Source of the DNA: a virus
Length of the DNA stretch: 42,611 nucleotides
Virus record (IMG/VR): IMGVR_UViG_3300035698_015694
Location: 1 to 42,611 of that record
Strand: one strand, 5' to 3'
The notes beneath the pieces are model-generated. The model saw only the letters and a list, made by a program, of their open reading frames with translations. It had not been told where the DNA came from and searched no databases. Positions 1 through 42,611 of the stretch are shown here, piece after piece. The translations under genes were made by a program, and so were the position numbers. The stretch's first letter is position 1. Each line of letters opens with the position of its first letter.

Positions 1-248
1 ATTCTGAAATTTTAGAAATTGAATTAATTGATGAAGATGGAGATTTTGAAACCATTAAAGAAATCACTGTTTATACTGAACGCACTTTTGATAAAAACAA
101 CTGGAAAGGTAATTATGCAAGCAATTACTGGGGAGTTGGTAGGTTTGACGGAACTGAATTAGTTTACGACTTTAGTTTTCAAGGAGAGATTCAATATCAA
201 GACATCAAAGCAAGTCAATTAAATAACTGGTATAATTATTCAAGATAA
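1..248 (+). CDS. C-terminal part of an unrecognised protein (cut by window start)
   Basis: An open frame beginning at base 3 runs to a TAA at 246-248, giving the last 81 residues of a protein whose start lies outside the window. It is rich in acidic, aromatic and Asn residues (for example NYASNYWGVGRFDG) and ends NNWYNYSR. No signal peptide, membrane segment or catalytic motif is visible in this part, and I do not recognise the family. The next gene starts one base after its stop, so the two are probably co-transcribed. Its position beside the integrase suggests a phage accessory gene, but that is inference. Confidence 0.6.
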   Translation, partial: SEILEIELIDEDGDFETIKEITVYTERTFDKNNWKGNYASNYWGVGRFDGTELVYDFSFQGEIQYQDIKASQLNNWYNYSR

Positions 249-249
249 C

Positions 250-558
250 ATGAATGTAAACCCAATAAACAAAAACGAGCAATGGAAATTGCTCGTTTTA
301 CTTCTCAAAGAAATTGCTGAAGAAAAAAAAATTTCTCAAAATGAAATTTCTGAACACACTGGAATGCTTCAATCAGCTGTTAGTCGTTTTTTCTCGTTAA
401 AATTTAAGCCAACACTAGATACATTTATCCAGGTAGCAAAAGCAATCAAAGTAAATTTCTTTTTTGAAGATCAAGAAAGTAAAAGTGATCTAAACCTTTG
501 CATGGAAAAAGCAATGGAAGCCCTCGGACGGCGTGCCGATAAATTACCAAAAAACTAA
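250..558 (+). CDS. Small HTH (XRE-type) DNA-binding protein
   Basis: This 102-residue protein has an XRE/Cro-type helix-turn-helix at about residues 15-70. The recognition region is KISQNEISEHTGMLQSAVSR, followed by the usual helix LDTFIQVAKAIKVNFFFED. The C-terminal 30 residues are charged and probably form a short tail. It probably binds DNA as a small regulator or antitoxin-like protein; no toxin partner is visible downstream. The ATG lies one base after the stop of the preceding gene, which indicates one transcription unit. That unit ends at the hairpin at 558-582. Confidence 0.75.
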   Translation: MNVNPINKNEQWKLLVLLLKEIAEEKKISQNEISEHTGMLQSAVSRFFSLKFKPTLDTFIQVAKAIKVNFFFEDQESKSDLNLCMEKAMEALGRRADKLPKN

Positions 559-582
559 AGAGGGCATTTACCCTCTTTTTTT
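558..582. terminator. Bidirectional intrinsic terminator
   Basis: A 7-bp stem (AAGAGGG with CCCTCTT) closes a 6-base loop. It is followed by a T run on the plus strand and preceded by an A run, so it can stop transcription from both sides. It overlaps the stop codon of the rightward HTH gene and lies within the end of the leftward small membrane protein gene, so it separates two convergent units. Confidence 0.75.
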
Positions 583-714
583 GCGTTTACGCCTATCCTC
601 TCTCCAGGTATCATTGCTGTATTTATCACTTGGATGTGAAGTAAAAAAGCGCCACAATATAATCGTAATAAATACAAAACCTCCTATTCCTACAATAATA
701 TCTTTAAAATCCAT
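568..714 (-). CDS. Small single-pass membrane protein
   Basis: A 48-residue leftward frame starts at the ATG complementary to 712-714 and stops at 568-570. Residues 6-22 (IIVGIGGFVFITIILWR) form a clear hydrophobic segment. A strongly basic tail follows, with many Arg and Lys, ending RRKRKKRG, so the tail is expected in the cytoplasm. It begins 9 bases after the integrase stop on the same strand and probably shares the integrase transcript. Its stop lies in the terminator hairpin. The function is unknown. I prefer this reading to the overlapping rightward frame because of its position after the integrase and its coherent membrane-protein composition. Confidence 0.6.
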   Translation of the reverse strand: MDFKDIIVGIGGFVFITIILWRFFTSHPSDKYSNDTWREDRRKRKKRG

Positions 715-723
715 TTTGTAAAT

Positions 724-1938
724 TTAAGCAAATTTATTTTCAAGTGATTTTAATCTTTCAAATTGTCTTTCATTTTCGCCAATTGCATAATGATTTTCGA
801 GCATTTTGGTAGACTTATGATTTGCCATTGCAGCTGCATCTTTCATAGATAATATAGCAACTGTTTCGTCTAAATTAGTGTGTTTTAAACTGTAAAAATC
901 GGCCGTTATTCCTAATTTTTCTTTTACATGTGTTCTCCATCGTCTGCTAATTTGTTCAGTTCTGATTTTATTTTCTCCTGGTTTCAAACCTTTTGAAAAA
1001 ACAAAATCAGATTTATTGCCACCGAAAGTTGCGCGCTGCCAAAGAACAACTGCATTGTTTTTAATAACGCGATCAACCCAAGTGTATTGTTTACCTTTTT
1101 TTATCAAAACTTTATATTTTTGTTGTTGTAAATTGACATCACTGATTTTTACGCTTAAAAGTTCTGTAATACGTCCACCAGAATGAAAGAAAATAATTAA
1201 AAATAACCAAAAATCAGGAAAGTTTTCTCTTAAATGATTATTAACTAATTCCCGTTCTTGTACAGAAAGAGTCTCTCTAATAGATTTTATTTCAGTACGT
1301 TTCCTGATGTCTTTTATAATGTTGTTTTCAACTGCCTCAAATTCTAGCAATTCTCTAAAAATCAACTGTAAATAACATCGGTATTTATTGAATTTATGTC
1401 CAGAAAATTTACCGTCTGTTTTTTCTAAATTATCAATAATAAAACGAATGTGCTTTCTCCTAATATCTTTGATCATAAGTTCATCATATCGCAACTGCTT
1501 TGCTGATTTTTTGAAATGAATCAATATAAGACGAATGTCATTGTTAGTTGTTTCTGCAACATCCAATTTATCATATACATAGTCCAAAGCATCTAAAAAA
1601 TAAGTGTTTGGACCAAGTTCTGAATCTAGTTGAGGTTTCAAAATCGGCTCAATCATAAATTTTTTGGTAATTGGATTAAATCCTTTTTCCTCAAAAAGTT
1701 TAGGTATTTCCTGCAATAGGTATTTTGCTGCAGATTTTCTTTCTTCAACAGTCTTAAATTTGTTCAATTTTTTCCTAAAAGGAAATCCTTTTGGATACTT
1801 ATCCTTAAATAATGGATCGTAAAAAACACATTGAACATACCAATTAGCAGAAAGTGCTTTTTTTCCTGTAATAGTTTGCCAGTTTTCTGGGGATACCCAT
1901 GCATCAGTGCATGAGCAATCAAAAGGTAGTGATTTCAT
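724..1938 (-). CDS. int: Tyrosine-type site-specific integrase
   Basis: At 404 residues it has the usual length of Bacteroidetes phage and transposon integrases. The N-terminal 100 residues are an arm-binding region, residues about 105-210 a SAM-like core-binding domain, and 225-395 the catalytic domain. Catalytic residues visible are R256 (GGRITELL), K352, H374 (MANHKST) and the nucleophile Y384 (ENHYAIGE). The usual HxxR box is Y349-S-L-K352 followed by H353-T, so the first His is replaced by Tyr and the Arg by Lys. That variant occurs in Bacteroidetes recombinases. The protein integrates and excises the phage through the tRNA-derived site at about 2047-2088. The gene reads away from that site, with its start about 110 bases from the core. 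Confidence 0.93.
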   Translation of the reverse strand: MKSLPFDCSCTDAWVSPENWQTITGKKALSANWYVQCVFYDPLFKDKYPKGFPFRKKLNKFKTVEERKSAAKYLLQEIPKLFEEKGFNPITKKFMIEPILKPQLDSELGPNTYFLDALDYVYDKLDVAETTNNDIRLILIHFKKSAKQLRYDELMIKDIRRKHIRFIIDNLEKTDGKFSGHKFNKYRCYLQLIFRELLEFEAVENNIIKDIRKRTEIKSIRETLSVQERELVNNHLRENFPDFWLFLIIFFHSGGRITELLSVKISDVNLQQQKYKVLIKKGKQYTWVDRVIKNNAVVLWQRATFGGNKSDFVFSKGLKPGENKIRTEQISRRWRTHVKEKLGITADFYSLKHTNLDETVAILSMKDAAAMANHKSTKMLENHYAIGENERQFERLKSLENKFA

Positions 1939-2014
1939 TTTGTTTGTAATTACATTGCCGTTTATATTGCCGCTTTATGTAACTACACGTCTCGAAAGTT
2001 TCTTAAAAATAGTC

Positions 2015-2039
2015 CGAACCCCTTTTGGGAGTGGGTTCG
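2015..2039 (-). terminator. Hairpin downstream of the tRNA fragment, probable terminator
   Basis: The inverted repeat CGAACCC / GGGTTCG (7 bp, 11-base loop) sits just beyond the 3' end of the tRNA fragment. Read leftward it is followed by a T-rich stretch (TATTTTTAA). It may have been captured with the tRNA 3' end, so that the host tRNA gene keeps a terminator after integration. Confidence 0.4.
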
Positions 2040-2046
2040 AACTTAG

Positions 2047-2088
2047 TAGCGAGGACGGGAGTTGAACCCGTGACCTCAGGGTTATGAA
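2047..2088 (-). other. 3' half of a tRNA-Met(CAT) gene, att core
   Basis: Read on the minus strand, this matches positions 32 to 73 of a tRNA. It has an anticodon loop TTCATAA with anticodon CAT, the 3' anticodon strand CCCTG, the variable loop AGGTC, and a perfect T-arm ACGGG-TTCAACT-CCCGT. The 3' acceptor strand CCTCGCT and discriminator A follow. The 5' half is absent: upstream bases do not pair with the anticodon or acceptor strands. It is therefore not a functional tRNA gene. Phages that integrate at tRNA genes carry exactly this 3' portion to restore the host gene. Confidence 0.8.
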
Positions 2089-2216
2089 TTCGCAGCCCTA
2101 TAAAACTTTTTTTCGTAATTACAATAAAATGAACACTTTATAATATTTTCATATTAGCAATTTTGGTTAATATTTCAGTTTATATAATCTATTTACATTG
2201 TCGGCAATACCAATGT

Positions 2217-2477
2217 CTAAACACTACTGATTTCAACACTTTCGGGGGTATTAAACACGTTTTTTTCTATGCCGTAAATCCAGTTAGCATTAACTTTAAA
2301 TATTTTGCAAATTTTTCCAATTTGCAAAACAGTAAAATGTGCCGATCCGTTTTTGATTTTACTAATGGTCTGTTCTAGCATTGTAACATTTACGCAAAAG
2401 TCTCTTGTAGATGAGATTTGTTTTTGAAAAATCAAATGCGCAATAAGCCTTATAATTCTCTTATCTGTTTCATGCAT
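2217..2477 (-). CDS. Small HTH regulator in the lysogeny block
   Basis: This 86-residue protein has an XRE-like helix-turn-helix fold covering about residues 10-70. The conserved end of the domain, VLQIGKICKIFKVNANWIYG, is typical of short Bacteroidetes phage HTH proteins. It lies on the same strand as the CI-like repressor and 9 bases downstream of the lipoprotein gene, and so is probably in the lysogenic transcript. A role in maintaining lysogeny or controlling integrase is plausible but unproven. Confidence 0.65.
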   Translation of the reverse strand: MHETDKRIIRLIAHLIFQKQISSTRDFCVNVTMLEQTISKIKNGSAHFTVLQIGKICKIFKVNANWIYGIEKNVFNTPESVEISSV

Positions 2478-2486
2478 AAAATGGCA

Positions 2487-2906
2487 TTATTTAAATTTTA
2501 TAAAATTAAAAACCGAGTCGCTTACGACTGTTTTTTTTGTTAGAACAAAAGCGTTAACAGCGTTTTTAGACCGAAACTCAAAAGCAAATTCAATTTGTCC
2601 TTGTGGAAAAGATTTTTCTTTATGAAAATTAATTTCTTCATGGATCATGCTTATTTGCAAAGATTTATTTATCGAGTCGTTTTTATATCCTAAAAGCACA
2701 TTGTTTAAGTCGCTCAACTTTAAATTATACTCTTGGCGTTCTAAAGTATCGATTTGAAAACTTACAAACTCGTAACTTGAGGGATCATTTAATTTAGTGA
2801 GCAACTCAGCTTGAGATGCTTCTTTCAAATCATCAATTGGGTTTCCATTTTTTGTCGAACAAGCTATAATTGAAACAGCTAGAATTATATAAGTGATTTG
2901 TTTCAT
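2487..2906 (-). CDS. Putative lipoprotein expressed with the repressor
   Basis: At 139 residues, it begins with a short basic and hydrophobic signal (MKQITYIILAVSIIAC), and a lipobox-like SIIAC places the lipidated Cys at residue 16. The remainder is polar, with a possible repeated beta pattern, and I do not recognise a domain. It sits 16 bases downstream of the CI-like repressor on the same strand, so it is likely made in lysogens and exported to the cell envelope. That makes it a candidate lysogenic conversion or superinfection exclusion protein. This role is inferred only from signal and location. Confidence 0.6.
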   Translation of the reverse strand: MKQITYIILAVSIIACSTKNGNPIDDLKEASQAELLTKLNDPSSYEFVSFQIDTLERQEYNLKLSDLNNVLLGYKNDSINKSLQISMIHEEINFHKEKSFPQGQIEFAFEFRSKNAVNAFVLTKKTVVSDSVFNFIKFK

Positions 2907-2922
2907 GATGTAAAAGTTTATA

Positions 2923-3573
2923 TTAAAATAAATGACTTGAGGCTTGTACTCTAAAAATAAAGAGGATGCTTTTTATCATTATCTGTTGTGGCGGAAATTC
3001 ATCTTTTTTTGAATCAGTTGGCTTGCTAATTAAGGAGTAGTGTTCGTTGTCCTCTCCTTTTGTAATGATTTTAATCATCCGTAAATTATCATTAGTAACA
3101 ATTGCATAAACTTCTCCAAATGGAAAAAACTCTTTCCAATTTAGTAATCTAACCAGTCCGACAGCATCGCCATGACATATTACCTTGGCCATACTTTGTC
3201 CTGAATTTCGAACAACAAAATCACACCCAGAAAAAAAAGGATGACTTATGTATGAATTTGGCGCCACAGATTGGTTGTTTTCAACCTCTAAAAAACTTGA
3301 TGTAAAGTCAACATCATAATAAGGAACTCCTTTTGATTCTTTGATATACTTCTCTTTTGCATCTTTAAAATAATTAACAGACGGTAAGGATTGATTTTTA
3401 TCATTTCGTGCATTATTTAATACCAACTCCAATATTGGGTATTTTGACGCTGGTATATTTTCCCCGCGTTCCCAGTTTATAATTGTATTTCCTGAAACTC
3501 CAACTAAAGTGGCAAATTCTTTTTGAGTTAAACCTAAGCCTTTTCGCTTACTTCGTATTTCTTTTGAGTCCAT
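2923..3573 (-). CDS. CI-like repressor, HTH plus S24 (LexA-type) domain
   Basis: The 216-residue protein has an N-terminal HTH at residues 4-55 (GLTQKEFATLVGVSGNTIINW) and a C-terminal S24 peptidase-like domain at about 100-215. The catalytic Ser is S127 in NSGQSM and the Lys is K168 in RMIKII, both present, so RecA-stimulated self-cleavage is plausible. The VPYYDVDF segment before the S24 domain is common in Bacteroidetes repressors of this type. It is transcribed away from the rightward early promoter, and its start is 55 bases from that promoter's -33 box. It is the best candidate to bind the TACACAATATTGTGTA-type palindromes. Confidence 0.88.
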   Translation of the reverse strand: MDSKEIRSKRKGLGLTQKEFATLVGVSGNTIINWERGENIPASKYPILELVLNNARNDKNQSLPSVNYFKDAKEKYIKESKGVPYYDVDFTSSFLEVENNQSVAPNSYISHPFFSGCDFVVRNSGQSMAKVICHGDAVGLVRLLNWKEFFPFGEVYAIVTNDNLRMIKIITKGEDNEHYSLISKPTDSKKDEFPPQQIMIKSILFIFRVQASSHLF

Positions 3574-3604
3574 TATTCATAATCATTTTAAATTACATAA
3601 AAAA

Positions 3605-3620
3605 TATAAAATATTGTGTA
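3605..3620. promoter_or_regulatory. Second, weaker repressor operator copy
   Basis: TATAAAATATTGTGTA matches the right half and centre of the palindrome at 3634-3649 exactly but has a degenerate left half. It lies 29 bp from that site, between it and the repressor start. This is the arrangement expected for paired operators between divergent lysogenic and lytic promoters. Confidence 0.5.
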
Positions 3621-3627
3621 ATGTTAT

Positions 3628-3658
3628 TTGTAATACACAATATTGTGTTTTATATTTG
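3628..3658 (+). promoter_or_regulatory. Early rightward promoter (PR-like) with operator in the spacer
   Basis: TTG at 3628-3630 and TATATTTG at 3651-3658 are separated by 20 bases, a full match to the Bacteroidetes promoter consensus. The palindrome at 3634-3649 (TACACAATATTGTGTT, 14 central bases perfectly symmetric) fills the spacer, so a bound repressor would block it. It points toward the early genes that start at 3904 and diverges from the repressor gene. Confidence 0.78.
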
Positions 3659-3721
3659 CTCCATACAAAATGCAGTACACAAATTTAAAGTAATATTAAT
3701 TACAAAAAATTCATAACTGTC

Positions 3722-3742
3722 AATTTAGATTAAATCTAAATT
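3722..3742. repeat. Perfect 10-bp inverted repeat in the early leader
   Basis: AATTTAGATT and AATCTAAATT flank a single central A, making a 21-bp perfect palindrome. The 245-base leader from the early promoter to 3903 holds no convincing gene. It also contains GGACATGTCC (3783-3792) and a TCGAG/CTCGA hairpin near 3812-3828. The element could be a regulator site or an RNA structure controlling early mRNA. Confidence 0.5.
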
Positions 3743-3903
3743 ATATAGTTCATTGAAATTTCGGTTTGAAGGCAAGCAAAGGGGACATGTCCTGCGAGAA
3801 AAAAAAGCCGTCGAGTGGAATCCTCGAAAATATATACTGACTAAATTAATTGAGGTCGTTCCGGTTCGCTGCTGGCGTATATGTCTAATTTAAAATTCAC
3901 AAC

Positions 3904-4125
3904 ATGGCACTACAAATCAAAGATGAGATATACCATCTCATCAGAAACGATGTAAAGCTTCGGATGAAAATGGCCAATCATTTAGAGATAGCCGAGTCAA
4001 CGATTTATTTGCACGCGACAAGAAAAGCACCAAAATTAAATGATTACAATTTGATTAAAATATTAATGGAACACACCGGCAAGTCCGAAGATGATATTTT
4101 TAAAATTGACGTCATTAAAAATTAG
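3904..4125 (+). CDS. Cro-position small HTH protein
   Basis: This 73-residue protein is the first gene of the rightward early transcript. It has a helix-turn-helix-like core, with RMKMANHLEIAESTIYLHAT as the predicted turn and recognition helix, followed by a helix (NDYNLIKILMEHTGKSEDDIF). The first-gene position opposite an S24 repressor is that of a Cro-like protein. It may bind the same palindromes as the repressor, but this is inferred from position and size. Confidence 0.65.
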   Translation: MALQIKDEIYHLIRNDVKLRMKMANHLEIAESTIYLHATRKAPKLNDYNLIKILMEHTGKSEDDIFKIDVIKN

Positions 4126-4127
4126 CG

Positions 4128-4235
4128 ATGAATATTTATGAAATAATAATTGTCGCATGTGTGCTTTTTATTTTAATAATTGGAATAATCAATTTTGTGT
4201 ATTGGATTTACAATAAAATAAATCAATTTCGATGA
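4128..4235 (+). CDS. 35-residue membrane protein
   Basis: A short frame starts three bases after the previous gene and ends in an ATGA overlap with the next one, which strongly suggests translational coupling. It encodes one long hydrophobic segment from residue 4 to 26 (EIIIVACVLFILIIGIINFV) and a short polar and basic tail ending INQFR. No function is known. Two similarly tiny membrane proteins are coupled to other early genes (4745-4843 and 8916-9026). Confidence 0.6.
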   Translation: MNIYEIIIVACVLFILIIGIINFVYWIYNKINQFR

Positions 4236-4453
4236 ATAAGAAGATACTAATTCAATTTTATAAAACGCAACTCCAAACCTCTCAAGAATTAAAAGCAGTT
4301 GCAATGCAAAATCACAGTTTAGCTGCACGTCTCGAAAGTGAAGCAAGTTCTGCCCTTAAGATGTTGGGAGCATCGCTAGGGCAGACCCGAAAGGGTAAAA
4401 ACGAATTGAGTGATGAGGTAAAAATTTCCTTACTAGGAAATTTAACGAAATAA
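4232..4453 (+). CDS. Small early protein, unknown function
   Basis: A 73-residue, mainly helical and charged protein (MNKKILIQFYKTQLQTSQEL at its start). Its start overlaps the stop of the preceding membrane protein by ATGA. It is followed by a hairpin at 4455-4480. I recognise no family, and it has no membrane segment or Cys motif. Confidence 0.55.
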   Translation: MNKKILIQFYKTQLQTSQELKAVAMQNHSLAARLESEASSALKMLGASLGQTRKGKNELSDEVKISLLGNLTK

Positions 4454-4454
4454 A

Positions 4455-4480
4455 AAAACCGATGCACTAACACCGGTTTT
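4455..4480 (+). terminator. Terminator-like hairpin after the first early genes
   Basis: AAAACCG at 4455-4461 pairs with CGGTTTT at 4474-4480 around a 12-base loop. The trailing T run is only four bases and falls in the stem, so termination is likely partial. It could be an antitermination-controlled attenuator between the immediate-early and delayed-early genes. Confidence 0.4.
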
Positions 4481-4526
4481 AAAAAATCAAATTCTAACAG
4501 CCGAGCAAGGCAAAAAAATTTTAATT

Positions 4527-4748
4527 ATGGCAAAGATACACATTTTGCAAAGACTTGTTAATACCAAAATTAACAGCGATAAGTCGAAAGAAATTTTAGG
4601 GACTATTATAAGAAAAGAGTTTGACCAAACTAAAGACGAAGATCGAGCTTTCGAACTTCTTTTTTTGGCTCTTAAATGGAATCTTCCTCAATTCAATGAA
4701 ATGATTGATGATTACGAATTACATGACTTTAAATGGTTTGTACCATGA
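4527..4748 (+). CDS. Small early protein, unknown function
   Basis: A 73-residue protein, mostly helical, with a repeated hydrophobic/acidic pattern and a C-terminal HDFKWFVP. The start is an ATG preceded by an A/T-rich leader. Its stop overlaps the ATG of the following 32-residue membrane protein (ATGA), so the pair is probably translationally coupled. No domain is recognised. Confidence 0.55.
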   Translation: MAKIHILQRLVNTKINSDKSKEILGTIIRKEFDQTKDEDRAFELLFLALKWNLPQFNEMIDDYELHDFKWFVP

Positions 4749-4843
4749 AGGCAATACTCACAATGCTAATAATCGCAGTAGTATTCGGAATATTATTAAC
4801 GCTTGCTTTCCTGTGGTGGGCGGTAAAACAAAACAAAAAATAA
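4745..4843 (+). CDS. 32-residue membrane protein
   Basis: The short frame starts inside the last codons of the upstream gene. Residues 4-26 are almost wholly hydrophobic (ILTMLIIAVVFGILLTLAFL), followed by WWAVKQNKK, a basic end expected in the cytoplasm. It is the second of three tiny early membrane proteins coupled to neighbours through overlapping start and stop codons. Its role is unknown. Inner-membrane phage exclusion or a regulatory peptide are possibilities without direct support. Confidence 0.55.
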   Translation: MKAILTMLIIAVVFGILLTLAFLWWAVKQNKK

Positions 4844-4863
4844 ATTCTAAAAATAGAGCAAAA

Positions 4864-6876
4864 ATGAAAAATATTGAAATTAAAAAAATTGGGTTAATCA
4901 ACTTTAAAGGTGTTAGAAATCTTGAAATTGACTTTGATAAAAGCACCAATATTTTTGGCGATAACGCAACTGGCAAAACAACAGTTTTCGACGCCTTTAC
5001 TTGGTTAATGTTCGGAAAGGATTCTACCGACAGAAAGGATTTTGAGATTAAAACATTAGACAAAAACAATGTTGTAATTCCAAAAATTGAGCACGAAGTT
5101 TCGGCCATTATTATTGCAGATAACGAGCAAATTTCCATCAGAAGAATTTTAAAAGAAAATTGGGTTAAAAAAAGAGGATCATTAGAAAGTGAATTCGCTG
5201 GAAATGTAACCGAGTACTATTGGAACGAAGTACCTATGCAGCAAAAATCATTTCAAGAAAAAGTTAGTCAAATATTGGATGAATCAGTTTTTAAAATGAT
5301 TACCAATCCACTTGCTTTTAACGCAATGAAATGGCAAGATAGAAGGTTGGCGCTTATCAAAATTGCTGGCGAAGTTTCGGACCAAGAATTAGCATCTGGA
5401 AACTCCGAGTACGAAAAACTAATTGCACAATTGGTAAATGGCAAAACGCTTGAAGACTATCGAAAACAAATTTATGCTTCAATAAAAAAAGCCAAAGAAG
5501 ATTTGAAATCTATACCAACTCGTGTTGATGAAATTTCTAAATCAATGCCTGAAACTCTTGACTTCTTGAAATTAGCAGTTGAAGTAGAAAGCAAAGAAAA
5601 TCAGATATTTAAACTAGACGCTCAAATTGCCGACAAATCAAAAGCATTCGACACTGTATTAGAAGTTAATCAGGGTAAGAAAATTAAAGCTTCAAATTTA
5701 AAATCTGAAATTCAAGAAATTGAAAGCAAAGCGAAGATTAAAGCAAAAGCGGATGCAACTCCAGATAATTCCAATTTAGATGCTTTACGCTCTAAATTGA
5801 ATGCAACTACTTCTGATTTAGGTACCGCAGAAAATGCAATCAAAACTTTAGAATCAAAAATTTCTACCTTGGAAAACGAGATTGTAAGCATTGATAAAAA
5901 AGTGATTGCAAAGCGTGAACAATGGGCGGTTGAAAACGCAAAAGAATTGACCTTTGATGATAATGATTTTCATTGTCCAACTTGCAAGCGTGAATTTGAA
6001 ATAGGAGACGTTGAAGGCAAAAAAACTGAAATGATTCAAGACTTTAAAAATCGCAAATCAACCAATCTTTCAGAAATTCAAAGTCAAGGCAGAAATATTT
6101 CAGAAGAAAAAACAAGTACTCAAGCTGAAATTGACGCTTTGAAAGTTAGGATTGAAAACGGTAAAAATCAAATTGCAATTCTTAAAAACACTTCTGCAAA
6201 TCAAAAAGAATCATTAAATGTAGAATTATCAAATTCAAATCTAAACGAGCCAAAAGACGAAGTTTTGATTTACGAATGTATTTTATCTCTTGACCAAATT
6301 TACAAGTCAAAAAAACTAGAACTGATTGCTGTTACAGCTACCATTGAGGAAATTCCAAAAGTAGACGTTTCAGATTTGAACACTAAAAAGCAAACTTTGA
6401 AAGCAGAAATTGATTCAATTAAAAATCAGTTGCAAACTGAAAATCAAATTATTTCTGTCAAAACGAGGATTAAGGCTTTAGAAAATGAAGAAAGTACTTT
6501 GGCTCAACAAATCGCCAACGTAGAGAAAGAGCAGTTTGTAATCGAGAACTTCAACAAACTTAAAATCGACACTTTGGAATCTCGAATCAATGAAAAATTC
6601 AAATTTGTAAAGTTTAGGATGTTTGAATTGCAAATTAACGGTGGTGAGATTGAGTGTTGCGATGCTCTGATTGATGGCGTTCCTTTTTCCGATGCCAACA
6701 CCGCATCTAAAATTAATGCTGGATTAGACATCATTAATACGCTTTGCGAATTCTATCAAGTTACCGCACCCATCTTTATCGACAACCGAGAGAGCATTGT
6801 AAATGTAATTGACATTCAATCGCAGATAATAAACCTGATTGTTTCGGAAGGAGATAAGAAATTAAGAGTTGCGTAG
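4864..6876 (+). CDS. SbcC/Rad50-like AAA ATPase with zinc hook
   Basis: I place the start at the ATG at 4864, giving 670 residues, because the protein then begins directly with the ABC/SMC N-terminal strand. An upstream in-frame start would cross the 4745-4843 gene. Walker A is GDNATGKTT at residues 32-40. Long coiled-coil arms flank a zinc hook HCPTCKRE with C371 and C374. The C-terminal lobe has PIFIDNRES near 635-646, where Walker B and the D-loop fall. SbcC-like proteins organise DNA ends with a nuclease. No SbcD-type phosphoesterase is present, but a metallo-beta-lactamase-fold protein, RecT and a DnaQ-like exonuclease lie downstream, so a recombination role is likely. Confidence 0.85.
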   Translation: MKNIEIKKIGLINFKGVRNLEIDFDKSTNIFGDNATGKTTVFDAFTWLMFGKDSTDRKDFEIKTLDKNNVVIPKIEHEVSAIIIADNEQISIRRILKENWVKKRGSLESEFAGNVTEYYWNEVPMQQKSFQEKVSQILDESVFKMITNPLAFNAMKWQDRRLALIKIAGEVSDQELASGNSEYEKLIAQLVNGKTLEDYRKQIYASIKKAKEDLKSIPTRVDEISKSMPETLDFLKLAVEVESKENQIFKLDAQIADKSKAFDTVLEVNQGKKIKASNLKSEIQEIESKAKIKAKADATPDNSNLDALRSKLNATTSDLGTAENAIKTLESKISTLENEIVSIDKKVIAKREQWAVENAKELTFDDNDFHCPTCKREFEIGDVEGKKTEMIQDFKNRKSTNLSEIQSQGRNISEEKTSTQAEIDALKVRIENGKNQIAILKNTSANQKESLNVELSNSNLNEPKDEVLIYECILSLDQIYKSKKLELIAVTATIEEIPKVDVSDLNTKKQTLKAEIDSIKNQLQTENQIISVKTRIKALENEESTLAQQIANVEKEQFVIENFNKLKIDTLESRINEKFKFVKFRMFELQINGGEIECCDALIDGVPFSDANTASKINAGLDIINTLCEFYQVTAPIFIDNRESIVNVIDIQSQIINLIVSEGDKKLRVA

Positions 6877-7100
6877 TGAATATCTACAAAGTTAAAAAAA
6901 ATCCTGATGGTTGGGTAGTGGAAAACTGCCCAATCATTCCTGGAGTAAAGATTGGATCATTTGATTGCACTGCAAACTGCAAAAACAATCATACTAGTAA
7001 AAATGAAATTTGGAAACATGGATTTGATATTCCGGAAATCATTTGTTCTAAAAGCGAATTATTACCGAAAGAAAATCAACAATTAAAAATTAAAATTTAA
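6876..7100 (+). CDS. Small cysteine-containing early protein
   Basis: A 74-residue frame opens with GTG at 6876, overlapping the last base of the ATPase stop codon. It begins MNIYKVKKNPDGWVVENC and contains the cluster FDCTANCKNN, so three Cys lie within about 20 residues, plus His residues and a fourth Cys near the end. This could bind a metal. The GTG start is chosen because no later ATG keeps the conserved-looking N-terminus. The function is unknown. Confidence 0.55.
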   Translation: MNIYKVKKNPDGWVVENCPIIPGVKIGSFDCTANCKNNHTSKNEIWKHGFDIPEIICSKSELLPKENQQLKIKI

Positions 7101-7104
7101 AGTC

Positions 7105-7308
7105 ATGACAATTGCCTTAACGCAGCAAAGAAAAGATTTAGACGAAGCATCAAGGTTATTAGAGTCTAAAATAAAACGGCTAGAGTATCAAAGAAATGTT
7201 TTGATAAACGCTTTCAATTCTATTGACTCTAATCAAGAAAACATATTGGAAAGCGGAAGTATTTTGGCTCAAGAAGCTAGAAAAATAATGCGAGAACTCA
7301 AAAATTAA
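7105..7308 (+). CDS. Small coiled-coil protein
   Basis: A 67-residue, almost entirely helical protein. The stretch from residue 8 to 33 has a heptad-like pattern (LDEASRLLESKIKRLEYQRN) and probably forms a coiled coil. The spacing to both neighbours is short and there is no terminator, so it belongs to the early operon. No function is recognised. Confidence 0.5.
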   Translation: MTIALTQQRKDLDEASRLLESKIKRLEYQRNVLINAFNSIDSNQENILESGSILAQEARKIMRELKN

Positions 7309-7326
7309 AAATCGAAATTTAAATCT

Positions 7327-7692
7327 ATGGAAAAACCAGAGTTAACTCCAGAAATAAAAGAAAAGCTAATTGCTTGGTATCAAATTGAAAAATACCCGCA
7401 TGGAGACGAATACAATTGTTATGTAAATGCTAAAGGTCAATTTGTAGTTTATCACGTAAACGACTACCCGATGCAACATAGCAAAGGAAGGAGTTGTATT
7501 TTAACCAACGAAGAGTTTGCGTATGCAATGACACGTCCTTTAACCGAATTTGAGCTTATGGAAAAGTTTTGGTATCCTAAAACCCTTGATGAAAGACAAG
7601 TATTGTGTGATAAATATCATAAAGACAAACTAGCGAGGTGCTTGCGTCAAGACGATCTAATAAATATTTTTAAATCAGAACTCAACAATTAA
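7327..7692 (+). CDS. Conserved-looking early protein, unknown function
   Basis: 121 residues, soluble, rich in Tyr, Lys and Asp/Glu, with motifs such as GDEYNCYVNAKGQFVVYHVN and EKFWYPKTLDERQVLC. The composition looks like a folded cytoplasmic protein. It sits between small proteins and the RecT gene in an uninterrupted operon, so a link to DNA metabolism is possible, but no catalytic motif can be named. Confidence 0.5.
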   Translation: MEKPELTPEIKEKLIAWYQIEKYPHGDEYNCYVNAKGQFVVYHVNDYPMQHSKGRSCILTNEEFAYAMTRPLTEFELMEKFWYPKTLDERQVLCDKYHKDKLARCLRQDDLINIFKSELNN

Positions 7693-7705
7693 AAATCGAA
7701 ATGCT

Positions 7706-7870
7706 ATGAGCAAAGCAAAAGTATTATGGTGCCATTCTGATGGTTGCCAACACCCGCAAATAATTAGAATTTTTTTAGAGAAAGATTTTGAATGTGCTGA
7801 AGAAAAGTTAAAAATGATGCAGGAAACAAAAACAGATAGTTGGTTTTTGACCGACCAAGAAGTGAATTAA
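7706..7870 (+). CDS. 54-residue early protein
   Basis: A short frame from the ATG at 7706 to TAA at 7868-7870 in a gap between larger genes. It has two Cys and two His near the N-terminus (WCHSDGCQH), a plausible metal-binding cluster, then a helical, acidic remainder. It fills the gap in the operon with normal spacing (13 bases after the previous stop, 23 before RecT). No family is recognised. Confidence 0.5.
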   Translation: MSKAKVLWCHSDGCQHPQIIRIFLEKDFECAEEKLKMMQETKTDSWFLTDQEVN

Positions 7871-7893
7871 TTAAAAATTAAATAATAGAAAAA

Positions 7894-8916
7894 ATGAATG
7901 AAAGTTTAGAAAAAGCCCCAGAAAATAAATTACAAGTTCCAGCGGTTCAAAAAAATGTACAGTCGCCAAGCGAAAGATTTACAAATGCTGTTATAAAACA
8001 ATTTTCATCTGACAATGGTGAGATTTTGCTTACTCCTTTTCAGAAAAAACTTTGTCAAAACTATTTTATAAAAATAGACCAGACTCTAAAAGACAATGAG
8101 AAAAAGCGAATGGCAAAAACAGAACAGTATCGCGATGCACTTGCGTTTTCATGGGAAAATGTAAATATGAACAAACTGGCTGTAGATGTAATTGCTTATT
8201 CAAGTGTTGAATTAGACCCAACTCAACCAAATCATATCAACATGATTCCGTATAAAAATACCGCAAATAATAAGTTTGATATGGGCTTCATTATTGGATA
8301 TAGTGGAATGGAAATTAAAGCTAAAAAATACGGCTTAGAAATTCCTGATTCTGTTGTGGTTGAGCTTGTTTATTCTACAGATAAATTCAAGCAAATAAAG
8401 AAGGATTTGAACAACAAATTTGAAAACTACACTTTTGAAATTACCGAGGATTTTAATAGAGGTGAAGTTGTTGGGGGGTTTTGGTTTCATGGATTTGTTG
8501 AAACTCCAGAGAAAAATAAAATTAGAGTTTACTCTTTAAAAGATATTGAAAAAAGAAAGCCAAAATATGCTTCCGCTGAATTTTGGGGAGGTGAAAAGGA
8601 TGTTTGGAAAAGTGGTCAAAAAGTAGGAACTGAAAAAGTAGAAGGATGGTTTGAAGAAATGGCTTACAAAACAATTTCCAGAGCCGCTTATAACGCCGTC
8701 ACTATTGACAGTAAAAAGATTGACGATAATTACTTATCAATCATTCAGAAAGAAACTGATATGACCGATTCAATAGTTCAAAATGAAGTTATTGAGAACG
8801 CAAATAAAGCGGTTTTAGAATTTGATGAAGCCGAAGTCATAGAAGATGAAGTTAGTCAAAAAGAGATTGTGGCTCCAGAATTAGTTGAAGCTACAAATGA
8901 CGGACCAGGATTTTAA
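7894..8916 (+). CDS. recT: RecT-family single-strand annealing protein
   Basis: The 340-residue protein shows the RecT pattern. A central segment at residues 118-150 (INMIPYKN...FDMGFIIGYSGMEIKAKKYG) corresponds to the family's YKG/L-type core. A later IKYxS/AYNAV-like helix is seen in MAYKTISRAAYNAV near 256-270. The acidic C-terminus (FDEAEVIEDEV) resembles tails that bind partner proteins. RecT anneals complementary single strands and promotes strand exchange during phage recombination. A nuclease is needed to make the single strands; the metallo-beta-lactamase-fold protein about 100 bases downstream is the likely partner. Confidence 0.85.
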   Translation: MNESLEKAPENKLQVPAVQKNVQSPSERFTNAVIKQFSSDNGEILLTPFQKKLCQNYFIKIDQTLKDNEKKRMAKTEQYRDALAFSWENVNMNKLAVDVIAYSSVELDPTQPNHINMIPYKNTANNKFDMGFIIGYSGMEIKAKKYGLEIPDSVVVELVYSTDKFKQIKKDLNNKFENYTFEITEDFNRGEVVGGFWFHGFVETPEKNKIRVYSLKDIEKRKPKYASAEFWGGEKDVWKSGQKVGTEKVEGWFEEMAYKTISRAAYNAVTIDSKKIDDNYLSIIQKETDMTDSIVQNEVIENANKAVLEFDEAEVIEDEVSQKEIVAPELVEATNDGPGF

Positions 8917-9026
8917 TGGAAGCGTTTTTAACAATAATTGAAAACCATGAAAACACCGCTATTTGCGTAGCGGTGTTTATTATCATTTGCCTTTCAATTA
9001 TAAATTCTAAATCAGATGAAACTTAA
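8916..9026 (+). CDS. 36-residue membrane protein
   Basis: The ATG overlaps the last base of the RecT stop codon, and the frame ends 11 bases inside the next gene. Residues 14-30 (AICVAVFIIICLSIIN) form one membrane span, followed by SKSDET. The overlaps on both sides indicate coupling with RecT and the following nuclease-like protein. The function is unknown. Confidence 0.55.
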   Translation: MEAFLTIIENHENTAICVAVFIIICLSIINSKSDET

Positions 9027-9756
9027 AATAATTGGCACGGGAAGTAAAGGCAATTGCTATTTACTTGAAACGGAAAAAGAAATCTTAATCATTGAAGCCG
9101 GAGTAAATGTCAGCGAAATTAAGAAAGCGTTGAACTTCGATTTGTCAAAAGTGGTTGGATGTATCGTAACACATGAACACATGGACCACTCCAAATCAAT
9201 TTGGGATGTGATAAAACTAGGAATAGATGTTTATGCTTCTGCAGGAACTTTAAAAGCAAGATTTGTAGATACGCAATCCAGAGCAAAATCGGTTGTTTCA
9301 AAGCAAACATTTCAGTTTGGAAATTTTAAAATAATGGCTTTTGACGTAAAACACGATGCTGCCGAACCTTTAGGATTTCTAATTGAACATCCAGAATGTG
9401 GAAGGGTTTTATTTTTGACCGATACGTATTATTGTTCTTACTTGTTTCCAAATCTGAATAATATAATTATCGAAGCTAACTATTCAAAAGAAATTATAGA
9501 TAGAAAATTTGGTCAGGAATCAGGAAAGGAGTTTTTGAGAAATAGGATTTTAAAATCGCACTTCTCATTAGCGAATTGCAAAGATATGTTGTCAGCAAAT
9601 GACTTGTCAAAAGTAAACAACATTGTGCTTATTCACTTATCAGATAGCAATTCAGACGAAATACAATTTCAAAAAGAAGTTGCAGAATTGACTGGTAAAA
9701 ATGTAACCGTTGCGAGTAACGGTATGGAAATATCATTTGGCAAAACACCATTTTAA
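9016..9756 (+). CDS. Metallo-beta-lactamase-fold hydrolase, probable nuclease
   Basis: The 246-residue protein starts with the beta strand KLKIIGTGSKGNCYLLE and carries the metal-binding motif THEHMDH with H53, H55, D57 and H58. Another His lies in DVKHDA near residue 115, and a TDTYY follows. This is the YycJ/WalJ-like group of the metallo-beta-lactamase fold, which includes DNA exonucleases. Next to RecT it probably supplies the 5'-3' exonuclease that pairs with the annealing protein. That substrate is inferred from context. Confidence 0.82.
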   Translation: MKLKIIGTGSKGNCYLLETEKEILIIEAGVNVSEIKKALNFDLSKVVGCIVTHEHMDHSKSIWDVIKLGIDVYASAGTLKARFVDTQSRAKSVVSKQTFQFGNFKIMAFDVKHDAAEPLGFLIEHPECGRVLFLTDTYYCSYLFPNLNNIIIEANYSKEIIDRKFGQESGKEFLRNRILKSHFSLANCKDMLSANDLSKVNNIVLIHLSDSNSDEIQFQKEVAELTGKNVTVASNGMEISFGKTPF

Positions 9757-9758
9757 AA

Positions 9759-10307
9759 ATGAAAATACTAATAATTGACATTGAAACAACCGGATTTCTA
9801 CAACAAGGCGGTAAAATAGTTGAGGTTGGAATTGTAGAACTTGATTTATCAACTGGCGAAAAGAAAATAATTTACGATAAGATTTGCCATGAAATAGGCA
9901 TTACACGTGAAGAAGTTGAAAATTCATGGATTGTAAAAAATTCAACTTTGACTTTAGAAGAAATTAGAAATTCAAAACCACTACATATTTTGAAGCCAGA
10001 AATTCAAGAAATCATTAATAAATACGGCAATGGCGCAACGGCTTTTAATAATGCTTTTGACTTTGGATTTTTAGAACATCGACGTTTTGTTTTTCCTAAA
10101 AAATTAGATTGCCCAATGAAGCTTTCAACTGATATATGTAAAATCGCATCTTCAAGAGGTTACAAGTGGCCGAAGGTTGAGGAAGCACATAAATTCTTTT
10201 TTGGGAATATTGGATATGTGGAACAACATCGAGGTGCCGATGATGCTTTCTATGAAGCGGACATAGTTTTTGAGCTGTATAAAAGAGGAGTTTTTAAAAT
10301 CGAGTAA
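9759..10307 (+). CDS. DnaQ-like DEDDh 3'-5' exonuclease
   Basis: 182 residues with all exonuclease motifs: Exo I D7-x-E9 (IIDIETTG), Exo II with D101 in FNNAFDFGFLE, and Exo III with H157 and D162 in QHRGADDAFYEAD. These define the DEDDh (RNase T/DnaQ) family, which removes 3' nucleotides from DNA or RNA using two metal ions. It begins two bases after the metallo-hydrolase stop and the next gene begins directly at its own stop, so it is part of the recombination/replication operon. Confidence 0.87.
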   Translation: MKILIIDIETTGFLQQGGKIVEVGIVELDLSTGEKKIIYDKICHEIGITREEVENSWIVKNSTLTLEEIRNSKPLHILKPEIQEIINKYGNGATAFNNAFDFGFLEHRRFVFPKKLDCPMKLSTDICKIASSRGYKWPKVEEAHKFFFGNIGYVEQHRGADDAFYEADIVFELYKRGVFKIE

Positions 10308-10748
10308 ATGATTTACAATCCAACCAATCCAATAGACATTCAACGGGCGCTTACTAAACTGCAATACTTTATTGATAAAAACCAAGTGTTTGAACTCAAG
10401 CGAAAGCAAGTGGCCAAAACCTATGCACAGATAAAATATGTGCATCTAATTCTTGGATGGTTTGCAATAGAATATGGCGAACAACTCGAATACATCAAAT
10501 TGGAGTACTTAAAGAAATTAGTAAACCCTGAAATATTTCAATATGAATTTGTAAACCGAAAAACGGGAGAAATTAGAATTGAATATAAAAGCCTTGCTAA
10601 CATTACAAAAGATGAAATGACTTTGGCAATTAATAGATTCCGAGACTACTCAAGCAAAGAAGCGGGAATCTACCTACCAGAACCAAATGACTTGGTTTTT
10701 ATGCAGCAAATAGAAGTTAGTATGAATAATAATAAAACTTATTTATGA
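10308..10748 (+). CDS. NinB-like recombination protein (tentative)
   Basis: The 146-residue protein contains an N-terminal helical region with KRKQVAKTYAQIKYVHLILGWFAIEYGEQLEYIK and an extended VNRKTGEIRIEYKSLANITKDEM. It ends with FRDYSSKEAGIYLPEPNDLVFMQQIE. The order of a basic Q/N-rich helix, a tyrosine-rich helix and a C-terminal segment resembles the NinB group of phage recombination proteins, which bind single-stranded DNA. The match is by pattern only. Its position directly after an exonuclease and close to RecT agrees with a recombination role. Confidence 0.5.
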   Translation: MIYNPTNPIDIQRALTKLQYFIDKNQVFELKRKQVAKTYAQIKYVHLILGWFAIEYGEQLEYIKLEYLKKLVNPEIFQYEFVNRKTGEIRIEYKSLANITKDEMTLAINRFRDYSSKEAGIYLPEPNDLVFMQQIEVSMNNNKTYL

Positions 10749-11131
10749 CAAAGCAAGAAAAGATTATTGAAGCGTATGGAGCGCGTTGGTGGGATGAAGT
10801 TAAAGATGTTGTAGATTTTAATGGGTGGCTTTTTGCTGATAAATGTATCGGAGGTCAGAGAACAAATTGTTACAATTGTTTTCACAATTATGGCGAAATA
10901 GGTCATAATAAAGTTAGGCCAAAATCACTACAAGGAATAGAACACAACAACGGCTGGATTAAAATCGAAACTGAAAGCGATTTGCCTAAAACAGGATATT
11001 ACGAAGTAATCGAAAGAGACTCTGGAATACAAACTAGAGCTATTATCAGTAATAATGTGGCAGCTAAATTATCTCTACAATGTTATTCGCATTACCAACC
11101 AATTAAAAAAACTTTAAAACCGATTTACTAA
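10745..11131 (+). CDS. Phage protein, unknown function
   Basis: 128 residues, overlapping the preceding gene by four bases (ATGA) and touching the next one. It has the conserved-looking segments ARWWDEVKDVVDFNGW and CYNCFHNYGEIGH, with a CxxC-like pair and nearby His. A possible beta-rich C-terminal half (WIKIETESDLPKTGYYEVIE) follows. The second half resembles small DUF domains found in phage early operons, but I cannot name it. Confidence 0.5.
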   Translation: MTKQEKIIEAYGARWWDEVKDVVDFNGWLFADKCIGGQRTNCYNCFHNYGEIGHNKVRPKSLQGIEHNNGWIKIETESDLPKTGYYEVIERDSGIQTRAIISNNVAAKLSLQCYSHYQPIKKTLKPIY

Positions 11132-11499
11132 TGACAAATTTAGAAGTAACCAACCAAGCCGTTGAAGAAGTCGAGATCAACAATAAAGCATATTCGGACA
11201 AGCTTTGTGCTTTTGCTGCATTATGGGTCCAAAAGCAAATGAAACCATTTACCGCTGACGATTTGAAAGAAGCGTTTTTCAATGATGGTAATGCTCCGCC
11301 AAGTTCTCCATCTGTTTTCGGAGTTCCATTTAGAAAACTTTCACAAAACAAATTAATTTTTGATACCGAACGCACAAAAAAAAGCACGCACAAAAAAGCC
11401 CACGACAGGCCATTGCGAATATGGATTTCAAAAGAATTCAAACTCAAACAGCAATCAAATAGACTGTTGAAACACCAAACATTTAATCTCTTTAATTAA
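11131..11499 (+). CDS. Phage protein with possible winged-helix region
   Basis: 122 residues. The middle (residues 25-75) contains FTADDLKEAFFNDGNAPP and FGVPFRKLSQNKLI, a helix-helix-wing pattern seen in small winged-helix DNA-binding proteins. The C-terminus is basic. It starts in the stop codon of its neighbour, which shows tight operon packing. A DNA-binding role near the replication genes is plausible, with low confidence. Confidence 0.45.
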   Translation: MTNLEVTNQAVEEVEINNKAYSDKLCAFAALWVQKQMKPFTADDLKEAFFNDGNAPPSSPSVFGVPFRKLSQNKLIFDTERTKKSTHKKAHDRPLRIWISKEFKLKQQSNRLLKHQTFNLFN

Positions 11500-11506
11500 T
11501 AATAAA

Positions 11507-12100
11507 ATGTCAAAAAAAGTAATTACAATCAATGCCGATAACATCGGAAAATTATTGGGCATAGACCCAAACAAAGAAGTAGAAATAAAAGGTGCTGCCA
11601 TCAACGATGCGTTATGTAGTTACTCATACGAACTACTTCTTGGTAAAACAAAAGGCGACACCCTTTCGCACAAAGGAGCACACATTATCCACGATGATTT
11701 GCAAATCAAGTTTGATAGATTAAATGTTTTTTTAGCTCATTTAGATGATGCCTACACAGGTAATTCTAATGTAACTTCTTTAGTAGATCTAGAGCAAGAA
11801 GTTGAAACTGAAAAGTACTATGTTACAGGTTTCAAAATTTCTGGAGTCGAAGAAAACAGAGCGGTTGTACTTCTTGGATGGAAAGAAGTAAAGGAAGGAA
11901 TCATCAAATTTGAAACTCCTAAAATTAAGTATTCAGGAACTTATTTGTATTTATCAGATTTGAAAGCCAGAGTTCAAGACGCAATTGATGAGGTTGAAGA
12001 ATATCGGAACGGAAAAACCGCTCCGCAAGACGATCCAAACCAAGTACACATGGATTTTGCCAGCGAGGATGATGCTTTTACTAAAGGTAAAGTAGAATAG
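11507..12100 (+). CDS. Phage protein, unknown, upstream of helicase
   Basis: The 197-residue acidic protein starts with a short beta-like stretch (KKVITINADNIGKLLGI). It has a central region LQIKFDRLNVFLAHLDDAYTG and ends with a very acidic tail (HMDFASEDDAF). The acidic C-terminus is reminiscent of single-strand binding or partner-recruiting proteins, but there is no clear OB-fold motif. It ends one base before the helicase start. Confidence 0.45.
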   Translation: MSKKVITINADNIGKLLGIDPNKEVEIKGAAINDALCSYSYELLLGKTKGDTLSHKGAHIIHDDLQIKFDRLNVFLAHLDDAYTGNSNVTSLVDLEQEVETEKYYVTGFKISGVEENRAVVLLGWKEVKEGIIKFETPKIKYSGTYLYLSDLKARVQDAIDEVEEYRNGKTAPQDDPNQVHMDFASEDDAFTKGKVE

Positions 12101-12101
12101 T

Positions 12102-13262
12102 ATGGCTTTTCAATTACGACCGTACCAAATGGAATCCATAGATTTAAGCGTTGCTTTTTTCAAAGAACATTCTAATCATAAAAGTGGTTTAGTAATTCTA
12201 CCAACAGGCTCTGGTAAGTCGGTTGTAATTGCAAAGATTTTGGAACCGTTGGAGGGCAAAACAATTGTCCTCCAGCCTTCAAAAGAAATCTTGGAACAGA
12301 ACTTTGAAAAGTTTTCCAATTATGGCAAAGCTTCTATTTACAGCGCTTCTGCTGGAGAGAAAAGAATCGACAAAGTAACTTTTTGCACGATTGGAAGTAT
12401 CATTAATAAAAAGCATTTGTTCAAAGGATTGCAGAACATTCTAATTGACGAATGCCATTTAGTAAATTCAGATGCTGGAATGTATCAAGAATTTATCAGA
12501 TCGTTTCCTGACGCCAAGGTTTTAGGCTTGACGGCAACGCCGTACCGATTGGAACAAACATCGGAAGGTCCACAATTAACGTTCCTGACGCGAAGTAATC
12601 CCCGAATATTTTACAATGTTCTATACTACGTGCAAAATGATTTGTTATTTAATGCAGGATTTTTAGCAGAGCTTGAATATTACAATTTTGATGTAATCGA
12701 TCGCGGGAAATTAGAAGTAAATAGCTCAGGAACTGACTTTACTCAAAACTCATTGCGAAGATATTACAAGTCAATTAATATGCCTTTACGAATTGCCAAA
12801 ACAGCTACAAGCGTATTAAGTAAACGTAAAAATGTTTTGATTTTCTGCGCATTAATTGAGGAAGCTTTAATGGTTCAAAAGAGAATGCCAGGATCAGCAA
12901 TTTTAACTGGGGAAACTAAAAAAGAAGAACGGGAACGAATTTTAAGCCAGTTTAAAAATGGTAAGATTCGATGCTTAATAAACGTTGGAGTTTTGACAAC
13001 TGGATTTGATTATCCATCATTAGAAGCTGTTTTAATGGCACGTTCCACAATGTCGCTTTCCTTGTATTATCAAATTGTTGGGAGAGTAATGAGAATATTT
13101 ACTTACCAAGATGGAAGTAAGAAAAAGGGATGGTTTGTTGACATGGGAGGAAATATAAATTTCTTTGGAAAAATTGAAACAATGAAAATCATTGAAAATG
13201 AAAACGGTTTTTCAATTTGGAATAATGGTAGACAGCTGACAAATGTTCCATTTAAAAAATAG
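12102..13262 (+). CDS. DEAD/DEAH-type (SF2) helicase
   Basis: The 386-residue protein has the SF2 motifs in order. It starts with a Q-motif-like FQLRPYQMES, then Walker A PTGSGKS at residues 34-40, DECH at 116-119, TAT at 144-146, and motif VI QIVGRVMR at 324-331. It is shorter than full RecQ- or UvrB-type helicases and resembles the compact DEAD/DEAH helicases of phage replication modules, which unwind DNA near replication or recombination sites. It lies directly before the replication initiator gene. Confidence 0.9.
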   Translation: MAFQLRPYQMESIDLSVAFFKEHSNHKSGLVILPTGSGKSVVIAKILEPLEGKTIVLQPSKEILEQNFEKFSNYGKASIYSASAGEKRIDKVTFCTIGSIINKKHLFKGLQNILIDECHLVNSDAGMYQEFIRSFPDAKVLGLTATPYRLEQTSEGPQLTFLTRSNPRIFYNVLYYVQNDLLFNAGFLAELEYYNFDVIDRGKLEVNSSGTDFTQNSLRRYYKSINMPLRIAKTATSVLSKRKNVLIFCALIEEALMVQKRMPGSAILTGETKKEERERILSQFKNGKIRCLINVGVLTTGFDYPSLEAVLMARSTMSLSLYYQIVGRVMRIFTYQDGSKKKGWFVDMGGNINFFGKIETMKIIENENGFSIWNNGRQLTNVPFKK

Positions 13263-13269
13263 ATAGTAT

Positions 13270-13482
13270 ATGAAATTTCAAGACGTAGGTGCTGAAAATA
13301 TTCAGAGAATAATTGAATTATATCTATGCAGTAATGACAATAGAATGGGTGTAATTGCTGATTTAATAGGTATTCAAACTTATGTCGTATCGGATATTAT
13401 TCAAGCCTATTTTGACGGCAAAATAGAATTTAATAGAGGCAATTTTAAAATAATGCATTCATCAATTAATAATTACAATTAG
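13270..13482 (+). CDS. Small HTH-like protein
   Basis: A 70-residue protein with a predicted helix-turn-helix: IQRIIELYLCSNDNRMGVIADLIGIQTYVVSDIIQAYF reads as a homeodomain-like or sigma-like trihelical unit. It lies 7 bases after the helicase and one base before the initiator gene. It may be a DNA-binding accessory of replication. Confidence 0.5.
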   Translation: MKFQDVGAENIQRIIELYLCSNDNRMGVIADLIGIQTYVVSDIIQAYFDGKIEFNRGNFKIMHSSINNYN

Positions 13483-13483
13483 A

Positions 13484-14443
13484 ATGGCAAGAGAACAAAG
13501 AAAAGATGTTGATTACTTTCCTCACGACTGTAATCACGGACGTAAAATGCATGTAATAGAGGCCAGATATGGTAATGATGGATATGCTGTTTGGTTCAAA
13601 CTTTTGGAACAATTAGGAAAGGCAAATAATCATTTTATAGATATTTCAGATGAAATGACATTGATGTTTTTAACTTCAGTTTTTAACGTTGACGAAAAAA
13701 CTACTATTAATATTCTGCAAGATTTAGCAAAAATTCAAGCTATAGATAGAGAACTTTTTGAAGATCACAAAATTCTTTGGAGTGATAAATTTTGCAATTC
13801 GATCGAAGATGCTTATCGAAAAAGGAAGCAAAAAATGTTTTCTAAACAAGATATTTTATCGCAAAAATTAATAAAAAATGATTCAATCCCCCGCGGAAAC
13901 CCCTCAATCCCCCGCGGATTGACCGAAAAAACACGTAAAACTACTCAAAAAGTGCTCAATACGGCGGAATCAATCCCTAAAGAAGAGTATAGTATAGTAA
14001 AGGAAAGAAAAGAAGAGGAAAGAAAAGAAGAATATACTCCTATCGGAGTTGTTGATTTTTCAAATCAACCCGACAAACCCAAAATTGATTTTTTAAATCT
14101 TGTAACTTTTTTTAATGAAAACCGCGGTGTAATGCCAGAAGTTAAAAAACTTTCAGACACCAGAAAAAAGAGAATTATTGCTTTAGAAAGGCAACATGGT
14201 AAAAAAGCAATTTTACAAGTAATTGAAAAATCAAAAAGTTCTGATTTCATGCAAGGCCAAAATAAAGAAGGTTGGGTCGCAAACTACGATTGGATTTTTA
14301 AACCAGCAAATTTCATTAAAATTTTAGAAGATAATTATGCAAACAGAGAAAAACCACGAAATTCAAACATCCAACCAACAGATGCTGATCATAAAAAATC
14401 CGCTGTCTCAGCAGTTAATGCTATGTTTGGGCAGTCAAGATGA
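13484..14443 (+). CDS. DUF4373/Lin1244-type replication initiator (DnaD-like N-terminus)
   Basis: The 319-residue protein starts MAREQRKDVDYFPHDCNHG and continues with RYGNDGYAVWFKLLEQLG and DISDEMTLMFLTSVFNVDE, the hallmark of the Lin1244/Lin1753 (DUF4373) domain. This winged-helix domain sits at the N-terminus of Gram-positive and Bacteroidetes phage replication proteins. A low-complexity linker from about 130 to 190 carries repeated SIPRG and ERKEE units and corresponds to the GC-rich and purine-rich repeats in the DNA. The C-terminal region (about 205-300) is a DnaD-like helical domain. The protein probably opens the origin lying in its own gene and loads the helicase. Confidence 0.75.
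   Translation: MAREQRKDVDYFPHDCNHGRKMHVIEARYGNDGYAVWFKLLEQLGKANNHFIDISDEMTLMFLTSVFNVDEKTTINILQDLAKIQAIDRELFEDHKILWSDKFCNSIEDAYRKRKQKMFSKQDILSQKLIKNDSIPRGNPSIPRGLTEKTRKTTQKVLNTAESIPKEEYSIVKERKEEERKEEYTPIGVVDFSNQPDKPKIDFLNLVTFFNENRGVMPEVKKLSDTRKKRIIALERQHGKKAILQVIEKSKSSDFMQGQNKEGWVANYDWIFKPANFIKILEDNYANREKPRNSNIQPTDADHKKSAVSAVNAMFGQSR
13883..14030 (+). other. Candidate replication origin inside the initiator gene
   Basis: Two exact 15-bp direct repeats, TCAATCCCCCGCGGA at 13883-13897 and 13904-13918, lie 21 bp apart (two helical turns). A partial third copy, TCAATCCC, is at 13970-13977. They are very GC-rich in an otherwise AT-rich gene. Immediately downstream is a purine-only tract containing the 15-bp tandem repeat AGGAAAGAAAAGAAG at 14001-14015 and 14016-14030. 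Iterons next to an easily melted purine tract inside the initiator gene is the design of the lambda origin in gene O. Confidence 0.55.
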
Positions 14444-15062
14444 GGTTGGATTAATTGTTTTTGAAAAAAATCTAAACATTCAAAAAGCTATTGATGGCAC
14501 TAAAATAAAAGTTTTAGAGAAAGGAATCGGAGAAATAAATACAATTACTGCAATTTGCTATTTAATAAATCGGTTTAATGCCAACTTTAATTTTGGCAAA
14601 TCTTTAAACCAAACTCAATCTGCAACATTAGCGGCAGATATTGTTGAGAAATACCCCTACGAAACTATTGAAGATATTGTCTTAATGCTTAAAGAGGTTA
14701 GGCAAGGAATCATTGGGGATGGTAGAGATTATAAACTGGATGGGCAAAATGTACTAACTAAATGGATGCCGGAATATTTAGATAAAAAATACATTGAAAT
14801 TGAAAGATTTCATAAACAAAAGCAATCTGAAATTTTAAAAGAAAGCGATTCAGATAATCATCCGGTTACTAAATTTTATACCCAACAAAGAGCAAAAAAA
14901 GCATTTCAAGAAAGACAAAAAAAAATGGAATTAGAAATAGATGAAATGGTGAAATTAATGGATAAACAGGTTTTAGAAGATACTATTTTTGATTGGTCTA
15001 AAAAGACAGAAATGCTTCCATTTTTGGATTATTTAAAAAGAAAAAGACAAATTGTAAAATAG
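14418..15062 (+). CDS. Possible helicase loader or replication accessory protein
   Basis: I choose the ATG at 14418 (214 residues) because it overlaps the initiator gene by only 26 bases and leaves a sensible N-terminus, MLCLGSQDEVG. A longer in-frame version from 14337 would overlap more. The protein has a helical N-terminal part, DIVLMLKEVRQGIIGDGRDYKLDGQNVLTKWMPEY in the middle and a charged coiled-coil C-terminus. No P-loop is present. Following an origin-binding protein, this is the place of the lambda P type helicase loader. The role is inferred from position only. Confidence 0.5.
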   Translation: MLCLGSQDEVGLIVFEKNLNIQKAIDGTKIKVLEKGIGEINTITAICYLINRFNANFNFGKSLNQTQSATLAADIVEKYPYETIEDIVLMLKEVRQGIIGDGRDYKLDGQNVLTKWMPEYLDKKYIEIERFHKQKQSEILKESDSDNHPVTKFYTQQRAKKAFQERQKKMELEIDEMVKLMDKQVLEDTIFDWSKKTEMLPFLDYLKRKRQIVK

Positions 15063-15067
15063 TAATT

Positions 15068-15499
15068 ATGCTAAACGAAAAAATATTGATAGGAATAGAT
15101 CCAGATGTCGATAAGTCTGGAGTGGCATTTATAAAAGGAAACATTTTAGAATTAAACAATTTAAGTTTTTTTGAATTATTTGATTATTTGAAATATATAA
15201 AAGAAAAATATAAAAATCCAATAATTTATGTTGAATGCGGGTTTTTAAACAAATCGAATTGGCATAATAAATCGGACCGATCAGCAGCATTTAATTCCAA
15301 AATTGGAGAGCGAACTGGCGCCAACTTTGAAACCGCAAAAAAGATTATTGAAATGTGCGAGTATTTACAGATTTCTTATGTAAAAATAAAACCTACAGCT
15401 AGAAAAACAACAAATGATTACTTCAAATCTCTTACTGGACACAAAGGCGTCACTAATCAAGAACAGAGAGATGCATTTATGCTGATTTTCGGCAGATAA
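15068..15499 (+). CDS. RuvC-like Holliday junction resolvase
   Basis: 143 residues with an RNase H-type core. The first strand GIDPDVDKSG supplies D11, a second strand IIYVECG supplies E56, and the C-terminal helix TNQEQRDAFML supplies D135. These are the acidic residues expected of RuvC-type resolvases, which cut four-way junctions made during recombination or replication. It is a little shorter than bacterial RuvC, as in phage versions. It stands in the same operon as RecT and the initiator. Confidence 0.75.
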   Translation: MLNEKILIGIDPDVDKSGVAFIKGNILELNNLSFFELFDYLKYIKEKYKNPIIYVECGFLNKSNWHNKSDRSAAFNSKIGERTGANFETAKKIIEMCEYLQISYVKIKPTARKTTNDYFKSLTGHKGVTNQEQRDAFMLIFGR

Positions 15500-15562
15500 T
15501 ATACTAATTCCTTTTAAACCAAAAGGATTCAACCCAATATTGCTTTAATAAAAAACCGACCA

Positions 15563-15781
15563 ATGAGCGAATTAAAACACGGTATAATTACCACGCATAA
15601 AATCACCGAAACTATCTGGGTAGCCAAAACAGTTACACATGAAATAATGAAGGCGGAGATTGAAATAAAAGGCAGTAGCGAATACAACGCCTTTTACAAA
15701 CTCATGAATTTCATGGAGTCAAATGAAACTCCTAAAGACGTTCAAACTTTAGATAACGGAAACAAAATTTATAAATTTTAA
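15563..15781 (+). CDS. Small phage protein, unknown
   Basis: 72 residues, probably a small beta-alpha fold (HGIITTHKITETIWVAKTVTH). The 63-base gap before it contains the hairpin TCCTTTT/AAAAGGA near 15509-15527 and a leader AACCCAATATTGCTTTAA that resembles one upstream of the 20923 gene. No family is recognised. Confidence 0.5.
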   Translation: MSELKHGIITTHKITETIWVAKTVTHEIMKAEIEIKGSSEYNAFYKLMNFMESNETPKDVQTLDNGNKIYKF

Positions 15782-15791
15782 AATCAAAAAA

Positions 15792-16304
15792 ATGAAGCCG
15801 AGCAAAGAATTTCAAGAAACAATCAAGAATCACCTTGACAAACGTGCAGCAGAGGATACTCTTTTTGCAGAAACATTAAATAAGGAAAAAAAAAGCATCG
15901 AGGAATGTTGCAATTATGTAATGAAATGTGCCCAAGATGGAGGATGTGCAGGGTATTCAGATGATGAGGTATATCGCTGGGCAGTTCACTACTACGATGA
16001 AGACGATATTAAAAATATTACTCCAGTAGGAGGTAAAGTCGTAATCAATAAAAGTATTGAATTGACTGATGAAGAAAAAGCAAGCGCAAGACAAAAAGCT
16101 TTTGATGTTCTAGTGGAAGAATCTAAAGCCGATGCAAAAAAAGAGCTTTCTGAAAACATCGAATTAACGGCAGAAGATATTGCGGATGCAAAGAAAATAG
16201 CGATGGAAAAGGTAGTCGCTTCGGAGCGTGAAAAAATACTTAGTAAAACTCCTAAAAAGAAAGCAGAGCCAGTGACTGAAGAAGTAACCGATTTATTCTC
16301 ATAG
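15792..16304 (+). CDS. PcfK-like protein
   Basis: The 170-residue protein opens with KPSKEFQETIKNHLDKRAAEDTLFAETLNK and continues ECCNYVMKCAQDGGCAGYSDDEVYRWAVHYYDED. This is the pattern of PcfK-like proteins first described on conjugative plasmid pCF10 and common on Bacteroidetes mobile elements. The C-terminal half is a charged helical extension rich in Glu, Lys and Asp. The biochemical function is unknown. The following gene is PcfJ-like, and the two regularly occur together. Confidence 0.78.
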   Translation: MKPSKEFQETIKNHLDKRAAEDTLFAETLNKEKKSIEECCNYVMKCAQDGGCAGYSDDEVYRWAVHYYDEDDIKNITPVGGKVVINKSIELTDEEKASARQKAFDVLVEESKADAKKELSENIELTAEDIADAKKIAMEKVVASEREKILSKTPKKKAEPVTEEVTDLFS

Positions 16305-16306
16305 TA

Positions 16307-17674
16307 ATGAAGCCAAAAACTAAACTACAGGTTGAGGTTTGGAAATTGCATCAAGGTATTTCGAACCCAAAAAAGCACGAGAGTTTTATTGCAGCAAATC
16401 ACGATTTTTATTACACAACACATTATAAAAATTTAGTTTGCCTTGAATGCAATCACACTTGGAAACCGGAACTCGAATTCTGGAAGGAAGAAATTGCAGG
16501 AGTAAACTGTCCGTGCTGCAGCAAAAAACTAAAAAAGATTATAGCAAATAATGGTAGTATGACTAAAATACTAACTTATTCAATAGTTGAAGTGGTTGAT
16601 AGATTTCAAGTTATTAGATACTTTTCTTGCTGGAAAGATATGTATAAAATTAAGAAACCTCGTTATCATTATCGCGCATTATTTGAAGAATGGACCGACT
16701 ATGAAAAAAATAAAAAAGTAATTTTAGGAAGAACCATAACTTGGGCAGGCGATGGTTTTAGTTCATCAGATTACGAAGTTCGTCCCAATAAGCAGTCAGG
16801 ATGGAGAAATAGTGAATATGATAGATTTGCATCGGATTTAAATACACCTAATCCAGAATTTTTACCAAGGTTTCACAAATATGGCCTATCTGATGATTTC
16901 CATAATTGCGATTACAAATACTTGTTATGTAGTTTGGAAAGAAGCTCGAAAGTTGAAACTCTTCTAAAAGCAAAACAAAAAGAACTTCTTTTTTATGCAG
17001 TCCATAAGGATGAAAAATACCAAGAGTTCTGGCCACAAATAAAAATTTCATTACGTAATAACTATGAAATTTCTGATGCTGGAATATGGTATGATTATCT
17101 GCAACTTCTTAAAGAATTTGGAAAGGATATAAGAAACCCAAAATTTATCCTCCCGCAAAATCTAAAATCTGCACACAATGAATTTGTGGCCAAAAAAGCA
17201 AAAATCACAGCGATTCGAAATGCAGAAAAAGAATTCAGAAGGCAAGAAACAGAGCGTAAAAAATGCGAAACAGAAGAAATTCTGAAAGAGATTAAATTAG
17301 AAGTATTTAAGAATTTCTCATTCAAACAAGGCAATATACAAATCGTAACGTTACTCGAAGACGAGGAGGTAAAAAAAGAAGGTGAAATTTTAGATCATTG
17401 CGTCTACGCAAATGAATATCATAAAAAATCCGGAATACTTCTGATGTCCGCTCGTATCGGTGGAAAAAGAATTGAAACTATCGAAATATCATTACTTTCC
17501 TATTCCATAATACAAGCCCGTGGGTTGGACAACGAGCCAACACAGTACCACGATGAGATTATCGATATTGTTAAAAAAAATATGGGTAAAATTTCAAAAA
17601 TAGTCGAGAAGCACAAAAAATTAAAGGAAGTCGATTCCAAATTAAAACAATTAGAAAATGCTGAAGCAGCATAA
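16307..17674 (+). CDS. PcfJ-like protein
   Basis: The 455-residue protein contains two CxxC pairs near the N-terminus (CLECNHTW, NCPCCSKKL), suggesting a zinc ribbon. The PcfJ-type C-terminal region is EEVKKEGEILDHCVYANEYHKKSGILLMSARIGGKRIETIEI, followed by QARGLDNEP. This family accompanies PcfK on plasmids, integrative elements and phages. Its activity is not established. It starts two bases after PcfK, so the pair is translated together. The C-terminal 40 residues are coiled-coil-like. Confidence 0.78.
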   Translation: MKPKTKLQVEVWKLHQGISNPKKHESFIAANHDFYYTTHYKNLVCLECNHTWKPELEFWKEEIAGVNCPCCSKKLKKIIANNGSMTKILTYSIVEVVDRFQVIRYFSCWKDMYKIKKPRYHYRALFEEWTDYEKNKKVILGRTITWAGDGFSSSDYEVRPNKQSGWRNSEYDRFASDLNTPNPEFLPRFHKYGLSDDFHNCDYKYLLCSLERSSKVETLLKAKQKELLFYAVHKDEKYQEFWPQIKISLRNNYEISDAGIWYDYLQLLKEFGKDIRNPKFILPQNLKSAHNEFVAKKAKITAIRNAEKEFRRQETERKKCETEEILKEIKLEVFKNFSFKQGNIQIVTLLEDEEVKKEGEILDHCVYANEYHKKSGILLMSARIGGKRIETIEISLLSYSIIQARGLDNEPTQYHDEIIDIVKKNMGKISKIVEKHKKLKEVDSKLKQLENAEAA

Positions 17675-17693
17675 ACCATTAAATAAATAAAAA

Positions 17694-18809
17694 ATGAAAT
17701 TCACAACAAATTCAGCATTATTGCTAAAAAAATTAGTAGTTCTAAATTCGGTTATTAATTCAAACAATTCAATTCCAATATTGGATTGTTTTTTATTCGA
17801 AATCAACAAAAATGATTTAAAAATCACATCGAGCGATTTAGAAACGACTTTAAAAACAAATTTAGAGGTCGCATCAGATGCTATTGGGTCGTTCGCAGTT
17901 CCAGCAGCTATTTTGGTAGAAATGTTGAAAAACTTTACAGACCAAAGTATCGATTTTGATTTTGAAGCAAACAACGTTTTAAAAATTAGTTCACTTTTTG
18001 GAGAATACAATATTGCTTATTACGATGCAGAAACGTATCCAAAAGAGGCAGAATTTTCTAACACTTCCACGGCAAAAATCCCAAGCAAGGTATTACTTAC
18101 TGGAATATCAAAAACAATATTTGCCACGGGAACTGATGACTTGAGACCCGTGCTTTCAGGAGTTCTATTTGAGCTGAAATCAACGCATTTAAACATTGTT
18201 GCCACTGACGCTCATAAGTTGGTAAAGTTCACAAGAAACGATGTGCATTCAGAAGTTGAAAGTGATTTCATTGTTCCAAAAAAACCGCTTACTGTTTTGA
18301 AAAATGTCTTAAATGGCCCCGATGAAGCGGTTGAAATAAAATACAACCAATCGAATGCTTCATTTACGATCGAGAATTATTCCTTATCGTGCCGATTGGT
18401 AGATGGTAAATATCCAAATTACGAAGTAGTTATTCCAAAAAACAATCCAAACAAAATGATTGTAAATAGAACTCAGTTTTTAAATTCATTAAAATGTGTT
18501 TCTATATTTTCATCAAAACAAACGCACCAGGCTCGACTTAATATTAAAGGCAACAGCCTTCATATTTCGGCAGAAGATGTTGATTATTCGAACAAAGCTG
18601 ACGAGGTGTTGACTTGTAATTATGAAGGCGACGACATTGAAATTGGATTTAATTCTAAATTTTTAATTGAAATTCTAAACAATCTGCTCACAGAAAATGT
18701 GCTAATGGAAACTTCTCAACCTAGTAGAGCGGGAATATTGACACCAATTAATTCTGATAATGGCGACGAAGAAATTTTAATGTTGGTTATGCCATCAATG
18801 ATTAAATAG
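17694..18809 (+). CDS. dnaN: DNA polymerase III beta subunit (sliding clamp)
   Basis: At 371 residues the protein is full length for the bacterial clamp and shows all three clamp domains. The N-terminus MKFTTNSALLLKKLVVLNSVI, the middle SNTSTAKIPSKVLLTGISKTIFATGTDDLRPVLSGVLFE and the end LMLVMPSMIK align with Flavobacterium-type DnaN. It forms a ring that holds the replicative polymerase on DNA. Free-living hosts already encode one, so this copy probably serves phage replication or captures host polymerase. It follows PcfJ by 19 bases in the same operon. Confidence 0.93.
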   Translation: MKFTTNSALLLKKLVVLNSVINSNNSIPILDCFLFEINKNDLKITSSDLETTLKTNLEVASDAIGSFAVPAAILVEMLKNFTDQSIDFDFEANNVLKISSLFGEYNIAYYDAETYPKEAEFSNTSTAKIPSKVLLTGISKTIFATGTDDLRPVLSGVLFELKSTHLNIVATDAHKLVKFTRNDVHSEVESDFIVPKKPLTVLKNVLNGPDEAVEIKYNQSNASFTIENYSLSCRLVDGKYPNYEVVIPKNNPNKMIVNRTQFLNSLKCVSIFSSKQTHQARLNIKGNSLHISAEDVDYSNKADEVLTCNYEGDDIEIGFNSKFLIEILNNLLTENVLMETSQPSRAGILTPINSDNGDEEILMLVMPSMIK

Positions 18810-18812
18810 AAA

Positions 18813-18989
18813 ATGAGATACCTAATCACTTATACAGAAGAAGGAATTCAAAAAGCATTTTATAGCGAAATTTTTGATGTTGAAAATAATTTAGATCCTG
18901 ACTTTGGAATGATAGTTTTTGATCTTGCAGAAGATAAATATTTAGTAAATAACTTAGGGTGGTTAGACATTGAGTTTGACCACCTATAG
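18813..18989 (+). CDS. 58-residue protein, unknown
   Basis: A short frame starting three bases after the clamp gene and ending TAG at 18987-18989. It has an amphipathic N-terminus (RYLITYTEEGIQKAFYSEIF) and an acidic end. The small size and immediate spacing fit an operon-embedded gene. No domain is visible. Confidence 0.5.
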   Translation: MRYLITYTEEGIQKAFYSEIFDVENNLDPDFGMIVFDLAEDKYLVNNLGWLDIEFDHL

Positions 18990-19111
18990 TTACAGGGAAT
19001 CTTTTAGAACTAGCGCAAAACGATGGCTTCGATACCGTCGAAGAGTTTTGTGAGTATTTTAACGAAGATTTCAAAGGAAAGATTATTTATTGTACGGATT
19101 TAAAATATTAA
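18980..19111 (+). pseudogene. C-terminal remnant of a phage protein without a start
   Basis: An open frame from after TGA (18977-18979) to TAA (19109-19111) lacks any ATG, GTG or TTG near its beginning. It reads IVTGNLLELAQNDGFDTVEEFCEYFNEDFKGKIIYCTDLKY. The DGF-EEF-YF-GKIIxxT order is the sort of C-terminal signature seen in small phage ASCH-like proteins. I read it as the truncated end of such a gene, out of frame with the 58-residue gene. A frameshifted fusion is unlikely because no slippery heptamer is present. Confidence 0.4.
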
Positions 19112-19128
19112 TTATAAAACTAAAAAAG

Positions 19129-19446
19129 ATGAAACACGATTTATTTTCAGAGCATTCAGAAATACTTTTTGATGTTCTAAACGAAAGAAAAAGACAAAAC
19201 AAAAAATTTGGAGAAAATAGAACTCAGCATCCATTTTTGTGGAATACCATTTTATTTGAAGAAGTCGGGGAGGCTTCAAAAGATTCTTTAGATATATATT
19301 TTAGTGATAAACCCGATGAAGCATTATTAAGATATAGAAAAGAACTGGTTGAAGTTGCAGCTGTTGCTATTGCAATCATACAAGATCTTGATAAAAACGG
19401 GGTTTTTAAAGCTGACGCACAACACCCGGATTGGCAATCGTTTTAA
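19129..19446 (+). CDS. MazG-like nucleotide pyrophosphohydrolase (tentative)
   Basis: I choose the ATG at 19129 (105 residues) over an in-frame start 39 bases upstream, because it follows an A-rich leader. The helical protein has FEEVGEASKD, matching the metal-binding EExxE motif of all-alpha NTP pyrophosphohydrolases, and a second acidic helix RKELVEVAAVAIAIIQDL that replaces the usual ExxD. Such enzymes hydrolyse nucleotide triphosphates, often abnormal ones or ppGpp. The second-motif Asp is not canonical, so activity is uncertain. Confidence 0.6.
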   Translation: MKHDLFSEHSEILFDVLNERKRQNKKFGENRTQHPFLWNTILFEEVGEASKDSLDIYFSDKPDEALLRYRKELVEVAAVAIAIIQDLDKNGVFKADAQHPDWQSF

Positions 19447-19499
19447 TATCGCCAATCCATCGTTATGCAACCGTTTTCCATCACGAACCGGATATTAAA

Positions 19500-19542
19500 A
19501 AAACAGTAAAACCCGACTAAATTAGTCGGGTTTTACTGTTTT
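19500..19542 (+). terminator. Strong intrinsic terminator ending the early operon
   Basis: A 19-bp perfect stem (left arm 19500-19518, right arm 19524-19542) closes a 5-base loop. The core is AACCCGACT / AGTCGGGTT, flanked by A and T runs on both sides, so it can act bidirectionally. The same core recurs in the terminator at 19890-19918. It closes the long early operon. Confidence 0.9.
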
Positions 19543-19569
19543 AAAAAGTTGTTCCATTTTAAATGTTAA

Positions 19570-19609
19570 CATCTTAAGATGATTCGTATGAATTAATTGA
19601 TTAATTTTG
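19570..19609 (+). promoter_or_regulatory. Promoter with adjacent palindrome for the moron gene
   Basis: TAATTTTG at 19602-19609 fits the Bacteroidetes -7 box, 31 bases before the gene start. No clear TTG lies at the right distance, so the -33 box is weak. The perfect 12-bp palindrome CATCTTAAGATG at 19570-19581 occupies the -33 region and is a candidate operator. Confidence 0.45.
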
Positions 19610-19640
19610 AAATTATTAATTAACTAAAATCAATTTTATT

Positions 19641-19868
19641 ATGGACAAATCAATTTCTGATTTAAAGCTACACGAAGAATTAGTAGTTCTGCATCCAGGG
19701 CGTGACGGTCCGATATCAAAAAGCATTACAGCTTTTAAAGTTCCTGGGGGAATTATTTACACTACTAGGTCAGTAGTGACGATGAAGGACAGTGTTTCTA
19801 ATGCGGAATCTAGCGTTTTTGTTCCTTATGAGAAACCGAAGGACAAAAAAACCCCATTACCACAGTAA
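19641..19868 (+). CDS. Moron-type small protein between twin terminators
   Basis: The 75-residue protein, MDKSISDLKLHEELVVLHPG at its start, has a glycine-rich beta pattern (GPISKSITAFKVPGGIIYTT) and a proline/lysine-rich tail. There is no signal peptide or membrane segment. It stands alone between two terminators sharing the core AACCCGACT/AGTCGGGTT, with its own promoter-like box. That makes it an independently expressed gene, as in phage morons. No function is known. Confidence 0.6.
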   Translation: MDKSISDLKLHEELVVLHPGRDGPISKSITAFKVPGGIIYTTRSVVTMKDSVSNAESSVFVPYEKPKDKKTPLPQ

Positions 19869-19889
19869 CTGTATTAACAGACTGTAATT

Positions 19890-19918
19890 AAAAACCCGAC
19901 TAATTTAGTCGGGTTTTT
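19890..19918. terminator. Intrinsic terminator after the moron gene
   Basis: AAAAACCCGACT (19890-19901) pairs with AGTCGGGTTTTT (19907-19918) around a 5-base loop, a 12-bp stem ending in a T run. A flanking A run allows it to serve the leftward gene at 19936 as well. The core matches the terminator at 19500-19542. Confidence 0.88.
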
Positions 19919-19935
19919 ATATGAAATAATTTAAT

Positions 19936-20157
19936 TTATCCTTTTCCGCAACATTTGCAATTATTGTTGTTTGTCGGTCCTAGATCCGAGGACATTTTTA
20001 CTACAATTTGACGCTTTTTCATCAAATTGTCAAGTTCGCTTGTTAGAACACCTTCCAATATAGCGCTTTCAATCTCCCTTTTAAATTCCAACTTTTCAGC
20101 AGTGGACAATTCTAAAAACCCGTTAAGTACACGTAATACATTTTTGTTGTCAGTCAT
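19936..20157 (-). CDS. Small protein with C-terminal Cys cluster, partner of the SLATT-like gene
   Basis: A 73-residue leftward gene. The body is helical and charged (GFLELSTAEKLEFKREIESAI), and the C-terminus is NNNNCKCCGKG with three Cys. It lies 26 bases downstream of the two-TM protein on the same strand, and both end near the shared terminator. Linkage suggests a two-gene accessory cassette. No function is known for it alone. Confidence 0.55.
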   Translation of the reverse strand: MTDNKNVLRVLNGFLELSTAEKLEFKREIESAILEGVLTSELDNLMKKRQIVVKMSSDLGPTNNNNCKCCGKG

Positions 20158-20183
20158 GGTATATAAATTATTAATGTTACAAA

Positions 20184-20771
20184 TTAAAACTTACCGCATA
20201 CTCCACAGTCAGTTGATTTCATATCAGTAGGTACTTGCAGACATCCCGCACACTTTCGCTGGAAGTTTCGAAGGGAGTATCTCATCGCTTTTCGCTTTTC
20301 CTTATCTGTTAAAGGATATTTTCCATGTCTATTTCCTCTGATATTATTCTTTACGTCAATAAGTTCCTTTTTTGCTTTAAACTCATTTATTTTAAGGGGT
20401 GGGTATTTTGCCAAATTCTTGTAATCGTTTGATAAAGCGGAACTATCGTTAACAGATTCCAAATAATAAGAATAGGAATCATCCCATTTGTAAGTAAGCG
20501 ATAAAGCTGACAAAACAAGTTGTAATATCGAAATTGGAGCAGCGATAAACAAAATAGTATTTAAATTTTCTGGTGAAATATTATAAGACGTCACAATACC
20601 TCCAATTAATATCGGAACAACTATTCCAAGAAAATTATTGGCTTTTAAAAACTTACCAATTCTCTGACCTCTCTTTGAATAAATATATGAAGCGCCAAAT
20701 AAATGTAGTGAATCGTTCCAGCAGTCTTGTCTTATTTCATCGAAATTACTTATTTGGATTTCAGCGCTCAT
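20184..20771 (-). CDS. SLATT-like two-TM protein, mobilome CxxC-x11-CxxC family
   Basis: The 195-residue protein has a helix before the membrane region, then two predicted spans at about residues 46-64 (FLGIVVPILIGGIVT) and 72-92 (TILFIAAPISILQLVLSALSL). A cytoplasmic helical part follows, and the C-terminus has CAGC (C174, C177), an 11-residue spacer and CGVC (C189, C192). The exact CxxC-x11-CxxC layout together with the 2TM core matches the family called mobilome CxxCx(11)CxxC protein, related to SLATT effectors. SLATT domains are predicted pore-forming or membrane effectors in defence systems. It is read leftward, opposite to its neighbours, from its own promoter. Confidence 0.72.
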   Translation of the reverse strand: MSAEIQISNFDEIRQDCWNDSLHLFGASYIYSKRGQRIGKFLKANNFLGIVVPILIGGIVTSYNISPENLNTILFIAAPISILQLVLSALSLTYKWDDSYSYYLESVNDSSALSNDYKNLAKYPPLKINEFKAKKELIDVKNNIRGNRHGKYPLTDKEKRKAMRYSLRNFQRKCAGCLQVPTDMKSTDCGVCGKF

Positions 20772-20786
20772 ACTTTTTTATTTTAA

Positions 20787-20794
20787 CAAATATA
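20787..20794 (-). promoter_or_regulatory. Leftward promoter -7 box for the SLATT-like cassette
   Basis: On the minus strand the sequence TATATTTG, a perfect TAnnTTTG, lies 16 bases before the ATG of the SLATT-like gene. TTG triplets occur 12 and 25 bases upstream, so the exact -33 box is uncertain. An independent promoter is consistent with a cassette expressed outside the lytic programme. Confidence 0.5.
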
Positions 20795-20922
20795 AACTAT
20801 TGTAATCAAGAAATTAGCACAACTTATTAACACTTAAAAACCATTAAATGTTCGCCTAAAACTTGATACTTCAGAACTCTAACCCTAATATTGCTTAAGG
20901 TTTAACACTAAAAATCAATATT

Positions 20923-21138
20923 ATGGCTACGCTTTTATTCACACCTCGAACAACTATTGACGCAAACATTTTTCAATTTCATTTAGATAAATCCTCGCTC
21001 CACGCTGAATGGAATATGACAACTGGAGATTACGAATTTGAAGAAGATGCAGATTTAATTGATAAGTTAGAGGAACTAATTAATGAAGAAATTATTAACC
21101 CAAACGATATTAATGGTCGTTTCGAATTACAATATTAA
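20923..21138 (+). CDS. Small acidic phage protein, unknown
   Basis: 71 residues with a mixed beta-alpha pattern, TTIDANIFQFHLDKSSLHAEWN followed by a helical, very acidic stretch (EFEEDADLIDKLEELINEEI). It is the first rightward gene after the minus-strand cassette and has a 150-base upstream region without a clear promoter. The leader AACCCTAATATTGCTTAAGG at 20881-20900 resembles the one at 15531-15548. No family is recognised. Confidence 0.5.
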   Translation: MATLLFTPRTTIDANIFQFHLDKSSLHAEWNMTTGDYEFEEDADLIDKLEELINEEIINPNDINGRFELQY

Positions 21139-21142
21139 ATCA

Positions 21143-21217
21143 ATGTTTAAATACTGTAAATCATGTTGTGCAATGCGTCTGTTTAAAAAGGACGTTTGCA
21201 CACTTTGTAAAAAATAA
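21143..21217 (+). CDS. 24-residue four-Cys microprotein
   Basis: The short frame encodes MFKYCKSCCAMRL then FKKDVCTLCKK. The two CxxC pairs are arranged as in a minimal zinc ribbon. It begins 4 bases after the preceding stop and lies 23 bases before the methyltransferase. It could be a structural zinc peptide or a regulatory peptide. Such small frames can be chance, but the regular cysteine spacing and operon position favour a gene. Confidence 0.5.
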   Translation: MFKYCKSCCAMRLFKKDVCTLCKK

Positions 21218-21240
21218 ATATCCATCATAAAATAATCAAA

Positions 21241-22656
21241 ATGTTTCATTCAGAATTATATCCAACACCACTTGAAGTTCTCCAATTAATGAACCTAGAA
21301 TCACAAGACAAAATCATTCTTGAGCCACATGCAGGATTCGGCAACATAATCGACTATTGCAAAGATAACGGAGCAAAAAAGGTGCTCGCTTTTGAAATTG
21401 ACGAACGCTGTCAAGCCATTGTAAAAGAAAAATGTCAGCTTTTAGGGGATGACTTTTTTAAATGTAAGCCTGAACAGATCAGCCATATCCACGCCATTTA
21501 TATGAATCCACCATTCAGTAATGCTGAACGTCATATATGGCACGCTTGGGAAGTCGCTCCAGAGGGCTGTGAAATTGTATCGCTATGTAATTTTCAGACA
21601 ATCGATAATTTAAACCGCTTCCCGAAATTGAGAAATATTGTAACGCAATATGGAAATACGGAAAATCTAGGAGATTGCTTCTCGACTGCCGAAAGAAGCA
21701 CAGGAATTGATATTGGATTGATTAGACTATATAAACCGATTTCGTCAAATCAATTTGAATTTGATGGGTTTTACCTTGACGAAGATGACGCAGAAGTAGA
21801 CGGTGAAGGAATTATGCAGTATAATGAAGTCAGAGCGTTGGTTAATCGATACGTTTTCACGATGAAAGCATTTGACAACTTAAAAGAGCAAATTGATAAC
21901 ATGAATCACGTAACCAAGGACATTGGATTAAGTTCAATTGAAATGAAAATTGGATATGATAAATCAGTAACTGACAAACAAACATTTTCAAAGATTGTTC
22001 AAAAGCAATCATGGGATCATATTTTCAAGAAAATGAATATGGAAAAGTATGTTACTTCTGGAGTAATGAAGGACATAAATAAATTTGTCGAAACTCAGGT
22101 TAAAGTTCCTTTTACAATGAAAAACATTTATAGAATGCTGCAAATCATTGTTGGAACTAGACAGCAAACATTCAATAAAGCACTTGAGGAAGCTATTGAT
22201 AATTTTACCAAACACAGTCATGACAATAGATTTGGAGTTGAGGGATGGAAAACAAACTCTGGATATATGTTGAATAAAAAATTCATCGTTGAAAATATAG
22301 TTGGATTTGAGTATAGTTCAGATTTACGAGTAAAATATGATACTTACGGACTTCGTAAAATAGATGACTTAATAAAAGTGCTTTGCAATATTTTAGCAAA
22401 AGACTATAACGAAGTTGGTTCTCTTTACAGGTTCAACTTCAATAATACCAAATACGAAGTTGAAGGAATTAAATCAATGGATAAAAAGTTTGATTTAGAA
22501 CCTAATGCGTGGTATAATTGGCACTTTTTTGACATCAAATTCTATAAAAAAGGCACTATGCATATCAAATTCAAGAACACGAATGAATGGTACCTACTCA
22601 ATAAGGCTTACGGAGAGTTAAAAGGCTTCTCACTGCCAGAGGAGCACAGGAATTAA
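21241..22656 (+). CDS. DUF4942-type DNA adenine methyltransferase
   Basis: The 471-residue protein has a SAM-binding motif I (ILEPHAGFGNI, residues 26-36), acidic motif II (FEID) and the catalytic NPPF at 89-92, typical of N6-adenine methyltransferases. After it comes a long helical region and a C-terminal DUF4942-like domain, with WYNWHFFDIKFYKKGTMHIKF near 420-440. These phage enzymes methylate adenine and may protect phage DNA from host restriction. No cognate endonuclease is seen, so it appears to be an orphan methylase. Confidence 0.78.
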   Translation: MFHSELYPTPLEVLQLMNLESQDKIILEPHAGFGNIIDYCKDNGAKKVLAFEIDERCQAIVKEKCQLLGDDFFKCKPEQISHIHAIYMNPPFSNAERHIWHAWEVAPEGCEIVSLCNFQTIDNLNRFPKLRNIVTQYGNTENLGDCFSTAERSTGIDIGLIRLYKPISSNQFEFDGFYLDEDDAEVDGEGIMQYNEVRALVNRYVFTMKAFDNLKEQIDNMNHVTKDIGLSSIEMKIGYDKSVTDKQTFSKIVQKQSWDHIFKKMNMEKYVTSGVMKDINKFVETQVKVPFTMKNIYRMLQIIVGTRQQTFNKALEEAIDNFTKHSHDNRFGVEGWKTNSGYMLNKKFIVENIVGFEYSSDLRVKYDTYGLRKIDDLIKVLCNILAKDYNEVGSLYRFNFNNTKYEVEGIKSMDKKFDLEPNAWYNWHFFDIKFYKKGTMHIKFKNTNEWYLLNKAYGELKGFSLPEEHRN

Positions 22657-22716
22657 TAACTAATTTAAAATCAAACAGATAAACAAATCCGACATTAACT
22701 CTCGGCTTTTATTGAA

Positions 22717-22757
22717 TAACATATTTTGCTATTTAATAACATAATTTGTTACATTTG
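22717..22757 (+). promoter_or_regulatory. Promoter with tandem TAACA-N5-TGTTA operators, copy 1
   Basis: TTG at 22726-22728 and TACATTTG at 22750-22757 are 21 bases apart. Two 15-bp palindromes lie over them: TAACATATTTTGCTA (22717-22731) and TAACATAATTTGTTA (22737-22751), with a 5-bp gap. Operator 1 covers the -33 box and operator 2 touches the -7 box. The same geometry recurs at 25048-25088 and 40961-41001. This copy drives the ParB-methyltransferase and terminase small subunit genes. Confidence 0.78.
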
Positions 22758-22793
22758 TTGCTAAACGTTTCCAAAGAAAATAAATACAAAATA

Positions 22794-24278
22794 ATGTCCC
22801 AAAAAACAATCACTTCAAGAATAATTAAAACCGAACTCATAAACTGGCGTGAACTCCAATTTATCCAACAAGAAAACTTTAAAGAATGGGTTAACAATGG
22901 CGCTGAAAAGCTAGTTGAATCTATTTTAAAATATCAATTTATTGCTCCGTTTATGGTTTGGCAAAGTGAAGGGATTAATTATTGCCTTGACGGTCGCCAC
23001 CGTTTTTTGGACCTTGAAAAGGTTTCTGAATTAGGCTCAAACGTTCCTAATCAATTGCCAGCAACTTTTGTTGATTGCGCTAACATTAAAGAAGCTGCCG
23101 AATTGGTTTTAGTTTACTCATCGCATTATGCAAAAATTACTCAACAGGGATTACTTGATTTTGTAAGCAACTTTGATTTGGACTTTCCAGATATGCAAGC
23201 GATGATGAATATTCCAGATTTTGACGATATTGCTTTTCAAGGACTGCTCAACAAATCGGAAGGAAAAGAGGAAGATAAAATTATTCCGTCCTCATTAAAA
23301 GAAAGCTTTATTTTTCCTCCGTTTTCAATTTTAGACACACGCTCTGGAGTTTGGCAGGATAGAAAGCGCAAATGGTTATCGCTGGGTTTTAATTCTCAAG
23401 AAACCAGAGAGGATGTTGAGTTAATAGCAAAAAGCGGACAATCATCCGGAGTTTATGAGCTTCGAAATAAAATGCGTGAGATTTTAGGACGCGACCCAGA
23501 GTGGGATGAAATCCTTGATTATGCCAAGAAAAAAGGAATGCACGTTTACGAAGGGGCAAGCATATTTGATCCCGTGCTTTGCGAACTTTCTTATCGATGG
23601 TTTTGTACTGTGGGTGGCAAAATTCTTGACCCTTTCGCTGGCGGTTCTGTTCGTGGCATTGTGGCTGGAATACTTGGTTATCCATACGAAGGAATTGATT
23701 TAAGACCGGATCAAGTAAAAGCCAACAGAAAACAAGCTGCCTTACTTTCTATTACGGATGTAAATTGGCACGCTGGGGATAGTAACGAGGTTCTTGACGA
23801 GGTTGAATTTAAGGAAGGTGTAGATTTTATCTACAGCTGTCCTCCTTATGCGTATCTTGAAAAATATAGTGATGACCCAAAGGATTTATCAAATATGAAT
23901 TACGAAGATTTTAAAGATGTTTATTTCAGTATCATTAAAAAATCAGTTAATCAATTAAATGATAATCGATTTGCATGTTTTGTAGTTGGCGATGTTCGCG
24001 ATAAGAGAGGTTTTTACTTAAACTTTGTTAGCGACACGATTCAAGCCTTCAAAGATGCTGGAATGGAATTATACAACGAAATAATTTTAGTAAATGTGGC
24101 GGGTAGTTTAGCCATTCGTGTTCGTCGTCAATTCAATGGTGGTCGTAAAATTGGTAAGATGCATCAAAACGTATTGGTGTTTTATAAAGGCGACCCAAAA
24201 AAGATTAAAGAAAATTATCCGGAACTTAATTTAGGAGAAGATTTAGAGGCATTGGACAATAATCCATCATCGATATAA
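22794..24278 (+). CDS. ParB-like domain fused to a DNA methyltransferase
   Basis: I choose the ATG at 22794 (494 residues) because an earlier in-frame start would lie inside the promoter. The N-terminus (residues 12-80) is ParB/sulfiredoxin-like, with the conserved DGRHR at 66-70. A linker with FPPFSILD leads to a methyltransferase domain at about 255-470, with DPFAGG (279-284) as motif I and SCPPY (348-352) as the catalytic motif typical of N4-cytosine or N6-adenine beta-class enzymes. It probably recognises and modifies phage DNA. It precedes the terminase in its transcript. Confidence 0.8.
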   Translation: MSQKTITSRIIKTELINWRELQFIQQENFKEWVNNGAEKLVESILKYQFIAPFMVWQSEGINYCLDGRHRFLDLEKVSELGSNVPNQLPATFVDCANIKEAAELVLVYSSHYAKITQQGLLDFVSNFDLDFPDMQAMMNIPDFDDIAFQGLLNKSEGKEEDKIIPSSLKESFIFPPFSILDTRSGVWQDRKRKWLSLGFNSQETREDVELIAKSGQSSGVYELRNKMREILGRDPEWDEILDYAKKKGMHVYEGASIFDPVLCELSYRWFCTVGGKILDPFAGGSVRGIVAGILGYPYEGIDLRPDQVKANRKQAALLSITDVNWHAGDSNEVLDEVEFKEGVDFIYSCPPYAYLEKYSDDPKDLSNMNYEDFKDVYFSIIKKSVNQLNDNRFACFVVGDVRDKRGFYLNFVSDTIQAFKDAGMELYNEIILVNVAGSLAIRVRRQFNGGRKIGKMHQNVLVFYKGDPKKIKENYPELNLGEDLEALDNNPSSI

Positions 24279-24321
24279 TTAAATTTTAAAGTAATTTTGG
24301 AAAAAATATAAAATTACTCCA

Positions 24322-24561
24322 ATGGACGATAAGCTAAAACTTGAAATAATGAGTACAACTGTAAATTCAATAAAGGAACTTCTGGAGAAAAGGCTAGAAA
24401 AAAGGTTAAACGCATTGGAGGCAATCGCATCAACGCCGTTGGATAATCTTCCAGAAATCATTCAAACCAAACGTGAGGACGAGGCTTCTAAAATTAGGGC
24501 GGTTGTTCAAGAGCAGCGTGATATTCTTGATATTATAAAATATTTGTTTCCAAATACATAA
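24322..24561 (+). CDS. Small coiled-coil protein before terminase
   Basis: A 79-residue, helical, charged protein (TVNSIKELLEKRLEKRLNAL) with heptad-like repeats over residues 12-60. It ends six bases before the terminase small subunit and probably shares its transcript. The function is unknown. Small coiled-coil proteins in this position can be packaging accessories. Confidence 0.5.
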   Translation: MDDKLKLEIMSTTVNSIKELLEKRLEKRLNALEAIASTPLDNLPEIIQTKREDEASKIRAVVQEQRDILDIIKYLFPNT

Positions 24562-24566
24562 ATTAT

Positions 24567-25028
24567 ATGGCTGGTATCAGATCAAGTAAATTAGAAACCG
24601 AAAAGCGAGTATTCACCATTCAAGGGTGGATAATTAATGGTGTGCCTGATTATTTGATTCTTAAAAACATTGAACAGCAGTACGCCGTTTGTAGAAGGCA
24701 GTCAAAAAACTTATTACAAAAGGCTTATAAAATTTGGCACGAAGAACAGCAATCTACTATTGAGCAAAAAAGATCTTTGAGGATTGCAGAATTAAAACAA
24801 GACATTAGGTCTATGAAAGAAATTCACAAAGGAACTCCGCAAGGAATGTCTGTGGTAAACTCTATTAAAAAGGAAATCTCAAAACTTGAAGCTTTGTATC
24901 CGGCACGTACACACATCATACAAGGCGACAAAGAAAAACCTTTAATAGTTAAAGATGGATTCGACGATGAGAAGCAAGCAAGACTGGACAAACTAATCGC
25001 CAAAATACTAGCAACTAGAGACGAATAG
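24567..25028 (+). CDS. terS: Terminase small subunit
   Basis: At 153 residues it has the length and architecture of small terminase subunits. An N-terminal helix-turn-helix-like region (EKRVFTIQGWIINGVPDYLILKNIEQQYAV) is followed by coiled helices (LRIAELKQDIRSMKEI) and a C-terminal segment (DGFDDEKQARLDKLIAKILATRDE). It recognises the phage packaging site and stimulates TerL, which is encoded 1.1 kb downstream across the RNA region. It has no catalytic motif, as expected. Confidence 0.75.
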   Translation: MAGIRSSKLETEKRVFTIQGWIINGVPDYLILKNIEQQYAVCRRQSKNLLQKAYKIWHEEQQSTIEQKRSLRIAELKQDIRSMKEIHKGTPQGMSVVNSIKKEISKLEALYPARTHIIQGDKEKPLIVKDGFDDEKQARLDKLIAKILATRDE

Positions 25029-25047
25029 TATTTTTTTCAATATTAAA

Positions 25048-25088
25048 TAACATATTTTGTTAGTTAATAATAAATTATGTTATTTTTA
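25048..25088 (+). promoter_or_regulatory. Promoter with tandem TAACA-N5-TGTTA operators, copy 2
   Basis: TTG at 25057-25059 and TATTTTTA at 25081-25088 are 21 bases apart. The palindromes are TAACATATTTTGTTA (25048-25062) and TAATAAATTATGTTA (25068-25082), again separated by 5 bp. The -7 box ends in A rather than G. It should drive the structured RNA, the tRNA and the head genes. Confidence 0.75.
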
Positions 25089-25100
25089 CAAAGTATAAAG

Positions 25101-25449
25101 ACATCAAACACTTGCAAAATCATATCGGATAAGAATGTGGAATAATCCGGTGTTTAAGAAGTTCCACATAGATTGATGTTTTTTCAAACGGGTAAGTAGC
25201 TCAGGTGTAATCAGGTATAAATCTACTGCGATTATTAGCACAAAGGTTAGAGCGCTGAATAAAAACAAATTTAAGGTCTGTGTACAGGATGCTTTCGTAT
25301 TGAAAGAAGTTTGTTTTCCAGAGGTCATTGGTTCGACCCCAATCTTCTCCACAACAACCCAGAAGGAAGGACAATCGAAAGATTTGTTTTATATGTTTAG
25401 CTAGCAAATAAAATAAATTTTCTCAAAAGTACAATGAGATAGATTGTCC
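25101..25449 (+). ncRNA. Structured non-coding RNA with an enlarged tRNA-like domain
   Basis: No convincing gene exists between 25029 and 25547. Paired segments are dense. ACATCAA (25101-25107) pairs TTGATGT (25173-25179). Within it ATGTGGAA (25135-25142) pairs TTCCACAT (25162-25169), and AAACAC (25106-25111) could pair with the loop sequence GTGTTT (25150-25155) as a pseudoknot. Next is the cloverleaf-like domain described separately (25190-25351). Then GGACAATC (25369-25376) pairs GATTGTCC (25442-25449) around two hairpins (25382-25418 and 25421-25439). It is preceded by a promoter and followed by a tRNA. Large phage RNAs near tRNAs, such as GOLLD or ROOL, are the nearest concept, but no match is claimed. 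Confidence 0.65.
25190..25351 (+). ncRNA. tRNA-like cloverleaf with inserts in the D and anticodon loops
   Basis: GGGTAAG (25190-25196) pairs CTTCTCC (25344-25350) with one mismatch and one G-U, and the discriminator is A25351. The D-stem is GCTC/GAGC (25199-25202, 25250-25253). The T-arm ATTGG-TTCGACC-CCAAT (25327-25343) is perfect. The anticodon stem is CTGAA/TCCAG with one mismatch. The D-loop holds a 40-base insert with its own helix (TAATC/GATTA). The anticodon loop holds a 50-base insert where AAAACAAA (25262-25269) pairs TTTGTTTT (25310-25317). No standard anticodon loop remains, so it is not a normal tRNA. Confidence 0.6.
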
Positions 25450-25457
25450 GATGAAAT

Positions 25458-25531
25458 AGCAAGGTAGAGCAGTTGGTCAGCTCGTTGGTCTCATAATCCA
25501 AAGGTCAGGGGTTCAAATCCCCTCCTTGCAA
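25458..25531 (+). tRNA. Initiator-type tRNA-Met (CAT), phage encoded
   Basis: A complete cloverleaf of 74 bases. The acceptor is AGCAAGG/CCTTGCA with an A1-A72 mismatch, the D-stem is GAGC/GCTC, and the anticodon stem TTGGT/TCCAA closes the loop CTCATAA. The variable loop is AGGTC and the T-arm AGGGG-TTCAAAT-CCCCT. The unpaired 1-72 position, the A11-U24 pair and the loop CTCATAA are features of bacterial initiator tRNA. Only two of the usual three GC pairs of the anticodon stem are present (the third is T-T). CCA is not encoded, as is usual for Bacteroidetes. Confidence 0.85.
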
Positions 25532-25547
25532 CTAAAAACAAAAAACA

Positions 25548-25934
25548 ATGATGTTAGAAATATCCAATAACAGAGTTATACTAAATGGTAAAGAAACCAT
25601 CAATGTAGAGGAGATTGGTTATGCATTATTAGACTATGCAGAAAACTTGCCAAACAATCAAAATGTAACTGATTTTGCATTTTTAGTAGATAGAAATGAC
25701 GTTGTAGATCGATTTACAAAATACTTATCTGATAATGCCTTTCGCAACACTTTAGAGCGTAGAAATTTAATTGAACTATTGGTAACGATGAATGATTTTA
25801 GCGCAAAGGATTTCGTTAATCAAGCAATGCAACTCAAGGCATCATATCCAACTTGCTATAATTTTTTAACGGTTTGCGTTGACGCTAAAATATTAAGCGC
25901 TTCTCCAAAGAATTACAAATTTATAAATTCCTAA
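25548..25934 (+). CDS. Phage protein of unknown function between tRNA and TerL
   Basis: 128 residues, helical, without membrane segments. Readable stretches include NNRVILNGKETINVEEIGYALLDYAENLP and FVNQAMQLKASYPTCYNFLTVC. It begins 17 bases after the tRNA and continues the late transcript toward TerL. No family is recognised. A packaging or DNA-processing role is possible only by position. Confidence 0.5.
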   Translation: MMLEISNNRVILNGKETINVEEIGYALLDYAENLPNNQNVTDFAFLVDRNDVVDRFTKYLSDNAFRNTLERRNLIELLVTMNDFSAKDFVNQAMQLKASYPTCYNFLTVCVDAKILSASPKNYKFINS

Positions 25935-25936
25935 CT

Positions 25937-26092
25937 ATGAATTCAGATACCTTAAAAATTCAATTACTTCAAAATATAGCAATTCAGAATTACCTTCTAG
26001 ATCACGGATCTAACGATGAGGTTATCAATACTAAAATCGAAGAAATTAGAAAGCAATTATTAGAGATTGAAAAGAATAGAAATAAAACATAA
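25937..26092 (+). CDS. 51-residue helical protein before TerL
   Basis: A short frame starts 3 bases after the previous stop and ends directly against the TerL start. It is fully helical (LLQNIAIQNYLLDHG, EEIRKQLLEIEKNRNK), probably a small coiled coil. Tight packing between two late genes supports its being real. The function is unknown. Confidence 0.55.
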   Translation: MNSDTLKIQLLQNIAIQNYLLDHGSNDEVINTKIEEIRKQLLEIEKNRNKT

Positions 26093-27559
26093 ATGCTTAC
26101 AGATGCTGAAATATTAGAACTCGAATCTCTATTGAAAGATAGGGATATTGATATTTCACGCAAAAGATTATTGAAAAATGATGCTGATGCAAACGCAAAT
26201 TACAATCTTCTAAAAAATGCAATCGAATCACAGAAATACGAAATCATAGATGGCAAACCAAAACTTGTTGCTGGATTTAGAGGCGCCGGACTTGAAGGAT
26301 CTTCTCGTTCAGGTAAAACTTGGTCAGGCATTGATATAATTATTTGGCTTTGCCTTTTCGTTGAATTAGATGGGTGTACCATTAATATCTATCGAGAGAC
26401 ATACAACGAATTTAAAACTACTCTTTATGATGATTTTAAACGTCGGCTTGATGATTTTGGACTACCTAATAAATTCAAGGAAAATGACGAAATAAAATCT
26501 TTCAGAATCGGAAATAGTAAAATATTTTTTATTGGTGATGGAAAACACGGAGGAGGGTGTGACTATGCTTTTTTTAATGAAGTAATGTTTATCAAGAAGT
26601 CTGTTTTTGACCAGGTTAAAATGCGTTGTCGTAAATTTTGGTGGGCAGATTATAACCCTTCATTTACCGAGCATTGGTTCTTTGATAACGCATTGAACAG
26701 GCCAGATGTAACATTTTTGCGAACTACATTCAATGACAATAAGCATATTTCAGCGCAAGAGCGTCAAGAAATTGTTATTACTGAACCGTGGAAAACAGGA
26801 TCTTACATCGTTAAAGACAATGTAATTCAGTGTTATAATAAATTGACTGGAAAAGTTGAGCCTATTTCAGCGACTAACCAGCCACCACCGCACATTGAAA
26901 ACATTAAGAACGGTACCGCTGACGAAAGTTACTGGCGTATTTATGGACTTGGCTTACGTGGGGCAATGAAAGGTTTGATATTTCCTTATGTTACATGGAT
27001 TGATAGTTTCCCAGAAGAGAAAGCGCCAATTTATCCAAATGATTTCGGCTTTACCACAGATCCAAACACACTTGTAAAGTATGCAGAAGATGATCATAAT
27101 ATTTGGATTGAACCATTAAGTTATGAGCCTATTGATAACCCAGAATCATTGTCTCAATTCCTTCAAAGTTTAGGAATTGATAAGGCTAAAGACATAATCC
27201 CTTGTGATAGTGCTGATAAATATACAGGCGAAAACAAAGGGACAGTCGAAATGGTAAAGGGATTGCGAAAAGAAGGTTTTGAGTTTGCCTATAAAATCAG
27301 CAAAACAAAGTCTGTTATTTTTTGGATTGGTTCAATGAAGAAAAAGAAAATTCACATTGTTAAAAATCATCTATATAATAAAGCTTTAAAAGAACAACAA
27401 AATTACAAAATGAAAGAAATTGGCGGCATTTCAATAAATCAGCCATTAGATAAGTTTAATCACATTTGGGATGCTGCACGATATGGCCACATCGCTCACA
27501 ATTCAAAAACAACAGTTCTTGCTACATCGCAAGAAGTATTAAATACAATTAATTACTAA
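26093..27559 (+). CDS. terL: Terminase large subunit
   Basis: The 488-residue packaging motor has both expected activities. The N-terminal ATPase has a Walker A GSSRSGKT (residues 69-76) and a Walker B region CDYAFFNE (156-163). The C-terminal nuclease has acidic residues in NDFGFTTDPN (D317) and PCDSADKY (D372), matching the RNase H-like fold of TerL enzymes. It cuts concatemeric DNA and drives it into the procapsid. The portal gene follows by 10 bases. Confidence 0.9.
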   Translation: MLTDAEILELESLLKDRDIDISRKRLLKNDADANANYNLLKNAIESQKYEIIDGKPKLVAGFRGAGLEGSSRSGKTWSGIDIIIWLCLFVELDGCTINIYRETYNEFKTTLYDDFKRRLDDFGLPNKFKENDEIKSFRIGNSKIFFIGDGKHGGGCDYAFFNEVMFIKKSVFDQVKMRCRKFWWADYNPSFTEHWFFDNALNRPDVTFLRTTFNDNKHISAQERQEIVITEPWKTGSYIVKDNVIQCYNKLTGKVEPISATNQPPPHIENIKNGTADESYWRIYGLGLRGAMKGLIFPYVTWIDSFPEEKAPIYPNDFGFTTDPNTLVKYAEDDHNIWIEPLSYEPIDNPESLSQFLQSLGIDKAKDIIPCDSADKYTGENKGTVEMVKGLRKEGFEFAYKISKTKSVIFWIGSMKKKKIHIVKNHLYNKALKEQQNYKMKEIGGISINQPLDKFNHIWDAARYGHIAHNSKTTVLATSQEVLNTINY

Positions 27560-27569
27560 TAACAATATC

Positions 27570-28991
27570 ATGGAAGAATTATTAGCATTGCTTGCTTCGG
27601 ACCCAAAAAAAGCCATTGCACAAATCAAATTAAAATCAAAGGATAACGCTAAAATAGTTGAGTATCGAAAAGAGTTTAAAGATTTTGATAGAACTATTCG
27701 CGAAACACAAGTAGGCAAAATTCAGAAAGATAAAAATATTGGAGTTGGCGAAAAATTTAAAAGCATAAAAGCCGTTAGAATTCCGATAAACTTTGCAAAG
27801 AAAATAGTAAATACCGCAACTGCTTTTGAAGTAGGAAAGCCCGTTAATTTCATTCCATCACAAGAAAGCGAACTTTCAAAGCTTATAGACTTGATTTGGA
27901 AAACAAATCGCCTTGATGCAGCTATTCAAAAATTAGTTTCGTTGTGCAAAACTGAAACTCAAAGCGCATTAAATTTCTACATTTACAATATTAAAGTAGA
28001 TGGAATCTTTAATAAAATTCTTTCGTCATTAGGCCTTACGGCAAGCAAAGAAATCAAAGTTAAAGTGCTCGATAATACTTCGGGAACTATGACGCCGTAT
28101 TTTGATGCAAACGGAAATATGCAACTATTCATGTGGGAGTATCAAACGATTGATCGCGCCGAAAAGTCGATTAATAATGTTCAAATTTGGGATGAAAAAT
28201 CATCTTTAATTTATAACGATGCTTCTGGAAGCATGATTCAAATTAGTAAAATTCCACACGGATTTGATAGAATTCCGATAGTTTATACTTCACAAGATGA
28301 GCCTGAGTGGTTTGATGTTAAAGATTTAATTGATAGGTTTGAAGTTGCCATTTCTAAAGGCGGCGGCGCCAATGATAGAACCGCTCACCCTATCTTGATG
28401 ACTGTTGGGGAAATCGCATCGCTTCCAGATAAAGATGATGATGGAAAAGTGATTAATTTTCCAATGAAAAAAGACGATGAAGGAAAGTATGTAAACGGCA
28501 CGGCTTCATTCATTGAATCATCTGGAGGAAATGAAAGCCATAAAAACGAATTGGAGTTGGTTTACAAGCTTATTTTTGCAATATCACAAACTCCTGATTT
28601 ATCATTTGACAATTTGAAAGGCCTAGGCAATGTTTCGGGAGTTGCTTTGAAGCTGATGTTCTTAGATGCTATTATCAAAGCGACAATGAACGAGGGAACT
28701 AATCGCACAATGATTGAAAGGATATTAAATATTATAATTTCAGGAATTGTTACAACAACTAATACAGGCATGAAAACTCAAGCTGCATCTTTGTATTACG
28801 ATATAATATTTAACTCAATTCTGCCCGATGATTTAGCCTCTGCAAGTGCTGTAATAATCGATTTAAAAGATGCAGGTTTAATATCTTCTTCAACCGCGAT
28901 AAAAATGCTTGACATTGTTGACAATCCAATCGAGGAATTAGCATTGGTTAAAGCGGAGAAAGCAACAGAAGTTATTCCGAAAACTCTATAA
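27570..28991 (+). CDS. Portal protein
   Basis: The 473-residue protein directly follows TerL, as portal genes do. It shows the long helical body and stretches typical of SPP1-like portals: VRIPINFAKKIVNTATAFEVGKPVNF, a conserved YTSQDEPEWFDVKDLIDRFE, and later FDNLKGLGNVSGVALKLMFLDAI. Twelve copies of such a protein form the ring through which DNA enters the head and to which the neck attaches. No separate protease or MuF-type gene is seen right after it. Confidence 0.85.
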   Translation: MEELLALLASDPKKAIAQIKLKSKDNAKIVEYRKEFKDFDRTIRETQVGKIQKDKNIGVGEKFKSIKAVRIPINFAKKIVNTATAFEVGKPVNFIPSQESELSKLIDLIWKTNRLDAAIQKLVSLCKTETQSALNFYIYNIKVDGIFNKILSSLGLTASKEIKVKVLDNTSGTMTPYFDANGNMQLFMWEYQTIDRAEKSINNVQIWDEKSSLIYNDASGSMIQISKIPHGFDRIPIVYTSQDEPEWFDVKDLIDRFEVAISKGGGANDRTAHPILMTVGEIASLPDKDDDGKVINFPMKKDDEGKYVNGTASFIESSGGNESHKNELELVYKLIFAISQTPDLSFDNLKGLGNVSGVALKLMFLDAIIKATMNEGTNRTMIERILNIIISGIVTTTNTGMKTQAASLYYDIIFNSILPDDLASASAVIIDLKDAGLISSSTAIKMLDIVDNPIEELALVKAEKATEVIPKTL

Positions 28992-28992
28992 T

Positions 28993-29178
28993 ATGAATAT
29001 TCCTAACGAGTACGAAATACAAGATATTGTTTATTTAAGGCACGACATCGAACAACTTCCAAGAATGGTAGTGGCCATAATTTGGGATGGCCACAAAGTA
29101 ATGTATGAGCTCATTTCAGGAACTACCGCATCACAACATTACAGCTATGAAATTTCTAACATAAAAATAATCTACTAA
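28993..29178 (+). CDS. Small beta-rich phage protein
   Basis: 61 residues, MNIPNEYEIQDIVYLRHDIEQLPRMVV at the start, then WDGHKVMYELISGTTASQHYSYEIS. It looks like a small beta-barrel domain. It begins one base after the portal stop and its own stop overlaps the next ATG by one base, so it is operon-linked. A role in neck or packaging is not shown. Confidence 0.5.
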   Translation: MNIPNEYEIQDIVYLRHDIEQLPRMVVAIIWDGHKVMYELISGTTASQHYSYEISNIKIIY

Positions 29179-29396
29179 TGATAAAATCAATTCTAAATTA
29201 CTTCTACGAAAGAGCCAAACGCAAAGCTCGTATAAAGGCAAAAACTGAAAGCGTAATTCAAGATTACGAAAAATTGATTAATGAATTTAAGGAAATTCAA
29301 GAACGTCCTTCTCGATTTTCCAAAAAGACAAAAGATAGAGTTAATTCCAGAGTTCAGTATCTAATCAGAAAAGGGCATATTAAAGTAAATCAATAA
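29178..29396 (+). CDS. Small basic phage protein
   Basis: A 72-residue protein, strongly basic and helical (FYERAKRKARIKAKTESVIQDYEKL), ending KGHIKVNQ. It may bind nucleic acid. Its stop lies directly before the operator-containing promoter at 29397, so this is the end of the first late head block. Confidence 0.5.
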   Translation: MIKSILNYFYERAKRKARIKAKTESVIQDYEKLINEFKEIQERPSRFSKKTKDRVNSRVQYLIRKGHIKVNQ

Positions 29397-29437
29397 TACG
29401 CAATATTGTGTAATTTTGTAAAAGTTTTGTATATTTA
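29397..29437 (+). promoter_or_regulatory. Promoter overlapped by a repressor-type operator (small RNA)
   Basis: TTG at 29406-29408 and TATATTTA at 29430-29437 are 21 bases apart. The palindrome TACGCAATATTGTGTA (29397-29412) differs from the early operator by one or two bases and covers the -33 box. The predicted start is near 29445. Confidence 0.65.
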
Positions 29438-29444
29438 CAATCTC

Positions 29445-29513
29445 GAAGTATGAAGCGATACTTTTCAATTCAATATCTAAAACACCTACTATTCATTTGG
29501 TAGGTGTTTTTTT
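29445..29513 (+). ncRNA. Candidate small RNA of about 70 bases
   Basis: From the predicted start near 29445, the sequence forms a first hairpin, AAGTAT/ATACTT with a GAAGCG loop (29446-29463). After a single-stranded stretch comes an 11-bp terminator stem (29479-29489 with 29500-29510) and a T run. A promoter followed after 70 bases by a terminator with no open frame is the signature of a small RNA or an attenuated leader. Confidence 0.55.
29479..29513 (+). terminator. Intrinsic terminator
   Basis: AAAACACCTAC pairs GTAGGTGTTTT around a 10-base loop and is followed by a T run. It ends the predicted short transcript and separates it from the lipoprotein gene at 29556. Confidence 0.85.
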
Positions 29514-29555
29514 AATTAAACAAAGTTTTAAACTATAAGTTAACAATAAAATAAC

Positions 29556-29771
29556 ATGAAAAAATCAATTTTTACATTGCTATTATTAGCAACATTAGTT
29601 TCTTGCTCAAAGGATGACTGCATCGGGAACTACGACGAAATTTACAACCACTACCAACAGCAAATCGAACAGGTTATTGCAAATACGATACCTGGATTGG
29701 GAGTTGATTACAGAAAAATTAATTTATTAAAGCAAGAAAGAGACGGAAAGCTTGCAAACGCATGTAGGTAA
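29556..29771 (+). CDS. Small putative lipoprotein
   Basis: The 71-residue protein has a classic lipoprotein signal (MKKSIFTLLLLATLVSC) with the lipidated Cys at residue 17. A polar, helical mature part follows (YNHYQQQIEQVIANTIPG). It lies among head genes but is not a structural type, so it resembles an inserted moron. Membrane-anchored phage lipoproteins often block superinfection or aid lysis; this is only a suggestion here. Confidence 0.7.
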   Translation: MKKSIFTLLLLATLVSCSKDDCIGNYDEIYNHYQQQIEQVIANTIPGLGVDYRKINLLKQERDGKLANACR

Positions 29772-29783
29772 AACAACAAAAAA

Positions 29784-30038
29784 ATGAAAGTAACGGGCAA
29801 AGTCCACCACATTGGACAAACAGAAAACATTGGAAGTAATGGATTTACTAAAAGATTATTGGTAGTTGAAACCGCTGAACAATATCCACAGAAGCTACCA
29901 ATTGAATTTGTAAAAGAGAAATCCTCATTATTGGATGCTATTCAAATTGGTCAGGAAGTAACTATAAGCATTAATTTAAGAGGTAGTGAACACAATGGAA
30001 AGTATTACTCTCAAATTCAGGGTTGGAAAGTTGAGTAA
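29784..30038 (+). CDS. DUF3127-like OB-fold protein
   Basis: 84 residues. The pattern MKVTGKVHHIGQTENIG then KRLLVVETAEQYPQKLPIEFV, GQEVTISINLRGSEHNGKYYSQIQGWKVE matches the DUF3127 family, an OB-fold-like domain thought to bind single-stranded DNA. It is common in Bacteroidetes phages and chromosomes. The position downstream of the lipoprotein indicates a small accessory operon. Binding to single-stranded DNA is expected from the family and not demonstrated here. Confidence 0.7.
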   Translation: MKVTGKVHHIGQTENIGSNGFTKRLLVVETAEQYPQKLPIEFVKEKSSLLDAIQIGQEVTISINLRGSEHNGKYYSQIQGWKVE

Positions 30039-30058
30039 TTAAGTTTTTAAAATATAAA

Positions 30059-30289
30059 ATGATGGAACAAATAATTTACGAAATAAAGGGAATTAAATAT
30101 GTGCTTTTTTTATTACAATTATCTGATAGAAATGAAGGTAAAGAAATGGTAAATACGGTTATAAAAATGAATGGAATAATTCAGTCTTATGAAGTTGTTG
30201 AAGCCTTTTGGGCTGGTATATCTATAAAAGCAAAAGTATTAATTCCAGAAGAATTCGCTCACTTATTTAGTGATATTGAAATGGTATAA
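30059..30289 (+). CDS. Small phage protein, unknown
   Basis: 76 residues, mixed beta-alpha (QIIYEIKGIKYVLFLLQLSDR then SIKAKVLIPEEFAHLFSDIEMV). No signal peptide or catalytic motif is visible. It lies in the same accessory block as the DUF3127-like gene, 20 bases after it. The frame has two adjacent ATG codons at its start. Confidence 0.45.
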   Translation: MMEQIIYEIKGIKYVLFLLQLSDRNEGKEMVNTVIKMNGIIQSYEVVEAFWAGISIKAKVLIPEEFAHLFSDIEMV

Positions 30290-30299
30290 ATAATTTAGT

Positions 30300-30518
30300 A
30301 TGATAAATCCAAATATTAAAACTAAAGTTGTTCATTCTGAATCTAAAACCGCTTGGAATATTGTAGGAACGACAATTCCTGGTAAATATAAAATTGCTAG
30401 AATTCCATATTTAGTAACAGGCGATGAAATTATTGATTTTGTTGAAAAAGCAGAATCACTAAGTCATGCTTTATTTATTTCAAAATGCTTCAATGAATCT
30501 GATAGAATATTAAAATAA
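30300..30518 (+). CDS. Small phage protein, unknown
   Basis: 72 residues, with an N-terminal beta-like part (VVHSESKTAWNIVGTTIPGKYKIARIPY) and a helical end (EFVEKAESLSHAL-like pattern). The next transcript begins after the terminator at 30547. I see no motif that names a function. Confidence 0.45.
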   Translation: MINPNIKTKVVHSESKTAWNIVGTTIPGKYKIARIPYLVTGDEIIDFVEKAESLSHALFISKCFNESDRILK

Positions 30519-30546
30519 TTCATCCCTCATTCGAGAGAAGAAAATC

Positions 30547-30582
30547 AAAACCCGCACATCTTAAATGGTGTGCGGTTTTTTT
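30547..30582 (+). terminator. Intrinsic terminator before the capsid operon
   Basis: CCGCACA (30552-30558) pairs TGTGCGG (30569-30575), flanked by A and T runs that extend the stem, followed by T residues. It separates the accessory block from the scaffold/capsid operon. Confidence 0.85.
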
Positions 30583-30616
30583 GTGTATAAAAATATTATT
30601 TATAATTATTCCAAAT

Positions 30617-30640
30617 TACCAAATATTGTGTATATATTTG
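30617..30640 (+). promoter_or_regulatory. Capsid-operon promoter with repressor-type operator
   Basis: The -7 box TATATTTG at 30633-30640 is perfect. The sequence TACCAAATATTGTGTA (30617-30632) shares the exact 11-mer AATATTGTGTA with the sites at 3610-3620 and 29402-29412 and lies directly upstream of the -7 box. No clear TTG is found at the expected -33 position, so strength is uncertain. Confidence 0.6.
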
Positions 30641-30672
30641 TTTCTAATTATATATTAACTAACATTTTAATT

Positions 30673-31347
30673 ATGGCAGTAAAACCAGAACAGATTAAGG
30701 CACGACTTCGGATATTGTTTCCAAAGGCGAACTTATCGCAAAAAAGGATAGACGCAATTGCGGCTAAACTATGTTTAAAACCAGCAGATAACGCTGACGA
30801 CACGGCAATTGATGAAGTGTTAAATGGAGCAAATGACTTTATGTCTTTCGAAGATATCGCAAAAGACGATGACCGAGTAAGAACATTAGAGGCAAATCAA
30901 AAAACTCCACAAACACCAGCAGAAATTGAAGCGGCCAGAGTTGAAGCAGAAAGGGTTAAAAATTTAAACAATCCAAATCCAGCCGATGATGCGCCTGAAT
31001 GGGCAAAAGCCTTACTAAAGCAAAACGAGAAGCTTACAATGGATTTAGAAGCAATCAAAACTGGGAATGTAACCCAAACCAAAAAACAGACAGCATCTGA
31101 CTTATTCGGAAAATCTGAAGTCTTAAAAGGTCTAAAACCAGAACTTAAAGAAAGATGGTTGAATAGAGTTAATGTTGATTCAGAAACATCATTTGATGAT
31201 CAAATCAAAGAATTGGAATCTGAATATAGTCAATTGGTACAGGTTAACGCTGACACTAATTATTATGCACCACCAGCTGGAGGAGGAAGTCCTTCTGATG
31301 TGAAAGCGGATCAAGCGGTTGTGGATAAAATGTTACAAGGAATTTAA
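30673..31347 (+). CDS. Scaffold-type head protein
   Basis: I choose the ATG at 30673 (224 residues) because upstream in-frame starts would include the promoter at 30617-30640. The protein is highly charged and helical. Its coiled middle (AEIEAARVEAERVKNLNNPN, WAKALLKQNEKLTMDLEAI) and short C-terminal ends resemble procapsid scaffold proteins that sit before the major capsid protein. It is the first gene of the capsid transcript. The scaffold role is inferred from composition and position. Confidence 0.65.
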   Translation: MAVKPEQIKARLRILFPKANLSQKRIDAIAAKLCLKPADNADDTAIDEVLNGANDFMSFEDIAKDDDRVRTLEANQKTPQTPAEIEAARVEAERVKNLNNPNPADDAPEWAKALLKQNEKLTMDLEAIKTGNVTQTKKQTASDLFGKSEVLKGLKPELKERWLNRVNVDSETSFDDQIKELESEYSQLVQVNADTNYYAPPAGGGSPSDVKADQAVVDKMLQGI

Positions 31348-31377
31348 AAAAAAGTATTAATCTAAAAATTTAAAGTT

Positions 31378-31776
31378 ATGTCGGGAACCACCGCTAATTT
31401 GAATAATACCGGAGACAACTTCGATACTGGTAATGACAGTATTGTTATCGTTTCAAACTTGGAAACAATTCCAGGCGGTAAAACGTTGGACACAACAGGA
31501 TTTACTCCTAAAGTGATTCCAGCGGGGCACATCATTATCGAACAAACTTCGAATGGTGTTTTAAAGCCAATGCCAGTATCGGGTGAAAATTACGCTGCTT
31601 TACTAGCTTCTCACACGTACAAAGGCGTCTTGATCTCAAGTATTTTGACAGCTAAACCATTTGCCGCAATTATGGTAAGAGGTTCTGTTAACAGAAATGC
31701 TTCTAAGTATGGAATTGCTTCCATTTTGTCGGCTGTAGTAACAGCATTACCATTAATCAGATTTACAAAAGACTAA
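31378..31776 (+). CDS. Putative head decoration protein
   Basis: 132 residues, rich in Gly, Ser, Thr and beta structure, without membrane segments. It lies 31 bases after the scaffold and four bases before the major capsid protein, the usual place of lambda gpD-like decoration proteins. A motif such as GFTPKVIPAGHIIIEQTSNG fits a small jelly-roll or beta-barrel. The call rests on order and size. Confidence 0.6.
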   Translation: MSGTTANLNNTGDNFDTGNDSIVIVSNLETIPGGKTLDTTGFTPKVIPAGHIIIEQTSNGVLKPMPVSGENYAALLASHTYKGVLISSILTAKPFAAIMVRGSVNRNASKYGIASILSAVVTALPLIRFTKD

Positions 31777-31779
31777 GCC

Positions 31780-33063
31780 ATGAATCAATCATTATTTGTA
31801 CAGTTCATAGCATACTTTGCTTTGCTATCGAAAACCATTGAAGAGAAAGTAAATGGTAAGAAAACTGAGTTGACATACTTGCACAAGCAAATGTTGACCG
31901 AAAGATTAAGTGTTGACTTGCAATGGAAAAGTTTATCCGTAAACTCAAACATTGTAGCTGCTGATATTGTAGCCTTAGATTCTGCGCTTCCGTTGAAAAA
32001 AAGAGACAGTTTTGGAACCGCTTCTGGAGATATTCCAAAGGTAGGAATGAAAATGCAATTGTCCGAAAAACAAATGACTGACATAGACGTGTTAAAAGCT
32101 CGTAATGTTGAAACTTCTGTTTTAGTAGATAAAATTTTCGACGATCAAAAGAAAGTTACAATGGGTATTCACGAGCGTAACGAATTCATTTTCTTGCAAG
32201 CTTTGTCAACAGGTGTTGGTTTAGTTGAAGATGAAAATAACGTTGGTACCGGAATTAGAGTTGACTTTGGGTATCCGAATTCTAACAAGTACGGAGCAGT
32301 AAAAGCTTGGTCTGATCCAACAGCAAAGCCTATTGATGATATTAAGCGTATCGTTAAAGCGGCTCGAATTGCAGGAGATAATATTAAGTTTTTACTTATG
32401 TCAGATACAGCTTTTGATAGAATGGCAGATAATCAACAAACACGTGAAAACTTTGCGTTTTCTCAAGGATTTGTGGGCTCTACTATTCCGACTCCAGACT
32501 TCCAGCAAGTCAATGAACTTATGCAGCGAAAATTCGGTTTAGCAATTGTTATTGTTGACAGAACTGTTATTACAGAACGTGATGGTGTTAGAACAGTCAA
32601 CACGCCTTGGGCAGTTGATAATGTTATCTTCTTGACCTCTATGAATGTTGGAGAATTGACATACGGTATTCTTGCAGAAGAAACACGGAAGTCGCCAAAG
32701 GTGATGTATGAAAAATCAGGATCTTACATTCTATTGAAAAAATGGAGTACTGATGAACCTTTTGCGGAGTTTACTTCTTCTCAGGCGTTAGTTCTTCCAG
32801 TAATCAATAATGTAGGTTCAATTTACTTATTGAATTGCGAAGAAGCTACAGCATCATTAGATGTTCAAACAGAAGGTAATGCGACTTACTTGTACAAAGC
32901 AGTAAGTTATACTAAAGCTTCTGTAATTGCAGCAATTAATTTAGCAACTGGAGCAACAACTGCCAAAGCAAACAATACTGACGCTACTTTAGCCAAGTAC
33001 ATTGATGCTTTGAATGAAGAGCAAGTATTGATCTTCGAAGCAAACATAACTCCATCAGCATAA
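31780..33063 (+). CDS. Major capsid protein
   Basis: At 427 residues it sits between the decoration/scaffold genes and the connectors. It has an N-terminal helix and a long HK97-like body, including DVLKARNVETSVLVDKIFDDQKK, DNIKFLLMSDTAFDRMADNQQTRENFAFSQ and a beta-rich C-terminal half ending FEANITPSA. Many copies form the icosahedral head. No clear protease site is visible. Membership in the HK97 fold is family-level inference. Confidence 0.8.
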   Translation: MNQSLFVQFIAYFALLSKTIEEKVNGKKTELTYLHKQMLTERLSVDLQWKSLSVNSNIVAADIVALDSALPLKKRDSFGTASGDIPKVGMKMQLSEKQMTDIDVLKARNVETSVLVDKIFDDQKKVTMGIHERNEFIFLQALSTGVGLVEDENNVGTGIRVDFGYPNSNKYGAVKAWSDPTAKPIDDIKRIVKAARIAGDNIKFLLMSDTAFDRMADNQQTRENFAFSQGFVGSTIPTPDFQQVNELMQRKFGLAIVIVDRTVITERDGVRTVNTPWAVDNVIFLTSMNVGELTYGILAEETRKSPKVMYEKSGSYILLKKWSTDEPFAEFTSSQALVLPVINNVGSIYLLNCEEATASLDVQTEGNATYLYKAVSYTKASVIAAINLATGATTAKANNTDATLAKYIDALNEEQVLIFEANITPSA

Positions 33064-33064
33064 C

Positions 33065-33646
33065 ATGTATTTAGAACCAGCAATTACGACTTTAACGCAA
33101 CGGATATCTTGGGGAATTCCTCAAGAAGATTCCTTTGTATTGGTTTTAAACTCGACAAACCTAGCGGGAACATCGGGGAGAAACTTTCAATCATTTCATC
33201 AACTTGTAACGGTTGAAAACGTGCTTGCTGCAATAGGTAAAATGAATGCCACATCTGAAGAGTTCAATGCTATTTTATTAGATATAAGAAAACAAGCGGT
33301 ACTGGAAATAGTGCCGCTTATTATCGACAAAAATTTAGATTCAATTCAGTCGGAAGATTATACATCTATGATTATTGAAAATGCAGTTTTGTTTGATGAT
33401 GCAATTGGTTATAAAGTTGCTATTAGCGTTTTGGAATTATTTGTTTCTACAAAAAGAAGCAATTTGACAGAGCGAAATGCAAAGTTGGCTATATCTAATC
33501 TGAAATTAGAGCTAAACGGATTTAGAAACGATAGCGGGTATGTGGTGGCCAAAGGATTGATTTTCTATTTAAACGATGCAATCAAAACAGCTACCAATAA
33601 GTTATTTCCATTAAAAGTAATTATTCAAGACGGTAACGCCTGGTAA
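33065..33646 (+). CDS. Head-tail connector or neck protein
   Basis: The 193-residue, mainly helical protein immediately follows the capsid gene. It has a helical bundle pattern (ENVLAAIGKMNATSEEFNAILLDIRKQAVLEI, then ERNAKLAISNLKLELNGFR). Proteins of this size in this place are adaptors or stoppers that close the portal and join it to the tail. The precise type is not recognised. Confidence 0.55.
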   Translation: MYLEPAITTLTQRISWGIPQEDSFVLVLNSTNLAGTSGRNFQSFHQLVTVENVLAAIGKMNATSEEFNAILLDIRKQAVLEIVPLIIDKNLDSIQSEDYTSMIIENAVLFDDAIGYKVAISVLELFVSTKRSNLTERNAKLAISNLKLELNGFRNDSGYVVAKGLIFYLNDAIKTATNKLFPLKVIIQDGNAW

Positions 33647-33648
33647 AA

Positions 33649-34182
33649 ATGAATTATAACAACTACCCACCAATCGGCATTGATGCAAAGTTTCTGAATT
33701 TACAGAACGCTTTGTCAACTCATTTAGAGTTTGCTAATGTTGATTTTTACGGACGTGTTTTAAAAACATTGGCCAAAGATGGAAAGAGTTTTATTCCAGA
33801 GGTTCATGTCTCGAATAGCGAAAGAAAAGAAGTGTATTACGACGATATCAATGCAGTTGGCGGTAACGTCTTTTTTATTGATTCAGAGGAGCACACAACT
33901 AAAGATGGAACTTTATTCACCGCTAAAATTAAAGTTGTTTTTATGCTAAATATTGATAAACTTATTCCTGGTAAAACTTACCGTGCGGATGTAGAAGTTC
34001 AGGAAAAATGCATAAAACTAATTAACAAACTACGGATTTTTAATGTAACCGGAATTGAAAAAGGACTTTCAAATGTAATGAAAGGATTCAATATCGAAGG
34101 CGTTAGAAAAAACGATTTACAGCCTTACCACACATTTGCGGTATTAGGCAATTTGAATTACATGTTTAATTGTAAAAAATAA
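33649..34182 (+). CDS. Tail completion or neck protein
   Basis: 177 residues with alpha-beta composition. It includes DAKFLNLQNALSTHLEFANVDFYGRVLKTL and a beta-rich C-terminal half (TFAVLGNLNYMF). It sits between the connector and the major tail protein, where head-tail joining or tail terminator proteins are found. It starts two bases after its neighbour. Confidence 0.55.
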   Translation: MNYNNYPPIGIDAKFLNLQNALSTHLEFANVDFYGRVLKTLAKDGKSFIPEVHVSNSERKEVYYDDINAVGGNVFFIDSEEHTTKDGTLFTAKIKVVFMLNIDKLIPGKTYRADVEVQEKCIKLINKLRIFNVTGIEKGLSNVMKGFNIEGVRKNDLQPYHTFAVLGNLNYMFNCKK

Positions 34183-34187
34183 AAATT

Positions 34188-35054
34188 ATGACATCAATTA
34201 TTGAATGCGCAAAAGACGGAGCGGTTTTAAGAAACACAGGAACTAACGAGGAGTGCCTTGTTGGTCCAGTAGTTCGATACGCCTTGGCAAAAACAGACCA
34301 AGAATTTGCAACCGCAACCGCAGCAAAAACATTGCCGGCTTGGAAGGCGGCAGTTGCTGCAAAAGAAATTATTCCATTGTTTGACATTGAAGTTTTAGCA
34401 AACGCAAACATAGAAGCCACATTTTATGAAGCTCGAAAAAGATACCAAACTAAATCTGAAAAGAAAGTAGTTACGTCTGAGGTTCATTTAGGCGTGTGCT
34501 CGTATGCTGCAATGTTGTCTTACAATGGTAAGAAAATGAGACTGTATGAGTTCACCGACGATCAAAAGATTGTTGGTGTTACCAATGAGGCGGGAATCAT
34601 TGTAAAAGGTCAATTAGTAACAGTAGAAGTAGGTATGTTGATTCCTGCTTTGGATGACAAACCTCAATTTGCAATAGTGACTGTTACCTATGAGGACTGG
34701 AAAGAATTCATTAATAATCCAGTTGTATTGGCTCCATCTTGGTCTCAAATTAGTTTAAACGGTATATTTGATTCTTACATCAAGATTGTTTCTGCTTCTG
34801 CAACTTCTGTAAAATTTACAGTAGATGGCGGGTGCTCTGGCGATAAAGTAACTTCTCTTGAAGATGCAGATTTGACTTTCAAAAAAGCAAATGGAACTCC
34901 GGTAGCCCATACTTTCGTTCCAGCAGATGCAAACGGAGTTTATGAATACACAGGAACTGGTTTCTTGACAGGCGACTTGGTTGGTTTAAATGGCGTTGTT
35001 TCGCAACCTGACGCTATTTATGAAGCCGTGAAGGCAGTCGCAATTATGTTGTAA
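34188..35054 (+). CDS. Major tail tube protein
   Basis: The 288-residue protein has the beta-sandwich composition of tail tube proteins in its N-terminal half (VLANANIEATFYEARKRYQ, KKVVTSEVHLGVCSYAAM). Its C-terminal part resembles an Ig-like domain (SWSQISLNGIFDSYIKIVSASATSVKFTVDGG), often added to siphovirus tail tube proteins. Its position before the tail genes and the tape measure supports the call. Confidence 0.7.
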   Translation: MTSIIECAKDGAVLRNTGTNEECLVGPVVRYALAKTDQEFATATAAKTLPAWKAAVAAKEIIPLFDIEVLANANIEATFYEARKRYQTKSEKKVVTSEVHLGVCSYAAMLSYNGKKMRLYEFTDDQKIVGVTNEAGIIVKGQLVTVEVGMLIPALDDKPQFAIVTVTYEDWKEFINNPVVLAPSWSQISLNGIFDSYIKIVSASATSVKFTVDGGCSGDKVTSLEDADLTFKKANGTPVAHTFVPADANGVYEYTGTGFLTGDLVGLNGVVSQPDAIYEAVKAVAIML

Positions 35055-35056
35055 TC

Positions 35057-35236
35057 ATGGATAAAAACAAATACAAAGGAATTGTTTTTGAAGAAAACTA
35101 TTCCAGAACATTTGACCAATTCCAGAAGGAATTTCAGGACGTGTGGGTGTTTAGAATGCTACCCGAAAAGGAAAAGTTAGCCGAACTTAAAATAGCTTTT
35201 AAAGTAGCTACAAAAAGTCAGGAAGAAAAAAAGTAA
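35057..35236 (+). CDS. Small protein after the major tail protein
   Basis: The 59-residue charged helical frame starts two bases after the tail tube gene and ends 21 bases before the terminator. It includes FDQFQKEFQDVWVFRMLPEK and a Lys/Glu-rich tail. Short genes here can be tail assembly chaperones, but no frameshift partner is seen. Function uncertain. Confidence 0.55.
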   Translation: MDKNKYKGIVFEENYSRTFDQFQKEFQDVWVFRMLPEKEKLAELKIAFKVATKSQEEKK

Positions 35237-35257
35237 AATAAATTTTATTGATACAAG

Positions 35258-35291
35258 AGGTCAAAACTACAGTTGTGGTTTTGACCTTTTT
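35258..35291 (+). terminator. Intrinsic terminator after the tail tube genes
   Basis: AGGTCAAAAC (35258-35267) pairs GTTTTGACCT (35278-35287) around a 10-base loop and is followed by a T run. Tail genes downstream therefore need readthrough or antitermination, since no obvious promoter lies between this hairpin and the 35304 start. Confidence 0.88.
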
Positions 35292-35303
35292 TGATTAAAA
35301 ACA

Positions 35304-35753
35304 ATGGCAAACTTCCAGCAACAATTACAGCGGTCAAATCAAATAATTCCTGACATAGTCAGCAATATGTTGTTTGACTATATACGCTCCATCAGTAAAG
35401 AATTAATCGATTTAAACCGTGAGCAAATCAAAAAAGACAGTCAAGATATTTATGGAAATGCAATTGGTTTTTATTCCGCTGCAACTGATTTTATCACACA
35501 AGGAAAAAAAGGCGAAGGCGAGCCGTTTACTGGCGATGATACTGGTTCCTTTTTAAAATCATTTTACATGACTGTTTATGATAACGTGTTTTATTTTGGA
35601 GCAACTGATCCTAAAACAGATGATATTTTGAGTTCGCCAAATTGGTTGTCTCAAGATTTATTTGGACTGACAGAATCTAATTTAAACGAAGTTATTGAGA
35701 ATAAATTCAAGCCTTTTTTAATCACTTATTACCGAAAATCTTTAGCATTATGA
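35304..35753 (+). CDS. Tail assembly or minor tail protein
   Basis: 149 residues, helical first half (FQQQLQRSNQIIPDIVSNML, DYIRSISKELIDLNREQIKKDS), then Gly/Asp-rich (GEGEPFTGDDTGSFLKSFYM). Its stop overlaps the next ATG (ATGA), so it is coupled with the 192-residue gene. Two short genes between tail tube and tape measure are the usual position of tail assembly chaperones, but homology is not recognised. Confidence 0.5.
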   Translation: MANFQQQLQRSNQIIPDIVSNMLFDYIRSISKELIDLNREQIKKDSQDIYGNAIGFYSAATDFITQGKKGEGEPFTGDDTGSFLKSFYMTVYDNVFYFGATDPKTDDILSSPNWLSQDLFGLTESNLNEVIENKFKPFLITYYRKSLAL

Positions 35754-36328
35754 TTTATAAAAGTTTAAGAATACTACCAATGGTTATCTGCGTTGAAATA
35801 ATGCAGACAGGCGACTTGACCTTACTTGCAGATGAAGAAATCACGAGCGATCAACTAATTGATATTTGGGAAAAAATTGAAGAAGATTTTCAAAGGTTGT
35901 CAGGAAATAAAGATGTTGACAAAATATTTAATGTTTCAAAAGAAATTGAATATCAAGAAAACCGATATGATTTGATTAACCACTCTTGCGATGCTTTGAT
36001 TTTCGATAAAAACGAAAGATTAATTCAACTATTGGAAGATGAAGGATATTCAATTAATACTGAAAACTACATAAACGATGTTGAAAGAATTTCTAGACAA
36101 TCAAATGGTATTTTAAACCGAATCAAACAATTGAAAGATTTACTGCCAAAAGAGAAAACATCTAAATCAAAAGACGAAAACTCAATTGTAGATGTAATGG
36201 CCAGTTATTCATCAATACTGGGATTTGACTTTGAATTTTTTACTTGTTCGGTAGAAAAATTCTTTTCTCTTGAAAAAATGGTCAAAGCAAAATTGAAAGC
36301 AATAGAAAAAAATAACCCTAAAAAATAA
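35750..36328 (+). CDS. Putative tail assembly chaperone
   Basis: A 192-residue acidic helical protein (QTGDLTLLADEEITSDQLIDIWEKIEEDF, RISRQSNGILNRIKQLKDLLP) directly before the tape measure gene. This is where the chaperone that coats the tape measure during tail assembly is normally encoded. I see no slippery heptamer, so no gpG/gpGT frameshift is claimed. Coupled by ATGA to the preceding gene. Confidence 0.5.
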   Translation: MIYKSLRILPMVICVEIMQTGDLTLLADEEITSDQLIDIWEKIEEDFQRLSGNKDVDKIFNVSKEIEYQENRYDLINHSCDALIFDKNERLIQLLEDEGYSINTENYINDVERISRQSNGILNRIKQLKDLLPKEKTSKSKDENSIVDVMASYSSILGFDFEFFTCSVEKFFSLEKMVKAKLKAIEKNNPKK

Positions 36329-36332
36329 TATC

Positions 36333-36881
36333 ATGGCTGAAGGTCAAATAACACGGAGAGATATAATTGAAGATGAAGCGCTTAAATGGGGTGGTGAATA
36401 TGCAAAAACTTTAGATTTAGCAATTAGCAAAAACAAAGAGTTCGTAGATGGTATTATTTCTATGAAAGTTGCAAATGAAAAATTACGAGCTTCTGAAGAT
36501 AAAAAAGACTACATCGAAAATTTAAGAAATGTTGAAATTGAATCAAAAAAAACTATTGCATCAATTAAAGAACAGTTAGTTTTAGAAACTTCTTTAGAAA
36601 AAATAAAAAAAGAGAAAATTAGCACCTCGAAAGTTGAATTAGATTTAAATGTCAAGAAAGCCAAAGCGGCAAAAGAACTTTCTAGTTTAATGGCGGTTGA
36701 AGAAAAGCTAAATCAAGAAAAATTAAAAACAGAAAAAGAAAGAATCATACTTGAAAAACAAATTGCAGATTTAGAAATTAAAAAACAGCAATTAAAAAAT
36801 GCAGGTCTTGCCGTTACAAAATCTGAACTTGATTTAATTCAAAAAGAAGAAATTATAAAGAAAAACAAACTTGCTATTTAA
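36333..36881 (+). CDS. Tape measure protein, N-terminal part before an in-frame TAA
   Basis: 182 residues of helical coiled coil (KNKEFVDGIISMKVANEKL, EEKLNQEKLKTEKERIILEK). The TAA at 36879-36881 is in frame with an uninterrupted open reading of more than 1300 codons to 40895. The codons around it (GCT ATT TAA AAA GAA) continue the same charged coiled-coil composition, so the stop seems to divide one gene. A single substitution such as CAA or AAA to TAA would explain it. A sequencing error, readthrough or a damaged gene cannot be told apart here. Confidence 0.7.
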   Translation: MAEGQITRRDIIEDEALKWGGEYAKTLDLAISKNKEFVDGIISMKVANEKLRASEDKKDYIENLRNVEIESKKTIASIKEQLVLETSLEKIKKEKISTSKVELDLNVKKAKAAKELSSLMAVEEKLNQEKLKTEKERIILEKQIADLEIKKQQLKNAGLAVTKSELDLIQKEEIIKKNKLAI

Positions 36882-39800
36882 AAAGAAGCTTCAAAATTAA
36901 AAGCACAGCAGATAATTTCGAAAGAAAACATATATGTTTGGAAAGAACAAAATCAGGCAGAACAGGCGTTAATTTCCACAAAAAGAAAAAATCAATTAGC
37001 AACTGAGAGCACAAACAGATCGCTTACCAAAGAGCGTGTTTTATTGCAAGAAACAAATAAAGAAATAAAACTGCAAGCGCGTGAAAGTCTTGGACTAGTT
37101 TCTACTTACGAGAAATTAAACAGATCTAGAAATGAAGCGCAAACCAGATTAGCCAACTTACTATCCGCTGAAAAAAGAAGTACAGCCGAAATAATTGTTG
37201 CACAACGAGAATTTAATAAACTTGACATTAGAGTAAAAGCCGTAGATGCTTCAATTAACAACTATTCAAAAAACATAGGAAACTACGGTAGTGCTTTTCA
37301 AGGACTAAATAGCACCGCACGCGAATTACTTTCTACTTTCGGATTAGTTAGCGGTTTGGCGTTGTTCGGAACTGTCATTAAGGATATTTTCGGCACGGTA
37401 AAAGATTTTGACCGCCAATTAATTGCTGTTGGAAAAACAACTAACATTACAGGCGAAGATTTGAATATTTTTGGGCGCGAAGTAGTAAAGTTAGGAAATG
37501 ATTTGGACGGTGTTTCTGTCGAAGGATTATTAAAGTCTGCCGAAGTTGCAGGAACACTTGGTGTAAAAGGAACTGATAATATTTTAAAGTTTTCAACAGC
37601 AATTGAGAAATTAAAACTTACTTCTGATATTATTTCAGAAGAGCAGGTTCAAAATTTTGCAAAGTTCATCGAGGTTTCTTCTGACAGCTTTGAAAACGCT
37701 GACAAACTAGCATCTGTAATCACTCAATTAGGAAACAATTTTGCCACTACAGAAGCGCAAATTTTAAGCAATGCGACTGAAATTGCCAAAGGCGTTGCTG
37801 TTTATAACACTTCTGCTGAAGGCGTTTTGGCTTTAGGTGCCGCGACCTCTTCTTTAGGTTCTGAAGCTGAAAGTTCAAGAAGCGCCATTCAATCCACATT
37901 TGCAATTATAAACAAAGCGGTTGCAACTGGTAAAAATCTTGAAGAGGTTTTAAGGCTTACTGGATTGACACAAGCAGAGCTATCCAAACAATTTAATGAA
38001 GATGCAACAGGTGTCTTTCAGAAGTTTGTCAAAGGATTAAATACAGCTAAAGAGGGCGGAGAAAACCTTTCTTTGGTTTTAGAAGATTTAGGATTGACCG
38101 AAAAAAGAGCTTTTACAGTGGTGGGGTCTCTCGCTGCTAATTATTCAGTTCTTGAAGGCGCTATGGCTTCGGCTAAAAAAGAATACATTGACAATATTGC
38201 GCTCAACAAAGAAGTAGAAGCTGCTTCACAAAGCATCGCTTCAATTATTGGCGACATTAAAGATAGATTTGATGCTTATGTACTTTCTGCAAATGATGCG
38301 AATGGCGGCACTCAAAGATTGGCATCTGCCTTGAAATTTGTCCGTGATAACCTTTCAAGCATTATTGACGGATTTATTAAATATGGTGCTGTTTTGCTAA
38401 CATTTTTAGGCGTTCAAAAAGCGATAACACTTGCAACGGCACTTTATACAGCTGCAAAAGTTGCGGGAACTGCTGCGCAAGTATCGTTTACAACTGCAAC
38501 TGGAATTGGAACAGTTGCAATGAAAGCACAAGCATTGGCCGCTCAAGAAGCTACTGTTTCTCAAAACGCACTGAACCTTGCTACTAAAGCGACACCGTGG
38601 GGAATTATTTTAGCAGCACTCGCAGCTGTTGTTGTTGCTTACATTGCTTTTAATGACGAACTATCCGATGCAGAAAAAAGAATTGAAAGAATAAAAGCTA
38701 TTTCAGCTGATTATTCGGAATCTGAAAAATATTATGCAGGGGAAAGTGATAAGTTTAGAGAAAAAAGATTTTCTATAATTCAAAAAGAAATAGATCTTAG
38801 AAGAGCACAAGGGGAAGATGGTAAAATGTTAGACATTGAGGAAATTCAAAGTAAAAAAAATGTTGTAAGAGCAGAAATTGAAAATTTAATTAACTTAAAA
38901 AATACTGAAATAGAAAGGACCTCAAATGAAATTAATAATTCTAAAAAGAGAATTGCACAAGCTGAATTCGAAAAGTCTGCGTTGGTAAAAGCAAATTTCA
39001 GACGCAATTTAAACGGTGATAGTGTTGATGATTTGAATAAAAACATTTCCAAGGAGAAGGAAAGATTAGATCTAACAAAAACTATAAACCAAGAAGCCTC
39101 AAAATCAAAGATTTCAGAGCTAACCAGACTTAACGGCATATTATCTGACTTGGATAAAAATCAAGCAATAAAAGACGCAGAAAATCAGACTGAAAAAAAT
39201 AAAAAATCTATTGAAGCTGCAAAGAAAGCCGAAGCGGATCGTATTAAATTGCTTAAAGAACGCTACGATGCTGAAAAGAAACTAATCGACGAAAGTTTTA
39301 AATTAAGTCAATTTCGTCTCCAGGTTGCAATGGATGTTGAAAATGAAATCGCCACCAATGAAAAAAAATCCTTTGATGAAAGACTAGATTCTCTTTTATT
39401 ATTTAATCAAATTCGAGAAGCCAAGACCAAAGATGCGGCCGAATATGAATTGCAGCAGTTAGGTACTTACAACGAAAAATCAGGAAAGTTCATCCGCCAA
39501 TTGTCAGATTTTGAAATAACCGAACTATTAGAAACTGGTAAATCAAAAGGTAAAATAACAGATGAACAAAGATTAATATCTGAAAAATACCAAAATGACT
39601 TAACCGCTTTTGCTAAAAAAGGAAAAGACGACAGAACGAAATTAATTGATGCAGAGGTTGATGCGATTCAGAAAAAAACAGATGCAGAATTACAACTTAA
39701 AACCAATACTCTTAATCAAGATGTAGTTGGAGAAAATGATCGTTATGCGTTAGAATTACAATCTGCTGAAGGTAATTTTAAGCTGATTGAAGCAGCACGC

Positions 39801-40895
39801 GAAGAGCACGAAAGAATACTTCAAGATATTCAAAAGAAATATGCTTTAGATGGAATACAATTGCAAATCGATAGTATTCAAAGCACTTTAGACACGAACG
39901 ATGCCAAAGAATCTTCTGAACAAATTTCAGCGGAAAAAAGAGCGGAAATAGTGGCTAAATTAGAAGCATTTAAACGAGAAGCATCTGATTTAACTGTGCA
40001 AGAATTTGATGCAAATGCACAAAAACTAGTTGAACTTCAAAAAGAAGCCAATGCGCAATTAACTGATTTAGCTTTTGGTTTAGCGGATGCGTTAGTTGAT
40101 TTGACGAATGCGATTTTTGATGCTAGAATTAATAATATTGATAATGAAATAGCTGCAAATAATGAGTTTTATAATACTCAAATAGAAGCTGCTGGAGATA
40201 ATGAACGCCAAAAGAAATTCCTTGAAGAAGAACGAGAAAAGAGAAATAAAGAATTAGAAAAAAAGCGTCAAAAAGAAGCTTACAAAGCCGCGGTATTTAA
40301 TAGGGTTATGGCAATAGCTGATATTGCAATTAAAACAGCACAGGCGATCATGGCAGCTAATTTAACGATTCAAGCCATGAATGCTATTTCATTTGGTATT
40401 GCTGGAACTACTTATGGTGCTTTTGCAATTCCTTTAATTTTAGCAACGGCGGGAATACAAGCCGGAGCCATTTTAGCTACTCCATTACCAAAATACAAAC
40501 ACGGACGTAAAGACGGACCAGATGAATTTGCAATTGTTGGAGACGGCGGTCGCCCAGAGGTTGTTTCTGATCCAGATGGCTCAAATCCTAGACTAACGCC
40601 TAAAGTTCCTACTTTAACTTTCTTAAGAAAAAAGGAACGTGTTCACAGTTCCATTGATTCGTATGAAAAATATGTTCGGAATGCTAATTTACAATCCTTG
40701 CAAGAAACTGGCAATAAGGCCAGGGATTATCAAATGAATGTGAATGTAGATAATGCTTATGGAAAAGAATTGCTATTTGAATTAAGAGAAAACACAAAAG
40801 CAATTAAGCATCAAAAGAATAGTACCACCGTAAATATTCCAAAGATTGATTTAGGTCACGAGTTTTGGAAAATGAAAAACACTCGTTGGAATTAG
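36882..40895 (+). CDS. Tape measure protein, main part
   Basis: The open frame after the TAA continues to 40895; the first possible start is a TTG at 37044 (1283 residues). It contains a PhageMin_Tail/TP901-like region (FDRQLIAVGKTTNITGEDLN, KSAEVAGTLGVKGTDNILKF), a hydrophobic membrane-like stretch (LAALAAVVVAYIAF), long coiled coils and a C-terminal part with glycine and a second hydrophobic stretch. The frame length with the N-terminal part, about 1520 codons, sets tail length. It is the longest gene of the window, as expected for this protein. Confidence 0.85.
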   Translation, partial: KEASKLKAQQIISKENIYVWKEQNQAEQALISTKRKNQLATESTNRSLTKERVLLQETNKEIKLQARESLGLVSTYEKLNRSRNEAQTRLANLLSAEKRSTAEIIVAQREFNKLDIRVKAVDASINNYSKNIGNYGSAFQGLNSTARELLSTFGLVSGLALFGTVIKDIFGTVKDFDRQLIAVGKTTNITGEDLNIFGREVVKLGNDLDGVSVEGLLKSAEVAGTLGVKGTDNILKFSTAIEKLKLTSDIISEEQVQNFAKFIEVSSDSFENADKLASVITQLGNNFATTEAQILSNATEIAKGVAVYNTSAEGVLALGAATSSLGSEAESSRSAIQSTFAIINKAVATGKNLEEVLRLTGLTQAELSKQFNEDATGVFQKFVKGLNTAKEGGENLSLVLEDLGLTEKRAFTVVGSLAANYSVLEGAMASAKKEYIDNIALNKEVEAASQSIASIIGDIKDRFDAYVLSANDANGGTQRLASALKFVRDNLSSIIDGFIKYGAVLLTFLGVQKAITLATALYTAAKVAGTAAQVSFTTATGIGTVAMKAQALAAQEATVSQNALNLATKATPWGIILAALAAVVVAYIAFNDELSDAEKRIERIKAISADYSESEKYYAGESDKFREKRFSIIQKEIDLRRAQGEDGKMLDIEEIQSKKNVVRAEIENLINLKNTEIERTSNEINNSKKRIAQAEFEKSALVKANFRRNLNGDSVDDLNKNISKEKERLDLTKTINQEASKSKISELTRLNGILSDLDKNQAIKDAENQTEKNKKSIEAAKKAEADRIKLLKERYDAEKKLIDESFKLSQFRLQVAMDVENEIATNEKKSFDERLDSLLLFNQIREAKTKDAAEYELQQLGTYNEKSGKFIRQLSDFEITELLETGKSKGKITDEQRLISEKYQNDLTAFAKKGKDDRTKLIDAEVDAIQKKTDAELQLKTNTLNQDVVGENDRYALELQSAEGNFKLIEAAREEHERILQDIQKKYALDGIQLQIDSIQSTLDTNDAKESSEQISAEKRAEIVAKLEAFKREASDLTVQEFDANAQKLVELQKEANAQLTDLAFGLADALVDLTNAIFDARINNIDNEIAANNEFYNTQIEAAGDNERQKKFLEEEREKRNKELEKKRQKEAYKAAVFNRVMAIADIAIKTAQAIMAANLTIQAMNAISFGIAGTTYGAFAIPLILATAGIQAGAILATPLPKYKHGRKDGPDEFAIVGDGGRPEVVSDPDGSNPRLTPKVPTLTFLRKKERVHSSIDSYEKYVRNANLQSLQETGNKARDYQMNVNVDNAYGKELLFELRENTKAIKHQKNSTTVNIPKIDLGHEFWKMKNTRWN

Positions 40896-40960
40896 TCTTT
40901 TTTAGTAATTTTTTAGAATAAATTTAAAATCATAAAAAGTAATATTCGATAATTACTAAA

Positions 40961-41001
40961 TAACAAAATATGTTAGTTGTTAATATATTATGTTATTTTT
41001 G
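40961..41001 (+). promoter_or_regulatory. Promoter with tandem TAACA-N5-TGTTA operators, copy 3
   Basis: Palindromes TAACAAAATATGTTA (40961-40975) and TAATATATTATGTTA (40981-40995) are again 5 bp apart. The -7 box is TATTTTTG at 40994-41001, and the base triplet at the -33 position is ATG (40970-40972) rather than TTG, 21 bases upstream. It precedes the final tail gene. Confidence 0.72.
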
Positions 41002-41019
41002 TTCTTTAATAAAAACGCA

Positions 41020-42611
41020 ATGTCAAATATAAATCCCACATTTCACGACCGCATTCGCTACACGCTTAAAAGTAAGTATTACGGCTCAATAGTGATAACA
41101 GAACCTATCGGATGGCAAGATGATGAAAAGGAATTTTCAAGGCATGAAGAATACCACGGAATCATTACTAAATTTTCAAACTCATTAAAATTTATTGATA
41201 GTGGCGCGGAGTATATTCAAATGATTTTAGACATTCACGGCATTAATGAGCAAATAGAGTTGATAAGGGATGAAAAACACCCAAAAACGGATATTTGGAC
41301 CTTGACTTATTCTGGTTATTTGGATTTGTCAACATGGAGCACTGAAAAAAACCAACTTAGTGTAAAATTTAATTCTGGAGGTTTGGAACAGTTGCTTAAG
41401 TCTCGTGAAGGGGAAGATGTAGAAGTTGACAGATTGACAACTATTGATGGAAAAGTAATTCCACCTATTGATACGATATATGTTGAACTTGAAGGCAGGC
41501 GTATATTTTTAAAATCTCAATTGGAAGCCAAGGCGCCAGATAATTATATTTCCTTGAGTATTTTTTCAAATGGCAATACTCGAAATGAAGCAGGCGGTGC
41601 TCCTTTAAAAATAATTAATAAGTCGCACGAAGAATTAGCATCTGTTCCCAATCAAACTACTGCAGATAAGGATAACGGAACGACTAATATGATGTTCTTT
41701 TTAGTCTCAGAAGTAGATCGCGTTTTAGATTTAAAATTAAATTTTAATTTTAGAACTAATGTTACGAGATATGATGATGTGAATCATGGCTATTATCAAT
41801 TTAATATAACCACATACGAAAATGGTAGTTCTTTTGATGTAAAAAGTAGGATTACATTATTTAGCGCAAATGCACTTTTAGGAAATAATCAACTTGGTGG
41901 TTCTGCATATACTAATCCATTTACAGGTGTAAATAATTTTAGTCCACGCTCTCATGCGGTTAATTGGGCAGGACAAATAAACTTACTGCAAGGTGAAAGC
42001 CTTGGAATTGAAGTATTAATCGAAGCCGATATGGGTAGCAATATAAGTCGCGGTCATTTAGATGTCACAACTGATAATATTGTAGGTAAAATATCAATTG
42101 ACGAAGATAGCAATCAGGCAAAAACAAATACAAAAGCTATTTTAGTTCATGAAATTGGTGAACGATTAGTAGCATTAACTACCAACAAGGAAGATGCTTT
42201 TTACTCTGATTTTCTTGGACGAACTGATATCGGATATGTAGTCGACGGAAAAGCCGCATTAACAGCTTTTTCACACGGCTTTTGGATTCGTGGATTTGAT
42301 TCAACGCCGCCTTCTACGAAAGAAACTCCCAATATGTTCAAGCCGCTGACAACTTCGTTCAAAAATTATATTTCATCGTTGTCGGCAGTTTGGAATGTCG
42401 GAATAGGAATTGAGAAGTTTGGATTTTCTGAACGAGTTCGCGTTGAAGAATTAAGCTATTTCTATAATTTGAATGTTACAATAAAACTAGGATCTCAAGT
42501 AAAAAATGTAAAGCGTAAAATTGCTATTGATAAGTATTATTCGGCTTTAGAATTTGGATATGCAGAAGGAGGAAATTATGAAGAAGCGTGTGGCCTTGAC
42601 GAATATAATAC
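41020..42611 (+). CDS. Tail protein after the tape measure (cut by window end)
   Basis: An open frame starts with ATG at 41020, 19 bases after a promoter -7 box, and continues past the window end (530 complete codons seen). It begins MSNINPTFHDRIRYTLKSKY and has beta-rich composition with many Gly, Asn and Ser (for example ITLFSANALLGNNQLGG, SHGFWIRGFDSTPP). Position after the tape measure fits a distal tail, baseplate or host-attachment protein. I recognise no named domain in the visible part. Confidence 0.7.
   Translation, partial: MSNINPTFHDRIRYTLKSKYYGSIVITEPIGWQDDEKEFSRHEEYHGIITKFSNSLKFIDSGAEYIQMILDIHGINEQIELIRDEKHPKTDIWTLTYSGYLDLSTWSTEKNQLSVKFNSGGLEQLLKSREGEDVEVDRLTTIDGKVIPPIDTIYVELEGRRIFLKSQLEAKAPDNYISLSIFSNGNTRNEAGGAPLKIINKSHEELASVPNQTTADKDNGTTNMMFFLVSEVDRVLDLKLNFNFRTNVTRYDDVNHGYYQFNITTYENGSSFDVKSRITLFSANALLGNNQLGGSAYTNPFTGVNNFSPRSHAVNWAGQINLLQGESLGIEVLIEADMGSNISRGHLDVTTDNIVGKISIDEDSNQAKTNTKAILVHEIGERLVALTTNKEDAFYSDFLGRTDIGYVVDGKAALTAFSHGFWIRGFDSTPPSTKETPNMFKPLTTSFKNYISSLSAVWNVGIGIEKFGFSERVRVEELSYFYNLNVTIKLGSQVKNVKRKIAIDKYYSALEFGYAEGGNYEEACGLDEYN

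Follow-up and report, generated by a model that had tools for sequence, protein, structure and literature searches.

Three promoters of a temperate phage share the same pair of adjacent palindromes, which raises the question of which protein reads these sites and whether it switches the promoters on or off. The window analysed is the entire IMG/VR record (42,611 bases, 33% GC), and its gene set is that of a temperate phage, with integrase, S24-type CI, RecT, resolvase, methyltransferases, terminase, portal, capsid and tape-measure genes. The protein proposed here to bind the sites is an 86-aa Cro/CI-like HTH protein encoded at positions 2217–2477 on the minus strand (HTH86). Since relatives of HTH86 are located in Flavobacterium genomes, the host of the phage is very probably a flavobacterium.

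Each of the three 35-bp sites consists of a 15-bp dyad, a 5-bp gap and a second 15-bp dyad, with the dyad centres 20 bp apart, and the coordinates and geometry given for them in the original prediction were reproduced. All lie on the plus strand: operator 1, TAACATATTTTGCTA tttaa TAACATAATTTGTTA, at positions 22717–22751; operator 2, TAACATATTTTGTTA gttaa TAATAAATTATGTTA, at 25048–25082; and operator 3, TAACAAAATATGTTA gttgt TAATATATTATGTTA, at 40961–40995. TAACA-N5-TGTTA is exact in three of the six dyads and has one mismatch in the other three. A chance origin in AT-rich DNA was not supported: the paired pattern TAAYA-N5-TGYTA-N5-TAAYA-N5-TGTTA was matched three times in the window and was absent from 300 dinucleotide shuffles. 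Single dyads were observed six times against 0.26 expected, all six inside the three pairs. With a weight matrix derived from the six dyads, their own scores were 17.8–21.6 and that of the next best window site 8.1, a gap which is somewhat inflated because the matrix was trained on the same dyads. The symmetric tandem sites in the window are thus three in number, every one at a promoter.

The first gene behind operator 1, upstream of the methyltransferase/small-terminase-like unit, encodes a ParB-like/N6-N4 DNA methyltransferase fusion (22794–24278, plus strand). The same unit holds the gene of a 153-aa protein (24567–25028, plus strand), a putative small terminase subunit judged by position and look only, with no family match. 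Operator 2 is followed by tRNA-Met (CAT anticodon; 25458–25532, plus strand), a 128-aa ORF (25548), the terminase large subunit gene (26093–27559, plus strand), the portal gene and head genes. A search of the stretch between operator 2 and the head genes against Rfam gave nothing passing besides the tRNA-Met, and the leader in this stretch differs between phages, without conservation. Operator 3 precedes a virion structural protein gene (phrog_15220; 41020–42609, plus strand) which runs off the record; it had been described as the last tail gene, a position that it owes merely to the end of the record at 42611.

The −7 box of Flavobacterium psychrophilum occupies positions −12 to −5 (PMC9723704). 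With the −7 box placed accordingly, the operator covers −45 to −11, its dyads being centred at −38 and −18, and the second dyad ends with the two bases, TA, that open the TAnnTTTG −7 box. At promoter 1 this box is TACATTTG (22750–22757, plus strand; consensus from PMC9723704), its TA ending dyad 2 and the predicted start lying near 22762. The box of promoter 3 is TATTTTTG (40994–41001, plus strand), whereas that of promoter 2, TATTTTTA (25081–25088, plus strand), is without the final G; transcription from promoters 2 and 3 would begin near 25093 and 41006, respectively. The box is perfect in 40 of the 44 operator sites compiled, window sites 1 and 3 included, in agreement with the flavobacterial sigma-A consensus. 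TTTG at −33 was present in 13 of the 44 sites only. In the window, where a 21-base spacing had been reported for all three promoters, sites 1 and 2 have TTTG at −33 with this spacing and site 3 has TATG.

When the methyltransferase (22794) was used as query, 72 related viral loci were obtained, about 30 of which have this architecture immediately before the start codon. Some 30 relatives have the tandem geometry in front of the same late genes. In 27 aligned promoters arm complementarity was 0.67, 0.64 and 0.69 at offsets 7, 17 and 27, respectively, against 0.23–0.50 at nearly all others; offsets 7 and 27 correspond to the two dyads and offset 17 to the point between them, giving four half-sites 10 bases apart in alternating orientation. 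In most relatives the terminase-large/head unit is preceded by another site, located some 2.3 kb downstream of the first and corresponding to operator 2, and the regulon of the relatives usually comprises two promoters, one on each side of the small-terminase gene. Operator 3 was seen in the window only, no counterpart having been found at that place in the relatives; a few phages (G015, G019 and G041) carry an additional site in their middle part instead. Phages with merely the N-terminal part of the methyltransferase in common have dyads of other geometry there, and no such sites were found in the first 50 kb of Nekkels_1, which has a related terminase and no annotated integrase.

The letters of the half-sites vary between phages (TAACA, TTGTA, GAATA, TATCA, TAACT) and are mostly uniform within one phage. 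TAACA half-sites are found in the window, in G003 and at one site of G012; TTGTA in G011 and G014; TATCA/TAGCA in G010; and a mixture of TAACA and TTGCA/TTGTA in G002, G005, G016 and G013. In G015 and G004 the inner half-sites are GAATA and unlike the outer ones, which a plain homodimer leaves unexplained. Since half-sites varying together within a phage are expected if a phage-encoded protein shifts its specificity and the operators follow, the differences between phages were taken as a pointer to the factor.

Among the window proteins common to at least nine operator-bearing phages, HTH86 showed the strongest correlation with the operators (Mantel r = 0.58, p = 0.0005, the floor of the test; such p-values are approximate since the phages are related, and the extra phages were retrieved via HTH86). 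The operators were collected manually on the basis of promoter positions, those of the methyltransferase promoter being taken at a fixed promoter position, with HTH86 not consulted. Three small HTH proteins, at 250, 2217 and 3904, had been put forward as candidates; of these the one at 2217, HTH86, covaries with the operators, whereas the other two are disfavoured, the protein at 250 having been found in 2 of 20 relatives only and that at 3904 having r of about 0.2–0.26 and often being replaced by another protein. A conserved 71-aa protein at 20923 was rejected as late regulator, having no HTH match, a presence in 10 of 21 operator-bearing phages and r = −0.20.

HTH86 is predicted with high confidence to be a small HTH protein (AlphaFold pLDDT 90.7), possibly of the five-helix fold, with helices at residues 24–31 and 35–42, the latter being approximately the recognition helix (EQTISKIK). 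Natural protein–operator pairs of other phages include the protein of G015 (ILRQTIYKIK) with GAATA, that of G014 (MQEGTLSKIQ) with TTGTA and that of G037 (MRTQTLTKIR) with TAACT. Its score against Pfam HTH_3 was 16.2 bits, below the curated cut-off of 23, and NCBIfam gave no match. The best PDB matches were Xre proteins (among them C.BclI, C.Esp1396I, TP901-1 CI and 434 Cro), all weak (E of at least 0.03, TM about 0.55). Across phages the recognition helix is variable and its flanks are conserved. Operator distance correlated with recognition-helix distance (r = 0.53, p = 0.0001, n = 20), also when the rest of HTH86 was taken into account (r = 0.45, p = 0.0004); part of the helix-specific signal comes from the GAA-type phages, without which the latter value drops to 0.35 (p = 0.016) and the operator correlates at least equally well with the remainder of HTH86.

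Homologs of HTH86 were found by tblastn in 14 of 20 contigs. Two of the contigs without a match (G006 and G017) are truncated where HTH86 is expected, between integrase and CI operon, and are therefore no proof of its absence. By ORF search HTH86 was found in 20 of 21 operator-bearing phages, and the remaining one (G036) has it by tblastn (L177). The HTH86 query also retrieved phages without the methyltransferase; in several of these a small-terminase gene (Pfam Terminase_2) and/or the unit of a 25548-like gene and the terminase large subunit is preceded by a tandem site. In one phage retrieved in this way, G037, a letter-free scan for the geometry gave a perfect pair, TAACT-N5-AGTTA, and a second TAACT operator of the same geometry precedes a homolog of the small-terminase-like protein, both being located as expected; since the TAACT specificity had not been seen earlier, G037 constitutes a fair test. 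No site of tandem geometry was found in six other HTH86-bearing phages (G040, G042, G045, G047, G048 and G021), some of them incomplete and others with a diverged HTH86, nor in RAP44, which has a CI-x-HTH86-integrase layout and an HTH86 of 31% identity.

The location of the HTH86 gene bears on the sign of regulation. The gene closes a leftward operon that begins with the CI-type repressor gene (HTH_3 + Peptidase_S24; 2923–3573, minus strand) and has a small secreted/lipoprotein gene (2487–2906, minus strand; phrog_21933, unknown function) in the middle; this order, with the integrase adjoining, is kept in almost all phages. The gap before HTH86 is 0–2 nt in most relatives and 9 nt in the window. 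A TAnnTTTG box within 200 bp upstream was found for HTH86 in none of 21 phages, compared with 15 of 21 for the CI genes, and no tandem site is present at the HTH86 gene of the window. CI is often strongly divergent between phages, HTH86 persisting in the operon. The −7 boxes of the operon promoter (TAAATTTG, 3680–3687, minus strand) and of the rightward early promoter (TATATTTG, 3651–3658) were located, and beside the latter lie the presumed CI operators TATAAAATATTGTGTA (3605) and TACACAATATTGTGTT (3634), within 3605–3649, which are unlike the TAACA operator. CI was rejected as the operator-binding factor, having no covariation and a presumed operator of other sequence.

The sites look like a late regulon of protein-binding sites read by one phage factor, as had been proposed, and from the covariation and the operon layout the tandem dyads are probably the binding site of HTH86, which would be made in lysogeny and repress late promoters as a second level of control beneath CI. 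We infer that two HTH86 dimers would pair side by side on one DNA face, over the four alternating half-sites, and would occupy promoter positions −45 to −11, among them the TA with which the host sigma-A −7 box begins. HTH86 and CI would be co-produced from the leftward operon; in the lysogen CI, bound to separate operators of another sequence, would shut the early promoter, and HTH86 would act directly on the terminase and head promoters and, in the window, on that of the structural gene, keeping them closed. Once CI is inactivated the operon would be turned off, HTH86 would fall, or be diluted as phage DNA replicates, and the late promoters would open. A repressor role is favoured for HTH86 since occupancy of −45 to −11 should block the sigma-A polymerase and since it is made from the lysogeny operon. 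If HTH86 is indeed the factor, repression is considerably more probable than activation. A more general two-tier immunity in flavobacterial temperate phages, with CI on the early promoter and a co-transcribed HTH86 clamping the late ones, is slightly favoured; the specificity of the second tier would shift independently of CI, giving matched protein–operator pairs from which a recognition code could be inferred.

The opposite sign, in which HTH86 binds the same operators and activates the late promoters by offsetting a poor −33 element, is unlikely. It would account for the scarcity of TTTG at −33 next to mostly perfect −7 boxes, although a weak −33 element may be a general trait of flavobacterial promoters. 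The centre of the first dyad at −38 is close to a class II activator position, and in phage GIL01 the LexA homolog gp6 activates P3 from −43.5 (PMC6182141). The second dyad, on the other hand, lies over −25 to −11 and overlaps the −7 box, and a gene in the CI operon without its own promoter box would be expressed when the late genes must be off. Whereas the original prediction had the factor acting on RNA polymerase, which suggests an activator, the coverage of the core promoter to −11 and the place of the gene in the CI operon point to repression.

It is somewhat less likely still that another phage protein (CI, the Cro-like protein, the small-terminase-like protein or one that escaped notice) binds the operators and that HTH86 merely travels along. 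The runner-up in the ranking was the small-terminase-like protein (24567–25028), with r = 0.49 and its gene sitting between the two operators, but five operator-bearing phages lack it, and with the recognition helix of HTH86 taken into account its correlation was 0.17 (p = 0.11), as expected from linkage. The values for CI (−0.09), the Cro-like protein (0.21), integrase (0.16), methyltransferase (0.20) and capsid (0.05) were low, that of the ATPase likewise lying within −0.09 to 0.21, and the operator is common to phages with unrelated CI. A third explanation, in which the sites serve a regulator of the host or are AT-rich sequence that accompanies promoters and has no phage factor of its own, is very improbable and already largely refuted: the phage is AT-rich and the −7 box itself gives two dyad bases, but the pattern is missing from the shuffles, its geometry is fixed in about 30 phages, and the half-sites change together within a phage, matching a phage gene.

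The preferred reading, HTH86 as a late-promoter repressor, has partial counterparts in known systems. In phage lambda OR1 and OR2 form adjacent dyads over both core elements of PR and are bound by the Cro/CI-like HTH proteins. Here too, at 44 sites, two symmetric dyads on one face, spaced by 20 bp, cover a −35-like and a −10-like element (−45 to −11), and by analogy cooperative dimers may be expected. The differences are the 20-bp spacing and the location of the operators on late promoters instead of the early switch, which presumably has CI operators of its own.

Among controllers of restriction–modification systems, C.Esp1396I forms a cooperative tetrameric repression complex of two dimers on a 35-bp double operator (PMC3758141), and C.Csp231I binds as two dimers to 15-bp sites with a 5-bp centre (PMC4321490, PMC3758141). 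Like HTH86, C.Esp1396I, C.BclI and C.Csp231I are small HTH proteins with tandem operators, the nearest in predicted fold although by weak scores, and C.Esp1396I may serve as a good physical model for HTH86 on its operator. HTH86 is not placed in this class: it has no restriction–modification partner and no operator at its own gene, its recognition sequence would be another one, and its proposed targets are phage late promoters.

The GIL01 late promoter P3 is repressed by LexA–gp7 and activated by gp6, an example of late-promoter activation by a LexA-like phage protein (PMC6182141). It resembles the present case in that a repressor linked to lysogeny acts directly on a late promoter and keeps it silent in the lysogen, and in that a small LexA-like phage protein takes part; it differs in that host LexA and gp7 repress, the activator gp6 is required, and the phage is a Bacillus tectivirus. 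In Cluster A mycobacteriophages, the lysogenic repressor binds stoperators away from the early promoter and silences leaky genes (PMC9262239). There a single repressor acts on elongation at many asymmetric, oriented sites across the genome, whereas the window has three symmetric tandem sites, all at promoters, and a second protein is proposed. Phage P22 has a small second repressor beside its main one, Mnt, a ribbon-helix-helix protein which is encoded in a region of its own, the second immunity region, and acts on ant. HTH86 would likewise be a second small lysogeny repressor, with the difference that Mnt is not on late structural promoters.

The component parts, an Xre-like repressor and a tandem operator, are already of known kinds. 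The timing of late genes in Bacteroidota phages is poorly known, and the open-licence literature searched gave no account of the HTH86 family, nor of any repressor in their CI operon that is dedicated to late promoters. Such a repressor, if it is real, would depart from the textbook logic in which the late genes of a lysogen are off because an activator is missing. The question is directly testable with the protein now named, its probable operator and some 20 natural protein–operator pairs of at least five specificities, and these pairs could act as orthogonal repressible promoters for Flavobacterium. In RAP44-type phages the HTH86 homologs are annotated as hypothetical proteins.

In the alignment of the methyltransferase promoter, which heads the gene at 22794-24278 (+), a leader with the consensus TTGCATAATGTTNCCAAA lies downstream of the promoter in the window (22758-22776) and in 26 relatives. 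It was kept in all 27 aligned phages with a nearly invariant CC, and its conservation did not depend on the type of operator, the 35-bp tandem site of two 15-bp dyads ending on the -7 box.

In the operators of the related phages G015 and G004 the inner pair of half-sites is GAATA, whereas the outer half-sites are still TAACA (or TAATA/TAGCA), which makes the whole 35-bp operator a single large palindrome built from half-sites of two kinds. A homodimer of one specificity does not account for this arrangement. Other dyads were observed at the promoter of L085, L086, L088, L089 and L092, phages whose match to the methyltransferase is confined to its N-terminal part; for example, in L086 and L088 GTAAT-N7-ATTAC-N7-ATTAC adjoins the -7 box upstream of the methyltransferase match. 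These differing dyads possibly belong to another type of regulator.

The Riemerella phage RAP44 (L240) shows at 43722-46582 the same gene order as the window, CI repressor, intervening gene, HTH86 (the proposed operator binder) and integrase, its HTH86 having 31% identity. Upstream of its NinG, portal, head and tape-measure genes a different repeated element was found, AAAACACGCTTTTAAAATC or its complement.

The window gene between CI and HTH86 (2487-2906) codes in most relatives for a small secreted protein or lipoprotein, and by its position recalls the Ltp-type superinfection-exclusion lipoproteins, which sit in lysogeny modules (PMC3952083). Between the integrase and HTH86, where one would expect an attachment site, a tRNA-like fragment was noted (about 2041-2100), for which ARAGORN called no complete tRNA. 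In the late region, the intergenic stretch 29397-29555 carries at 29397-29412 a near-perfect match to the presumed CI operator (TACGCAATATTGTGTA), hinting at a CI-controlled promoter or a moron there.

Follow-up and report, generated by a model that had tools for sequence, protein, structure and literature searches.

Why phages carry tRNA genes, and odd "stable RNAs" besides, has been an open question for decades. In this paper, we ask a narrower version of it: what use might a phage have for an RNA that keeps the body of a tRNA and lacks the arm with which a tRNA reads codons? For a class of RNAs without an anticodon, with a kept body and with heads free to vary, codon supply cannot be the explanation. 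We know of no family in which hypervariable heads take the place of the anticodon arm on an otherwise fixed tRNA body. A search of the open-access literature (subscription papers and preprints being outside its scope) returned no account of phage tRNAs that lack an anticodon and carry variable heads.

The locus

The window (that is, the whole stretch of DNA analyzed, a viral record 42,611 bases long) belongs to a temperate phage with an integrase (724-1938, minus strand), an S24-type repressor (2923-3573, minus strand), TerL, an SPP1-type portal and capsid E. Its nearest named relatives by TerL are the Cellulophaga phages Nekkels_1 and Nekkels_2 (60%), Nekkels_1 being a member of the Assiduviridae. 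The plus strand has no ORF of 50 aa or more from the end of terS (25028) to the start of the next gene (25548), and on that strand and at that threshold, the stretch is indeed gene free, as a preliminary description made from the letters had it; on the minus strand, ORFs of 82 aa and of 68 aa overlap the RNA region. What follows terS, in order, is a pseudoknotted RNA (module II), an enlarged cloverleaf, an 81-base RNA (module III) and a tRNA-Met (Table 1).

Table 1. Features of the RNA region downstream of terS
Feature	Position	Strand	Details
AT-rich promoter-like repeat	25029-25092	+	follows terS; putative promoter
Module II, pseudoknotted RNA	25101-25179	+	four helices; homologues L034:3523-3601, L040:3277-3355
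Module II outer helix	25101-25107/25173-25179		7 bp
Module II helix	25110-25113/25159-25162
Module II helix	25126-25130/25145-25149		CGGAT/ATCCG
Module II helix	25135-25142/25162-25169		ATGTGGAA/TTCCACAT; 25135-25141/25163-25169 in the four-helix model
tRNA-like element	25190-25351	+	tRNA-Ala body, D-loop insert, no anticodon arm; 29-member alignment
Acceptor	25190-25196/25344-25350		6 of 7 pairs
D-stem	25199-25202/25250-25253		4 of 4 pairs
D-loop	25203-25249	+	47 nt; inserted hairpin 25208-25212/25230-25234 before GG 25245-25246
Head	25254-25326	+	73 nt, with a long helix 25262-25269/25310-25317; replaces anticodon arm and variable loop
T-stem	25327-25331/25339-25343		5 of 5 pairs
Discriminator	25351		A
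Module III	25369-25449	+	81 nt; closing stem GGACAATC/GATTGTCC, 25369-25376/25442-25449
tRNA-Met (CAT)	25458-25532	+	ordinary tRNA; ARAGORN; Rfam tRNA, 63.6 bits

The preliminary description had placed correctly each element that it named and had seen in them a structured RNA locus, built around a tRNA-like cloverleaf with helical inserts and ending beside a complete tRNA. That picture stands: ARAGORN finds the tRNA-Met, and when homologues are compared, both the flanking RNAs and the cloverleaf covary. Homologues lacking covariation, which the description had named as grounds for its refutation, are not what we found. Among its suggestions for what the locus might be, a new phage RNA or a tRNA mimic is the best. 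It missed the likeness of the body to tRNA-Ala, the full absence of an anticodon arm and the wide spread of such elements among viruses on several tRNA bodies.

A promoter of the locus's own, also part of that description, is plausible: the AT-rich repeat is kept after terS in most relatives, although exact matches to the Bacteroidetes-type promoter consensus are unenriched in the window (5 observed vs. 2.7 expected). Similar AT-rich copies, with the character of inverted repeats, lie at three intergenic places in the window (22710-22751, 25029-25092 and 40954-41000), a possible family of phage promoters or operators. The tRNA-Met, which is all that ARAGORN reports in the region, has an A x A mismatch at 1:72 and a D-arm of GAGCAG..AGCTCG, and by these features it looks initiator-like; it would be uncommon for a phage to carry an initiator tRNA. 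It recurs in the same cassette near terS of L009, L036, L040 and L041.

Module II has the same length, 79 nt, in its two homologues. Two of its four helices cross, 98.6% of cells are paired over the three sequences, and 10 of 23 pairs are changed on both sides, a degree of covariation equalled by none of 500 shuffles; when the register is slid, pairing falls to 28-43%. Drawn as it is from three sequences, this covariation is strong for the outer helices, and the crossing helix varies at one pair only; it supports the earlier reading of a 7-bp outer helix, an 8-bp hairpin and a possible pseudoknot. The 8-bp stem that was said to close module III is supported too, with six of its eight pairs changed on both sides among 10 distinct sequences and 0 of 500 shuffles equal; the inner hairpin of this module was read by eye. 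In the window and in L013, L070, L118 and L121, module III comes after the tRNA-like element; in L011 it comes after tRNA-Tyr, in L083 and L124 after tRNA-Phe, in L051 between tRNA-Trp and tRNA-Leu, and in L048 ahead of the tRNA-like element. Because RNA modules are reshuffled among relatives in this way, we regard the terS-terL gap as a variable RNA cassette.

A few other things caught our eye. A further small module around GTTTC..TTTTA (L139 after 1150, L048 at about 4010, L035 at about 690; all by eye) has closing stems that differ and yet pair: GCTGAA/TTCAGC, GCCAGA/TCTGGC and GACAAAC/GTTTGTC. Two noncoding stretches recur in the terS-terL cassette, one beginning GGAACCTTTCGG (L034 3740, L046 4186, L048 4184) and one beginning AGCTCGGAAAGACG (L011 3902 and L132, minus strand, 174). 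Finally, phage tRNA-Leu(UAG) genes in L026 (3139-3212) and L051 (3341-3414) are only 74 nt long and lack the usual long variable arm.

A tRNA-Ala body without an anticodon arm

All four arms of a tRNA had been recognized in the cloverleaf. The acceptor, D and T arms are there; the anticodon arm is not, at its own place or anywhere else in the molecule, and CCA is absent from the encoded element. Little of this can be learned from the window copy by itself. Folded alone, the cloverleaf does no better than its shuffles (z 0.66), and the same holds for the energy of its head (z -0.14); the whole 519-nt region has a minimum-energy structure with a z of -3.56, in which the cloverleaf does not appear. 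ARAGORN calls no gene here, and an Rfam search of E up to 10 did not report the window copy as a tRNA. In the Rfam search of the window, GOLLD, ROOL and tmRNA, three of the families proposed for checking, gave nothing at the gathering score, RF00005 was the sole match, and at lax E values, everything apart from the tRNA-Met lay far under threshold; over 18 related loci, the matches were RF00005 and one DUF805b. The evidence for the cloverleaf comes from its homologues.

We gathered these from terS/terL relatives plus one genome scan and aligned 29 distinct elements, 70-165 nt in total length; L022, with a divergent D-arm and, by eye, no anticodon arm, stayed outside the 29. A model of ours, R1, was searched on 100 sources and dropped as a criterion of membership; canonical tRNAs also match it. 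Across the 29 members, 98.1% of cells in the frame of acceptor, D-stem and T-stem are paired. Both sides are changed in 23 cells, which none of 500 shuffles equals, and four of the five T-stem pairs covary. The commonest pair fills 193 of 203 acceptor cells and 115 of 145 T-stem cells. G3.U70 is present in all 29, A73 and G2-C71 are each present in 28, and G4-C69 is present in 27; the D-loop consensus, GGTTA, lacks G20. The window copy has U4 x C69 as its one acceptor mismatch, where contig L005, which is 98.7% identical, has G4-C69. The Rfam tRNA model scores above threshold for 9 of the 11 clade members submitted (the window copy falls below), and ARAGORN misnames two elements, L031 as tRNA-Pro and L102 as "tRNA-???". 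The 3' half is common to the element and to the host tRNA-Ala genes L136 and L140, so the body is most likely derived from tRNA-Ala.

What sits on this body is another matter. Between D-stem and T-stem lie 14-74 nt of mostly unrelated sequence, which we call the head; identity within the family is 0.97 for the 5' part of the body, 0.81 for the 3' part and 0.30 for the head vs. 0.25 when shuffled. We defined a canonical anticodon arm as five pairs closing a 7-nt loop with U33 and a purine at 37, and we allowed it anywhere in the head. By this definition, an arm is present in 372 of 500 tRNAs called by ARAGORN (our positive control) and in 1 of 29 clade heads vs. 1.7 in shuffles, with none in the window. 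With such an arm wanting, we do not class the element as a tRNA (RF00005).

The D-loop, 8-9 nt long in normal tRNAs, is normal sized in many members. In others, it carries either a small hairpin capped by a GNRA-type loop (L026, L034, L133, L134 and L139) or a large one (the window, L005, L008, L035, L049, L093 and L121). Aligned with L035, the window insert has two pairs changed on both sides, and none of 100 column shuffles equals this. Taking D-loop and head inserts together, 4 of 15 families have double changes reached by no more than 5 of 100 column shuffles (the window/L035 D-loop, two pairs; the GNRA hairpins, two; the type A heads, six; and L263/L267, two), and the other eleven do not. 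We also folded heads, from 23 of the 29 clade members and from 73 rows of the wide set described below (duplicates included), all with at least six acceptor and four T-stem pairs. The clade heads differ little from their shuffles (mean z -0.43, one below -2); those of the wide set are lower in energy (mean z -1.15, 16 of 73 below -2, among the matches listed).

The same architecture in other viruses

Is this a peculiarity of one phage clade? An Ala-type pattern, in which the letters of the D-arm and T-arm are fixed and 32-62 nt are allowed between them, matches at least 120 stretches of viral contigs in IMG/VR. The 117 matches listed come to 110 unique ones, of which 83 have an acceptor of at least six pairs and a T-stem of at least four; 14 have an anticodon arm, and at least 69 elements with the Ala-type D-arm have a paired acceptor and no such arm. 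The acceptor played no part in choosing the 110 unique matches listed, and it pairs at 5.99 of 7 positions vs. 3.09 (SD 0.12) when permuted; 63 of them pair at all seven, on 61 different acceptors. In the 69 listed heads, our canonical arm occurs four times (1.9 shuffled). Position 3:70 in these 69 is G-C in 24, C-G in 15, A-U in 11, U-A in 11, G.U in 6 and something else in 2. With G3.U70 so scarce among the matches listed, alanine identity is a trait of the Flavobacterium clade and not of the class, and alanylation cannot be the general point of the class. An ARAGORN tRNA lies within 1 kb of 27 of the 73 Ala-type loci listed.

Leu-type elements in L011, L023, L041, L118 and the cultured Cellulophaga phage Nekkels_1 (record 4593-4756, with no feature annotated there) prompted a second scan. 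Among the matches listed, it gave 110 unique ones, of which 95 pass and 5 have an arm; Leu-type elements without an anticodon arm number at least 90. One body, AGTCAGG...CCTGACT, accounts for at least 71 unique elements in 50 loci, 15 of which hold two to four. In the 42 listed with this body and a standard D-arm, identity is 0.99 for the 5' part, 0.91 for the 3' part and 0.32 for the head (0.30 shuffled), and canonical arms occur in 2 of the 42 listed heads (2.2 shuffled). The D-arm and T-loop letters were part of the search pattern here and the acceptor letters were a selection, so it is head identity that makes the informative contrast. One head is also found on different acceptors (L219 vs. 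L042/L044). The AGTCAGG-body elements of L323 share their locus with a ribonucleotide reductase that is 74% identical to the enzyme of Flavobacterium phage immuto.

Arrays of four elements, with the AGTCAGG acceptor, different heads and some different D-arms, are seen in L385 (100-912), L379 (6686-8387), L387 (360-1446) and L397. A gene annotated as tRNA-Cys in phage immuto itself (20246-20331; L409 247-332), with an anticodon region that looks irregular by eye, is possibly another member of the class.

In the bacterial genomes we sampled, the elements are nearly absent, a prophage excepted. The Ala-type pattern found no element in 299 genomes from the genus to which Flavobacterium sp. UMI-01 belongs; its two matches, in G192 and G084 (L150 and L151), are both tRNA-Asn genes whose anticodon is intact and whose variable loop holds an 18-nt palindrome with the core CCGATAGCTATCGG. 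A pattern for the D-loop insert matched 1 of the same 299, near relatives of the phage's portal (28%) and of the gene after terS (36%), which makes this locus a prophage. The Leu-type pattern matched 1 of 118 genomes from across the phylum, in a tRNA-Leu-like sequence with hairpins. All of these patterns demand exact letters, so the bacterial controls are samples and not full surveys. BLAST of annotated phages with the region and the bodies gave, among the matches listed, ordinary tRNAs or short matches; those inspected include tRNAs or a tRNA cluster (L400, L402 and L403) and a tRNA-Leu-like fragment beside an integrase (L401).

What such an RNA might do

At the level of sequence, then, it is established that a tRNA-Ala-like body (an acceptor with G3.U70 and A73, a D-arm with GG in its loop and a T-arm) is conserved and covaries, that an exchangeable head has taken the place of the anticodon arm, that the D-loop often carries a second hairpin and that the same architecture stands on other tRNA bodies in many viruses. 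From here on, we infer, and at the last step we guess. Our main reading, to which we give a probability of about 0.42, is that the element is a nondecoding tRNA mimic of the phage, matured by the host, probably alanylated in this clade and carrying its head as an effector, with counter-defence as our guess at its role. The cloverleaf would be cotranscribed with the neighboring RNA modules and the tRNA-Met, trimmed by host RNase P and RNase Z and completed by the CCA-adding enzyme. Host AlaRS could then alanylate it in this phage clade, and the stable, tRNA-shaped and possibly charged body would present the head to some tRNA-handling partner in the host. A hypervariable head, exchanged on a body that stays fixed, is in our view the effector, and one that evolves against a host factor.

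Alanylation is the step that can be held up against known rules. The identity set for bacterial alanine, as listed in PMC9976931, consists of G3.U70, A73, G2-C71, G4-C69 and G20, with no anticodon element, so an RNA with G3.U70, A73, G2-C71 and G4-C69 is a candidate for AlaRS. We count it against alanylation that the window copy lacks G4-C69 and the consensus G20, two elements of that list. For Escherichia coli tRNA-Leu, the same paper gives A73 as crucial and the anticodon as not.

As for the opponent, counter-defence against tRNA-targeting immunity, by decoy or by inhibitor, is our leading idea and a guess. Known tRNA-directed immunity includes anticodon nucleases (PMC10264068) and Cas12a3, an enzyme that cleaves the tails of tRNAs and of which there is an example from Bacteroidetes (PMC12851939); Cas12a3 is a conceivable opponent of headed tRNAs. 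A more sweeping version would have viruses use headed tRNAs widely, with an invariant body for host maturation, charging or recognition and with hypervariable heads as decoys or inhibitors of tRNA-targeting immunity or of other host factors that handle tRNAs. The bodies seem to be Ala or Leu type in phages related to those of Flavobacterium and of other types elsewhere, with heads often several to a genome. That Ala and Leu bodies are used fits this version, because neither bacterial Ala identity nor E. coli Leu identity needs the anticodon (PMC9976931); even so, we would sooner bet against it than on it.

The main reading has a serious competitor, which we hold to be possible if improbable: the body may be a natural tRNA scaffold, a mere handle for maturation and stability, and the heads may be separate small RNAs (antisense, aptamer or protein binding) that act on phage or host genes and have nothing to do with tRNA-targeting defence. 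A fixed body under sequence-unrelated heads, several to a genome, a body identity that differs across viruses and companion RNA modules that are shuffled are all that one would expect of a scaffold; alone, however, it leaves unexplained why the acceptor is so much better conserved than the T-stem. Decay is a less probable story. The preliminary description had also allowed for a degenerate tRNA, which here would mean remnants of phage tRNA-Ala or tRNA-Leu with random insertions, and the mismatch in the window acceptor, the diverged D-stem of L022 and the terS-terL gap being variable cargo could be read that way. We disfavor it, as rather unlikely, because heads are swapped on a body that persists: bodies are 97-99% (5') and 81-91% (3') identical under heads at shuffle level, the T-stem covaries, insert positions are always the same, and acceptor pairing is kept on 61 different sequences among the matches listed.

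Three other readings deserve very little weight. If an intron in the anticodon loop were spliced out to give a working tRNA, one would be glad of the anticodon-stem halves that flank a hairpin (by eye) in a few wide-set members, L193, L239 and L260, but clade members such as L035, with only 14 nt, have no arm to restore, anticodon arms occur at chance frequency, and heads are wholly different between members. No better are the prospects of a tmRNA-like RNA whose alanylated body rescues ribosomes while its head encodes a tag. G3.U70 and A73 are as in tmRNA, and some type A heads (L011, L121 and L133) hold, by eye, an open frame of about 14 codons; L070 does not keep that frame, many heads, with 14-20 nt as in L013, L035 and L093, are much too short, the D-stem is normal, ARAGORN finds 0 tmRNA genes in 110 loci, and the window match to the tmRNA model is 7.9 bits vs. 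a gathering score of 47. The least probable of all is a packaging RNA or scaffold for the terminase, another suggestion of the preliminary description, which has the position between terS and terL in its favor. It is unsupported, because we did not find the element in some relatives that carry both terminase genes (L041, where the promoter-like repeat leads directly to tRNA-Met and a Leu-type element is carried instead, and L009, which has the tRNA-Met) and because the wider class sits at unrelated loci in unrelated phages, as beside the ribonucleotide reductase of L323. Two further ideas were rejected: an attachment site by reasoning, the integrase gene being more than 23 kb away and the 5' half conserved too, and an inverted-repeat mobile element because G3.U70 is a pair in RNA and not in DNA.

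The class may show how phages use the host machinery of tRNA maturation and charging for noncoding effectors, and it may reveal targets in tRNA-directed immunity. It is a testable family, present in cultured strains: Flavobacterium sp. UMI-01 has an element at L139:1054-1150, and Epilithonimonas arachidiradicis DSM 27620 has one at L135:989-1059 on the minus strand. Annotation misses or misnames such elements, as the window copy, L031, L102 and the Nekkels_1 element attest.

Comparison with known systems

The nearest kin of the phage element is tRNA-Ala (RF00005), with which it shares the acceptor with G3.U70, the D-arm, the T-arm and A73; unlike tRNA-Ala, it has an insert in the D-loop and no anticodon arm, and it cannot decode. 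In tmRNA (RF00023), too, an alanine-type acceptor and a T-arm go with a replaced anticodon arm, but the phage elements have a normal D-stem, are 70-165 nt long, have no consistent tag ORF and do not match the tmRNA model at threshold. The phage tRNAs that evade tRNA-targeting defence (PMC10264068) are likewise phage-borne bodies with an altered anticodon region; they keep an anticodon loop and decode, whereas the elements here have no such loop.

The stable RNAs C and D of T4 (species 1 and 2) are, by annotation, also phage RNAs inside a tRNA cluster. With a T-arm and a 3' strand that resemble those of a tRNA, T4 rnaC might be an old and unexplained relative, a weak suggestion: it matches model R1 at 25.5 bits (E 0.0034, 92 of 139 nt), where canonical tRNAs score equal or better, and it has neither acceptor nor head in common with the phage elements. 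In the open-access literature, we found no paper on it. A man-made parallel in design is the recombinant tRNA scaffold, in which an RNA of interest reportedly replaces the anticodon arm and the host matures and protects the product. That scaffold is artificial; the phage elements are natural, and they evolve.
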